A DNA stretch of 64,000 nucleotides from Bugula neritina (Eukaryota; Bryozoa; Gymnolaemata; Cheilostomatida; Bugulidae), in the NCBI GenBank assembly GCA_964035545.1, contig OZ037766.1, positions 30,489,274 through 30,553,273 on the forward strand, written 5' to 3'. The stretch's first letter is position 1, and every line of letters begins with the position of its first letter. This document shows positions 1-64,000 of the stretch, piece by piece. Under the pieces are notes generated by a model that was not told the origin of the DNA, ran no database searches, and saw only the letters and a program-made list of their open reading frames with translations. The translations under genes and the position numbers were made by a program.

Positions 1-334
1 CAGGAATTAGTATATCACTACAAGCATACATAACAGGTTTCATTATTCAAATAAATCTACTTAATTCATTAAACAGTTACCCATAGATTTAATAGTAGCC
101 ACAAGAGCTTAGGCTTTGGTGAGTCCAGTCACTATTTAGTCAAATTCAACTTAACTCTAATAACTTTTAGTTTTAGTCTTTAGCAGCAACCTTTAATTTC
201 TTTGCAGTTGTTAGGGTTTTCATTATTTGAATTACTATGTTCCTCTTTTAATTAAACTTACGATTGTCATAACTCTTAGTACTAAGCACCCATCATTATG
301 ATTATGACGCAATAATCAGTAATGACTAACACTA

Positions 335-459
335 ACAGTCATAGTGCCAATGGTAACCATAATCATAACATTAATAGTATTAGTATTAGTATTGAGTTAT
401 ACTTACAGTTAAGTAACCGTTAATGTTATGATTATGGTTACCATTGGCACTATGACTGT
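335..459. repeat. Perfect 40-bp inverted repeat with 45-bp spacer
   Basis: Bases 335-374 and 420-459 are exact reverse complements over 40 positions; the core of the left arm is CATAGTGCCAATGGTAACC. The spacer 375-419 is rich in TAGTAT. It could be the end-to-end remnant of a foldback element or a replication-derived inverted duplication. No coding capacity. Confidence 0.9.
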
Positions 460-1779
460 AATAGTAATAGTAATAGTAATAAATTTGAAAAAGTATACTC
501 ATACTGATAGTCATAGACTCATGGCATTTGCTGATTGGCAAATGCACTAATGACTAATAGTAATTTAAAAAGTAAAAGTAACGTTAGCTTAGTCATTGTC
601 AATACTCAAATTCAAAGTGAAAGTGAGTCATAATCATAATGATAAAGTTTAACTGGTGATCACAAAGTTGGTATAGTTTTTCATCAATATCCACCAATAG
701 TAGCTAAATTATATCATAACAGTTGTATAACTGTTATTATCTTAGCTCATAGTAATACACACAAATATAGGTTGTTTGAGGATAGTTCGTGCTGACACGT
801 ATTTTGTATAAAATCATTGCAAGGTGACAAGCACGGGAGTATTGGTAAACAAAGACACGTGACTTAAAGCATGAGACCAACCTTTAAAAGTCGGATACAT
901 GAGAATACTCGCTGATAAGATAATCGCAGCGAAAATGCAAAAATATATTACTAGTAGTCTAGTACATAGTGAAATTTGTAGAGTTGTCCTCCTAATTACT
1001 CTATAATGGTTCTAATGTTTCTCCAGAAAACCCACCACTGCAGCTTTTTCATATTGTATTTTTTATTCATTTAACTCATTTGACTAAAATTGTTTTCAAA
1101 TTACACATTTTCCAGTTCAATGCTAACCACACTCATGTCCATCATTACTGACTGATTTAGACTGTAGAGTTATCTCTCTTAAGCTTTACCCACTTAAGTG
1201 AAACATAAGGAATAGCCTGTGTTACAATAATGTTTATCAAAGAACACAAGTCAACAGATCATACCAACGGGCAAAATATCGTAAGCGGTTATTTCATTCG
1301 CATAGCCTTCACCGAATGGCACCACCTGCGATTCCACACGCTGATTGGCTAATAAAGTGTTGCCACTACTAATACATGAGTCACCAATTAATAGTAATAA
1401 TATACGGTAACGTGGATATACTAATTAGTATTACAATTAGTAAACAAATAAATATACCTAAACTCTATAGCTACATTGATTTCGAGTGGTGTAGGAAAAT
1501 ATTCAAAATTGAATAACTAAGGAATGACAAGAATCTACGTTCACTGTTCACATTGACATTGTGATTGTGATTGAGCTTGAATCATTATCATTGATCTGAT
1601 GAAATGATTGATAAAACTAAGTCAAAGTGATATGAATAATTTTACCGGTATGTTCCATTGTTTGGTTTTTAAATGTTTTTTTATTAAATTAATTATTTTT
1701 ATTATTATGTAATCATAACTGCAATTCTAATAGTAATACAATACTTGGAGTTGGTATTTCGTAATATTAACAATAAATA

Positions 1780-2420
1780 ACTGTATCACACTCTGACTCT
1801 AAGATCAGTACGACTATCACTATGACTATCGCTGACACTATGACTATCAGTGTCACTGTGAGTATGACTATGGCTCTAAATATTAGTATGAGTATCACTG
1901 TCAGTATTACTATCACTATCTGTAATTGTAACTGTAAAAATAACTCCCAAGAGTAACGCTAACAGTAACTGTAAGTGTATCACTGTAAGTGTATGATACT
2001 GTATGTACTATAACTAAAATACTAAGAATGACATTATTAATACTAATAGTAATACTAATGGTAAAACTAACAGTAAAACTAAATTTTATGGTAATACTAA
2101 TGCTAAGCATTGGTAATACTTATTTACTACTACTACTACTACTAGTACTACTAATATTAGTATCAAAATAGCTATTATTATTAGTATTAGTACTACTACT
2201 GCTACTAGTACTACGTCTACTAGTACTAGTAAGAATTGTTAAGTGGAACACTAGCAGTAGATCTAATACTAATAGGAATATATTATTACTATTAGTAATA
2301 GTAATAATATATTACGATTGGTACTATTAACAGTCCATTACTATTAGTGTTAGTATTACTATATTAGTATTACTATCAATACTACTATAACTAATACTAT
2401 CACATTTACATAACCATGAT
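1780..2420. repeat. Degenerate short-tandem repeat field (ACTATCACT / TAGTAATA / TACTAC)
   Basis: The stretch is dominated by imperfect 3-6-bp units such as ACTATC, AGTATG, TACTAC and TAGTAA on both strands. Open frames across it (for example 1916-2110 minus and 1989-2171 plus) encode only runs of Ser/Thr/Ile/Val or Leu and are repeat artefacts. It looks like an old, mutated simple-sequence array. Confidence 0.7.
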
Positions 2421-3195
2421 GAATAGCTTAAAGTAACTGTTTTATTGATATTCATATTAGAAAGCTTTCATTATGATTATCTTATAAATAACTGCAAAAA
2501 TATTAATTTTAACGATATTCATATTTTTACCTAATGCTTATTCTTATTGAGTTAGTTGTGGGTTATTGAAATTGATGTAAATTATGTTAATATTGAGAAT
2601 ATTATTTATTTCTATTTCAATTTAAATTTCAACTAAATGGTGTCCTAATTTTGTAATTAAATTGAAATTGTGTTTTAATTTTTACTCGAACTTGGCAATG
2701 ATGACACTAACTGTTTTTGATTTATATAATATGTCTAAAGACACTGTGATTAGTAAGTGTGTCATTATGAGTATAGGCCGGATCAGTATACACCGAGTAT
2801 CAGTTTGAGTAGCTGAAGTAGAACAATGTAAGTGTGAGTAGAATAAGATAGACAAGGACGTATACAAATACTTTTTTCTCATACATTAGCCAAATGAACT
2901 TTCAGTTGACATTAATACAACTGAAGCGGTTTTTGAGCTCATTTTTATTTTTTCTACTGAGAAAATGCCTATGTTTGGCGTGTGAATTAGTCATTGACTT
3001 TGACAACCTCAAATTGGCTTTAGAATGGAGCACTTGCTGATTTTTTGCTCTATGTAGTGCGTTTAAATGTAAATAAGCTTTGTAAGGTCAAACAGTGTAT
3101 CGTTCTCAGATTGGTGGTTTATTACTTATTACCAATTTGCTTAAAATGGTATTCTTTTTTTCCTCTTTACATTTGTCATCTTTATTATTTTTTAG

Positions 3196-6100
3196 ATGCT
3201 TTAGAATCGTTTGATAACTCAACTGTCAGTGAAGATCATTCGAGTATAAACATGAGTGACGGTAAGTTTTAACTGTATTTTATATTTCGTGGTAATATTT
3301 GTTTATAGTTTTATACTGCCAGAAAGTGATTGTTCAGGCTACATTGAAGTGCAGCATGTATAGTAAAGTGATTTACTGTCGGGAATATTTTTCCCTTATA
3401 TGTTGTTGCTGTGTAAATTCTCTCAGCTTCAATGAATGAGGGTTTCATGATTACTGTGAATTTAGTATTGAGAAATTTTGTTGAGGTCTCCTTACGCTGA
3501 CTTTAGTTTATATTTTATTAGCATTTTACTCGAGTGGCGGCAATGAGAATGACCTTCACATGAGTTTGGAGGCATCGCTAGCCTCCGAGTTTGACTTCTT
3601 GCAGTATGCTGCCGACAACTCGGATGTTAAAATGGAACCTGGCAGCTTTGATGACATCATAGATGAGGTAGAGTTCTGCTAGTTTTTAGCACTTACTTGC
3701 TGTAATGAAATAGTTAGAGTTGTCTTCTCTTTGAACTGTAGATGACTATATACTATATAGTGTGGGATATTGGCAACTGGTTGAGATATACAAATATATA
3801 TATTTGTAATTGTAATTTGTAAAAGCTTTTTTCTCCACATGTGGAGAAAAACTTCGAACCTAAATATGAAATTGCTCACTTATTTACACTCTGGAATATT
3901 CATCAAGTTTAGCTAGGCCAACTGTGTTACGTAATGCAATGTTGTGCTAGTGATAGCCATAACCTTAGTTATATTTACTGCATGTTTTATGCAGCTGCTG
4001 GTACAAGACACCTCTTCACTCTTTCCCGTGAAGGAAGATTCCATGCTGTTTTCTCAACCAGCAGTTGACAGCCCGGCTGAAACTATAGTGGTGGGTTGTT
4101 ACGCAAATTATATGTGTGTGTGCGTTTGTGTATGTGTGCGCGTGTGTCTGTGTGCGTGTGTGTGTGCGCGCCCGATATGTGTATATATATATAGTAATCA
4201 TATTGTTGAAGTAAATTTTTTATTTAAACTGAAAGTAGATAATTGCAAATTTTATTCTATTATAGAGTCCAATGGAGGTATTGGGCTGTGATACAGTACA
4301 GCAATCACCTCTCAACCATCAACTGTCTCCACACAATCAGCAACCACACAACCACCTGCTGTCACACCCTCACCAGGTGCTCAGTGAAAACCAACCACCT
4401 GCTATGCCAGCTGACATGCAGGGTAACATATCACACATACCAGCTGACGCAGTAGGCAGCATCAATGTTGGTCAGCTCACCGTAGATCAACTTAAGCAGG
4501 TTAGTTAGTTACTAGTTTACTTTAAACAGCTTTGCTACAGCAATGAGAATATCTTGCACGTCTAGTGAACTATTTTAGTCGGCAGCTTATAGTAATACTC
4601 AGTCTTTTCTCATTACTCTGATCCACTTGACGGAGAAATGTGATGTATTTAGGAGTTAACTTCCAATTGTGTTCTTTGTGAAATGGTAGATAACTCCAAA
4701 TTTGTATAACTAGCAGAGTGCAATTTTATTCTAATTCTTGTATGCATCTTTTAGGAAATTTCTAGAATTATTACATCATTACTATGTTGTGACAACTATT
4801 TTATTTTCTATTACTAATACTTTTGTCACAACACTATTTTGTTATGTCATAATATTGAGAAGAAATTAAATTATTTTATAAAACTTTTTGTGATACGGGC
4901 TAGCATGTAATTAGACGTATAAATTAGGAGCAGTATTTTAATATTTTCTCAAAATAAACTCAACCCTGGCTAAAGGTATGTAGATTATAATATCTGTAAG
5001 GTATGTCTTTTAGATTTTAATGCAATCAATGCCAGCCGCGCCTGTGGTCCACAACACACCTCCAGCCTCTCTTTCTATTCAGAAATCTACACCCACTATG
5101 GCCGCGCTTCTCCTCAACTCTTCTAATTCTCAGTCTATTTCTCCTGGAACTGCCAGATCTACTGTGACCGCACCTCAAAATATTAACATAACTCCTAAGG
5201 CTAACATTACTTCTACTGGTAAGTATATCTGAAGCATCTCATTGCTGTGATATTTCCTGTGGAACATTTTAATATTACCACAACATAATAAATATATATA
5301 TAAAATATCACATTCATTATATCACTTTGGCTTTAACAACTTACATAATATGTGTAAATCTATTATTAGATAATTTGCTAGAATAATTTAAAAGTAACCG
5401 TAGAAAGCTGTGAAATTTCGTACACACTAATTTTGTATATATCTAAGTCAGCAATGTGATGTCGCATGATCACGTCATACTGATAACAAATATTGTGACT
5501 CAAACTTGTTATATATGATCCCCTAGTACTTCTTTACACTTAACTGGTTCATATAGGATAACATTGTACTATCCTGTAGTTCTGCCGAGCAACAATCGGC
5601 AGCATGCTGCTGCTACAAGCTCCGCCTCCCCTGTACTGCCCACTGTCCGAGTCTTACCTGCTCAGACTCAGAAGTTGTCCTCCACTTCTAAGGCACAAAC
5701 CCCATCTATCAGATCTGTATCTGCATCCGTCACTAGTATGGTCGGCACCCCTCCCGTCACAACGCTATCCGTCACTGATTCCAGTAAGATAGCCATAAGT
5801 AAGAGCAAATCTCAGTCTAAACCGAAGGAGAGGAGGTCATCTCACAACATCATAGAGAAGAGGTACTTAATAGTCAGTGTAGAAGTACTTGGTAGTTAGT
5901 GTAGAGATACTTGGTGGTTAGTGTAGAGGTACTTGGTGGTTAGTGTAGAGGTACTTGGCACTTAGTGTAGAGATACTTGCACATAGTGTAGAGGTACTTG
6001 CACATAGTGTAGAGGTACTTGCACATAGTGTAGAGGTACTTGCACTTAGTGTAGAGATACTTGCACATAATGTAGAGGTACTTGGCATATAGTATAGAGG

Positions 6101-9100
6101 TACTTGTTGGTATTAGATGTGCAGCTGTTACTAGCCTCTAGAGTTGTCCCATTTTGCGCAGGTACCGGATGAGTATCAATGACAAGATTATAGAGTTGAA
6201 GGACCTTGTGATGGGTACAGAGGCTAAGCTAAACAAATCCGCTGTCCTCAAAAAGGCTATCGAGACTATTCACTCCCTCCGGGACCAGAGAATGCGACTG
6301 TCTAAGGAAAACGCCATTCTCTCGTCTGCCCTTGCCAATCAGGGCATCGACACGAAAGAGGTGAGCTGTGTTCGCATGTGACAAGTCTTTAGGTCTAGTC
6401 ACGCAGTCATTCTATATCTTAAGGGTTTTCATTTTCTGATATGAAATACATTTCCTTTTAATAATTCTCCGTTTTATTCATGCACGAAGCGCGACACTGC
6501 ATAAGGGAAGTTGACGCATTCTATTTCCTGTTTCAGCTGCTGTCAGGCTGTCTGTCTGACCCCTTGACCCCATCCAGTTCAGACGGCAGCAGCTTCTCCC
6601 CGGAGACACTGCTGCCCGAGAGCCCGCCATATTCATCGGGCGGGGAAGGGGAGGATGACATGCTCCCTGCACTGCCCACCTTCACTACTCACACAATCTA
6701 CACTCCCAGCACTGGCATGGTGGACGGAGCTCGTATCACGTTGTTTGTCTTCATGTTCGGGATTCTCATCTTCAACCCGTTCAGGTAATACACGCCTGGC
6801 AGGGTGCCAACTGTGTTAGTAGGTCACTGAAGTCTGATAGTAGGTCACTGAAGTGTGTTGGTGTTTTATTAGCATTAGTTATTGGGTAACATTTGCTTTG
6901 AGTTTCTGAAGTGGCTAAGTTGTCAGACTGGCTATCATTGTTGGTTAGTTTCAACATTCTGCTATACTCTATCGTATAATAATATATTCCAGTGTATCAT
7001 GTTAGCTATTCTGATATGTCATATAATATACCCTAGTATGTAATATAATATACCCTAGTATGTCATACAATTAGTATGTCATATAATATACCCTAGTATG
7101 TCATATAATATACCCTAGTATGTCATATAATATACCCTAGTATATTATATAATATACCCTAGTATGTCATATTATATACCCTAGTATATTATATAATATA
7201 CCCTAGTATGTCATATAATATATCCTAGTATGTCATATAATATACCCTAGTATGTCATATAATATACCCTAGTATGTCATATAATATACCCTAGTATGTC
7301 ATATAATATACCCTAGTATGTCATATAATATACCCTAGTATGTCATATACTATACCCTAGTATGTCATATAATATACCCTAGTATGTCATATAATATACC
7401 CTAGTATGTCATGTTATCTGCATATGTGTTACGTTACGTTATCTATTACATAAGTTAACTCTTAGCATAGGAGAGTGATTCTCACAAAACTTGTCCAGCT
7501 AATCATATGCTGGACATTGAAAGAGCACCTCTTCTGAATATTGTATATGAATTATCCTATATTCTATTCTAAATATTGTATATAAGCAGCTGAATTATCC
7601 TATATTCTATTCTAAATATTGTATATAAGCAGCTGAATTATCTTATATTCTATTCTAAATATTGTAAATGAGCAGCTGAATTATCCCATCTTCTGGTGTT
7701 CAGTGGCTGTAAAGGTGTTTGTCCAAGCATGGAATATTATATATTGATAAGTTTAGCTGAATTATGATGGACCATGTATTATTTAGTATGTTGTATTCTC
7801 TCTCTTTCAGTGCGATATTTGATAGCCAGGATACCTCATTCACTGCTGGCCTGACTGCTGGGAGCTCCATTCGCTCCAGCCGTACTCTACAAGGATATAC
7901 TGACAGTATCAGTGACTACTTCGGCATATGGAACTGGCTCATACCATCGGTATGTTGACTCTCTTTAGTTTGGGAGTTACTCTCTCTTTAGTCTGAGAGT
8001 TACCCTCTCTTTAGTCTGGGAGTTACTCTCTCTTTAGTCTGAGAGTTACTCTCTCTTTAGTCTGGGAGTTACTCTCTCTTTAGTCTGGGAGTTACTCTCT
8101 CTTTAGTCTGAGAGTTACCCTCTCTTTAGTCTGAGAGTTACTCTCTCTTTAGTCTGAGAGTTACTCTCTCTTTAGTCTGGGAGTTACTTTACTTTCTCTT
8201 TGGGAGTTACTTACTCTTTAGTCTGGGAGTTACTCTCCCTTTAGTCTGGGAGTTATTCTCTCTTTAGTCTGAGAGTTACTCTCTCTTTAGTCTGGGAGTC
8301 ACTCTTTAGTCTGAGAATCACTCACTGATATATTCCGCAGGCTCTCCTCTGGGTGATGAACATACTGGTGGTGAGTTTTGTGCTGACCAAAGTGCTGGTC
8401 TATGGAGAACCAGTTACAACCTCTGGCAGCAAAGAGTCAGCAAAGTACTGGAGACACTTGAATCAATCCGAGTCGGACTTGGAGAATGGTGAGCATTTGG
8501 CTGCTGAACCTGGCAGTGACTGATACTCACTGTGACTGATACTAACTGTGACTGATACTAACTGTGACTGATACTAACTGTGGCTGATACTGTGACTGAT
8601 ACTAACTGTGACCGATACTAACTGATACTAACTGATACTAACTGTGGCTGATACTCACTGTGATACTCACTGTGACTGATGCTCACTGAGAATAGTAGTG
8701 ACTCAGCGAGTAGTGGTTAAGGCTTGAGATTACAATTCATTGTATGTGTCTTGTGACTATTTTTTCATAGGATCTTTGCGGTGAGGTTTTTTTAGAAAAA
8801 TAGAATAGATGTCCTTGTACACTAGACTGTCTCAGTTGTATTCTAGACTATTCAGTTAGAGTAACAGGAAGTACTTCTGTTACAGGTTACTACACGTCTG
8901 CTTCTGTTCAGCTGAAAGAGGCTCTACACACCCTCGGCCGGCCCTTTCCTACGACAAGACTGGAACTCTTTACCAGCCTGTCCTGGCAGATGATGCGTCA
9001 GGCTCTTCACCGTACCTACATAGCCAGAATATTCAGCCGCACCCTCGCCAAGTACGACAAGGACAGGGTGCAGTCATCACACGACGCTGCCGTTGTCTAC

Positions 9101-11509
9101 TACCGACTCCTCCAGCTCAGTCTCACCGGCAAGATGGAGAGCACATGCTGGCAGCAACTCAACCTCGCTGCCTGCTCTCTCAACCTGTCCGAGGCTGCGA
9201 CGAGCATCATGTCCCGGGAGATGTTAGCCCAGGTTTACGCCACAAGCGCTGTCACCGTGCTGTTCACCCTCACCGATCACTTCCAGTACATAGCCCGCTT
9301 TCTGCTTAGCAGGTGTAGGAAACAGTGTCTGCGTCACGAGAGGGGCGACATACCACCCCAACTGAAGTGGCTGTGTGAGCCCGATGGTCACAGGTATCTG
9401 GTAGATCTCACTTGGTACGATGAGATCTGGTCGACAGAGCAAGGCTTCAGCACCAACCGACACCCCTACGACCCCCTCTCTACACTCATGCAGTGCTATC
9501 GGCAGCACTTGCTAGAGGTGGCTCTCTATGAAGTCATCACTCCGAGGCGTGACGCCAATATGCAGGCCTCGCTCAGCTACCTGGAGGCTATAGAGGGCAC
9601 GAACCCCCAGGAGAAGAGACCAGATGCGCCATATGACCTGGTGACGAGAGTGGATGACCTAGCTCACTGGTGGTCGGAGATGGTGGCTGTGGGGGTTCAC
9701 TGGTCATCCGCGGAATGCAGCAAGGCCGAGAAGTACTATCACGCTCTCTCCTCTCTGCCAGAAACTTACCTGCGCAACCAAGAGGACGACATCAGCCACC
9801 TGCCTCAGGCTATCCACGACATCTTCAGGGCCAGGAGTGGCTTGCTCACACGCACCATGTGCCCCTATGCTGTCAACAAGTTATGTAATAAGGCCAGTCA
9901 GCAGCTGACTGAAGACATACTAGCGTCAGCCAATCAGAGACAGCAGCTCAGACAGGTTTGCTACTATTTGCTTGGCTGTTGCGTAACTATGAGTACTGTT
10001 ATTATAATTCTAAGAAACTTGATCTCAAATGGTGACAGTTTATGCCTCGTATGTGTTCAACTCTTTAGGAGTTTTTCTTTCAAATTTATAGGGATTTCAA
10101 ATGCTTGCCTGTGATTGGTTACTCAAGACTCGCACAGAACTCTGGGAACAGGAAACTGATTCACCTGGTGGTAGTGTCAATGCCAAAGATACAGCCACAG
10201 GATTCAAAACAGATCTCAATAACCTACAGAAGTTGAATGATAAACACAAGGGTAATGATTGCATTACATTACATCACTCTGTAGTGTCTGTAGTTATCAT
10301 TTGTTACCAGGATATGGTTGGTGTGATACTGTTGTACATGGCTGCACAGTTGATTTATAATTACTCCTTTTATATTCTCTTTTATTGCTAGTACATTTAT
10401 ATTTAGAGCATTGCGTATAAGCCACTCGTGCATTCTATGTTACTCTCTCATTGTCATCTGTTGCTCTTATATTACTGTCATATTACACATATATTACTGT
10501 GGTATATTACTCTGTATGTTACACACTAGGTATATGTTACTCTGTATGTTATACACTAGGTATATATTACTGATATAGTATATATACACTAGGTATATAT
10601 TACTGATATAGTATATACACACTAGGTATATATTACTGATATAGTATATATACACTGGGTATATATTACTGATATAGTATATACACACTAGGTATATATT
10701 ACTGATATAGTATGTTACACACTAGGTATATATTACTGATATAGTATATATACACTAGATATATATTACTGATATAGTATATATATATACACTAGGTATA
10801 TATTACTGATATAGTATATATATACACTAGGTATGTCCGAGAAGATCGCTGTCTATCAAGCCACCTACCGTACCATGATGGGATGTAACCCGTCTAAAAC
10901 TAGTCACATGCTGAAGGCATCATTGCACAACTCAATGACTTCTCCGTCATCCAAGGTAACTCACCATATACTTACTTACATACTAGTTTCTAGATTTACA
11001 TTCTATGTTGTCCATATTAGTTTTATAAAGCTTGAAAAGAGAGATTTGATTGCTCAGTATATATACAGTGCTCCCTCTATATCTCACGGTTCCAGTTCCC
11101 ACGAAATCCCATAGGTCACAAGAAGGGCTTAAACCCCCCCCACTCTTTGTAGCTTATGTATGTGTGTTTAGAGACAAAATGGCCAAATTTAGCAGATCCA
11201 TGAGTTGAATATTATATTCTACTATGTCACGAATTGAAGTTCCGGGACCCACAACTTAGTGGGATACGGAGGGAGCAATACACTGAGGTAACTCTGGTTG
11301 TCATGTGATCTCATACAGGTTCTCTGGCAGCACCATCTCCGACATCAACTGTTTGATATGCTCAGCTGAAAATACTTTCTTTGTGACTTTAGGTATACGG
11401 CTGGCACTCCGCCAACCACACCTCCACTTCCCAGTCCGTGAACAAAAGACAGAAGATGTCCAACACAGCACAATACTACGAGTCAACATCCGAAATCTCC
11501 CGCGGATAG
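3196..11509 (+). CDS. SREBF: Sterol regulatory element-binding protein (SREBP), first exon missing
   Basis: Exons that join in phase: 3196-3261, 3522-3667, 3995-4090, 4266-4499, 5014-5218, 5580-5862, 6162-6360, 6537-6784, 7811-7949, 8341-8488, 8886-9955, 10092-10251, 10831-10955, 11393-11509 (TAG). They encode about 1077 residues; vertebrate SREBPs have about 1,150. Exon 2 onward gives an acidic, then Ser/Pro/Gln-rich activation region. The bHLH-zip straddles the 5862/6162 intron, with the family's hallmark Tyr in [19 protein letters not shown]. Hydrophobic segment 1 (ending NPF) is in 6537-6784 and segment 2 ([15 protein letters not shown]) in 8341-8488. The loop between them has R-T-L-Q, which fits the general site-1 protease consensus. 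The 1,070-bp exon and those after it form the SCAP-binding C-terminal domain. Known role: ER-held precursor, cleaved when sterol is low so the N-terminal half enters the nucleus. The first listed exon starts with the last two bases of a codon, so an upstream exon is missing. Splice sites are inferred. Confidence 0.9.
4112..4192. repeat. GT-rich microsatellite in an SREBP intron
   Basis: Imperfect (TG)n/(TGCG)n tract ending in a short (TA)n run, lying in the intron between the exons ending at 4090 and starting at 4266. The open frames over it are repeat translations. Confidence 0.85.
5861..6110. repeat. About 21-bp minisatellite starting at a splice donor
   Basis: About 11-12 imperfect copies of a unit like GTAGAGGTACTTGCACATAGT. 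The array starts on the exon/intron junction itself (AGAG|GTACTT at 5862/5863), so most units repeat a donor-like AG|GTACTT motif. It fills most of the intron that interrupts the bHLH region. Confidence 0.85.
7010..7412. repeat. 22-bp minisatellite in an SREBP intron
   Basis: About 18 near-identical head-to-tail copies of TATGTCATATAATATACCCT(AG), with a few single-base variants such as TATATTAT. High unit identity suggests recent expansion. It lies in the intron 6785-7810. Confidence 0.9.
7535..7690. repeat. About 43-bp tandem repeat, three to four copies
   Basis: Three to four copies of a unit containing GAATTATCCTATATTCTATT and then CTAAATATTGTATATAAGCA, in the same intron as the 22-bp array. 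No coding potential. Confidence 0.8.
7960..8325. repeat. About 22-bp minisatellite with splice-acceptor-like units
   Basis: About 16 copies of a unit like TTACTCTCTCTTTAGTCTGG, filling nearly all of the intron 7950-8340. Each unit is a pyrimidine tract followed by TTTAG, so each resembles a 3' splice site. The true acceptor (TATTCCGCAG, ending at 8340) lies just after the array. Confidence 0.9.
8515..8690. repeat. 16-bp minisatellite in an SREBP intron
   Basis: About ten copies of ACTGATACTAACTGTG with variants (GGCTGATACT, CTCACTGTG), in the intron 8489-8885. Confidence 0.85.
10500..10834. repeat. About 32-bp minisatellite ending in a functional splice acceptor
   Basis: About nine copies of a unit with CACTAGGTATATATTACTGA followed by TATAGTATATATA. 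The last unit supplies the acceptor of the next SREBP exon (CACTAG|GTATG at 10830/10831). Each earlier unit carries the same CACTAG|GTAT, so the array is a row of possible competing acceptors. Confidence 0.85.
11066..11280. mobile_element. Possible small inverted-repeat element (MITE-like)
   Basis: TGCTCCCTCTATATCTCAC (11069-11087) and the reverse complement of 11259-11277 agree at 16 of 19 positions. A CAGT(G) lies just outside each end, as in many Tc1/mariner-type inverted-repeat ends. The roughly 215-bp element has no coding capacity and lies in the last SREBP intron. No clean TA duplication is visible, so the assignment is weak. Confidence 0.4.
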
Positions 11510-12987
11510 TCTGGGTGGTTTATCCTCTCCCTCACAGTTGAAGTTGGAAACTGTGACTATTTACGTACTTTCAGTAAAATGGCTATTGACAGTTGCTCTG
11601 TAAAACAACTGTATTCACCAGTGATAATATTTGTTAATATCTTACGTTATATATGTTTATTAATGTGCATGGTTGTTATTCAGCCATATTATTGTAGATA
11701 TAACAGATTCACACATTATAGGTGTATGTGAAACCATTAAACTTTATGATTTATGTAATCCAATAACAAACATGCTTATATTATGCATTGTATCAGTGTG
11801 GAATGGAACTGGTGTACAAATAAAGAAGATCAATCTAAATCAGAGGTTTCTAGCCTTGAGGGAATTCCCCTTGGGGAGATTTTGGGCTTTTGAAGAAGGG
11901 GAATTTCATTTCTAAAAAACTCTTACAGTTCTTTAAGAGCTTTTGAACTCTTGCTTGTTTCCAAGTTATTTACCCACACTGATTTTAATTTTACATGCAT
12001 GTGTCTGTCAATCATTACCCTAACTCTTATCTGTGCTACTGGGAATAGAGGTTAAGAAGTTTCTATTGAAAGCAAAAACCAACAGGAACTTTAGGCAGCC
12101 ATGCAAGCTAATATCTAGGAGTTACTTACCCATGACTAGTGGGTATATTTGCTGCATTAACTAATCTAAACCTGAAAATGCAATCATCACATCATTGCTG
12201 TTCATAGCAGCATCAATGTTTCAAAGCCAATTATTATGAAAAGAACCTGTTCAAAAGTACCTTCTCAAAGTAATTCTAAGCATGTTTTCGAACTCTTAAT
12301 AGAGTTTGAACAGTATGTCCCTGGGCTACTTTCGAAAAGAAGTATCTTGATTTGACAATAATTTTTTTGAAATGGTCTATTCAACAGGAAATACATATAT
12401 CTTTCTGAAAGGCGAATAAAACTGGCTAGACAAGGTCTACTGGACAAATTAAATGCACCTAATTGCTGAGGTTAGCTGGTGTTGAATGCATTTGGTTGGC
12501 TTTCTGTTGGAGAGCTATATTCTTTAATGAACAGCTGGCTCTGAGCTGTTTTAAGTAGACAAATGCAATTATGGCTATACTTGCAGTGTGAAGCAATGGT
12601 CATTTCAAAGACATGATTAATTATATGTCAGAGCATATTGCACAATGTTTTTATTATGATAACATGAGATAACATGGTTAACCTCAAGTGTCATCTGTCA
12701 ACCACTGCAATATAACTCAGCCTATGCATTTGAAGGAAGTTTTAGTTTACTGCGCGCTAAACTAGAGCATAGCAGTTGACTTCAAGTGTTATCCACTGTA
12801 CATTAACTCTAAAGCAATAGCTAGGAATACACTTTCACTGTAGTTGGGGGAGAAGAAAGTTGACATGTTTTACTGAGCTGAAACTTTTTGGTATGTAGAA
12901 AGAAAATACTGATAAAATTTATTCTTGGAAAATTACAGTTATTCATATAAATTAAACACATGAATAGTAATACATAATAGAGGGGTG
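11510..12987. other. SREBP 3' UTR and first half of duplicated spacer
   Basis: Noncoding. The first 300 bp are probably SREBP 3' UTR, with an AATAAA at 11819-11824. The rest is the left half of a spacer found again at about 27175-28560, 39005-40440 and 49310-50283. Here it is interrupted at 12987/12988 by the minus-strand retrotransposon. Open frames within it (for example 11673-11915) are not conserved as proteins among the copies. Confidence 0.7.
11819..11824 (+). terminator. Candidate polyadenylation signal of SREBP
   Basis: AATAAA, 310 bp after the SREBP stop codon, is conserved in the duplicated copies (about 27424 and 39260). No transcript evidence is available. Confidence 0.4.
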
Positions 12988-13108
12988 TGTTGTGTTAATA
13001 CCAAGATGATGTATTTTAGCGATAAACATACGTACTATGACAATGCATACGAATAAAACAAACAGTAAAGTAATTCCGCATGTGCGGTAATTCGAGTATA
13101 ATACAACA
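12988..13108 (-). repeat. 3' LTR of the gypsy element (121 bp)
   Basis: Identical by eye to 17437-17557. It contains a near-perfect palindrome around CCGCATGTGCGG (about 13078-13089). On the minus strand it is preceded by the purine-rich AGAAAGAGAGG (13109-13119), the likely polypurine primer for plus-strand DNA synthesis. At 121 bp it is short for a gypsy LTR. Confidence 0.9.
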
Positions 13109-13324
13109 CCTCTCTTTCTAAAAACAAACACAACTGAAATGCAAACATGAGTAATATACAAAAAGTGATACAAAGCGTATAGATGAATTTAGCAAGTATT
13201 AACAGGCTGATAAGCATAAAAATACAAACATGTTAACCATTACGAGAACATAATACCAGAATATAATATCAGAATATAACATCAGAAAATGATACCAGAA
13301 TATAACAAGGCATGAGACAGGAGG

Positions 13325-16300
13325 CTAGAGGTCAAGTTTTAGCGGAGCGCGGACTTCGCGGCCAGACCTAGTTTTGGACAGGCGAACAGCAGAGCTAGAA
13401 ACTGAGTGGGTCTGTTTGGCCCTATCTAGAGGAACGACTGCTTGGTGGGGGCTAACCTGAACTGGCCTTTCTCGGGGCTGAACATCCAACCTACTATCTG
13501 ATGGGGATTGTTGGGCTTGACCCCCAAATACAGTGGTCTGTCTGGGATTACTATGAATTGGTTGGTCCTTGAACTGAACAGCTAGATCACTTGCTAGACC
13601 CATAACGGGTGACGAGTGAGTTGGTGTGAGACTTCTACGGTTGCGTCTTAACTCAGTACCACCTGTGTCTTGAACAGTGTATGATCTCGGTGCGCACTGT
13701 TGGATAACTATTGCGTCCCTGTTCAAGTCTCTAATTCTCACCCTGTCGCCTCGTTTCAACGGAGGAAGTGGTGCAACTTTATGCCTAATATCAAAATTCT
13801 CTTTCACTTGACTGCGCTTCAACTCTTCTTTCTCCTGAACTGCCAATCTCTCTACAGGCTGAGGGATTAACAGCTTAGGGAGTGCAGGAACAGTGGTCTT
13901 CAGCTTTCGGCCCATCAACAGCTCAGCAGGAGACAAGCCATTCTCCAGAGGAGAAGATCGATAGGCCAACAGTGCAAGGTACGGATCTGTCTCTTTCTTG
14001 AGTAGGGACTTAACTGTTTGGACTGCCCTCTCAGCCTCTCCATTAGCCTGAGGATGCTTTGGTGAACTAGTGACATGGGCAAACTGGTAAGAAGAAACAA
14101 ACAACTTAAACTCATGACTGGCATACTGGGGGCCATTGTCTGAAACCAACACATCTGGAACACCATGGCGTGCAAAGATACTCCGCATATGGCTAATAAC
14201 TTCCTTACTGGTGAGTTCAGCTAACAAAGCAACCTCGACAAACCTAGAATAATAGTCTACTACTAAGAGATACCACCGATCGTGAACAAAAAATAAATCA
14301 CTACCTAACTTCTCCCAAGGACGCTGAGGAAACTCAGCCACCATCAATGGCTCTACAACAACGTTGGCATGCATTCTGCAGGTGTTACACTGGCGTACCA
14401 TGTCAGTGATCTGCTGAGATATACCCGGCCACCAAACATATTGCCTGGCCCGAGCACGACACTTGGTCACTCCTAAATGACCTTGATGAATGGTCCGAAG
14501 AACTTCCAATCTCTCAACCTGTGGGATAACAATGCGGTCCCCAAGCGCCAACAACCCATCTTGAATAGAAATCAACGATCTTGACTCAAAATAAGGGCGA
14601 AGAAGTATATCCTGATTGGTAAGGTACTCCGGCCATGAGGTCTCAACAAACTTAATAACTTGGGCCAAGACTTCATCAGCTCTTTGCAGCTTTGCCAACT
14701 GCACGAGCCTCTGACTAGAAGCAAACAACTTATGACCCTCTTTCACGGCCAACTCTACCTCCTCCACAAAAGCGACTTCATCTACACTGGGCGAAGCCTG
14801 AGAGCGGGATAATGCATCAGCAAGCACATTATCCTTACCAGCAATGTGTTCAACAACATACGCAAACCTCATAAGCCTCATCCTGAAACGCTGAATGCGA
14901 ACAGTCAGTTTATCCAGTTCAATTTCATTCAGTAATGGGATCAAGGGCTTGTGATCAGTCTGTATCTTGACTGTGATACCTGTAATGTAATTTCTAAACT
15001 TTGTACATGCCCACACAACCCCCAGTGCCTCCTGTTCAATGGTTGCATACCTCATCTCAGTATCAGTCAGAGCACGAGAAGCTGCTGCAACAACCCTCTT
15101 GGAACCGTCCGGCTGAAGCTGCAGCAATACAGCACCGATGCCATTCCGGCACGCATCAGTCTGTATAGTAGTCTCAGCCTTCGGGTCATAAGCCGCGAGA
15201 ACGAAATCTTTCGACAGCTCCTCTTTAATTCGGGCAAAGGCTATAGACTGAGCCTCGCCCCAGAACCAAGGAGATGTTTTACACAACAAATCCCTGAGAG
15301 GTCTAGATAGCTCCGCCAATTTAGGGGTAAACTTACTCAACTGATTAGCCATACCCAAAAAGCTACGAACATCTGAGACACTCCGAGGAGTCCTGAAATC
15401 TCTAATCCCTTGAACTGCCTCAGGGTTGGCTTGAATGCCTTTATCAGAGATTGAATGCCCCAGAAACTTGATTGAACTTTTAGAAAATTCACACTTGGAA
15501 CTGTTCATAGTCATTCCTGCATCCGACATGCGTCTGAGGACAGCACGAACTCTAGCATCATGTTCCTCCACAGTATTACCCCAGACACAAACATCATCCA
15601 TATGGACAATAACTCCCTCTAGGCCACAAAGAACCTGTGACACAACTTTAGCGTAGATCTCTGGGCTAGATGACAGCCCAAACGGCAACCTATGATAAGC
15701 ATACCGACCAAATGGGGTCAAAAAGGTAGTAAGGAGTTTACTAGACTTAGACAGGGGAATCTGATAAAACCCAGAGTTTGCATCCAACTTGCTGAAAACT
15801 TTCCCGTTACCTAATTTAGATAGACTAGAGTCGACATGGGCCATTGGGTATACCTCCCTCCTGACCACTTTATTCAACTGAGTGTAGTCTACACATATAC
15901 GAATACGACCACTTGCTTTGGGAACTATGACCATGGGTGAGCACCAATCAGTTGGTTCACTAACAGAGAAGATAACTCCTAACTCTACCATTTCATCTAA
16001 CTCAGCCTTCACCTTATCTAATAATGGATACGGCACAGAACGCGGAACGCAAATAGCATGAGGGGGAGAACCGGTGTTTACTTGAATCTCTGCCTCCTGG
16101 CTCATTTTACCTAGGCCAGAAAAAAGACTAGGAAACTCATTTCTAAACTTATCAGCACTCTCAGTAACACAATCAAGTTGGGTATTACATGATACAAGAC
16201 CTAAGCCTACACATGCACGTCTACTAAGCAAGGCTTTATTATGAGCTACGACATATAGTCTATCTGCTACTTTGTACCTGCCTACAGATAGTGTACTGTC

Positions 16301-17395
16301 AAAATAGCCTAACACTGGTATCTGACTATTACTCGGTCCAAACAATGACTTGTCTGGCTGTTTAAGCTGTACTGACTTACAGAGCTGCTGCGGGATAATG
16401 GTAACATCTGCACCGGTATCCAACTTGAATCGCACAGGCACCAATAGTTGATCTACGACTACAGACTTTGTCCATTCAACGTTAACATCTCTGTCTGTTA
16501 CTTCACCCAAAAAATACTGTCCTTTGTTGCAGGGTTCAACATTGCTGGTGGGCTGGTCATAATCATTCTCTTCCACAGATTGTACTGCTCCTCCTTTTGA
16601 CCTGCATACTCTAGCAAAATGTCCTCGTTTTTGGCATTTGTGACACACAGAATCTTGCGCAGGACATTTTCCAAATCTGTGTGTGTTGTGGCCACATCTA
16701 CCACATGGGTTAGCATCGGCTTGAGCTGAATTAGCGGCCTTACTCTGTTGGGTTGAGTGTTTATGTTTACTACTGCTGACTCTTACTGCATCAAGCGATT
16801 TCACATCATTGTATAGCTCCTTCACATTTTTGTCCACTTGTTCTGCTTGTCTAGCCATAGCCACGGCTGTTGCTTCAGTTAACTGGTCAATGTCCATCTT
16901 TTGCATCTCACGGCTTAGCCCTTGGTCAGCTATACCAACAACTAGTCTATCTCTGATTTGTTCTGACCGCTTATCTCCAAAGTCACATTTGTCTGCCAAC
17001 TCATTTAAAGCACGAATATAATGTTCTACTGATTCGGCTTGCTGCTGGTCACGCTTGAAGAATTTTGCTCTTTCATAGATGACATATTTCTTGGGTGAGA
17101 AGTAGTTCTCAAATCCAGCTAGCACCTCATTGTATTTCTTTTTATTTTCTTCAGAGAGACCTAGGCTGCTAAAGATGCTTTCACTTGTAGGTCCCATACA
17201 ATACAAGAAACTATTAATTTGTATTTCTTCCTCCTCTTTATCTAACTTAGAAATCTGTCTATATCTACTCCATCTCTTAGCCCACTCTGCCCATTTCTCT
17301 GGCAAAAAGTCAAACTCAGCAGGTGGATTAAACTTTGCCATAACAGTAAATTGACAATAACGCAAGAAAAGGAAACCAAGGACAGCAGATGGCAC
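13325..17395 (-). CDS. Gag-Pol polyprotein of Ty3/gypsy retrotransposon
   Basis: A single frame of 1,356 codons. The likelier start is the Met at 17341 (MAKFNPPAEF), 18 codons inside the open frame, nearer the usual gag start. Domains, counted from the frame start: gag to about 225; two CCHC zinc knuckles (C231-C244, C251-C264); aspartic protease D-T-G (326-328); reverse transcriptase about 460-640 with H-M-D-D (598-601) where Y-x-D-D is usual; RNase H with D747 and E789-region; integrase with an H-H-C-C zinc region (H970 to C1006) and D1033, D1086, E1122 (D-35-E spacing); then a GPY/F-like tail region with LKRGDRVRIRD. The order protease-RT-RNaseH-integrase defines Ty3/gypsy. No chromodomain or envelope gene is visible. 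Gag and pol are fused, so no frameshift is needed. Confidence 0.95.
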   Translation of the reverse strand: MPSAVLGFLFLRYCQFTVMAKFNPPAEFDFLPEKWAEWAKRWSRYRQISKLDKEEEEIQINSFLYCMGPTSESIFSSLGLSEENKKKYNEVLAGFENYFSPKKYVIYERAKFFKRDQQQAESVEHYIRALNELADKCDFGDKRSEQIRDRLVVGIADQGLSREMQKMDIDQLTEATAVAMARQAEQVDKNVKELYNDVKSLDAVRVSSSKHKHSTQQSKAANSAQADANPCGRCGHNTHRFGKCPAQDSVCHKCQKRGHFARVCRSKGGAVQSVEENDYDQPTSNVEPCNKGQYFLGEVTDRDVNVEWTKSVVVDQLLVPVRFKLDTGADVTIIPQQLCKSVQLKQPDKSLFGPSNSQIPVLGYFDSTLSVGRYKVADRLYVVAHNKALLSRRACVGLGLVSCNTQLDCVTESADKFRNEFPSLFSGLGKMSQEAEIQVNTGSPPHAICVPRSVPYPLLDKVKAELDEMVELGVIFSVSEPTDWCSPMVIVPKASGRIRICVDYTQLNKVVRREVYPMAHVDSSLSKLGNGKVFSKLDANSGFYQIPLSKSSKLLTTFLTPFGRYAYHRLPFGLSSSPEIYAKVVSQVLCGLEGVIVHMDDVCVWGNTVEEHDARVRAVLRRMSDAGMTMNSSKCEFSKSSIKFLGHSISDKGIQANPEAVQGIRDFRTPRSVSDVRSFLGMANQLSKFTPKLAELSRPLRDLLCKTSPWFWGEAQSIAFARIKEELSKDFVLAAYDPKAETTIQTDACRNGIGAVLLQLQPDGSKRVVAAASRALTDTEMRYATIEQEALGVVWACTKFRNYITGITVKIQTDHKPLIPLLNEIELDKLTVRIQRFRMRLMRFAYVVEHIAGKDNVLADALSRSQASPSVDEVAFVEEVELAVKEGHKLFASSQRLVQLAKLQRADEVLAQVIKFVETSWPEYLTNQDILLRPYFESRSLISIQDGLLALGDRIVIPQVERLEVLRTIHQGHLGVTKCRARARQYVWWPGISQQITDMVRQCNTCRMHANVVVEPLMVAEFPQRPWEKLGSDLFFVHDRWYLLVVDYYSRFVEVALLAELTSKEVISHMRSIFARHGVPDVLVSDNGPQYASHEFKLFVSSYQFAHVTSSPKHPQANGEAERAVQTVKSLLKKETDPYLALLAYRSSPLENGLSPAELLMGRKLKTTVPALPKLLIPQPVERLAVQEKEELKRSQVKENFDIRHKVAPLPPLKRGDRVRIRDLNRDAIVIQQCAPRSYTVQDTGGTELRRNRRSLTPTHSSPVMGLASDLAVQFKDQPIHSNPRQTTVFGGQAQQSPSDSRLDVQPRERPVQVSPHQAVVPLDRAKQTHSVSSSAVRLSKTRSGREVRAPLKLDL

Positions 17396-17418
17396 GGATT
17401 AAACACGATAAACTTAAA

Positions 17419-17436
17419 ACTTCGTACTGGCCACCA
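17419..17436 (-). other. tRNA primer-binding site of the gypsy element
   Basis: On the minus strand TGGTGGCCAGTACGAAGT starts directly after the 5' LTR with no gap. Its complement ends in CCA as a tRNA 3' end would. I could not name the tRNA. Confidence 0.7.
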
Positions 17437-17557
17437 TGTTGTGTTAATACCAAGATGATGTATTTTAGCGATAAACATACGTACTATGACAATGCATACG
17501 AATAAAACAAACAGTAAAGTAATTCCGCATGTGCGGTAATTCGAGTATAATACAACA
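17437..17557 (-). repeat. 5' LTR of the gypsy element (121 bp)
   Basis: Matches the 3' LTR base for base by eye. It begins TGTTGTATTATACTCG on the minus strand and ends in ACACAACA, followed by the primer-binding site. It should hold the promoter of the element. Confidence 0.9.
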
Positions 17558-19275
17558 GGGTGTAGTTGGTTTCCAACAGCGTTGGCTTTAAGAAAGACTC
17601 TATATAGTAAATATCAATATGTGTAGATTTATAGCTTACACAGTTAAGCTAATCAATCACACTCTTAACCCAAACACAAAGCCATAGATTGGTGATAAAC
17701 CTATTTTCTATATAATATATCTGGCGTGTGGGTGTGTGCTGTCAAAATGTGCATATTTTCACCTATAACAGCTTTGATTTTAGATTTATAAGTTATAATT
17801 ATTGTAGATGAATCTGGTTGTTTTTCATAATCATAGTAGACTAACAAACATTTTGCTGTAACTTTCGTAAAGACCCCAGCAAACATGTGCAAAGGTTCCA
17901 ACAGCTATTCTTTAGTGTTGGATTCGGTGACCTAGTATTACTTTCATCATGGCTAGCTTGTGTAGGTTTCGTTCCTCTAACTGCCTTCTGTTATAGAGCA
18001 CCATTAATACACAATTACTTTTCATGAAACACATGCTGCATGTGTAGACTGGTGAATCAAACCCCAACAGAGCCATTGGCAAGGTTAAGGAACCATTTTC
18101 TCATAATATTTTCCTCTGCGTCACACAAAGCTGGTAAACCTAGTTACCAGCATGTGCTAAGGGAAGCTCCACATGCTCCCCTGAGACTTTAGCTAAACAG
18201 GGTTCTTACTGGATTATGTCTAAAATTATTAGTTTACTGTATTGTAGTTAATTGAGTACTTGCTACAGCCTTGTCTTTTGTGAATTGACCTTAAAAGGCA
18301 ATCGAACAAATTTGCTTTATATATTCACAAGTGAACTTCTCATACTATAGAAGTACTATATGCTACTAGGAAACTACTCTCCTGCATAGTGCATCTTATC
18401 TAACTGTCACCTCACTTCACAGTAGTTGAGTGGCCTAGTTATACTAACAGATACGTTTAAATTACTAATGGCCCATCATATTGTGATTAGCTCAATAGTC
18501 ACATGGCAGTACATGAAAGCAGGTTATAATGATGTTATTATCTATAGTTTTCTTGTATATTCACATATTGCATTATAACTTTGTTGTTATATACAGGCTT
18601 TAATAGAAAAAGCTATGTAAAGTTTGCAGTTAAAAAGCTGATGTTTTATAGGCACATGTTGCTTCTCTACAGTTCAGCCTTGTAACATGTTGAATGCTCA
18701 ATAAAACTTATTCTCATACTACTACAAGTTAATATAGATGCAGGAATTGAGAGGGTTTTAAATAGTAAATGTAGCAAAAAAAGTCCATGTGTTTTCAGTG
18801 AACGTTATGATAGAAGAAAATTAAATAAAATCTTGCACCATACATGTTTCCTTATTACATGGCTAAATGAGTTAGACCATTATCATTACAAAAACATTGG
18901 CATTGATTTGTGATGAAAAATGTATGCATAATTCAATCAACATGCATCCAAACTTGGTATTACTCAATGAATTTTAACATTGCCAGTTGAAGATGTAAAA
19001 TGTGTACTATAAGCTGCTATAGCTGCTAGCTACTGTCACCAAGTTTGAAATTTCAGGTTATTTGGTTTGACTTTTACTTTTAAAACTCTAGTATTGATTT
19101 ATTTTCTATGTGAACAGCTTCTCACTAAGTACATCAACGACTGTCTTCTTTTTGATGGTAACTGTAGCTATAAATTTAATTTAATGGATGTTCTGCATAT
19201 TAATGATTGTGAGGATGTACTACATGTTATATTATGATAATAATTGTATTTCAGAGTTGAGAAACTATATACAAG
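17558..19275. other. Second half of duplicated spacer; upstream region of ANK-caspase copy 1
   Basis: Noncoding, collinear with about 40440-42221 and 54600-55819 and partly with 28560-30592. It contains a block found six times in the window (GTTACCAGCATGTGCTAAGG, here about 18143), about 1.1 kb before the start codon of copy 1. A TTTCAG acceptor at 19249-19254 just before the start codon suggests a spliced 5' leader. Confidence 0.6.
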
Positions 19276-22200
19276 ATGGCGGGAAATATGTATTACAAAC
19301 TAAAAGACTCTCTGAATAATTTGGAAAAGTTTAAAGCCATCTTGACTTCTGTGAAAGAATCTGAGAGACTAGCTTTACTCAAGCAGCAGGATAATTGGGG
19401 AGACGCCATATTAATGCTCGCTGCTAAGGGTGAACATTTGGATATTGTGAAATGTATTCTAGACTTGGTACCAGCAGCTGATTTACAGGAGCTACTCGTT
19501 GTACAGAATAGAAGAGGAAATACAGTATTTCATGATGCACGACTTGCTGTGAAGGAGTATATGTTAAAGTCTGTTATACCAGCAGCTAAGTTACACTCTC
19601 TACTTGCTATACAGAATAGAGAAGGAAACACAGCTCTACACCAGTTAGCATCATCGAACATTAATATAAGGTTGTTGACATACATAGTAGAATCTGTGTC
19701 AGCAACTGACTTATACAATCTATTTAGTCTACAAAACAAAGATGGTCAAACTGTTATCCACAGTTTAGCTTCTCCCTCTTGCAAAGACATAATGAAATGC
19801 ATTACAGAAACTGTACCTGTAACTGAGTTGTACAGACTGCTCTCCATACAGGACACAGATGGGAGAACAGCAGTTCATTGGGCAGCAGATCATGGTTATA
19901 CAGAGATGATGCATTGTATGGTACAGTCTCTTCCAGCTCCTGACTTACAGAAACTACTTATTATACAAAACAATAATGGACAGACAGCTATGCACATGGC
20001 GTCTAGAAGGGGCCATACAGAAACTCTAAAAGTTATGGCAGATGTTTTGCCAACCACTGATTCATTACACATCTTTGTTGAAAAGGATGCGCATACAGGC
20101 AATACAGTTGCACATGAAGCAGCTTGTGAAGGGCATACAAAGGCCATGCAGCTTATAATAAAGTCAATACCAGCAAAAAAACCGATAGAATTTTTGGTTT
20201 TGCCCAACAAAAAAGGCAACACAGCTTTACACATGGCTACAGAAAGAGGTCATAGTGAAACAGTGAAATGTATATTAGACTCTGTAGCATCATCTGAATT
20301 AAACAAGCTGCTCCTCATACAAACAGAGAATGGCAGAACAGCTTTACACTGTGCAGCAACAAATTGCCAGCTCGATACAATAAAATATATTGTTGATGCT
20401 GTACCAGCAGCTGATTTATACAAGCTAATCAGTGTACAGGATAAATCTGGTAAAACAGTGCTTCACTTGGCAGCACACAGAGGTGATTTAGAGTCCGTAC
20501 CAAAGATTAACATATACAAACATTTCAGTGTACAGGAAAATTCTGGTCAAACAGTGGCAGCATACAAAGGTTTTTTAGAAATAGCGAAATTCATTATTGA
20601 GTCTGTACCAGCATCGGATTTGATTAAAGTTCTTAGCATACAAGATAATGATGGTGATAGTTTCACACACTTGAGAGTTTGTCGTAGTACGGAAATATTA
20701 GAATACCTAGCCGGAGTTTTACCAGAAAGCAGTTTATACAATCTATTCAGCATCCAAAACAAAGCTGGTGGCACAACAATACATAAAATATTAGCTGAAA
20801 GACAAGTGCAAGCATTCAAGTCCATAAAAAGATGTTTACCCAAAGTTCAGTTCTATCAACTGCTGATGTTAAAAAACAGCGAGGGTAACACATCTCTTCA
20901 TGCAGCTGTTTCTATGGGGAATACAAATGTAACTGAGTTGGTACAGCTGCTCATAGATTCTGTTCCTGCTGACAAAGCATTTGATCTACTAAGTGTCCAA
21001 AATGAATTTGGCAGTACTGCTTTCCACTGCTGCAGCACAAAAGAAAACTTTACTAAACTAATAAACTTCATGATAGACAGAATACCAGAAACTGGCTGGC
21101 CAGAAATACTTTTTACTCAAAATGCCAACCAGGATACAGTGTTTCATCATGCAGTCTGTCAGAAATATACAGAAACAACACAACTTATTCTGAGTTCTGT
21201 ACCATCAGCTGACTTAATTAAACTCCTTATCACACAAAACAATTTTGGAAATACACTGCTGCATTGTGCAGTCTGTAGCAGTCAATCAGATACTGTGAAG
21301 CATATTCTAAGTCTAGTACCAGCAGACGAACTGTTCCACCTAGTGAGCATACAGAATAAAAATGGGGATACAACAGTGCACCAAGCAGTTGCAAGGTACA
21401 ACATGAACGCAGCTAACCTTCTTATAGGCTGCCTCTCAGCTGCTAACTATATGAAATTACTTTTAATACAGAATTCTCAGGATAACACTATTGCACACCT
21501 TGCAGTAAATTGTAGGGACACTCTTCAAAATAACTCTTTACATGAAAAACTTATATTTTGGAAGACTATAACAAGAACTGTTGCACAAAGTGCCATGCTC
21601 CAAATGAGTGGTAAAAAAGACCGCTATGGTAAAACATTTCTTCACCATGCAGCAGAAGCAGGTGATGCAAAAATATTTAAACATGTCATTAGTCTAACCC
21701 AAAAAACTGACTTGTACAGTATATTTAGCCTACAAGATCAAGAAGGTAACACAGCTATACACCGCGCTACATCTTTGGGCCTCACCGACATAGTGAAATG
21801 TGTAGTAGACTCTGTTCCACCAGCTGATTTGTGGAAGCTGCTTAAAATTAAAAATCAGCAAGATAAAACAACTCTGCATAGTTCAGTCGCCAGCAATAAT
21901 ATGGAAACATTGCAATGTCTAGTGGACTCTGTTGAAGCAACTGACTTGTACACACTGCTCCTCACGCAGGATATATATGGTGACACAGCTGTTCATTCTG
22001 CTGCACATAGAGGACATGTGGACATGTTAAAGTATCTGTTGGATAAGCTATCACCAGAGCAATGTCTAGAAATACTCAACACCAAAAATCTCAAACAATT
22101 TTGTCCACTAAAAACAGCCAAGTCCAACAAACAGTATAAAGCTTCAAATTGCCTTGCTGAATACAGAAGAAATGCAGAAGATTATGTTGAAAGTAGGTAT

Positions 22201-24887
22201 AAGCTATGACTGCTGGCGACACCATTTGATTTATATTTATACTTGTACTTAACTCATGAGCGTAAAAACAATTGTCAGTATAGAGATGTTTCAGAAACTT
22301 ACAAAGTGGTTTTTAGCTATAATGACCACACTTAATTAGTATGTCAGTAGTGAATTTTCGATCTGGAAAACCACATTTTTTCACATTTGGTGTTTTCTAT
22401 TTAGCTAAGTCATTTTAACATAAAAAAAACTCACACAAGTTTATAGTCATTATCCCTGTGAGAAACCCCTGATAGAAAGGGTTTTTGTTAAAGCGGGCTA
22501 AGGACTTATTTAAATGAGGCACATGAGCAATTATGACTGGATGCTCTTCCTAACATCACCAATGGCCTTTGTCAGGGCTTGAACCCATGACCTTCGTGTT
22601 TACTAGGCAAACGATCTAACCCCTAGACCAAGTCATTTTAACATAAACATACACATATTATTTTGCTCCCAAGAAATTGTTTGCATTTCAAATCTACTGT
22701 TTAAATGTTGGGTGATATATTATTACTGTCTAATATTTCTCTCTTACAGCACAGGCATATTCATTTTATAGACTCCAGTCAAATGAGTGCCACTCTGAAA
22801 GATAGTCTGAAGTACCTGGATGAGAGAAACAGAGATGTAGATATCATGCCACTTCCTGTCAAACCCTGTACTCTGCAATCTGTGACAGAGAAATTCTATT
22901 CTAACAGTGTAAGGATATTACTTTATTTGTATACAATCATTACATTTGAAACCCAGTAGTATGTAGTAACATATGTATATGACTCAACTGTGTTTGTTGG
23001 ATTAACAGAGAAAGAAATGTTAGGTTTAAAGGTGAAAATAGCCCATATTTAGTTTTGCTACAAATATAAGCATCTCTTCATTTCTAACCTTTTCTAGCTC
23101 TTTAAATACTAACTATATTAACTTATTTACCAACATTCTGTTTGAGATCTCTGAGAACACAAGATCTGCAAGAGTCTTTAGGCAGCAATTAATACTTTGA
23201 ACATGCTTGTGTTGTAGGTGTACAGAATGTCAGCACCTGTGAGAGGAAGATGTCTGATTATCAACAACAGGTACTTTGACAGACCTGCCACTCCAGCTCC
23301 TGGTCAGGTTCAGCTAGAACACAGAGATGGATCTGAAAATGATGTGATGAACATCTGGAATGTGTTTCATCAACTAGGCTTTGACTGTGACCTAAGAACT
23401 AACCTTACTAGCAAGGTAAATTGTTGAGAGTGAGAACCCATTTTTTCTGAGTATTTATAAAACATGAAGAGAATATTTTGCATGATTGCCTTGTTATTGA
23501 ATGATTTGCATAGCAAATTACAGTAGCATAATAAATTTATTGATAGCTGAATCCAGCCTGATTATTTTTAAGTTTAATGGAAAAATTTAAATCCTTTATT
23601 GGATTTATAGTCGATGTATATTTATCTTCTATAATTATAGAACTAAAAAAATTCTCTTTTTCTCAATTAAGCAAATGCTAGAAGACATAGAGAGAGAAAC
23701 ACAACATCCTGACTATAAAGTACTCGGAGTCAGTGTATTAGTCATCATGACTCATGGGGCAGAAACTGAAGTCTACGGTAAAGATGGCTGCCCAGTAAAA
23801 CTGACAGACATCTATGATTTGATATCTCCTTACAGATTCCAGTCAATGGCCGGAAAACCCAAAATTGTTATCTTCCAATCATGTGCTGGTCGTGAGTCAC
23901 TTCCTCTTTTGTTTAGATGGCTCTAACATGGAGTTGTTTAGTAAGATACAAACTTTAAAAATGCACAAAAGTGGTTTCTTATACTCTTTTTGGTCACTTT
24001 TGTGAGCTTTTTCTTCAAGATGTATTAAATTTCATGATATTAGCAAAAACTACCTCATTATTAACCATTGGAATTTGACCTAAAACGTCAAATGAAAGAC
24101 TTACAGTAAGATTAACTTTTCTTATTGACATTACATTTGAATGGCTGTTGTAGACAAGGCAGATGATATGGGATTTTATACAACAGATAGCAAAACTAAA
24201 GTAGATGTCAAAGCAGAACCTCCATTTCCAGGAGACCAACCAGCTTCTGATGATTTGTTTATCTTGAGAGCCAGCTTTCTGGGTCAGTCATATACAATCA
24301 AACCTTCTATGTTGTTTCAGAAAAGAGTATCATTTTTAAATACACATATGCAGCATAAATCTCTTTTTATTAACATTTCTTTAAAAAACTTGTATTTAAG
24401 CTCTAAATATTTGCTTGATTTTAGTCCCATGCATATTATTAGTCTTAGCTAGAGAGCAACTGGAAATTATTCATACATTTCAGGTTACCGTTCAGCGAGA
24501 CATTCCAAGCAAGGCACCTGGTTGATAAGAGCCTTAGTGTATGCTTTGTATACCTATGCATGTGATAAAGATATACAGAGCATATTTGAAGAGGTAATGG
24601 TTTACTCAATAAAAGTTTTGGCTATACACAGAAATTGTGTATTCATGCAAGTTGACACATGCTTGGCTGTAAAATTAATAGTAAACCAATCAACACTTGT
24701 TGACAATGACATTGAGTTAGCTGATGTTGATATGTTTTAGGTCAAAGAGATCGTGAAAGAGAAGAGTCTGCTAGCTTCTAAAAGGGATGCAGACATAGGG
24801 GGACAACAGCCAACATTTGAATGTTTTTCCACAAAGAGAAGACAACTTTTCCTGTTTCCTAAATTTGATCCTCCAGCACCTAAGTAA
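19276..24887 (+). CDS. Ankyrin-repeat/caspase fusion protein, copy 1
   Basis: Exons 19276-22192, 22772-22908, 23218-23415, 23672-23891, 24154-24282, 24484-24593, 24741-24887 (TAA), about 1,285 residues. Exon 1 encodes about 24 ankyrin-type repeats of about 39 residues (pattern LLSIQN-KxGxTAxHxAA). Exons 2-7 encode a full caspase domain: YRMSAPVRGRCLIINNRYF, the substrate-binding Arg in R-D-G-S-E, catalytic His in VIMTHGAE (about 1112), catalytic Cys in Q-S-C-A-G (about 1155), an Asp-rich linker, and a p10 subunit with GYRSARHSKQGTWLIRAL. All junctions keep frame. Known for the family: cysteine proteases cleaving after Asp in cell death and inflammation. No CARD/DED is visible. Odd: the exon-1 donor is a weak GTAGGT where the other copies have GTGAGT; the residue after QSCAG is His (CAC) instead of Asp. 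A SINE lies in intron 1. Cellular role is inferred. Confidence 0.87.
22425..22629 (-). mobile_element. tRNA-derived SINE in intron 1 of copy 1
   Basis: A roughly 205-bp insertion flanked by an 18-bp direct repeat (AAGTCATTTTAACATAAA at 22407-22424, and again just after the element at about 22630-22647). On the minus strand its head is tRNA-like, with an A-box-like TGGTCTAGGGG and a B-box-like GGTTCAAGCCC. A central GGAAGAGCATCC resembles a conserved body motif of several animal SINE families (from memory, not checked). The other three ANK-caspase copies lack it at this site. Confidence 0.75.
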
Positions 24888-26222
24888 ATATCTATTGGAT
24901 TTGTCTGCACATTTCGAAGCCTTGCTGACTGAAAGTTTCAAGAAATTATTCCAAGAATCAAACAAACTTCTAAACTATAGCTAGCACTTATTCTATATTT
25001 GCCTACTTGAATAGTTTCTTCCAGTACTAAGGAAATCTGCAACTGATGTGTAAATAGAAAATACATTTTACCCAACTAACTGATTAACCTAGCTTTGCTA
25101 TAACTCTTGCAGAGTAGGATAAACACTAGCACTTACTGCAGAAAGCTTCTTTTGCCATTAAACAAACCTTAGAATATATTTCACTTTACTTTCGGAGTAA
25201 TCCCTTCTTTTTATTTTTCACTTCAGCTTGACATCTTTATTACACTTAAAACCATTAGCAGTTTTATTTATTGTTATTCAAACAATGCTGAAAATATTAT
25301 TTTATTTGTTATACTAAAAGTACTGCATCTGCCTAGATGTCTGATTAGAGTTATAAATACCCTGAATAGGTTTGCTGTGTCAATATTACATAATTTACTA
25401 TGTTGAGAAGTGTGTGATGTAATGATTTCATAACAATTCTGAACCACTTTAATTGTTTAATATCTTTATTATATGAATTCAATAATCAATTGGCATTTCT
25501 TTTATTTAGCATTTTTTAAGCCTGGGATATGCTTATATTTGATATATTAATATATAATCACAGTACTAAACTAGTTCACATATGCATATTGTGTTTTTAT
25601 GTAGGTCTTGTATGCTTATAATATACTTTATATTTTAGTATTGTATTACTATCATAAATTACACCACTATTATAATGTGTTGTTCTTTTTCACTTGCTTG
25701 ATTGCTTTTTAGATGCTTTAAATAAATACAAAATATACATATATGTATGTTTGTTTTTATATAAGTTATTATTTAGTGTGAAGCAAAGCAAATTCACATA
25801 TATTTAAATGTTATAACTATACCATGAGATAAAGTATGATAGACTGATACATTTCTGCTTATTTCATCCTACTAACAAGATGCTGTCACAGTCATACCTG
25901 CTAACAACTGTAATATAAACTTAAACAGTATTATTCATTGAGTATTCAAAGTATATAGTGATATATAAAATACACAACTGGAGGTTTGTGGCACAGCTGT
26001 AAGAATATTATAATTATTTTGGTTTTTTTTCTTATCTTTGTTTCAGCAACTATTAATGCAAAGATTTTAAATTCAGGCAATTTCTTTATAGAGTAGATAT
26101 GCACAGTTAAATGTAAATGAAAATTAAACTGGAACTGTAATGTAAAATAATGGGAAGGTCACCTTTGCTGCCCACAGTTTGATCTTTCAGAGAATTTAGG
26201 CAGGCCATTGATGTAGATAATC
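24888..26222. other. 3' flank of ANK-caspase copy 1
   Basis: Noncoding, collinear with 36609-37966 and 47956-49230 at high identity. Holds the probable 3' UTR and polyadenylation region, with an AATAAA at 25721-25726 that recurs in copies 2 and 3. No convincing open frame. Confidence 0.6.
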
Positions 26223-26607
26223 ATGGAAAATACCCAAGGATTGTCATATATTATTATGCAAACAGCCAATACACCCTGTTACCAGCATGTGCTAAGGGAG
26301 GCTCCATATAGTCCCCTGAGACTTTTGCTAACAGGAATTCTTACAGGATTATGTTTAAAATTACTAGTGTGCTGTACTGTACTGTACATCATATGCTACT
26401 GTTTTGCCTTTTGTGAATTGAACTTAAATAGCAATAAAACAAATTTGCTTTATATGTTAAGAAAACATTCTCGCACATACTTGTCCCTGTGCCAAGGAAA
26501 GCTTATTATATGGCTTCAATTGTTGCTATCTTATAAATATATATCATAAACAGGTATAATAGGTTGTTGGACTGTACTTGCAGTTAATAACTTAAATAAA
26601 TAGTTAC

Positions 26608-27061
26608 ATGATGGAAGAAAATAAGTATTGCAAACTAAGAGACTCTCTGAATAATTTAGAAAAGCTTAAAACTATTTTAACTTCTGTAAATGAATCTGAT
26701 AGACAAGCTTTAGTCAAGCAGCAGGACAACAGTGAAAACACCATATTAATGCTAGCTGCTGGATGGGAACATTTGGATATTGTGAAATGTATTCTAGACT
26801 TGGTACCAGCAGCTGACTTACAGGAGCTACTTATTGTACAGAATAGAAATGGAAATACAGTATTTCATGATGGAACTAATGCTGTGAAAAAGTATATGTT
26901 GAAGTCTTTACCACCAGCTAAGTTATACTCTCTACTCGCTATACAGAATAAAGAAGGAAATACACTTCAAAATCATTTAAGAATAAAAAAGTGAACAGCT
27001 GATGAAATGCATAGTGAAATCTGTGTCAGCAACTGGTTTATACAACCTAAAAGCCAGTATT
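26608..27061 (+). pseudogene. Truncated ankyrin exon, relic 1
   Basis: Starts MMEENKYCKLRDSLNNLEKL, matching the start of the ANK-caspase copies, and continues for about three ankyrin repeats (128 codons) to a TGA at 26992. The homology goes on in a shifted frame (MKCIVKSVSATGLYNL) to about 27061, where it joins a scar of the SREBP last exon. No caspase exons follow. It is a partial copy left at a duplication junction. Its upstream 380 bp (from about 26223) match the upstream block of the full genes. Expression of a short peptide cannot be excluded, but decay is the simpler reading. Confidence 0.8.
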
Positions 27062-27105
27062 CAGCATAGTAATATGAGTCAACATGCGAAGTCTCTTGTA
27101 GATAG
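27062..27105 (+). pseudogene. Scar of the SREBP last exon, copy 1
   Basis: Aligns to 11466-11509 by eye, sharing GAGTCAACAT-CGAA and GATAGTCTGGGT. In the SREBP frame it has two stops before the shared TAG, so it is dead. The homology continues into SREBP 3' UTR (AACAACTGTAT, TAATATTTGTTAATATCTTA). It shows that the duplicated unit began inside the SREBP gene. Confidence 0.75.
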
Positions 27106-29269
27106 TCTGGGTCTTTTACCCCCTCCCTTACAGTTAGAGTCATATATAAGGCAACAGTTGTAGTTTCAGTGGAATGGCTATTGACAGTTGCTCTGTAAAA
27201 CAACTGTATCCCCAATGATAATATTTGTTAATATCTTATGTTTTCTATGTCTAAGCATCTATAATTAATATATACATGGTTGTTCAGTCTTATTATCATA
27301 GATATAACAGATTCACACATTATAAGTGTATGTTAAACCGTTTAACTTTATGATTTATGTAATCCAATAACAAACATGCTTATATTATGCATTGTATCAG
27401 TGTGTAATGGAACTGGTGTACAAATAAAGAAGATTAATCTAAATCAGTGGTTTCCAGCCTTGTGGGAATTCCCCTTGGAGGGATTTGGGGCTTTTGAAGA
27501 AGGGGAATTTCATTTCTAAAAAACTCTTACAGTTGTTTAAGCGCGTTTTGAGCTCTTGCTTGTTTCTAAATTATTTACCCACACTGAATTTTAATTTTAC
27601 ATGCATGTGTCTGTCAATCATTACCCAGCTATCTCCTATCTGTGTTACTGGGAATTGAGGTTAAGAACTCTCAATTGAGAACAAAACCAACAGGAACTTT
27701 TAGCAGCCATGCAAGCTAATATCTAGGAGTTACTTACCCATGACTAGTGGGTATATTTGCTGCACTAAACCTGAAAATGCAATCATCGCATCAGTGCTGT
27801 TCATAGCAGCATCAATGCTTTCAAAGCCAATTATTATGAAAAGAACCTGTTCAAAATACCTTCTCAAAGCAATTCTAAGCATCTTTTTGAACTCTTAATA
27901 GAGTTCGAACAGTATTTCCCTGAGCTACTTTCAGAAAGAAGATTCTTGATTTGACAAGAATCTTCTTTCTGAAATGGGAATGTGATCTGTGAAAGGGGAA
28001 TAAAACTGGCTAGACAAGTTCTACTGGACAAATTAAACACACTTTGTGGAGGTTAGTTGGTGAAGAATGCATTTGGTTGGCTTTCTGTTGGAGAGCTTTC
28101 CATAATAAACAGCTAATTGCTGGCTCTGAGCTGTTTTAATTCAGATATATCATATATGCCCTTATGGCTAATGCTTGCCATGTGAATCAACGCTCATCTG
28201 AAAGCCATGATTAATTATCTGTCAGAGCAAATTGCAAAATGTTTTCGTTATGATTACTGGACCAGAAAACATAGTTAACCTCAAGTGACATCTGTCAAAC
28301 CACTGCAACATAACTCCTTTGTACTGGAGGAAGTTCTAGTTTACTGCGTACTAAACTAGAGCATAGCAGTTGACTTCAGGTGTTATCCACTGTACAGAGA
28401 CTCTAAAGCAATACCGTAACTAGAAGTATACTTTCACTGCAGCTACAATTGAAGAACAAAGTCAACGTGTTTTACTGAGCTGGAAGTTTTTGGTATGTAG
28501 AAAGAAAATACTGGCAAAAGTTGTTTTCGGAAAATTACAGTTATTCATATAAATTAAACACATGGATTGCAGAGAGCTGTAGTTTGCTTCCAACAGCGTG
28601 GCTTTAAAAAAAACCTCTAGGAAATATGTGAAGGTTTATAGTTTATACAGGTAAACAAAGCAATCGCACTTTTAACCCAAACACAAAGCCATAGATTATA
28701 AACCTAATTTCTATATAATATATATAGCCTATATATATAGCCTATATAATGTGCATGTGTGCATGTGTGCATGTGTGCATGTGTGCATGTGTGCATGTGT
28801 GCATGTGTGCATGTGTGCATGTGTGCATGTGTGCATGTGTGCATGTGTGCATGTGTGCATGTGTGCATGTGTGCATGTGTGCATGTGTGCATGTGTGCAT
28901 GTGTGCATGTTTGAAAATTTGCATATTTTTACCAAACAGTTTTGATTCTAAGTTTATAAGTTATAATTACTATAAATGAATTTGGTTGTTTTTTATAATT
29001 ATAGTAGATTACCAAACATTTTTGCTGCAACTTTATGTCAAGAGCCTACCACCCTATTAAGCTGGAGGCGCCAGCAATATGTCCAAATGGTTCCAACAGC
29101 TATCCTTTAGTGTTAGCCTTGGGTGACCTGGTATTACCTCCATCATAGCTAGCTTGAGTAGGTTCAGTTTCTCTAAATGCTTTCAGTTACTGTTAGAGGA
29201 ACTTCATACACTATTTCTGTTTTTGGAACACATGTTGTATAGGCTGGTGAATCAAACTCCAACAGCTAG
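27106..29269. other. Duplicated spacer, second copy
   Basis: Noncoding, collinear with 11510-12987 plus 17558-18080. The site that holds the gypsy element in the first copy is uninterrupted here (around 28565). It includes an octamer microsatellite at 28749-28912. The small open frames are not conserved as proteins. Confidence 0.65.
28749..28912. repeat. (GTGTGCAT)n octamer microsatellite, about 20 copies
   Basis: About 20 perfect head-to-tail copies of TGTGCATG. The matching positions in other spacer copies (17722-17750, 40620-40650) carry only a short GT-rich stretch, so the expansion is private to this copy. The overlapping Cys/His/Met-rich open frames are repeat artefacts. Confidence 0.95.
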
Positions 29270-29900
29270 GGTGACTAATCAATATTCCGAAGGCCCATTG
29301 ATCCGAAGGTCCATTAGTCCGAAAATTAGTAGACACAGGCATCCTCACTGAGACTATATCATTAATTTTACTCACAATTTAGTTTAAGTTCTTTATATTT
29401 TATTGCTCTGTGGGTGGCATGCGCGTTGCCTACTTGTGATTGTTTAGCTTGAGATTACTCTTTGAAGCTGTCTAAATTAGGGCTGGATTATCTATCAAAA
29501 TTGTGACTGCTCCATAAGCAAAGTACACACCAAGTTATTCACTAGCCTGTCAGCTAGCGAGCCTGTAATTAATAATGTACGCATAATTATGTTGATAGAT
29601 GATGCAGCTGCTTGTTGATCATAGTGTAATCTCAGGCTAAACAATAACATGTAGGCAACGCGCATGCCACCCGCAGAGCAATAATGTAGCAAGAACTTAA
29701 ACTAAATTGTTAGTGAAATTAGGGATATTCTCAGTGAGGATGCCCGTGTGTACAAATTTTCGGACTAATGGACCTTCGGAGCAATGGGCCTTCGGAGCAA
29801 TGGGCCTTCGGAATATTACTCCGTCCCCCCCCCCCCCAACAGAGCCAGGGGACGGAGCAATATTCCGAAGGCTCATTGCTCCGAAGGTCCACTTGTTTAA
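29270..29900. mobile_element. Foldback/MITE-like element with about 190-bp inverted arms
   Basis: 29273-29462 and 29618-29818 are long imperfect inverted repeats. Both arms hold CCGAAGGTCCATTAGTCCG-type sequence, CATCCTCACTGAG, AACTAAATTGT and GGCATGCGCGTTGCCTAC (or their complements). A third partial arm lies at 29858-29892 after a C-run. The other spacer copies read straight through this point, and CCAACAG appears on both sides, consistent with a 7-bp target duplication. No transposase is encoded. Confidence 0.75.
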
Positions 29901-30592
29901 ACCCTGTTACCAGCATGTGCTAAGGGAGGCTTTACATACTTCCCTGAGACTTTTACTAACAGTGGTTCTTACAGGATTACATCTAAAATTACTTGTTTGC
30001 TGCACTGCAGTTATTGAGTATATGCTACTGTTTTGACTTTTGTGTATTGACCTTAAAAGGCAATATAACAAACGTGCTTTATATTATATTCACAAAAGAA
30101 CCTCTCATGCTAGAAATACTATATGATATTAAAAAATACACTCCCGCATCTTATATAGATGCCAGAAGGCTTTAAAGTAAAGAGTTCAGGGGAATGTATC
30201 ACACCTGCATCACAGTAGTGGCCTAGTAATACTAACAAATACATAGTTTAGATTAGAAATTGGCAATGATCACATTGTGATTAGCACCAATAGTCACATG
30301 ACAGTGAAATAATGATGGCTAGCTATTGACACCAAGTTTGAGACTTCATGCAGCTTCTAAGTTTTGTTTGGTTTGACTTTTGCTTTCGAAACTTTGATAT
30401 AACTTCTGGTGATACAAAGTTCCGCAAAAGCCATGTTTCTCTTTGATAAAACTGCAACTCTACACCTGAATCTATAGCCCAAAATCTAATCAATCTAATG
30501 AACATTCTGCATATTAATGATTATGAGGATGTACTTATACATGTTATATTATGATAATAATTGTAGTTTAGAGTTGAGAAACTAGTTACAAG
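29901..30592. other. Upstream region of ANK-caspase copy 2
   Basis: Noncoding. Contains the recurrent GTTACCAGCATGTGCTAAGG block (29906), here only about 690 bp before the start codon because part of the spacer is missing. An acceptor-like GTTTAG at 30566-30571 precedes the start, as in copies 1 and 4. Confidence 0.55.
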
Positions 30593-31869
30593 ATGGCAGA
30601 AAATATGTTTTACAAGCTAAAAGACTGTTTGAATAATTTGGAAGAGTTTAAAACCATCTTGACTTCTGTGAAAGAATCTGAAAGACTAACTATACACAAG
30701 CAGCAGGACAATAGTGGAAACACCATATTAATGCTGGCTGCTGAGCATGAACATTTAGATATTGTGAAATGTATTCTAGACTTGGTGCCAGAAGCTGATT
30801 TACAGGAGCTATTCACTGTACAGAATAGAAGTGGAAATACAGTATTTCATGATACAACTATTTCTGTAAAGGAGTATATGTTGAAGTCTGTACCACCCAC
30901 TGCGTTATACTCTGTACTTGCTATACAGAATAATGAAGGAAATACACCGATACACCATTTGGTGGTGAAAAATAGTGTACAGCTGTTTAGATACATAGTG
31001 AAATCTGTGTCAGCAACTGATTTATACAATCTATTCAGCATACAAAATAAAGATGGTCAAACTGTTATTAACGATTTAGATCCTGCCTCTTTCAAAGACA
31101 TTGTGAAATGCATTATAGACGCTGTACCAGTAACTGAGTTGTACAGACTGCTTTCCATACAGGATAGAGATGGGAAGACGGCAGTTCATAGCGCAGCATA
31201 TCTTGGCTATACAGAGATAGTGAAATGTATTACACAGTCAATTCCAGTTGTTGACTTACAGAAGTTGTGTGAACTTCTCTTCATACAGGACAAATATCAG
31301 ATGACAGCAGTTCATTTGGCAGCATATCACGACTATACAAAAATGATGCAGTATATGGTGCAGTCTATTCCAGCTCCTGACTTACAGAAACTATTTACTA
31401 TACAAGACAAACGTGGATGGACAGCTGTGCACATGGCATCTAGAGGGGGTCATACAGAAACTCTAAAATGTATGACAGATGATCTGCCACCCACTGATTT
31501 ATTACACATCTTTAGTGAAAAGAATGCATATACAGGCAACACAGTTGCACACGAGGCAGCATTTGAAGGGCATACAATGGTCATGCAGCTTATAATAGAC
31601 TCAATCCCAGCAAAAAATGTGATTGAATTTTTGGCTAAATGTAACAAAAATGGCTTGACAGCTTTACACATTGCTACAGAAAGAGGTCATAGTGAAACAT
31701 TGAAATGTATATTCAATTCTGTAACATCACCTGAATCAAACCCGCTGGTTTTTATACAAACAGAAGATGGAAAAACAGCTCTACACTGTGCAGCAATCAA
31801 TGGCGAGTTGCAGATAGTAAAATATGTTGTTGACGCTCTTACAGCAGCTGACTTATACAAGCTAATCAG

Positions 31870-32570
31870 TGTACAGAACATAAATGGTAGAACAGCACTT
31901 CACCTGGCAGCAGAAAAAAGCCATGTAAAAGCATTAAAATATATGGTAGACTCTGCACAAGCAGCTGACTTAAGCAAGCTATTCAGTATACAGGACAATA
32001 CTATTAAAACAGCATTTCATTTGGCAGCAGAAAAAGGCCATTTAGAAACACTAAAATGTATGCTAGACTCTGTACCAGCAGCTGAGTTGTGCCAACTAAT
32101 TAGTGCGCAGGACATAAACGGTAGAACATCACTTCACCTGGCAGCAGAAAAAAGCCATGTAAAAGCATTAAAATATATGGTTATAGACTCTGCACAAGCA
32201 GCTGACTTAAGCAAGCTATTCAGTATACGGGACAATACTGGTAAAACAGCATTTCATTTGGCAGCAGAAGAAAGCCATGTAGCAGCACTAAAATGTATGG
32301 TAGACTCTGTACCAGCAGCTGACTTATGCAAACTAATCAGTGTACAGGATGAAGATGGTAAAACACCATTTTACCTGGCAGCAGAAAAAAGCCATGTAGA
32401 AGCGCTAAAGTGTGTGGTGGACTCTGTACCAGCAGCTGACTTATGCAAGCTATTTACTGTGCAGGATGAAGATAGTAGAACAGCATTCCACCTGGCATTA
32501 GAAGAAAGCCATGTAGCAGCACTAAAATGTATGCTAGACTCTGTACCAGCAGCTGACTTACCAAGAGCAC
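31870..32570 (+). repeat. Recent internal expansion of ankyrin repeats in copy 2
   Basis: Six consecutive 39-residue units share AAEKSHVKALKYMVDS or close variants. Two of them form a 78-residue dimer that is duplicated (AQAADLSKLFSI followed by NTGKTAFHLAAE). One unit has an extra Ile (MVIDSAQ). These units are far more alike than the rest of the array, which indicates recent tandem gain. Confidence 0.8.
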
Positions 32571-34767
32571 TTGGTATACATGATGAAAGCAGTGATAGCT
32601 TTGCACATTTGACAGCGTATGTTAGGCATTCAGCGATATTAGAATATTTAGCCGGAGTTTTACCATAAAATAGTTTATACAGACTACTTAGCGTTCAAAA
32701 TAGTAGAGGTGACACAATAGTTCATGAGATACTAAGAGAAGGTAAAATGCAAGTGCTCAAATCTATAAGAAAATGTGTGACCTCACTCCAGTTCTATCAG
32801 CTGCTCATATTACAAAACAAAGAGGGTAACACATCTTTCCATGTTTCTATGGAGAATAAAAACGAAACTGATTTTGTACAGCTGCTTATAGATTCTGTTC
32901 CTGTTGACAAAGCATTTCATCTACTAAGTGTCCAGAAAAAAGATGGTAATACTGCTTTCCACTGCTGCAGCACAAAAGAGAAATTTACCAAACTACTAAA
33001 ATTCATGACAGACACGATACCAGAGACTGACTGGTCAGAGTTACTTTGTATCCAAAACTCTAATCAGGATACGGTGTTACATCATGCAGTGTCTGAAAAC
33101 TATCTGGAAACTGCAGAACTTATATTAAGCTTTGTACCAGAAGGTAACCTAAACAAACTTCTCATCATACAAAACCAGCAGGGAAATACAGCTTTGCACT
33201 GTGCAGCACGTAAAGGTCAATCAGATACTGTGAAACACATATTAGACCTGGTACCAGTAGATGAACTGTTCAAGCTAATCAGCAAACAGAATAAAGATGG
33301 AGATACAGCTGTGCACCAAGCATTTGAACAGCATGGTGGCATGGACACAGCAAATCTTCTTATAAGTTGCCTCTCCGCTACTGACTTTGTGAACTTACTT
33401 TCAATACAGAATGCAGATGGTGAAACTGTTGTACATTTTGCAACAGGTAAAAATTTCAGAGAGTTCTGGAAATCGTTAACAAAGTCTGCTGCAGCAAGTG
33501 ACTTACTCAGGATAAGTATGAAACAAAGCAAAAGGGGTAAAACATTTCTGCATTATGCAGCAGAAGCAGGTAATGTAGAAATATTTGAAAACGTTACCAG
33601 TTCAGTCCCAAAAACTGACTTGTACAGTATTTTTAGCCTACAGGACCAGGAAGGTGACACAGTTATACACTGCGCTACATCTTTTGACCGCAAAAACATA
33701 CTGCATACTTCATCCTTGAGTTGTACTACCATAGTGAAATGTGTAGTAGAATCTGTTCCGCCCGTTGACTTATGGAAGCTGCTTAGTATTCCAAATCAGC
33801 AAGATCAAACAACTCTACATAATACAGTCATCGATAATAATATGGAAACATTGAAATGCCTAGTGGACTCTGTTAAAGCAACTGACTTGTACACACTGCT
33901 CCTCACACAGGATATATATGGTGACACAGCTGTTCATTCTGCTGCATACAAAGGACATGTGGATATGCTAAAATATCTGTTAAACAAACTATCACAAGAA
34001 CACTGTCTAGAAATACTCAACACCAGAAACCTCAAACAGTTTACTCCACTAATAGCAGCCAAGTCCAACAAACAGTATGAAGCTGCAAATTGCATTGCTG
34101 AATACAAAGGAAAGGTAGAACAATATTTTCAAGGTGAGTAGCAATTCACTATATGAATGCTAGTAAAGCCTTGTGTTTTATATTTAAATTTATGCTTAGA
34201 CTCATCTATAAAACTGGTCGACATAGTCACATAAAGCTTATTTCTGAAATGGGTAAAAATGTTCCTAGAAATGTTCACACTTGATCGGTAGACTGGTAAT
34301 AACTTTTTAATCTTGATAAACAAAATTTTTGCAAGTACATAGATACTTCTATTTAGCTAAGTTGTTCTCACATGCACATGCTTTGCCAGTAAGAACTTGC
34401 TTGCATTACAAACATGCTGTCTAAACATGTTCCATAGTAGACTAATGTATAAAATGTTTTGCTAACAGCACAGACATATTTATTTTATAGGATCCAATCA
34501 AATGAAGGCCAGTCTAAAAGATAGCCTGAAGTACCTGGATGAGAGAAACAGAGATGTAGATATCATTCAACTTCCTGTCAAACCCTGTACTCTGCAATCT
34601 GTAACAGAGAAATTCTATTCTGACAATGTAAGGGAAATATTCTATCTGTATAATAATTATTACATTTGCAGGTATATATAAACCCAGTAGTAAGCAAAGT
34701 GTTTGTTGATTTACAGGTGCCACCAGCCTATATTTAGTTCTGTACTTGCAAATAGCATGCTATAAAG

Positions 34768-34807
34768 AAATTAGAAATGAGGAGATGCATCTCCTCATTT
34801 CTAATTT
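34768..34807. repeat. Perfect 40-bp palindrome in intron 2 of copy 2
   Basis: Centred between 34787 and 34788 with no loop; the central part is GAGGAGATGCATCTCCTC. Copy 1 (about 23068) has only one arm (GCATCTCTTCATTTCTAACC), so the palindrome arose by inverted duplication of a short segment in this copy. Confidence 0.9.
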
Positions 34808-36608
34808 TTTCCTAACTCTTTATATATACTAACTATCAACTTATTTACCAACATATACTTCTGCTTCAGATCCTTGATGAACACAAGATCTGCAAGATTC
34901 TTTAGGCAGCAATTGATACTTTGAACCTGCAGTGCAATTTTTGTAGGTGTACAGAATGTCAGCACCTGTGAGAGGAAGATGTCTGATTATCAACAACAGG
35001 TACTTTGACAGACCTGCCACTCCAGCTCCTGGTCAGTTTGAATTTCAAGACAGGGATGGCTCTGAGATTGATGTGATAAACATCTTGAATGTGTTTCAAC
35101 AGCTAAGCTTTGACTGTGAACTAAAATCAAATGTCTCTAGCAAGGTAATTTGTTGAAAGTGAAAACCCACTTTTTTCTAGGTAAAAACATAAAGGGAATA
35201 TTTTGCATGATTGGCTTGTTATTGATTGATTTGCATAGCAAATTACAGTAGCATAATAAATTTATTGATCGCTGAATCCAGCCTGATGATTTTTAAGTTG
35301 GATTGAAAAGTTTAAATCCTTTATTGGATTTTTAGTCGATGTATATTTATCTTTTAATTAAAAAACTAAAAAAATTCTCTTTTTCTCAATCAAGCAAATG
35401 CTAGCAGACATAGAGAGAGAAACACAACATCCTGACTATCAAACACTTGGAGTCAGTGTATTAGTCATCATGACTCATGGGGCAGAAAATCAAGTCTATG
35501 GTAAAGATGGCCACCCAGTAAAACTGACAGACATCTATGATTTGATTTCTCCTTACAGATTCAAGTCAATGGCCGGAAAACCTAAAATTGTTATCTTCCA
35601 ATCATGTGCTGGTGGTGAGTCACTTCCTCTTTTGTTTAGATGGCTCTAACTTGGAGTTGTTTAGTAAGATATAAACTTTAAAAATGCACAAAAGTGGTTT
35701 CTTATACTCTTTTTAGTCATTTTTGAGAGCTTTTTCTTTAAGATGTATTAAATTTCATGATATTAGGAAAAGCTACCTCATTACTAACCATTGGAATTTG
35801 ACCTAAAACGTCAAATGAAAGACTTACAGTAAGATTAAATTTTCTTATTGAGATTACATTTGAATGGCTGTTGTAGACAAGGCAGATGACATGGGATTTT
35901 ATACAACAGATAGCAAAACTAAAGTAGAAGTCAAAGCAGAACCTCCATTTCCAGGAGACCAACCAGCTTCTGATGATTTGTTTATCCTAAGAGCCAGCTT
36001 TCTGGGTCAGTCATATACAATCAAACCTTCCATGTTGTTTCAGAAAAGAGTATCATTTTTAAATACACATATGCAGCATAAATCTCTTTTTATTAACAAT
36101 TCTGTAGAAAAACTTGTATTTAAGTTCTAAATATTTGCTTGATTTTAGTCCCATGATTATTAGTCTTAGCTAGAGAGCAACTGGAAATTATTCATACATT
36201 TCAGGTTACCGTTCAGCGAGACATTCCAAGCAAGGCACCTGGTTGATAAGAGCCTTAGTGTATGCTTTGTATACCTATGCAGGTGATAAAGATATACAAA
36301 GCATATTTGAAGAGGTAATAGTTTACTCAATAAAAGTTTTGGCTATACACAGAAATCGTGTATTCATGCAAGTTGACTCATGCTTGAATGTAGAATTAAT
36401 ATTAAACCAATCCCCACTTGTTGACAATGACATTGAGTTAGCTAATGCTGATATGTTTTAGGTCAAGGAGATCGTGAAAGAGAAGAGTCTGCTAGCTTCT
36501 AGAAGGAACATAGACGTAGGGGGACAACAGCCAACATTTGAATGTTTTCCAACAAAGAGAAGACAACTTTTCTTGTACCCTAAATTTGATCCTCCAGCAC
36601 CTAAGTAA

Positions 36609-37966
36609 ATATTCATTGGCTTTGTCTGCACTTTACGAAGCAACGCTGACGGAGAGTCTCTAGAAGTTATTCCAAGAATTAAACCAAATTCTAAATTATA
36701 GCTAGTACTTATTCTATATTTGCCTACTTGAGTAGTTTCTTTTAGTACTAAGGAAATCTGCAACTGATGTGTAAATAGAAAATACATTTTACCCAACTAA
36801 CTGATTAACCTAGCTTTGCTATAACTCTTGCAGAGTGGGATAAACACTAGCACTTACTGCAGAAAGCTTCTTTTACCATTGAACAAACCTTAGAATATAT
36901 TTCACTTTACTTTCGGAGTAACCCCTTCTTTTTATTTTTCACTTCAGCTTGACATCTTTATTACACTTAAAACCATTAGCAGTTTTATTTATTGTTATTC
37001 AAACAATGCTGAAAATATTATTTTATTTGTTATACCAAAAGTATTGCATCTGCCTAGATGCCTGATTAGAGCTATAAATACCCTGAATAGGTTTGCTGTG
37101 TCAATATTATATAATTTACTATGTTGAGAAGTGTGTGCATGATGTAATGATTTCATAACATTTCTGAACTACTTTAATTGTTTAATATCTTTATTATATG
37201 AATTCAATAATCAATTGGCATTTCTTTTATTTAGCATTTTTTAAGCCTGGGATATGCTTATATCTGATATATTAATATATTATAATCACAGTACTAAACT
37301 AGTTCACATATGCATATTGTGTTTTTATGTAGGTCTTGTATGCTTATAATATACTTTATATTTTATATTCTAGTATTGTATTACTCTCATAAATTACACC
37401 ACTATTATAATGTGTTGTTCTTTTCCACTTGCTTGATTGCTTTTTAGATGCTTTAAATAAATACAAAAAATACATATATGTATGTTTGTTTTTATATATA
37501 AGTTATTATTTAGTGTGAAGCAAAGCAAATTCACAAATATTCAAATGTTATAACTATACCATCAGATAAAGTATGATAGACTGATACTTTTCTGCTTATT
37601 TCATCTTATTAACAAGATGCTGTCACAGTCTGTATCTGCCAACAACTGTAATATAAACTTAAACAGGCAGTATTATTCATTAAGTATTCAAAGTATATAG
37701 TGATATATATAAAATACACAACTGGAGGTTTGTGGCACAGCTGTAAGAATATTATAATTATTTTGGTTTTTTTTCTTATCTTTGTTTCAGCAACTATTAA
37801 TGCAAAGATTTTAAATTCAGGCAATTTCTTTATAGAGTAGATATGCACAGTTAAATGTAAATGAAAATTAAACTGGAACTGTAATGTAAAATTATGGGAA
37901 GGTCACCTTTGCTGCCCACAGTTTGATCTTTCAGAGAATTTAGGCAGGCCATTGATGTAGATAATC
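36609..37966. other. 3' flank of ANK-caspase copy 2
   Basis: Noncoding and nearly identical to 24888-26222, with only small indels. Includes AATAAATAC (about 37456) as candidate polyadenylation signal. No gene seen. Confidence 0.6.
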
Positions 37967-38356
37967 ATGGAAAATACCCAAGGATTGTCATATATTATTA
38001 TGCAAACAGCCAATACACCCTGTTACCAGCATGTGCTAAGGGAGGCTCCATATAGTCCCCTGAGACTTTTGCTAACAGGAATTCTTACAGGATTATGTCT
38101 AAAATTACTAGTGTGCTGTACTGTACTGTACTGTACATCATATGCTACTGTTTTGCCTTTTGTGAATTTAACTTAAATAGCAACAAAACAAATTTGCTTT
38201 ATATGTTAAGAAAACATTCTCTCACATACTTGTCTCTGTGCCAAGGAAAGCTTATTATATGGCTTCAATTGTTGCTATCTTATAAATATATATTATAAAC
38301 AGGTATAATACGTTGTTGGACTGTAATTGTAGTTGATAACTCAAATAAATAGTTAC

Positions 38357-38894
38357 ATGATGGAAGAAAATGAGTATTGCAAACTAAGAGACTCTTTGAA
38401 TAATTTGGAAAAGCGTCAAACCATTTTAATTTCTGTGAAAGAATCTAAGAGACTAGCTGTACTCAAGCAGCAGGACAATAGTGGAAACACCATATTAATG
38501 CTGGCTGCTGAGCGTGAATATTTGGATATTGTGAAATGTATTCTAGACTTGGTACCAGAAGCTGATTTACAGGTCCAGCTACTCATTGTATAGAATAGAA
38601 GAGGAAATACTGTATTTCATGATACAACTGATGCTGTGACGGAGTATATGTTAAAGTCTGTACCACCAGCTAAGTTATACTCTCTACTTGCTATACAGAA
38701 TAATGAAGGACACACAGCTCTACACCATTTAGCATCATCGAACATTAATATAAGTTCATTGCTCTACTCGTTATACAGAATAAAGAAGGAAATACACTTC
38801 AAAATCATTTAGCAATAAAAAAAGTGAACAACTGATGAAATACATAGTGAAATCTGTGTCAGCAACTGGTTTATACAACCTATAAGCCAGTATT
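38357..38894 (+). pseudogene. Truncated ankyrin exon, relic 2
   Basis: Starts MMEENEYCKLRDSLNNLEKR like relic 1. A three-base insertion (GTC) and a CAG-to-TAG change stop the frame at 38591-38593. The ankyrin sequence continues beyond (GNTVFHDTTDAVTEYMLKS) and is then rearranged near 38755-38830, before ending at the SREBP scar. No caspase exons. It carries different lesions from relic 1, so the two decayed independently or copied different source exons. Confidence 0.8.
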
Positions 38895-38938
38895 CAGCAT
38901 AGTAATATGAGTCAACATGCGAAGTCTCTTGTGGATAG
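38895..38938 (+). pseudogene. Scar of the SREBP last exon, copy 2
   Basis: Nearly identical to 27062-27105 and alignable to 11466-11509, including the shared TAG. It sits at the same ankyrin/SREBP junction as in relic 1, so both came from one original junction. Confidence 0.75.
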
Positions 38939-41900
38939 TCTGGGTCTTTTACCCCCTCCCTTACAGTTAGAGTCATATATAAGGCAACAGTTGTAGTTTC
39001 AGTGGAATGGCTATTGGCAGCTAGTTGCTCTGTAAAACAACTGTATCCCCAGTGATAATATTTGTTAATATCTTATGTTTTCTATGTCTAAGCATCTATA
39101 ATTAATATATACATGGTTGTTCAGTCTTATTACCATAGATATAACAGATTCACACATTATAAGTGTATGTTAAACCATTAAACTTTATGATTTATGTAAT
39201 CCAATAACAAATATGCTTATATTATGCATTGTATCAGTGTGGAATGGAACTGCTGTACAAATAAAGAAGATTAATCTAAATCAGTGGTTTCCAGCCTTGA
39301 GGGAATTCCCCTTGGAGGGATTTGAGGCTTTTGAATAAGGGGGTATTTTATTTCTAAAAAGTGCATATACAGTGCTTTAAGCGATTTTTGAGCTCTTGCT
39401 TGTTTCTAAATTATTTACCCACACTGAATTTTACTTTTACATGCATGTGTCTGTTAATCATTGCCCTATCTCCTATCTGTGTTACTGGGAATTGAGGTTA
39501 AGAACAAAAACCAACAGGAACTTTAGGCAGCCATGCAAGCTAATATCTAGGAGTTACATACCCATGACTAGTGGGTATATTTTCTGCACTAAACCTGAAA
39601 ATGCAATCATCACATCAGTGCTGTTCATAGCAGCATCAATGCTTTCAAAGCTAAACTGACACCATATCACAAATGTGGTGTCTCTCTCCGCACCCAATGA
39701 ATTATGAAAAGAACTTGTTCAAGAATATTTTCTCGAAGCAATTCTAAGCATCTTTTTGAACTCTTAAAAGAGTTCGAATAGTATTTCCCTGAGCTACTTT
39801 CAAAAAGAAGTATCTTGATTTGACAAGAATCTTCTTTCTGAAATGGGAATGTCTGTGAAAGGGGAATAAAATTGGATAGACAAGTTCTACTGGACAAATT
39901 AAACACACTTTGTGGAGGTTAGTTGGTGAAGAATGCATTTGGTTGGCTTTCTGTTGGAGAGCTTTCCATAATAAACAGCTAATTGCTGGCTCTGAGCTGT
40001 TTTAATTCAGATATATCATATATGCCCTTATGGCTATACTTGCAGTGTGAATCAATGCTCATTTCAAAGCCGTGATTAATTATCTGTCAGAGCAATTTGC
40101 AAAATGTTTTCGTTATGATTACTGGACCAGAAAACATAGTTAACCTCAAGTGTCGTCTGTCAAATACTGCAATATAACTCCACCTATCCACTTGTAGGAA
40201 GTTTTAGTTCATTGCGTACTAAACTAGAGCATAGCAGTTGACTTCAGGTGTTACCCACTGTAAATGAACTCTAAAGCAATAGCTGGAAATACACTTTCAC
40301 TGCAGTTGGAGGAGAAGAAGTTGACATGTTTTATTGAGCTGAAACAGTTTGGTATGTAAGAAAAAAAACAGATAAAATTTATTTTTGGAAAATTACAGTT
40401 ATTCATAAAAATTAAACACATGAATGGTACTACTTAATACTAATAGAGAGGAGTAGTCATGGTTTCCAACAGCGTTGGCTTTGGAAAAGACTCTTATAGT
40501 AAATATCAATATGTGAAGATTTATAGCTTACATGCACAGGCAAGCAAAGCAATCACACTCTTAACCCAAACGCAAGCCATATAGATTGGTTATAAACCTA
40601 TTTTCTATATAATATATCTGGCTGGGGATGTGTGCTGTGAAAATGTGCATATTTTCACCTAACAGCTTTGATTCTATGTTTATAAGTTATAATTATTGTA
40701 TATGAATCTGGTTGTTTTTCATAATCATAGTAGACTAACAAACATTTTTGCTGTAACTTTCGTAGGCCCCAGCAAACATGTGCAAAGTTTCCAACAACTA
40801 TTCTTTAGTGTTGGATTCGGTGATCTAGTATTACTTTCATCGTGGCTAGCTTGTGTAGGTTTCGTTCCTCTAACTGCCTTCTGTTATAGAGCACCATTAA
40901 TATACAATTACTGTTCATGGAACACATGCTGCATGTGTAGACTAGTGGATCAAACCCTAACAGAGCCATTGGCAAGGTTAAGAAACCATTTTCTCATAAT
41001 ATTTTCCTTTGCACTACACAAAGCTGGTAAACCCAGTTACCAGCATGTGCTAAGGGAGGCTCCACATGCTCCCCTGAGACTTTAGCTAACCAGGGTTATT
41101 ACTGGATTATGTCTAAAATTACTAGTTTACTGTATTGTAGTTAATTGAGTATTTGCTACAGCCTTGTCTTCTGTGAATTGACCTTAAAAGGCAATAGAAC
41201 AAATTTGCTTTATATATTCACAAGTGAACTTCTCATACTATAGAAGTACTATATATGCTACTAGGAAACTACTCTCCTGCATAGTGCATCTTATCTAACT
41301 GTCACCTCACTTCTCAGTACTTGAGTGGCCTAGTTATACTAACAAATACATTGTTTAAATTACTAAGGGCCTATCACATTGTGATCAGCTCAATAGTCCC
41401 ATGACAGTGAAATAATGATGATGCATTTTACTAAAAGCCCTCCATGCGTGAAAGCAAGTTATAATGATGTTATAATCTATAGTTGTGTTGTATATTCACA
41501 TATTGCATTACAGCTTTATTGTTATACAGGCTCTAAGAGTAAAAGCTATTTAAAGCTTGTAGTTACATAGCTGATGTTTTATAGGCATATGTTGTTTCTC
41601 TACCACTCAGCCTTGTAACATGTTGAATGCTCAATAAAACTTATTCTCAAATACTACAAGCTAATATAGATGCAGGAATTGAGAGGGTTTTAAATAGGAA
41701 ATGTAGCAAAAAAGTCCATGTGTTTTCAGTAAATGTTATGATATAAGAAAATTAAATAAAATCTTACACCATACATGTTTTCGTTATTACATGGCTAAAT
41801 GAGTTGGACCATTATCATTACAAAAACATTGGCATTGATTTGTGATGAAAAATGTATGCATAATTCAATCAACATATGCACCCAAACTTGGTATTACTCG

Positions 41901-42221
41901 ATGAATTTTAACATTGTCAGTTAAAAATGTAAAATGTGTACTATAAGCTGCTATAGCTGCTAGCTACTGTCACCAAGCTTGAAATTTCATGCAGCTTATT
42001 ATTTGTGTTTGGTTTGGCTTTTGCTTTTAAAACTCTAGTATTGATTTGTTTTCTATGTAAACAACTTCTCACTAAGTACATCAGAAACTGCCTTCTTTTT
42101 GATATAATAACTTTAGCTAAAAATTCAATCTAATGAATGTTTTGCGTATCAATGAAAGTGAGGACGTGCTACTTGCTATATTATAATAATTGTAGTTTCG
42201 AATTGAGAAACTATTTACAAG
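38939..42221. other. Duplicated spacer, third copy, and upstream region of copy 3
   Basis: Noncoding and without a transposon. It is collinear with 11510-12987 joined to 17563-19275 and shows the pre-insertion state of both retrotransposon sites (about 40350 and 40440). The recurrent block GTTACCAGCATGTGCTAAGG is at about 41036. The leader acceptor of copies 1 and 4 (TTTCAG) reads TTTCG here (42197-42200 region). Confidence 0.65.
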
Positions 42222-45200
42222 ATGGCAGAAAATATGTATTACAAACTAAAAGACTGTCTGAATAATTTGGAAAAGTTTAAAGCCATCTTGACTTCTGTGA
42301 AAGAATCTGAGAGACTAGCTTTAGTCAAGCAGCAGGACAATAGTGAAAACACCATATTAATGCTTGCTGCTAGATGGGAACATTTGGATATTGTGAAATG
42401 TATTCAAGACTTGGTACCATCAGCTGATTTACAGAAGCTACTCACTGTACAGAATAGCAGCGGGAATACAGCATTTCATGATAGAACTAATGCTGTGAAG
42501 GAGTATATGTTAAAGTCTGTACCACTAGCTGAGTTATACTCTCTACTTGCTATACAGAATAAAGAAGGACACACAGTTCTACACGAATTAACATCATGGG
42601 GAATTAACGTACAGCTGATGACATACATAGTGGAATCTGTGTCAGCCACTGACTTATCCAACCTAATCAGTACACCAAACAAAGATGGTAAAACTGTTAT
42701 CCACAGTTTAGTTTCTCCCTCTTGCGAAGACATAATGAAATGCATTGTAGACGCTATACCAGTAACTGAGTTGTACAGACTGCTCTCCATACAGGACAAA
42801 TATGGGAGAACAGCAGCTCATTGGGCAGCAGATAAAGGGTCTGCAGAGGTGATGCAATGTATGTTGCAGTCTCTTCCAGTTGTTGACTTACAGAAACTAC
42901 TTACTATACAAAACAAAGATGGGCAGACAGCTATGCACAAGGCATCTAGAAGGGGTCATACAGGAACTCTAAAAGTTATGACAGATGTTCTGCCACCCAC
43001 TGATTTATTACACATCTTTAATGAAAAGACAGGCAACACAGTTGCACATGAGGCAGCATTTGAAGGGCATACAAAGGTCATGCAGCTTTTAATAAATTCA
43101 GTACCAGCAAAAAATGTGATTGAATTTTTGGCTTTGCCTAACAAAAAAGGCAACACAGCTTTACACATGGCTACAGAAAGAGGTCGTAGTGAAACAGTGA
43201 AATGTATATTAGATTCTACATCACCTGAATCAAATATGCTGCTTTTTATACAAAGAGAAGATGGAAAAACTGCGTTACACTGTGCAGCAACAAATAACGA
43301 GCCCCATACAGTAAAATATATTGTTGATGCTGTGCCAGCAGCTGATTTATACAAGCTAATCAGTGTACAGGACACATCTGGTGAGACAGCATTTCACAAG
43401 ACAGCAAACAATAGAGATATAAAAACAATAAAATATATGGTAGGGTCTCTTTCACCAGCTGACTTATGCAAAATTCTCAGTGTACAGAACAAATCTGGTC
43501 AAACAGTGCTTCACTTGGCAGCATACAGAGGTGATTTAGAAATAGTGAAATTCATTATTGAGTCTGTACCAGCATCTGATTTGATAAAAGTTCTTAGCAA
43601 ACAAGATAATCATGGTGATAGTATTACACACGTGAGAGCTTATGATTGTAGTACAGAGATATTAGAATACCTAGCAGGAGTTTTACCAGAAAGCAGTTTA
43701 TACAATCTATTCAGCATCCAAAACAAAGCTGGTGAAACAACAATACACAAGGTATTAGCTGAAAGACAAGTGCAAGCATTCAAGTCCATAAAAAGTTGTT
43801 TACCCAAAGTTCATTTCTACCAATTGCTGATATTACAAAACCAAAAGGGTTACACATCTTTGCATGTAGCTGTTTTTGTGAGGAATAGAATTGAAACTGA
43901 GTTAGTAGAGCTGCTCATAGATTCTGTTCCTGCTGACAAAGCATTTCATCTACTAAGTGTTCAAAATGAAGATGGTGATACTGTTTTCCACTGCTGCAGC
44001 ACACAAGAGAAATTTACCAAACTAATAAAGTTCATGATAGACATGACACGAAATACTGACTGGCTAGAGTTACTTTGTATCCAAAATGCCAACCAGGATA
44101 CAGTGCTACACCATGCAGTCTGTCAGAATTATACAGAAGCAATACAACTTATTTCAAGTTCTGTATCAGCGGCTGAACTAAACAAACTTCTCATCATACA
44201 AAACCATCAGGGAGATACACTGTTACACTGTGCAGCAAATAGAGGTCAATCAGATACTGTGAAGCATATTCTGAGTCTGGTACCAGTAGATGAATTGTTC
44301 AAACTAATCAGCATGCAGAATAAAAATGGGGACACAGTTTTACACCTAGCATTTAGAAAGTATGACAACATGGACACAACAAATCTTCTTATAGGCTGCC
44401 TCTCAGCTGCTAACTATGTGAAATTACTTTTAATACAGAATTCTCATGGTGACACTATTGCACACGTTGCAGCAAATTATAGGAAATTGCCTCAGAATAA
44501 TTATTTACCTGATACAGAAAAACTTTCAGATTTTTGGAAGGCTTTAACAAGAACTGTTGCACCAGGTGACATGCTACAAATAAGTGGTAAACAAAACCAC
44601 CAAGGCAAAACATTTCTTCACCATGCAGCAGAAGCAGGTGATGCAGAAATATTTAAATATGTTATTAGTCTAACCCAAAAAACTGACTTATGCAGTACAT
44701 ATAGTCTACAAGATTATGAAGGTAACACATTTTTACACTGCGCTACATCTTTGGGCCTCACTGACATAGTAAAATATGTAGTAGACTCTGTTCCATCAGC
44801 TGACTTGTGGAAGCTGCTTAGAATTCCAAATCAGCAAGATGAAACAACTCTACATAGTTCAGTCGCCAGCAATAATACGGAAACATTGCAATGTCTAGTT
44901 GCTGCTGTTGAAGCAACTGACTTGTACACACTGCTCCTCACACAGGATATAAATGGTAACACAGCTGTTCACTATGCTGCAAATGAAGGCTATTTGGACA
45001 CATTAAAGTCTCTATTAGATAAACTATCACCAGGGCAATGTCTAGAAATACTCAACATAAAAAACCTTAAACAATTTACTCCACTAATAGCGGCCAAGTC
45101 CAACAAACAGTATAAAGCCGCAGGTTGCATTGCTGAATACAAAAGAAAAGCAGAACACCATTTTGAAGGTGAGTTGCAACTCACCATAAATGTTGATGAA

Positions 45201-47955
45201 ACCTTGTGTTTTATATTTAAACATATACATGTTTAAACTTATTTATAAAAAAAAACTAGTCTACATAGATCTATTTCTAAAAATGGGCAAAAACTTTTTA
45301 GCTATGACCACACCTATAATCAGTAAATCAATACTGATTTTGCAATCTATAACTAACAGCACAGTCACATGCATTTTATAGAATCCAGTCAAGTGAGTGC
45401 CAGTTTGAAAGATAGTCTAAAGTACCTGAATGAGAGAAACAGAGATGTAGATATCATTCAACTTCCTGTCAAACCCTGTACTCTGCAATCTGTGACAGAG
45501 AAATTCTATTCTGACAGTGTAAGGCTAATATCTCATCTGTATAACCACTTATTATTACATACATGTACAGGTAAAACCCAGTAGTATGTAGTAACATATG
45601 TATGACTCAGCTGTGTTTGTTGGTTTAACAAAGAAAAAAAGAAATGTTAAGTTTAAAGGTGAAAACAGCCCATATTTAGTTTTGCTGCAAATAACATCTC
45701 TTCATTTCTAACCTTTTTATAGCTCTTTAGCTTTAAATACTAACTAACTTATTTACTAAAATTCTGTTTAAGATTCTTGATGAACACAAGATCTGCAAGA
45801 TTATTCAAGCAGCAATTATTACTTTGAACATGCTTGTGTTGTAGGTGTACAGAATGTCAGCACCTGTGAGAGGAAGATGTCTGATTATCAACAACAGGTA
45901 CTTTGACAAACCTACTACTCCAGCTCCTGGTCAGGTTCAGCTAGAACACAGAGATGGCTCTGAGATTGATGTGATGAACATCTTGAATGTGTTTCAACAG
46001 CTAAGCTTTGACTGTGACCTAAAATCAAATGTCTCTAGCAAGGTAATTTGTTGAGAGTGAGAATAACCCATTTTTTCTAGGTAAAAACATGAAGGGAATA
46101 TTTTGCATGATTGCCTTGTTATTGATTGATTAGCATAGCAAATTATAGTAGCATGATACATTTTCTGATCGCTGAATCCAACCTGATAATTTTTGAATGG
46201 TTGAAAAATTGAAATCTTTTTTGAATTTGTAGTCGGTGTATTTATCTTCTAATTAAATTAATAAAAATGTTCTCTTTTTCTCAATCAAGCAAATGCTAGC
46301 AGACATAGAGAAAGAAACACAACATCCTGACTATGAAACACTCGGAGTCAGTGTATTAGTCATCATGACTCATGGGGCAGAAAATCAAGTCTATGGTAAA
46401 GATGGCCGCCCAGTAAAACTGACAGACATTTATGATTTGATTTCTCCATACAGATTCCAGTCAATGGCCGGGAAACCCAAAATTGTTATCTTCCAATCAT
46501 GTGCTGGTGGTAAGTAACTTCCTTTATTGTTTAGATGGCTCTGATATTGATATTGCGTTATCATAAACAATGACATGGAGCTTTTTAGTATAGGATATAA
46601 ACTTTAAAAATGCGCAAAAGTGGTTTCTATTACTCTTTGTAGCTACTTTTAAGATCTCTTTTTCTAAGATAATATATCAAGTTTCACGGTATTGTATTGG
46701 TATTGGGAGTTGTCATCATTATGTTCTGAAAGCTCTAGAAATAAGCAACTATTTGCATGGTTATTAGAATTAACTCTTGGCATAGCTTTTTGAAGGCCTT
46801 AAATGTTATCATTGTTGAGCTTTTGGCATAGTGAATTGGGTATTTTCTTTGTCTCTATGGAATGTGGGAGTGCCGGAGACTCCTACATTCCTAACACATC
46901 TGGTTTTCTGCAAAAATCCGTGGAATCTTCTGGAAAGAATGTTTTTCAAAGTATATAAGCAGGCGAACTCATAGTGTAGAGTCAGTCTACAGCTGGAGCT
47001 CGCTGTATAAAGACCATTCAGATATATACTACTTTCTAAAATAAAGCTACTCTACGCATTTCAAGACCTTCTTTTCTCTCTGATAAAGACAAAGAGTTAT
47101 GTTTTCCACCTAATTGATCTAAGTCCACCAATTACTAAAATACCATGAAAAGCTAACTCGCTTAATATTGTTCTTTATTACTTAGAATACAGTTGAATTT
47201 CTGTTGTAGACAAAGCAGATGATATGGGATTTTATACATTTGATAGTAAAGTTAAAGTAGAGGTCAAAGCAGAACCTCCATTTCCAGGAGACCAACCAGC
47301 TACCAATGACTTGTTTATTTTGAGAGCCAGTTTTCTGGGTCAGTCAAACAATTAAACCTTCTATGTTGTTTCAGAAAAGAATATTACTTGTAAATACACG
47401 TATGCATTGTAAATCACCTTTTATAAACAATTCTGTAGAAAAAAGTTTATGTAAGACCTAGCTACTTCTAAAAAGTGTTGATTTTAGTCACATATTTATT
47501 TGTCTTAGCTAGAGAGTAACTGGAAATATGCATATATTTCAGGTTACCGTTCAGCGAGACATTCTAAGCAAGGCACTTGGTTGATAAGAGCCTTGGTGTA
47601 TGCTTTGTATACCTATGCATGTGATAAAGATATACAGAGCATATTTGAAGAGGTAATAGTTTACATACAATAGGAGTGTTTGTTACTCACAAGCTACACA
47701 GAAATTGTGTATATAAGTTGACACATGCTTCAATGTAGAATTAATATAGTAAACCAATCAACACTTGTTGACAATGACATTGAGTTAGCTGATGTTGATA
47801 TGTTTTAGGTCAAAGAGATCGTGAAAGAGAAGAGTCTGCTAGCTTCTAGAAGGAACATAGATGTAGGGGGACAACAACCAACATTCGAATGTTTTCCAAC
47901 AAAGAGAAGACAACTTTTCCTGTTTCCTAAATTTGATCCTCCAGCACCTAAATAA
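42222..47955 (+). CDS. Ankyrin-repeat/caspase fusion protein, copy 3
   Basis: Exons 42222-45168, 45382-45518, 45845-46042, 46290-46509, 47210-47338, 47543-47652, 47809-47955 (TAA), about 1,295 residues, open throughout. I count 24 consecutive ankyrin-type repeats, most of exactly 39 residues, in exon 1. The caspase part has RDGSEID, catalytic His about 1122 (VIMTHGAE), catalytic Cys about 1165 (QSCAG), a 43-residue His-Cys spacing close to that of other caspases, a linker with several Asp, and p10 ending PTFECFPTKRRQLFLFPKF. Without splicing, exon 1 would run 22 codons into intron 1 and stop, giving an ankyrin-only protein. Intron 4 holds a private insertion (46861-47111). Gene body is closest to copy 4, but exon 7 and the 3' flank resemble copies 1 and 2. 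A protease role follows from intact catalytic residues; substrate and pathway are unknown. Confidence 0.88.
46861..47111 (+). mobile_element. Possible solo LTR in intron 4 of copy 3
   Basis: About 250 bp absent from the matching intron of copy 4. It has the layout of an LTR: a TG start near 46863, a TATA-like GTATATAAGCAGG (46951), AATAAAG (47038-47044) and a CA end near 47111 (TTTTCCA). I see no clear target duplication, so a different kind of insertion is possible. Confidence 0.4.
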
Positions 47956-49246
47956 ATATCCATTGGCATTGTCTGCACATTGCGAAGCATTGCTGATCGA
48001 AAGTTTCAAGAAATTATTCCAAGAATCAAACAAACTTCTAAACCATAGCTAGCACTTATTGTATATTTGCCTACTTGAATAGTTTCTTCCAGTACTAAGG
48101 AAATCTGCAACTGATGTGTAAATAGAAAATACATTTTACCTAACTAACTGATTAACCTAGCTTTGCTATAACTCTTGCAGAGTAGGATAAACACTAGCAC
48201 TTACTGCAGAAAGCTTCTTTTACCATTGAACAAACCTTAGAATTTATTTCACTTTACTTTTGGAGTAATCCCTTCTTCTTATTTTTTACTTTTGCTTGAC
48301 ATCTTTATTACACTTAAAACCACTAGCAGTTTTATTTATTTTTATTCAAACAAGGCTAAAAATATTATTTTATTGGTTACACTAAAAGTATTGCATCTGC
48401 CTAGATGCCTGATTAGAGTTATAAATACCCTGAATAGGTTTGCTGTGTCAATATTATATAATTTACTATGTTGAAGAGTGTGTGATGTAATGATTTCATA
48501 ACAATTCTGAACCCCTTTAATTGTTTAACATCTTTATTATATGAATTCAATAATCAATTGGCATTTCTTTTATTTAGCATTTCTTAAGCCTGGAATATGT
48601 TTATATCTGATATATTAATATATAATCACAGTACTAAATTAGTTTACACATATAAAACTTTATTCATTAAATTCACATATGCATATATTGTGTTTTTATA
48701 TAGATAGTGTATGCTTATATACTTTATATTTTAGTATTGAATTACTATGATAAATATATCTCCTAAATTTCCCCTCTATTATAATGTGTTGCTCTTTTCC
48801 ACTTGCTTGAATGTTTTTAGATGCTTTAAATAAATACAAAAATATACATGTATGTTTGTTTTTATATATAAGTTATTATTTAGTGTGAAGCAAAGCAAAT
48901 TCACATATATTCAAATGTTATAACTATACCATCAGATAAAGTATGATAGGCTGATACATTTCTGCTTATTTCATCCTATTAACAAGATGCTGTCACAGTC
49001 TGTACCTGCCAACAACTGTAATATGTACTTAAACAGGCAGTATTATTCATTAAGTATTCAAAGTATATAGTGATATATAAAATACACAACTGGAGGTTTG
49101 CGGCACAGCTGTAAGAATATTATAATTATCTTGGTTTTTTTCTATCTTTGTTTCAGCAATTATTAATACAAATATTTTAAATTCAGGTAATTTATTTATA
49201 GAGTAGATATGCACAGTTAAATGTAAATGTACGAGCATACAGCTAT
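47956..49246. other. 3' flank of ANK-caspase copy 3
   Basis: Noncoding, highly similar to 24888-26100 and 36609-37850. It stops matching at about 49230, where the other units go on to the ankyrin relic and SREBP scar; here both are missing and a hairpin marks the join. Confidence 0.6.
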
Positions 49247-49305
49247 TATTATTTTAAACATCAACGCAACAACTTTCAGTTGTTGCTTTGATGTTTAAAA
49301 TAATA
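49247..49305. repeat. 27-bp-arm hairpin at a deletion junction
   Basis: 49247-49273 and 49279-49305 are reverse complements with one mismatch, around the 5-base loop TTTCA. Arms contain TTTTAAACATCAA. The sequence to the left matches unit 3' flanks (about 26110) and that to the right matches spacer (about 27550), so the hairpin sits where about 1.4 kb of the unit is absent. Confidence 0.9.
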
Positions 49306-50283
49306 TATACATGAACTCTTGCTTGTTTCTAAATTATTTACCCACACTGAGTTTTACTGCTACATGCATGTGTCTGTCAACTATTATCTGTGCTACTACG
49401 AATGGAGGTTAAGAACTTTGAGCAGCCACCCAAGCTATAATATATACGAGTTATATACCTCATGACTAGTGAATATAGTTGCTGCATTAACTAATCCAAA
49501 CCCGAAAATGCAATCAACACCCCATTCCGTTCATAGCAGCATCAATATTTCAAAGCTAAACTGGCACCATATCAAAAATGTGGTGTCTTTCCCCACACCT
49601 ATACAATGAATTATTATGAAAAGAACCTGTTCACGAATATTTTCCCAAAGCAATTCTAAGCATCTTTTTGAACTATTAAAAGAGTTCGAATAGTATTTCC
49701 CTGGGCTACTTTCAAAAAAAAGTATCTTGATTTGACAAGAATCTTTTTGAAATGGTCCACTCCACAGGAAATACATATCTCTCTGAAAGGCAAATAAAAT
49801 TGGATAGACAAGGTCTACTGGACAAATTAAACACACCTTGCTGAGGTTATAGCTAGTGACAAATGTATTTGGTTGGCTTTCTGTTGGAGAGCCTTTCTTT
49901 AATAAACAGCTGACTCTGAGCTGTTATAGGTAGATAATTATATGCAATTATGGCTATACTTGCAGTGTGAATCAAAGCTCATTTGAAAACCATGATCCAT
50001 TATCAGTCAGAGCATATTGCACAATGTTTTTATTATGATTACTCCAGATGAGAGAACATAGTTAACCTCAAGCGTTATCTGTCAAACCACTTCAATATAA
50101 CTCCGCCTATGCACTTGGAGGAGTTCTAGTTCATTGCGCACTAAACTAGAGTAGGTTGCAGTTGACTTCAAGTGTTATCTGCTGTACATGAACTCTAAAG
50201 CAATATCTGGAAATATACTTTCACTGCAGTTGGAGGAGAAGAAAGTTGACATGCTTTACTGAGCTGAAACTTTTTGGTATGTA
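49306..50283. other. Duplicated spacer, fourth copy, left part
   Basis: Noncoding, collinear with about 27550-28500 and 39400-40345. It ends in TTTTTGGTATGTA, where the second retrotransposon inserted. No gene seen. Confidence 0.6.
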
Positions 50284-50493
50284 TGTAATGTGCATGACAT
50301 TGCATCATGCAGTTGTGTAACCGTTTTGTAAATATTATTATAGCTGTTGTGTGGTTTTCCTTTATGTCCTAAATTCCTTCATCTTTGTGGTTTATATAAT
50401 ATATGTTGTCTGTCTTAGAAATGTGTTCATAGTGATTAGTTGTGCTTTCCAAATAAAGATATTTCAGTGAACTTTAAGTATAATACTATTACA
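50284..50493 (+). repeat. 5' LTR of the second retrotransposon (210 bp)
   Basis: Contains a TATA-like TTTATATAATATATG and an AATAAAG (about 50453). Identical by eye to 54344-54553. The gag start codon follows only 31 bp after it. Confidence 0.93.
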
Positions 50494-50524
50494 AGCTATT
50501 TCGGCATTTATCAGTGGTAGAAAT

Positions 50525-51292
50525 ATGGCAGTCAGGGTGTCAGATCTAGTGAAAAATTATGAGGACAGTTCGGTTAGTGGAGACTTTACTGAGTGGTGTG
50601 AGAAGCTGGAGCTAGTAGCAAAGTTACAGAAAGTAGAAGATCTTGCATCGTTTCTGCCATTATTCTTGGCAGGTCCAGCGTTTGCTGTGTATAAACAGTT
50701 TTCAGAGGATGTTAAATCAGACTTTCCGAAGTTAAAGGCTGAACTGATGACGTCATTCTGTGAGAGCAGTTACAGTGCTTACGATCAACTTAGATCAAGA
50801 AGTCTAAAAGAAGGTGAGGCTGTAGATGTCTATGTAGCTGACTTGAGAAGGCTAGTAACACTGATAGGTCAGAAAACTCCTGAGCCTTTACTGAAATGTG
50901 CATTTATTGCTGGTTTGCCAGTGGATGTTGCTACACAAATAAAATCTGTCGCTGCTGTTGAAAAGTTGAGCTTAGAAGAGTTAGTTGGTAGAGCTAGGAT
51001 AATGTTATCAACAGCAACTGTAGACACTTTGACACCCTGTGCTGCTGGTAGGAATGTTACTAGAAAGTGTTTTAAATGTTTTTCACCACACCATTCAGCT
51101 TGGAGCTGTAACACTGGAAAAAGTCAAAATGGGAACATGAATGCTAATCGGAATGCCAATAATCATCAACAATACAGAAGATGGAGCATTCAGTGCTATA
51201 ATTGTCAGGCTTGGGGGCATATTAGTAAGAATTGCCCACAGGGAAACGGCGCTGGGGCAGTGTCAGCACCGGATGCTCACCCCAACAACTAA
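50525..51292 (+). CDS. Gag protein of the second LTR retrotransposon
   Basis: 255 residues, starting at the first ATG after the LTR. A helical capsid-like region comes first (WCEKLELVAKLQKVEDLASF, FAVYKQFSEDVKSDFPKLKA), then two CCHC zinc knuckles of the CX2CX4HX4C type at C182-C195 and C224-C237, which bind RNA in Gag proteins. It ends 60 bp inside the pol frame. It would assemble the particle that packages the element RNA. Confidence 0.92.
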   Translation: MAVRVSDLVKNYEDSSVSGDFTEWCEKLELVAKLQKVEDLASFLPLFLAGPAFAVYKQFSEDVKSDFPKLKAELMTSFCESSYSAYDQLRSRSLKEGEAVDVYVADLRRLVTLIGQKTPEPLLKCAFIAGLPVDVATQIKSVAAVEKLSLEELVGRARIMLSTATVDTLTPCAAGRNVTRKCFKCFSPHHSAWSCNTGKSQNGNMNANRNANNHQQYRRWSIQCYNCQAWGHISKNCPQGNGAGAVSAPDAHPNN

Positions 51293-54285
51293 ATTACGAT
51301 TCGGTGCTACCACTAATAACTTTAAATGTAAACAGTGTGAGCATAAAAGCACTAGTAGATAGTGGTTGTGAACAATCAGTAGTGTTAGAAAGATTTTGTA
51401 ATCAAATAGGTGTTGCACCATGTGGTCCTGAACGGAGGATTTTAATGCTAAATGGACAAATAACTAAATGTAGGGGTGAAGCTCAATTAGCAGTGCAGGT
51501 TAGAAATCGTCGTCTCTCTGTAAAATGTTTAATAGCTCCAATGTTAGTAGGTGGTTGCTCTTTAATTTTGGGAATGGATGCTATTAGCAAATTAGGTGGT
51601 GTGACAATTACTAGGAATAAGCAAGTGATGTTTCCTGCAGTTGAACCAACAACAGAAGTAGGTAAAGTTAGTGCTGTTAGTGTAGGTGTAGGAGTAGATA
51701 GATTTGATAAGACATTAACTAGTGATAGTAAAGGTGAACTTTTTGTTAGTGACATTGACTTTAATGCTAAATTTGATGGTAAAAAATGGACAGTGAGGTG
51801 GAAATGGGAAAATGGTGAGCCGATATTACAGAATCAATGTGGTCAGTATGCTGTAAAAGACAAATTCAAACAGAGTTACCATGAGCAGATTCAGCAATGG
51901 ATTAATGATGGATGGCTACAATTGTATGACAATAAATTGCATGGTACAGTCACTGGAATTGTACCATTGATGGCTGCTGCCCAGCCAAATAAACCAACCC
52001 AGGTCCGACCTGTTATGGATTATAGTAGAGAACTCAACAAATACATCTACAGTAAGCCCAGTGGTGACACTGCCATTTGTCAGGATAAATTGAGGAAATG
52101 GAGGTTACTTGATGACAATGCCAGTTTGCTAGATCTAAGAAAAGCTTACTTACAACTTCATGTGGATAGTGATTTGCAAAAGTTCCAAGCTGTACGGTAT
52201 GAGGGTAAGATCTATGTAATGACTAGGTTAGGTTTTGGTTTAAATGTGGCGCCTAAAATCATGTCAAAAGTTTTATCTACAGTCCTGGCTCAAGATGACA
52301 CTATACGCAAAGGTACTGATAGTTATATAGATGACATTATAGTTGATGAGACTGTTGTTTCGGTAGAAGTAGTTCGAAATCATTTGTTGAAGTTTGGTTT
52401 GGTAACTAAAGAACCAGAGAAACTGAGTAATGCTAGAGTTTTAGGGCTAAGGGTTAGAGAGGGGTGGAGAGGTGGCATGTCATGTTATAGCTGGCAGCGT
52501 GATGGTGAGCTCCCATCTCTTGAGTCAAATAGCAACATAAGTAAGCGAGAGCTGTTTTCGGTGTGTGGTAAACTGACTGGACATTTTCCTGTAGCAGGGT
52601 GGCTTAGGGTAGCATGCAGTTTTATGAAAAGGTTAACGCAATCAGATATGTGGGATAGTGCTGTGTCTGACCACGTCCAAAAAATGTTGTTAGAGACATT
52701 AGATAGAGTTGCAAAATCTGATCCTGTGAAAGGAAAGTGGCATGTGGCTAATACTGATACAGGCACTGTATGGTGTGATGCAAGCAGTTTGGCAATAGGG
52801 GTGTCTGTGCAAATAGATGGCCAGATAGTGGAAGATGCTTCGTGGATGAGAAAACCTGATGATTGCACCCACATTAATGTAGCAGAGTTAGAAGCTGTGG
52901 TAAAAGGCCTAAATCTGGCTTTAAAATGGAATCTATGCAACATTGTAGTGAAAACCGATTCAATGTCAGTATTCAGGTGGGTCACATCTGTAATCAATGA
53001 TAGTGTCAGACCAAAAGTTAATGGCATGAATGAGATGATTGTGAAACGTAGGTTAGGTGTTATAGCAGAACTGATAGAAGAGTACAAGCTGTCATTAAAA
53101 ATACATTTAGTGAAATCAGCTGAGAATTGGGCGGATGCTCTGACACGGGTGAGTTCAGCATGGCTTAGTAAGCGAATAACCTGTGCAAGTGCAGGTGTGA
53201 CAACTCCTGATGTAGCTGACCTGAAGGATGAAATAGCCAAGCTGCATGGAATGCATCATTTGGGCATTGAAAGAACATTTTATTTAGCTAAATGTAAATT
53301 CGGAGGAGGCATAGACAAGGAGTTAGTTGAAAGAGTAGTCAAGGAATGTGCTGTGTGTAGGAGTATTGATCCTTCTCCAGTGCAGTGGGAAAGAGGAGTT
53401 CTGGAGGTCAATGAGAATTGGTATAGGCTGGCAATGGATGTGAGTCATTATAATCGTGTACCATACTTGACTATTATCGACTGTGGCCCAAGTAGATTCG
53501 CTGTGTGGATAAAGTTGCAGAATGAGACTGCTGACTCTGTGGTAAATCAGCTACTAAAGGTGTTTCAGCAACGTGGTCCACCAACAGAGTTACTGTCAGA
53601 CAACGGACCATGTTTCAGAAGTGACAGATTGGAACAGCTACTTAGGCAATGGGATGTACAGCACATATTTAGCTGTGCTTATAGAGCATCTGGGAATGGT
53701 GTCATAGAGCGCAATCACAGGACTATAAAAAGAATGGCAGCTCGAACTAGATCTTCAATAGAAAATATGGTATTTTGGTACAACAACACCCCAAATAGTA
53801 ACAATGTAGTACCCTCACAAAGTTTATACAGTTATGATGTAAAGCTGCCTAAAGTATCACCATCAACAATAGGCAAGCCCACAGACATTACAAAAAACCC
53901 CTACAATGTAGGAGACAAAGTTTATGTAAAACCTGTGAATTCTAAATGCACAACTGCATGGCCACAGGGCATGATTACCAGGGTTGTGTCAAACACTGCG
54001 GTGATGGTAGATGGTATGACACGACATATAAGTGATGTCCGACTGGCTAATGCAGGGAACAGGGAAAGTGGTGACGTTTCATCCAGTACAAAACAACAAT
54101 CTCAGGTACATGGAGACATTGAAATTAACCTGAGCCTAGATAATGCTGATGAGGATGCAGATGCAAATAGAGTTGTGGATGGTGAAAATGTTGAGGAAGG
54201 TGAAAGTGTAGACGAAGTGATTGATCGACCAGTAAGAGATAGACGGCCACCTAGGTGGTTAGCAGATTTTTATGTAGATGACTAA
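51232..54285 (+). CDS. Pol polyprotein (protease-RT-RNase H-integrase) of the second LTR retrotransposon
   Basis: An open frame of 1,017 codons in the -1 frame relative to gag, without an ATG near its start, so expression by frameshifting is likely. Domains by open-frame residue: aspartic protease D-S-G (43-45); reverse transcriptase with VRPVMDYSRELNKYI (258-272), LGFGLNVAPKIM and Y-I-D-D (365-368); RNase H with D516, E552, D576, D635; integrase zinc region (H672/H676, C706, C709) and catalytic D736, D790, E826 with D-35-E spacing; a GPY/F-like segment near 930. The last 80 residues are acidic. All catalytic residues are present and there is no internal stop, so the element could be active. 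Confidence 0.92.
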   Translation: MPTGKRRWGSVSTGCSPQQLNYDSVLPLITLNVNSVSIKALVDSGCEQSVVLERFCNQIGVAPCGPERRILMLNGQITKCRGEAQLAVQVRNRRLSVKCLIAPMLVGGCSLILGMDAISKLGGVTITRNKQVMFPAVEPTTEVGKVSAVSVGVGVDRFDKTLTSDSKGELFVSDIDFNAKFDGKKWTVRWKWENGEPILQNQCGQYAVKDKFKQSYHEQIQQWINDGWLQLYDNKLHGTVTGIVPLMAAAQPNKPTQVRPVMDYSRELNKYIYSKPSGDTAICQDKLRKWRLLDDNASLLDLRKAYLQLHVDSDLQKFQAVRYEGKIYVMTRLGFGLNVAPKIMSKVLSTVLAQDDTIRKGTDSYIDDIIVDETVVSVEVVRNHLLKFGLVTKEPEKLSNARVLGLRVREGWRGGMSCYSWQRDGELPSLESNSNISKRELFSVCGKLTGHFPVAGWLRVACSFMKRLTQSDMWDSAVSDHVQKMLLETLDRVAKSDPVKGKWHVANTDTGTVWCDASSLAIGVSVQIDGQIVEDASWMRKPDDCTHINVAELEAVVKGLNLALKWNLCNIVVKTDSMSVFRWVTSVINDSVRPKVNGMNEMIVKRRLGVIAELIEEYKLSLKIHLVKSAENWADALTRVSSAWLSKRITCASAGVTTPDVADLKDEIAKLHGMHHLGIERTFYLAKCKFGGGIDKELVERVVKECAVCRSIDPSPVQWERGVLEVNENWYRLAMDVSHYNRVPYLTIIDCGPSRFAVWIKLQNETADSVVNQLLKVFQQRGPPTELLSDNGPCFRSDRLEQLLRQWDVQHIFSCAYRASGNGVIERNHRTIKRMAARTRSSIENMVFWYNNTPNSNNVVPSQSLYSYDVKLPKVSPSTIGKPTDITKNPYNVGDKVYVKPVNSKCTTAWPQGMITRVVSNTAVMVDGMTRHISDVRLANAGNRESGDVSSSTKQQSQVHGDIEINLSLDNADEDADANRVVDGENVEEGESVDEVIDRPVRDRRPPRWLADFYVDD
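51241..51247 (+). promoter_or_regulatory. Slippery heptamer for -1 ribosomal frameshifting (GGGAAAC)
   Basis: In the gag frame it reads G|GGA|AAC, the canonical X XXY YYZ pattern. A one-base slip back gives GGG AAA and enters the pol frame. It lies at the 5' edge of the 61-bp gag/pol overlap. Downstream, GGCGCTG (51248) can pair with CAGCACC (51264-51270, one mismatch), and the GGG in between can pair with CCC at 51281-51283, so a pseudoknot is possible. Confidence 0.75.
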
Positions 54286-54343
54286 ACGTTTTTTCTTTTT
54301 GTTTTATTATATATCTGTTTGATCTGATAAGATCAGGGGGAAA

Positions 54344-54553
54344 TGTAATGTGCATGACATTGCATCATGCAGTTGTGTAACCGTTTTGTAAATATTATTA
54401 TAGCTGTTGTGTGGTTTTCCTTTATGTCCTAAATTCCTTCATCTTTGTGGTTTATATAATATATGTTGTCTGTCTTAGAAATGTGTTCATAGTGATTAGT
54501 TGTGCTTTCCAAATAAAGATATTTCAGTGAACTTTAAGTATAATACTATTACA
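54344..54553 (+). repeat. 3' LTR of the second retrotransposon (210 bp)
   Basis: Matches the 5' LTR base for base by eye. It is preceded by the polypurine tract AGGGGGAAA and followed by the target duplication ATGTA. Confidence 0.93.
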
Positions 54554-55819
54554 ATGTAGAAAGACAATACGTAAGAAAGAAAGATTATATGAAAATAGTT
54601 AAGAAATATTTTGACAAAATGGTTAAGAAACCATTTTCTCATAAAATTTTCCTCTGCACTACACAAAGCTGGTAAACCCAGTTACCAGCATGTGCTAAGG
54701 GAGGCTCCACATACTCTCCAGAGACTTTAGCTAACCAGGGTTCTTACTGGATTATGTCTAAAATTATTAGTTTACTGTATTGTAGTTATTGAGTATTTGC
54801 TACAGCCTTGTCTTCTGTGAATTGACCTTAAAAGGCAATCAAACAGATTTGCTTTATATATTCACAAGTGAACTTCTCATACTATAGAAGTACTATATGC
54901 TACTAGGAAACTACTCTCCTGCATAGTGCATCTTACCTAACTGTCACCTCACTTCACAGTAGTTGAGTGGCCTAGTTATACTAACAAATACCTTTAAATT
55001 ACTAAGGGCCCATCACATTGTGATTAGCTCAATAGTCATATGGCAGTACATGAAAGCAGGTTATAATGATGTTACCATCTATAGTTTTCTTGTATATTCA
55101 CATATTGCATTATAACTTTGTTATATACAGGCTCTAAGAGAAAAAGCTATGTAAAGTTTGCAGTTAAAAAGCTGATGTTTTAGGCATATGTTGCTTCTCT
55201 ACAGTTCAGCCTTGTAACATGTTAAATGCTCAATAAAACTTATTCTCATAATACTACAAGTTAATATAGATGCAGGAATTAAGAGGGTTTCAAATAGGAA
55301 ATGTAGCAAAAAAATTCCATGTGTTTTCAGTAAATGTTATGATATAAGAAAATTAAATAAAATCTTACACCATACATGTTTCCTTACTACATGGCTAAAT
55401 GAGTTGGACCATTATCAATACAAAAACAGACATTGATTTGTGATGAAAAATGTATGCATAATTCAATCAACATATGCATCCAAACTTGGTATTACTGAAT
55501 GAATTTTAACATTGTCAGTTAAAAATGTAAAATGTGTACTATAAGCTGCTATAGCTGCTAGCTACTGTCACCAAGCTTGAAATTTCATGCAGCTTATTAT
55601 TTGTGTTTGGTTTGGCTTTTGCTTTTAAAACTCTAGTATTAATTTGTTTTCTATGTAAACAACTTCTCACTAAGTACATCAGAAACTGTCTTCTTTTTGA
55701 TATAGTAACTTTAGCTAAAAATTCAATTTAATGAATGTTTTGCGTATCAATGAAAGTGAGGGTGTGCTACTTGTTATATTATAATAATTGTATTTCAGAA
55801 TTGAGAAACTATTTACAAG
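54554..55819. other. Duplicated spacer, fourth copy, right part; upstream region of copy 4
   Basis: Noncoding. After the target duplication it jumps from the about 12900-type spacer to the about 18090-type spacer, lacking roughly 550 bp that other copies have in between. Contains the recurrent block GTTACCAGCATGTGCTAAGG (54681) and a leader acceptor TTTCAG (55793-55798) before the start codon of copy 4. Confidence 0.6.
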
Positions 55820-58800
55820 ATGGGGGAAAATATGTATTACAAACTAAAAGACTCTCTGAATAATTTGGAAAATTTTAAAGCCATCTTGACTTCTGTGAAA
55901 GAATCTGAGAGACTAACTGTACTCAAGCAGCAGGACAATAGTGAAAACACCATATTAATGCTTGCTGCTAGATGGGAGCATTTGGAGATTGTGAAATGTA
56001 TTCAAGACTTGGTACCAGCAGCTGATTTACAGGAGCTATTCACAGTACAGAATAGCAGAGGGAATACAGCATTTCATGATAGAACTAATGCTGTGAAGGA
56101 GTATATGTTAAAGTCTGTACCACTAGCTGAGTTATACTCTCTACTTGCTATACAGAATAAAGAAGGACACGCAGTTCTACACGAATTAACATCATGGGGA
56201 ATTAACGTACAACTGATGACATACATAGTGGAATCTGTGTCAGCCACTGACTTATCCAACCTAATCAGTATACCAAACAAAGATGGTGAAACTGTTATCC
56301 ACAGTTCAGTTTCTTCTCCCTCTTGCGAAGACATAATGAAATGCATTGTAGACGCTATACCAGTAACTGAGTTGTACAGTCTGCTCTCTATACAGGACAC
56401 AGATGGGAGAACAGCACTTGATTGGGCAGCAGATAAAGGGTCTACAGGGATGATGCAATGTATGTTGCAGTTTCTGCCAGCTCCTGATTTACAGAAATTA
56501 TTCACTATACAAGACAAAGGCGGGCAAACAGCTATGCACAAGGCATCTAGAAGGGGTCATACAGGAACTCTAAAAGTTATGACAGATATTCTGCCACCCA
56601 CTGATTTATTACACATCTTTAATGAAAAGACAGGCAACACAGTTGCACATGAGGCAGCATTTGAAGGGCATACAAAGGTCATGCAGCTTTTAATAAATTC
56701 AGTACCAGCAAAAAATGTGATTGAATTTTTGGCTTTGCCTAACAAAAAAGGCAACACAGCTTTACACATGGCTACAGAAAGAGGTCATAGTGAAACAGTG
56801 AAATGTATATTAGATTCTACATCACCTGAATCAAATATGCTGCTTTTTATACAAAGAGAAGATGGAAAAACTGCTTTACACTGTGCAGCAACAAAGAAAG
56901 AGCCCCATACAGTAAAATATATTGTTGATGCTGTACCAGCAGCTGATTTACACAAACTAATCGGTGTACAGGACAAATCTGGTGAGACAGCATTTCACAA
57001 GACAGCAAACAATCGAGATATAAAAGCAATAAAATATATGGTAGGGTCTCTTTCATTAGCTGACTTATGCAAAATTCTCAGTGTACAGAACAAATCTGGT
57101 CAAACAGTGCTTCACTTGGCAGCATACAGAAGTGACTTGGGAATAGTGAAATTCATTGTTGAGTCTGTACCAGCATCTGACTTGATAAAAGTTCTTAGCA
57201 AACAAGATAATCACGGTGATAGTATCACACATGTGAGAGCTAATAATTGTAGTACAGAGATATTAGAATACCTAGCAGGAGTTTTACCAAAAAGAAGTTC
57301 ATACAAACTACTCAGCATCAAAAACAAAGCTGGTGACACAACAGTGCATAAAGTATTAGCTGAGGGAAAAGTGCAAGCATTCAAGTCCATAAAAAGTTGT
57401 TTACCCAAAGTTCAGTTCTACCAATTACTGATATTACAAAACAAAAAGGGTTACACATCTTTGCATGTAGCTGTTTCTATGGGGAATAAAAATGAAACTG
57501 AGTTAGTACAGCTGCTCATAGATTCTGTTCCTGCTGACAAAGCATTTCATCTACTAAGTCTTCAAAATAAATATGGCAGTACTGCTTTCCACTGCTGCAG
57601 CACAAAAGAAAACTTTACTACCCTAATAAAGTTCATGATAGACATGATACCAGAGACCGACTGGTCAGAGTTACTTTGTATACAAAACTTTCATCAGGAT
57701 ACTGTGTTACATCATGCAGTGTGCCGAAGCTTTGCAGAAACAACACAACTTATTCTGAGTTCTGTACCAGCAGCTGAAATAATTAAACTCCTCATCACAC
57801 AAGACACGAATGGAAATACACCATTGCATTGTGCAGTCTGTAGAAGTCAATCAGATACTGTGAAGCAAATTCTGAGTCTGGTACCAGAAGATAAATTGTT
57901 CAATCTAATCAGCATACAGAATAAAGATGGGGATACAACTGTGCACCAAGCAGTTGGAAAGTACAACAACATGAAAACGACAAACCTTCTTATAGGCTGC
58001 CTCTCAGCTGCTAACTATGTGAAATTACTTTTAATACAGAATTCTCATGGTGACACTATTGCACACGTTGCAGCAAATTATAGAAAATTGCCTCAGAATA
58101 ATTATTTACCTGATACAGGAAAACTTTCAGATTTTTGGAAGGCTTTAACAAGAACTGTCGCACCAGGTGACATGCTACAAATAAGTGGTAAACAAAACCA
58201 CCAAGGCAAAACATTTCTTCACCATGCAGCAGAAGCAGGTGATGCAGAAATATTTAAGTATATTATTAGTCTAACCCAAAAAGCTGACCTATGCAGTACA
58301 TATAGCCTACAAGACCAGGAAGGTAACACATTTATGCAGTGTGCAACATCTTTGGGCCACACTGACATAGTGAAATATGTAGTAGACTCTGTTCCATCAG
58401 CTGACTTGTGGAAGCTGCTTAGAATTCCAAATCAGCAAGATGAAACAACTCTACATAGTTCAGTCGCCAGCAATAATACGGAAACATTGCAATGTCTAGT
58501 TTCTGCTGTTGAAGCAACTGACTTGTACACACTGCTCCTCACACAGGATATAAATGGTAACACAGCTGTTCACTATGCTGCAAATGAAGGCTATTTTGAC
58601 ACATTAAAGTCTCTATTAGATAAACTATCACCAGAGCAATGTCTAGAAATACTCAACATAAAAAACCTTAAACAATTTACTCCACTAATAGCGGCCAAGT
58701 CCAACAAACAGTATAAAGCCGCAGGTTGCATTGCTGAATACAAAAGAAAAGCAGAACACCATTTTGAAGGTGAGTTGCAACTCACCATAAATGCTGGTGA

Positions 58801-61220
58801 AACCTTGTGTTTTATATTTAAACATATACATGTTTAAACTTATTTATAAAAAAACTAGTCTACATAGACCTATTTCTAAAAATGGGCAAAAAATTTTTAG
58901 CTATGACCACACCTAATCAGTAAATCAATACTGATTTTGCAATCTATAACTAACAGCACAGTCACATGCATTTTATAGGATCCAGTCAAGTGAGTGCCAG
59001 TTTGAAAGATAGTCTAAAGTACCTGAATGAGAGAAACAGAGATGTAGATATCATTCAACTTCCTGTCAAACCCTGTACTCTGCAATCTGTGACAGAGAAA
59101 TTCTATTCTGACAGTGTAAGGCTAATATCTCATCTGTATAACCATTATTATTACATACATGTACAGGTAAAACCCAGTAGCAAGTAAAATATGTATGACT
59201 CACCTGTGTTTGTTGGTTTAACAAAGAAAGAAATGTTAGGTTTAAAGGTGAAAACAGCCCATGTTTAGTTTTGCTGCAAATAGCATCTTTTCATTTTTAA
59301 CCTTTTCTAGCTCTTTAGCTTTAAATACTAACCATTAACTTATTTACCAGCATTCTGTTTTAAATTCTTGATGAACACAAGATCTGCAAGGTTATGTATA
59401 TGTAGGCAGCAATTAATACTTTGAACATGCGTTGTAGGTGTACAGAATGTCAGCACCTGTGAGAGGAAGATGTCTGATTATCAACAACAGGTACTTTGAC
59501 AGACCGGCCACTCCAGCTCCTGGTCAGGTTCAGCTAGAACACAGAGATGGCTCTGAGATTGATGTGATGAACATCTTGAATGTGTTTCAACAGCTAAGCT
59601 TTGACTGTGAACTAAAATCAAATGTCTCTAGCAAGGTAATTTGTTGAGAGTGAGAACCCATTTTTTCTAGGTAAAAACATAAAGGGAATATTTTGCATGA
59701 TTGGCTTGTTGTTGATTGATTAGCATAGCAAATTATAATAGCATGATTGATTTTCTGATCGCTGAATCTAGCCTAATAGTTTTTGACTGATTGAAAAATT
59801 GAAATCTTTTTTGAATTTGTAGTCGGTGTATTTATCTTTTAAATAAATTAATAAAAATGTTCTCTTTTTCTCAATCAAGCAAATGCTAGAAGACATAGAG
59901 AAAGAAACACGACATCCTGATTATGAAACACTCGGAGTCAGTGTATTAGTCATCATGACTCATGGGGCAGAAAATCAAGTCTACGGTAAAGATGGCCGTC
60001 CAGTAAAACTGACAGACATCTATGATTTGATATCTCCTTACAGATTCCAGTCAATGGCCGGAAAACCCAAAATTGTTATCTTCCAATCATGTGCTGGTGG
60101 TGAGTCACTTCCTCCTTTGTTTAGATGGCTCTAATATTGATAGTATAGTATAGGATATAAACTTTAAAAATGCGCAAAAGTGGTTTCTATTACTATTTGT
60201 AGCCACTTTTAAGATCTCTTTTTCTAAGATAATATATCAAGTTTCACGGTATTGTATTGGTACTGGGAGTTGTCATTACTATGTTCTGAAAGATCTGGAA
60301 ATAAGCAACTATTTGCATCATTATTAGAATTGAATCTTGGAACAGCTTTTCGAAGGCCTTAAAAGTTATTGTTGAGCTCTTGGCGTAGTGGATTGGGTAT
60401 TTTTTTGTCTCTATAGAAAAAATAATGCACAAACCTTAAGGTTGTCCTTTATTATCTAGAATACAGTTGAATGCCTGTTGTAGACAAGGCAGATGATATG
60501 GGATTTTATACATTTGATAGTAAAGTTAAAGTAGAGGTCAAAGCAGAACCTCCATTTCCAGGAGACCAGCCAGCTTCTGATGACTTGTTTATCTTGAGAG
60601 CCAGCTTTCTGGGTCAGTCAAAATATCGAGCCTTCTATGTTGTTTCAGAAAAGAATATTACTTGTAAATACATGTACATACATTGTAAATCACTTTTTAT
60701 AAACAATTCTGTAGGAAAATTTCTATGTAAGACCTAGCTATTTCTAAAAAGTGTTGATTTTAGTCACATATTTATTTGTCTTAGCTAGAGAGTAACTGGA
60801 AATATGCATATATTTCAGGTTACCGTTCAGCAAGACATTCCAAGCAAGGCACCTGGTTGATAAGAGCCTTAGTGTATGCTTTGTATACCTATGCCTGTGA
60901 TAAAGATATACAGAGCATATTTGAAGAGGTAATAGTTTACATACAATAAGAGCATTGGTTATTCACAAACTACACAGAAATTGTGTATATAAGTTGACAC
61001 ATGCTTGACTGTAAAATTAATAGTAAACCAATCAACACTTGTTGACAATGATATCGAGTTAGCTGATGTTGATATGTTTTAGGTCAAGGAAATTGTGAAG
61101 GAAAAGAGTCTGCTAGCTTCTAGAAGGAACATAGACGTAGGGGGACAACAGCCAACATTCGAATGCTTTCCAACAAAGAGAAGACAACTTTTTCTGTATC
61201 CTAAATTTGACCCCCCATAG
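55820..61220 (+). CDS. Ankyrin-repeat/caspase fusion protein, copy 4
   Basis: Exons 55820-58769, 58979-59115, 59438-59635, 59880-60099, 60484-60612, 60819-60928, 61083-61220 (TAG), about 1,293 residues, open throughout. About 24 ankyrin-type repeats of 39 residues in exon 1, then a caspase with RDGSEID, His about 1123, Cys about 1166 in QSCAG, and p10 GYRSARHSKQGTWLIRAL. Exon 1 and introns 1-6 are closest to copy 3. The C-terminus differs: extra bases near 61211-61218 create a TAG, so it ends after ...KFDPP and lacks the final A-P-K of the other copies. Start context MGENMYYKLKDSL matches the other copies. It is the last full unit of the array; its 3' flank is more diverged than those of copies 1-3. 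Function inferred as in copy 3. Confidence 0.88.
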
Positions 61221-64000
61221 CACCTAAGTAAATTTTCATTAGCTTTGTTTGCTCTCTTAGAGGTTGCTATCATTGACATTGCTACTTGCTAACACTATTC
61301 TTTACTGCGAAAGTTTTCTTTTACTATTAAGGAAACTTAAAACTTATGTGCAAAGACACAGTGTACTTTACCCACTAAGTAAATTATCTAGCTCTGTCGT
61401 AATTCTTGCAGAGTGATACAGGCAATAACACTTACTGAAATTAGTTTACTCTTGAAAAGCCCCTAGCAAAAATAAATACTTGGTGGGGTAGCCCATCTTG
61501 CTAATTTTTGAAGAGGCATTAATTATTATATAACTAAATATTATACAAGTTTATTTTATTCTTTTTAGCTATCTCTTGTACGATCTTAAAAATAATACGT
61601 GAATTATTTTTCCTGTTTTTGTTTTCTCGATGAAACCTGCTGGTAGTTTTACTTCCTCTTATGTGAACAATGCTAAATATAGTATTAACTCAAAGATCAC
61701 AGCTGCCTAGATGCAGTAATTAAATATATTAAATCTCTTATTAGTCTGCTGTACCAATGTTACGCAATCTACTATGTTGATGAGTACGCGATGTAATGAT
61801 TTCACAACAATTCCCAACTCTACTTGATTTGCTTAAACTATTTAGATTTAGATTATTATTCTTTTATTTACATCTTCTAAATTTTAAACATGCCTACAGT
61901 TATTGCTATACAAATACATGCACTAAGATAGCTTACTCAAAGAGCTACATTCAGTAAATTCACATATTATGCAAATTGTATTTTGTATATATGTCTCGCA
62001 TGCTTATATAATACATTGATTTTAGTATTGAAATATTCCAATAAATCTACCTATTCTAAATCACACCTATATAATATTATAATTTCCTGCTCTTTTATAC
62101 TTGTTTGATTGTTTTAGTTTTGAACTATGTGCCTCTAACGGTTTTTCAAAGCAAACAAATTAAGTTCTAGTTGTTTGAAATAAGTGTAAAAAGCACACAT
62201 GCTGGCTTTTATTAGTTATTATTTGCATGAAGCAAAGCGAATGCATGAAAATTCAAATATTGTAAATAAACTATGATAGACTGATGTCCTTTAACTTACT
62301 GTAATATCAGTAGCAAGATACTATTGCAGCTCCTAACTCCCCCCCCCCCCCACAACTGTGTTATAACAATACACTTAGACAATCCTTAATTATCCAAGTT
62401 GAATCATGTTATATAAAGTAGATAAAACCAGAGATTTATGGAGCAAATATTTAAATACTGTCACTCTGTTAAGTTTCTCTCCATCTGCTTTTGAGCATTT
62501 TTAATTCCAGGGTTTATATAGATTTTAAATGCTATCACTATATTATACAGTTGATACCCATAAGTAAAGGTAAATATATAAAAATAACAAATAATCATTT
62601 TCAACCCTATTCAAACTGCTTCGATAAGTTGTGGTAGTTTCAGCATTAAAATGTCTTTCCTAGATATCACTGATCAGGTGATTAACATGTAAAGGTTTAG
62701 TGAGAAGCCGGAACTGTAAAGTGGAACTGTGGGAAGGTCATCTGTACCACCCACAATTCATTCTTTCAAAGAACTTAGGCTGGCCCTTGAGGTAGATATT
62801 GAAAATACCCACTCACTGTTATATTATATACCGACAGTGGTATATCAGCTTATAGTGTATTCTCACCTTTGGGCCAAACAAAAATACAAATATATCTTAA
62901 TACATTCACAGCAACTTGCATCACATATAAACATTTAATATAAAATAGCAGACTTCCTGATACCAAAGTAGCCATTAAACCTAGATGAATAAGTAGTATA
63001 AGTTACCTAATGTGTTGCTTACATGATACTGAATAGTTTATGGTTTAAAAATAATCAAGTCTGTGCCATGCAAGCTCTCCGAGAACAAGCTAGACATGCA
63101 ATAAGGCTTTGGTTTTATTCTATTTGATGTAGCATTCTAAAATCTAGTATGGTTAAATTACTTCTCTAGTTATAAGTAATAAACCTACTGGTTTAACACC
63201 ATCTAGTACTTTACTCCAAGTTAACTCATATATTATTACAAATACTTTAAGTTCAAACTATGGGCATAAAATTCAATTTTAGTTTCCTATATTCTACAAA
63301 CTAATATTGGAATTACAAACAAATCAAAATTACTTAATGCTAAATGCAGCACATTAATTACTTGGTGGTTAGCTATATCACATCTCCAATGCATGATCTG
63401 CATACACATTCATTGCCTTTTGTTATACTCTCAATTTCATTCATTTAGTGAATGCTGAATTTTGAAAAGGATATTATTGATAATAGCTACTAAAAAATGC
63501 ATGCACAGCATTTCTCATGGCTCATAAGGGGAGGGCAGTGAATGGCCCCATGATTAGAACAGGTTCTATGGTTAACAGCTGTTTACGTAAATAGAACTGT
63601 GACAAAGGGGGAGACTTTTTACAATAACAGCTATTATGTGTGTATGAAAGTTGAGTGAGCAGTTATACATACAGAGACTAACTGGAAACATCAGTGGGGG
63701 AAGTAACAGGTAAGGAGGGACATGTTAGTCTATAGGTATTGTGTGTTCTTTGTAGCCATTTTGCTATAACTGCCAGCTCCATGCAGTACCTTTATTATGA
63801 GTAGCATTTTTGCCTACATACATTTAATTAAGCCTTAGTACAGCTTTAGAAAGAAAAGGATTAGTTTGTTATGGCTAAAGCTTGATTTGTTGAAGTTTAT
63901 TTTTATAGTTTGTTAAAATTCAAAGCTTTAAACAAAATATTGATAAGACTAAATTTGCACTTGGAATTTAGAACTGATATTAACATTTTCATTGTGACTA
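61221..64000. other. Diverged 3' flank and right-hand unique DNA
   Basis: No gene is supported. To about 62940 the sequence is a diverged version of the 3' flank of copies 1-3: GATGTAATGATTTCA at 61788, GAAGCAAAGC at 62229 and a GGGAAGGTCA-CCCACA block at 62731-62757 that matches about 26153. A 13-base C-run lies at 62339-62351. From about 62950 to the end I see only AT-rich DNA without repeats shared with the array, so the duplicated block ends about here. Confidence 0.6.

Follow-up and report, generated by a model that had tools for sequence, protein, structure and literature searches.

Ankyrin-caspase genes of the bryozoan Bugula neritina: a candidate family of ligand-sensing proteases related to CARD caspases

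Background

Initiator caspases are normally directed by adaptors that dock on a CARD or a DED. The stretch of Bugula neritina DNA analysed here (the window, 64,000 nucleotides on the second-largest scaffold of the assembly) contains four genes in tandem in which the exons for a caspase lie downstream of an exon for a long ankyrin array. This locus raises the questions of whether array and protease belong to a single protein, how such an arrangement arose, and what it might do.

Architecture of the window genes

Each of the four genes starts with an ankyrin exon, continues with a linker exon and ends with five exons for the caspase (Table 1). The intron phases of the seven exons, 1-0-0-1-1-0, are identical in genes 1-4, and every exon junction is GT-AG and in phase. 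These models agree with the original prediction of one long ankyrin exon followed by six short exons with the frame preserved; the predicted span, 19276 to 61220, is exact at both ends, from the ATG of gene 1 to the last base of the gene 4 stop codon. The junction named for exons 1 and 2 of gene 1 (22192/22772) is also right, since it and its homologous sites work in all four genes. Another candidate, 22196/22755, was rejected; it is in frame in gene 1 only and breaks genes 2-4. All four genes had been described as full-length, with 24-29 repeats each. The tandem arrangement of four holds, but an in-frame TAA interrupts gene 2, so that the window contains three intact genes and one interrupted gene. 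With a repeat HMM, genes 1, 3 and 4 give 23 matches apiece, including one partial match per gene, which is fewer than had been claimed; for gene 2, the two halves of the array give 17 + 12, partial matches included. The window arrays span 23 to about 28 ankyrin repeats, with a unit of ~39 residues.

Both parts of the protein are readily recognized. Pfam Ank_2 matches exon 1 of gene 1 (E 3e-76); the N-terminal cap and the linker piece of this gene have no Pfam match. The predicted structure of the array (pLDDT 83.9) consists of 39-residue repeats that are mostly three-helix, and its fold neighbours are ankyrins, including those of AnkB (4rlv), ankyrin-1 (8cs9) and RNase L. Peptidase_C14 matches the caspase parts of genes 1 and 3 after splicing (E 1.1e-40 and 1.1e-37, respectively) over positions 1-230 of the 233 in the profile. 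The catalytic pair, His (THG) and Cys (QSCAG), is present in all four genes, as expected for the complete caspase that had been predicted, together with an Arg/Gln/Arg set that we take to form the Asp pocket, the roles of catalytic and pocket positions being assumed from other caspases. Pfam finds neither a CARD nor a DED in the linker plus caspase of genes 1 and 3, which match Peptidase_C14 alone. LTR elements with identical terminal repeats adjoin the gene cluster and sit inside it.

Table 1. Positions of the ankyrin-caspase exons and associated features in the window
Feature	Position	Strand	Evidence
Gene 1 exon 1: N-terminal cap and ankyrin array (23 matches, one partial)	19276..22192	+	Pfam, repeat HMM
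Gene 1 exon 2: linker	22772..22908	+	gene model; conserved linker
Gene 1 exon 3: caspase p20 start	23218..23415	+	gene model
Gene 1 exon 4: catalytic His (THG) and Cys (QSCAG)	23672..23891	+	gene model
Gene 1 exon 5: p20/p10 interdomain linker	24154..24282	+	gene model
Gene 1 exon 6: p10	24484..24593	+	gene model
Gene 1 exon 7: p10 end and stop	24741..24887	+	gene model
Intergenic 5' ankyrin-exon fragment, 82-86% to 5' ends of genes 1-4	26611..27050 (approximate)	+	blastn
Gene 2 exon 1: ankyrin array, TAA-interrupted	30593..34133	+	gene model, repeat HMM
Gene 2 premature in-frame TAA, codon 692	32666..32668	+	
Gene 2 exon 2: linker	34491..34627	+	gene model
Gene 2 exon 3	34947..35144	+	gene model
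Gene 2 exon 4: catalytic His and Cys	35395..35614	+	gene model
Gene 2 exon 5	35877..36005	+	gene model
Gene 2 exon 6	36205..36314	+	gene model
Gene 2 exon 7 and stop	36462..36608	+	gene model
Intergenic 5' ankyrin-exon fragment, 87-88% first part, 75-81% rest	38360..38883 (approximate)	+	blastn
Gene 3 exon 1: ankyrin array (23 matches, one partial)	42222..45168	+	repeat HMM
Gene 3 exon 2: linker	45382..45518	+	gene model
Gene 3 exon 3	45845..46042	+	gene model
Gene 3 exon 4: catalytic His and Cys	46290..46509	+	gene model
Gene 3 exon 5	47210..47338	+	gene model
Gene 3 exon 6	47543..47652	+	gene model
Gene 3 exon 7 and stop	47809..47955	+	gene model
Gene 4 exon 1: ankyrin array (23 matches, one partial)	55820..58769	+	repeat HMM
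Gene 4 exon 2: linker	58979..59115	+	gene model
Gene 4 exon 3	59438..59635	+	gene model
Gene 4 exon 4: catalytic His and Cys	59880..60099	+	gene model
Gene 4 exon 5	60484..60612	+	gene model
Gene 4 exon 6	60819..60928	+	gene model
Gene 4 exon 7 and stop (TAG)	61083..61220	+	gene model

Related loci in the genome

The ankyrin-linker-caspase order is found at 12 further B. neritina loci, giving a total of at least 16 with the window genes. Tandem clusters are present on C2 and C9, and loci on other scaffolds keep the order even though their arrays are only ~32-41% identical to that of gene 1. Among six outside loci tested, GT/AG sites in the same phases (1-0-0-1-1-0) occur at nearly all expected positions; the linker exon could be placed in five of them, and in four a clear phase-1 donor and acceptor join array to linker. 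An exon-by-exon search finds the linker exon at 15 of the 16 loci, with weak matches at L058 and L059 (23 and 20 bits), and does not find it at L040. Further support comes from P0003 (EB796_009497), a B. neritina protein that was annotated independently and crosses the same exon 1/exon 2 junction. Because P0003 is only 85% identical to the end of the gene 3 array, it represents a related copy rather than gene 3 itself; its source, a draft annotation, is described as having used AUGUSTUS with transcriptome hints (PMC7576161). Since the order recurs at 12 other loci and P0003 has the same junction, the architecture is not a product of chance.

Both catalytic residues, His and Cys, are present in 15/16 ankyrin caspases, the exception being L044, which lacks the Cys, and the presumed pocket residues are retained in all 16. 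A visible defect is present in five copies: gene 2, L044, L051 (a stop within the p20 exon), L058 (a p20 exon split over two frames) and L055 (an ankyrin array in two frames). Thus, some members of the family are decaying or inactive. The other 11 have no visible defect in the parts read, a count that covers the available sequence at L041, whose last exon lies beyond it (match at C5:351783-351899), and L040 without its linker. Other frames elsewhere combine this cap with 39-residue repeats and have no caspase in the stretch read.

Relationship to CARD caspases

The closest relatives of the ankyrin caspases are three non-ankyrin genes of the same genome. In one of these, the sister gene L053, CARD exons lie upstream of the same linker and a caspase; a protein of another bryozoan, Watersipora P0002, likewise combines a Pfam CARD with this linker. 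These bryozoan CARD caspases resemble the ankyrin caspases in their linker motif and belong to neighbouring caspase lineages; they differ in having CARD exons where the Bugula genes carry the ankyrin exon. The ankyrin caspases form one clade apart from CARD and other caspases (SH-aLRT 97.9 / UFBoot 89), in a tree for which the P0003 row was trimmed. In an earlier tree, with spurious matches in the P0003 row, support for this clade was 87. The rows of both trees, like those behind the counts of catalytic and pocket residues, retain a small number of residues translated from intron sequence at the exon borders. An AU test rejects the one rival arrangement compared, in which the C6 CARD group joins every ankyrin gene except C5 (p=0.011).

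These relationships indicate that an ankyrin array encoded by one exon displaced the CARD exons that preceded the linker in a CARD caspase, and that the product then multiplied. Since the ankyrin members are one clade, the CARD was apparently replaced only once, before the multiplication. The original proposal, that the array stands in place of an adaptor-binding prodomain, is supported by the CARD, shared linker and caspase of L053 and by the lack of a Pfam CARD or DED match noted above.

Divergence of array and protease

Among the window genes, omega is 0.06-0.40 for caspase exons 3-7 versus 0.51-0.71 for the ankyrin exon, and the distribution of changes between caspase and array differs in each of the four pairs, out of six, to which the test was applied (Fisher p=3e-7, 8e-6, 0.004 and 0.01). 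By this measure, the caspase part is strongly constrained and the ankyrin array evolves more loosely. The most variable columns of the array are those of its presumed binding face (48/91 codons vs 188/720), for which omega is 2.25, 0.92 and 0.60 in three pairs. The choice of these columns was guided by DARPin design positions and was made after the per-column table had been inspected; consequently, their p-value is descriptive. An array omega of 0.5-0.7 is also expected from relaxed constraint, and the faster divergence of the array relative to the protease is compatible with, and no proof of, a role in ligand sensing and in an immune or self/non-self death system.

Proposed function and alternatives

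The fusion architecture, the conservation of catalytic and pocket residues, and the position of the ankyrin clade beside the CARD form are evident in the sequence comparisons. On balance, we favour the reading that the CARD swap created a fused initiator caspase that would sense ligand and be activated by proximity, free of adaptors. The ligand of the array would be a molecule from a microbe or symbiont, a component of a virus, or a host protein that is altered or non-self; copies that have bound it would be brought together, and their caspase domains would then activate by proximity, with no adaptor. We infer that binding by the array is the trigger for the protease, and that the cell would die as a result, as part of defence or of self/non-self control in the colony. 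An extended form of this idea, which we hold only tentatively and would not expect to prove correct in full, is a "single-protein inflammasome" repertoire, in which about a dozen intact caspases have variable arrays, each specific for its own non-self, symbiont or colony-type signal, and fire their proteases directly.

An internal Met in exon 2 of genes 1 and 2 would suit two adjacent genes, ankyrin and caspase, wrongly merged by the gene model; however, Val occupies this position in genes 3 and 4, the linker and its phase-1 splice sites recur at the outside loci tested (five and four of six, respectively), P0003 joins array to caspase at the same junction, and the CARD sister L053 has the same linker. 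Given 16 loci, matching intron phases and P0003, a merging error is very improbable. Even less probable is a recently duplicated and mostly dead cluster. The LTR elements beside and within the cluster, the ankyrin fragments and the premature stop are what such a history would leave, but three of the four copies are intact, with caspase omega at 0.06-0.40, and the order persists on other scaffolds at loci whose arrays share only ~32-41% identity with that of gene 1.

Other readings accept the fusion and assign it a different role. The array could be an anchor or a substrate-docking scaffold that positions the caspase on a cell structure, making the protein a developmental executioner of larval tissue breakdown at metamorphosis or of polypide regression that needs no foreign ligands. 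Bugula is described as degrading larval tissues at metamorphosis (PMC2890537), the scaffold ankyrins AnkB and ankyrin-1 are among the fold neighbours of the model, and the array is under net purifying selection. Nevertheless, 16 paralogues with diverging arrays, together with the tandem clusters on C2 and C9, resemble a recognition repertoire more than one anchor, and it is the face positions of the array that change fastest; we consider this developmental role possible but unlikely. More doubtful still is that most copies are regulators or decoys that soak up ligands or caspases, with protease activity secondary or absent. The missing Cys of L044, the broken frames of gene 2, L051 and L058, and the cap-and-repeat frames lacking a caspase in the stretch read would fit such a role; against it, most copies are free of defects in the parts read, nearly all keep His and Cys, and the caspase exons are the most constrained part of the window genes.

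Comparison with other systems

RNase L also has an ankyrin sensor array, of far fewer repeats, followed by an effector enzyme, and is controlled by ligand-driven dimerisation. Its effector is kinase-like/RNase rather than the Peptidase_C14 of the Bugula genes, and no kinship is claimed beyond the ankyrin fold. The nearest known kind is the group of LRRs-caspase and TNFR-caspase hybrids described from amphioxus, the latter a predicted transmembrane protein, for which the authors propose a direct path from pathogen recognition to apoptosis (PMC2575513). These hybrids join a recognition or receptor module directly to a caspase, as the gene models predict for the putative recognition array of Bugula, and both kinds are lineage-specific outcomes of domain shuffling; the amphioxus module is LRR or TNFR rather than an array of 39-residue ankyrin units (PMC2575513). 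The Bugula family differs further in being bryozoan, in having its CARD relative still present, and in its at least 16 copies. The fungal ANK/WD40/TPR sensors, as described, similarly fuse a protease to superstructure-forming repeats in regulated cell death and cluster with gasdermin genes; their proteases are mostly serine proteases, some CHAT caspase-like, in contrast to the animal p20/p10 Peptidase_C14 of Bugula (PMC12881547).

Limited protein searches, dependent on shared 5-residue words and covering two size ranges for the caspase, revealed no ankyrin-caspase outside Bugula. A caspase-only search of proteins of ~172-548 aa gave three matches, one of them P0003, and a caspase-region search of proteins of ~707-2249 aa gave one, from Owenia, without ankyrin domains. 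The ankyrin-region search scored only the 7988 candidates with most words in common, and Peptidase_C14 is present in none of the best 120 of its 244 matches. In the open-licence literature, none of the matches listed concerns ankyrin-caspase proteins or bryozoan caspases.

Implications

According to the gene models and P0003, a putative recognition module and a caspase reside in one polypeptide, an arrangement that could let a single protein both sense a signal and trigger cell death. Because a CARD relative with the same linker has been kept in the genome, the effect of the swap on activation is directly testable, and because the copies in the window diverge chiefly in their arrays, they offer a tractable test of whether recognition of pathogens or of self and non-self has moved into the death protease. 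Bugula is reported to be colonial and able to carry a bryostatin-making symbiont, which makes allorecognition and symbiont policing concrete hypotheses (PMC11480708). If the repertoire reading is true, recognition diversity in this animal would lie in the executioner rather than in upstream receptors.

Structure of the tandem genes

The four tandem genes in the window share a seven-exon layout: an N-terminal cap and the ankyrin array are encoded by exon 1 (2.9-3.5 kb), a linker by exon 2 (137 nt) and the complete caspase by exons 3-7. Every intron has GT-AG ends, the intron phases run 1-0-0-1-1-0, and the lengths of exons 2-6 are identical in all four genes. The original prediction of four full-length genes holds for exon order and phases, but only three frames are open (1285, 1295 and 1293 residues for genes 1, 3 and 4); in gene 2, codon 692 is an in-frame TAA. 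Pfam searches match exon 1 to Ank_2 (E 3e-76 for gene 1) and the spliced non-array part to positions 1-230 of the 233 in Peptidase_C14 (E 1e-40 for gene 1, 1e-37 for gene 3). Neither the linker nor the N-cap has a Pfam match to CARD, DED or the death domain. The solved structures closest in sequence are CED-3 and then the construct JF1cpCasp2, caspase-3 and caspase-7.

The canonical ankyrin repeat, at 33 residues, is shorter than the Bugula unit of ~39 residues (majority sequence KDGNTALHLAAEKGHTETVKCIVDSVPAADLYKLLSIQN). Genes 1, 3 and 4 each have 23 matches to an HMM of this repeat, one of them partial, and the two halves of the gene 2 array have 17 and 12 matches, some partial. The AlphaFold2 model of the gene 3 array (alignment of 4 sequences; mean pLDDT 83.9, pTM 0.58) predicts three helices in most repeats, and the fold neighbours of the model are ankyrins, including AnkB, MIB1, TRPA1, FEM1 and RNase L.

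Two LTR elements lie near the genes (see table). The terminal repeats of the one between genes 3 and 4, two of 212 nt, are identical, which suggests a young insertion. The other has identical terminal repeats of 121 nt and a single 1357-residue frame with RT, RNase H and integrase. One of the two frames upstream of the cluster resembles an SREBP-type bHLH start; neither piece has a convincing Pfam match.

The family across the genome

The genome copy searched comprises 215.8 Mb in 295 contigs; the published tzBugNeri2.1 assembly is given as 216.0 Mb in 320 scaffolds (PMC11480708). In the searched copy, the window occupies C2:30489274-30553273. Whole-genome searches with the gene 1 array and Peptidase_C14 find arrays directly 5' of caspase exons elsewhere, and 12 such loci were read. 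In all 12, ankyrin frames are followed by caspase exons on one strand. The array frame spans 436-722 residues from stop to stop in nine; it is shorter in L057 (287) and L056 (294), and in L055 the array is split over two frames. At the six outside loci checked for splice sites, the phases of the window genes fit at nearly all expected positions. Where the array meets the linker, the phase-1 donor and acceptor are clear in four of the six, and L042 has a weak donor. At L040 neither the splice-site check nor an exon-by-exon search located the linker exon; the latter search finds it in 15 of the 16 loci, window included, two of them weakly.

Coordinates of features in the window and on contigs C1-C9 of the same genome
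Feature	Position	Strand	Details
Four tandem genes	window 19276-61220	+	
LTR retroelement between genes 3 and 4	window 50283-54554	+	gag-like and pol frames
LTR element directly upstream of gene 1	window 12988-17557	-	
Frames upstream of the gene cluster	window ~5519-5896 and 8804-10111	+	
Long tandem run between an ankyrin fragment and gene 2	window ~28750-28911		TGTGCATG-type unit
Outside ankyrin-caspase loci (L039-L044, L051, L055-L059)	C2:32.92, C2:31.06, C5:0.35, C6:3.45, C7:5.54 Mb; seven on C9 9.32-9.41 Mb		
Ankyrin-caspase locus L044	C9:9319000-9324500		
More caspase exons, outside the 16 loci	C9 near 9.333, 9.341, 9.352 Mb		
Frames sharing the cap and repeat of the ankyrin-caspase genes, caspase-free in the stretch read	C8:12.34, C2:12.84, C1:13.64, C3:6.7, C3:4.48-4.51 Mb		
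About eight long ankyrin frames in tandem	C3:4479330-4508734	-	repeat type as in window genes
Caspase exon adjoining the C3 ankyrin frames	C3:4512121-4512348		
CARD-like exon 5' of L053	C6:253495-253638	-	P0002 match, E 3e-9
CARD-like exon 5' of L053	C6:252935-253027	-	P0002 match, E 2e-4
CARD-like exon 5' of L053	C6:249780-249875	-	P0002 match, E 0.002
Caspase homologue L050	C4:4996000-5003000		single exon, 345 aa

The caspase family of this genome as a whole is large, since there are at least 176 exon-level Peptidase_C14 matches with only 150 of 295 candidates scored. A large additional expansion, in clusters on C1, C6 and C7, consists of caspase exons that belong to other subtypes.

The fusion also appears in P0003 (EB796_009497), a protein annotated in a 2020 draft that carries the same species name: here too, ankyrin repeats and the start of a caspase are joined at the same place as in the window genes. 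P0003 is truncated within the p20 domain and is 85% identical to the end of the gene 3 array. The genes of that draft were predicted by AUGUSTUS with a published transcriptome as hints; P0003 supports the fusion independently, as a predicted gene model.

Origin of the ankyrin form

In a maximum-likelihood tree of 27 sequences, all ankyrin members fall on one side of a split (97.9 SH-aLRT / 89 UFBoot). Three caspase genes on C6, L052-L054, adjoin this clade (81.1/77) and have no long ankyrin frame within the stretch read. The single rival arrangement tested, joining the C6 group to all ankyrin genes but that on C5, is rejected (AU p=0.011). The linker of L053, DSDLSDSLEYLDENQENLDRISL, matches those of the ankyrin genes and of P0002, a Watersipora CARD-caspase. 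P0002 itself was aligned with nine linkers from ankyrin genes or P0003; the exon-by-exon search found no linker in L052 or L054. Exons resembling the P0002 CARD lie 5' of L053 (see table). The simplest history would be that the CARD was displaced once, by one cap-and-repeat ankyrin exon of the kind that elsewhere has no caspase in the stretch read, and that duplication followed.

Catalytic residues and selection

In a query-anchored alignment of the 16 ankyrin caspases, which counts residues and not intact frames, the catalytic His, the Gln preceding the Cys motif and two pocket Arg are present in all 16, and the catalytic Cys in all except L044. This copy has QADHRG at the Cys site, with its His and pocket residues kept, and is possibly a decoy. 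L051 has a stop within the p20 exon, and in L058 this exon is broken and spread over two frames. Altogether, five of the 16 copies have a visible defect (gene 2, L044, L051, L055 and L058) and 11 have none in the parts read. Separately, L050, the best Peptidase_C14 match of the genome, has FDASFG at the site of the Cys motif and is perhaps a FLIP-like pseudo-caspase.

Among genes 1-4, omega is 0.06-0.40 for caspase exons 3-7 and 0.51-0.71 for the ankyrin exon; exon 2 is too short for its values (0.29-1.06, one pair undefined). In Fisher tests on four of the six gene pairs, one of them with gene 2, array and caspase have different proportions of amino-acid changes (p 3e-7, 0.004, 8e-6 and 0.01). 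Within the array, 48 of 91 codons vary in five columns that we take to correspond to the DARPin-type binding face, versus 188 of 720 elsewhere (p 5e-7), and omega for these columns is 2.25, 0.92 and 0.60 in three pairs, versus 0.47-0.53 for the others. Because the five columns were picked after inspection of the per-column table, and exposed positions are more variable in any protein, this is only suggestive of a putative binding face that changes fastest.

Proposed working and parallels

The Bugula ankyrin-caspase is most likely an adaptor-free initiator caspase. The array would bind a ligand, ligand-bound copies would cluster, and the clustered caspase domains would dimerise and then cleave. 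RNase L, which is an ankyrin sensor plus an enzyme, has a similar activation logic. Among the rival readings, a caspase used in development and anchored on a scaffold is the strongest, in view of the breakdown of larval tissue at metamorphosis described for Bugula (PMC2890537).

The logic of an adaptor-free initiator would be shared with the LRRs-caspase and TNFR-caspase hybrids of amphioxus, in which recognition is proposed to be linked directly to apoptosis (PMC2575513). A further parallel comes from fungi, with death proteases joined to ANK, WD40 or TPR repeats (PMC12881547). Among the matches listed from the open-licence literature, we found no description of ankyrin-caspase proteins. The joining of a recognition module to a caspase is, as a general idea, already in print.
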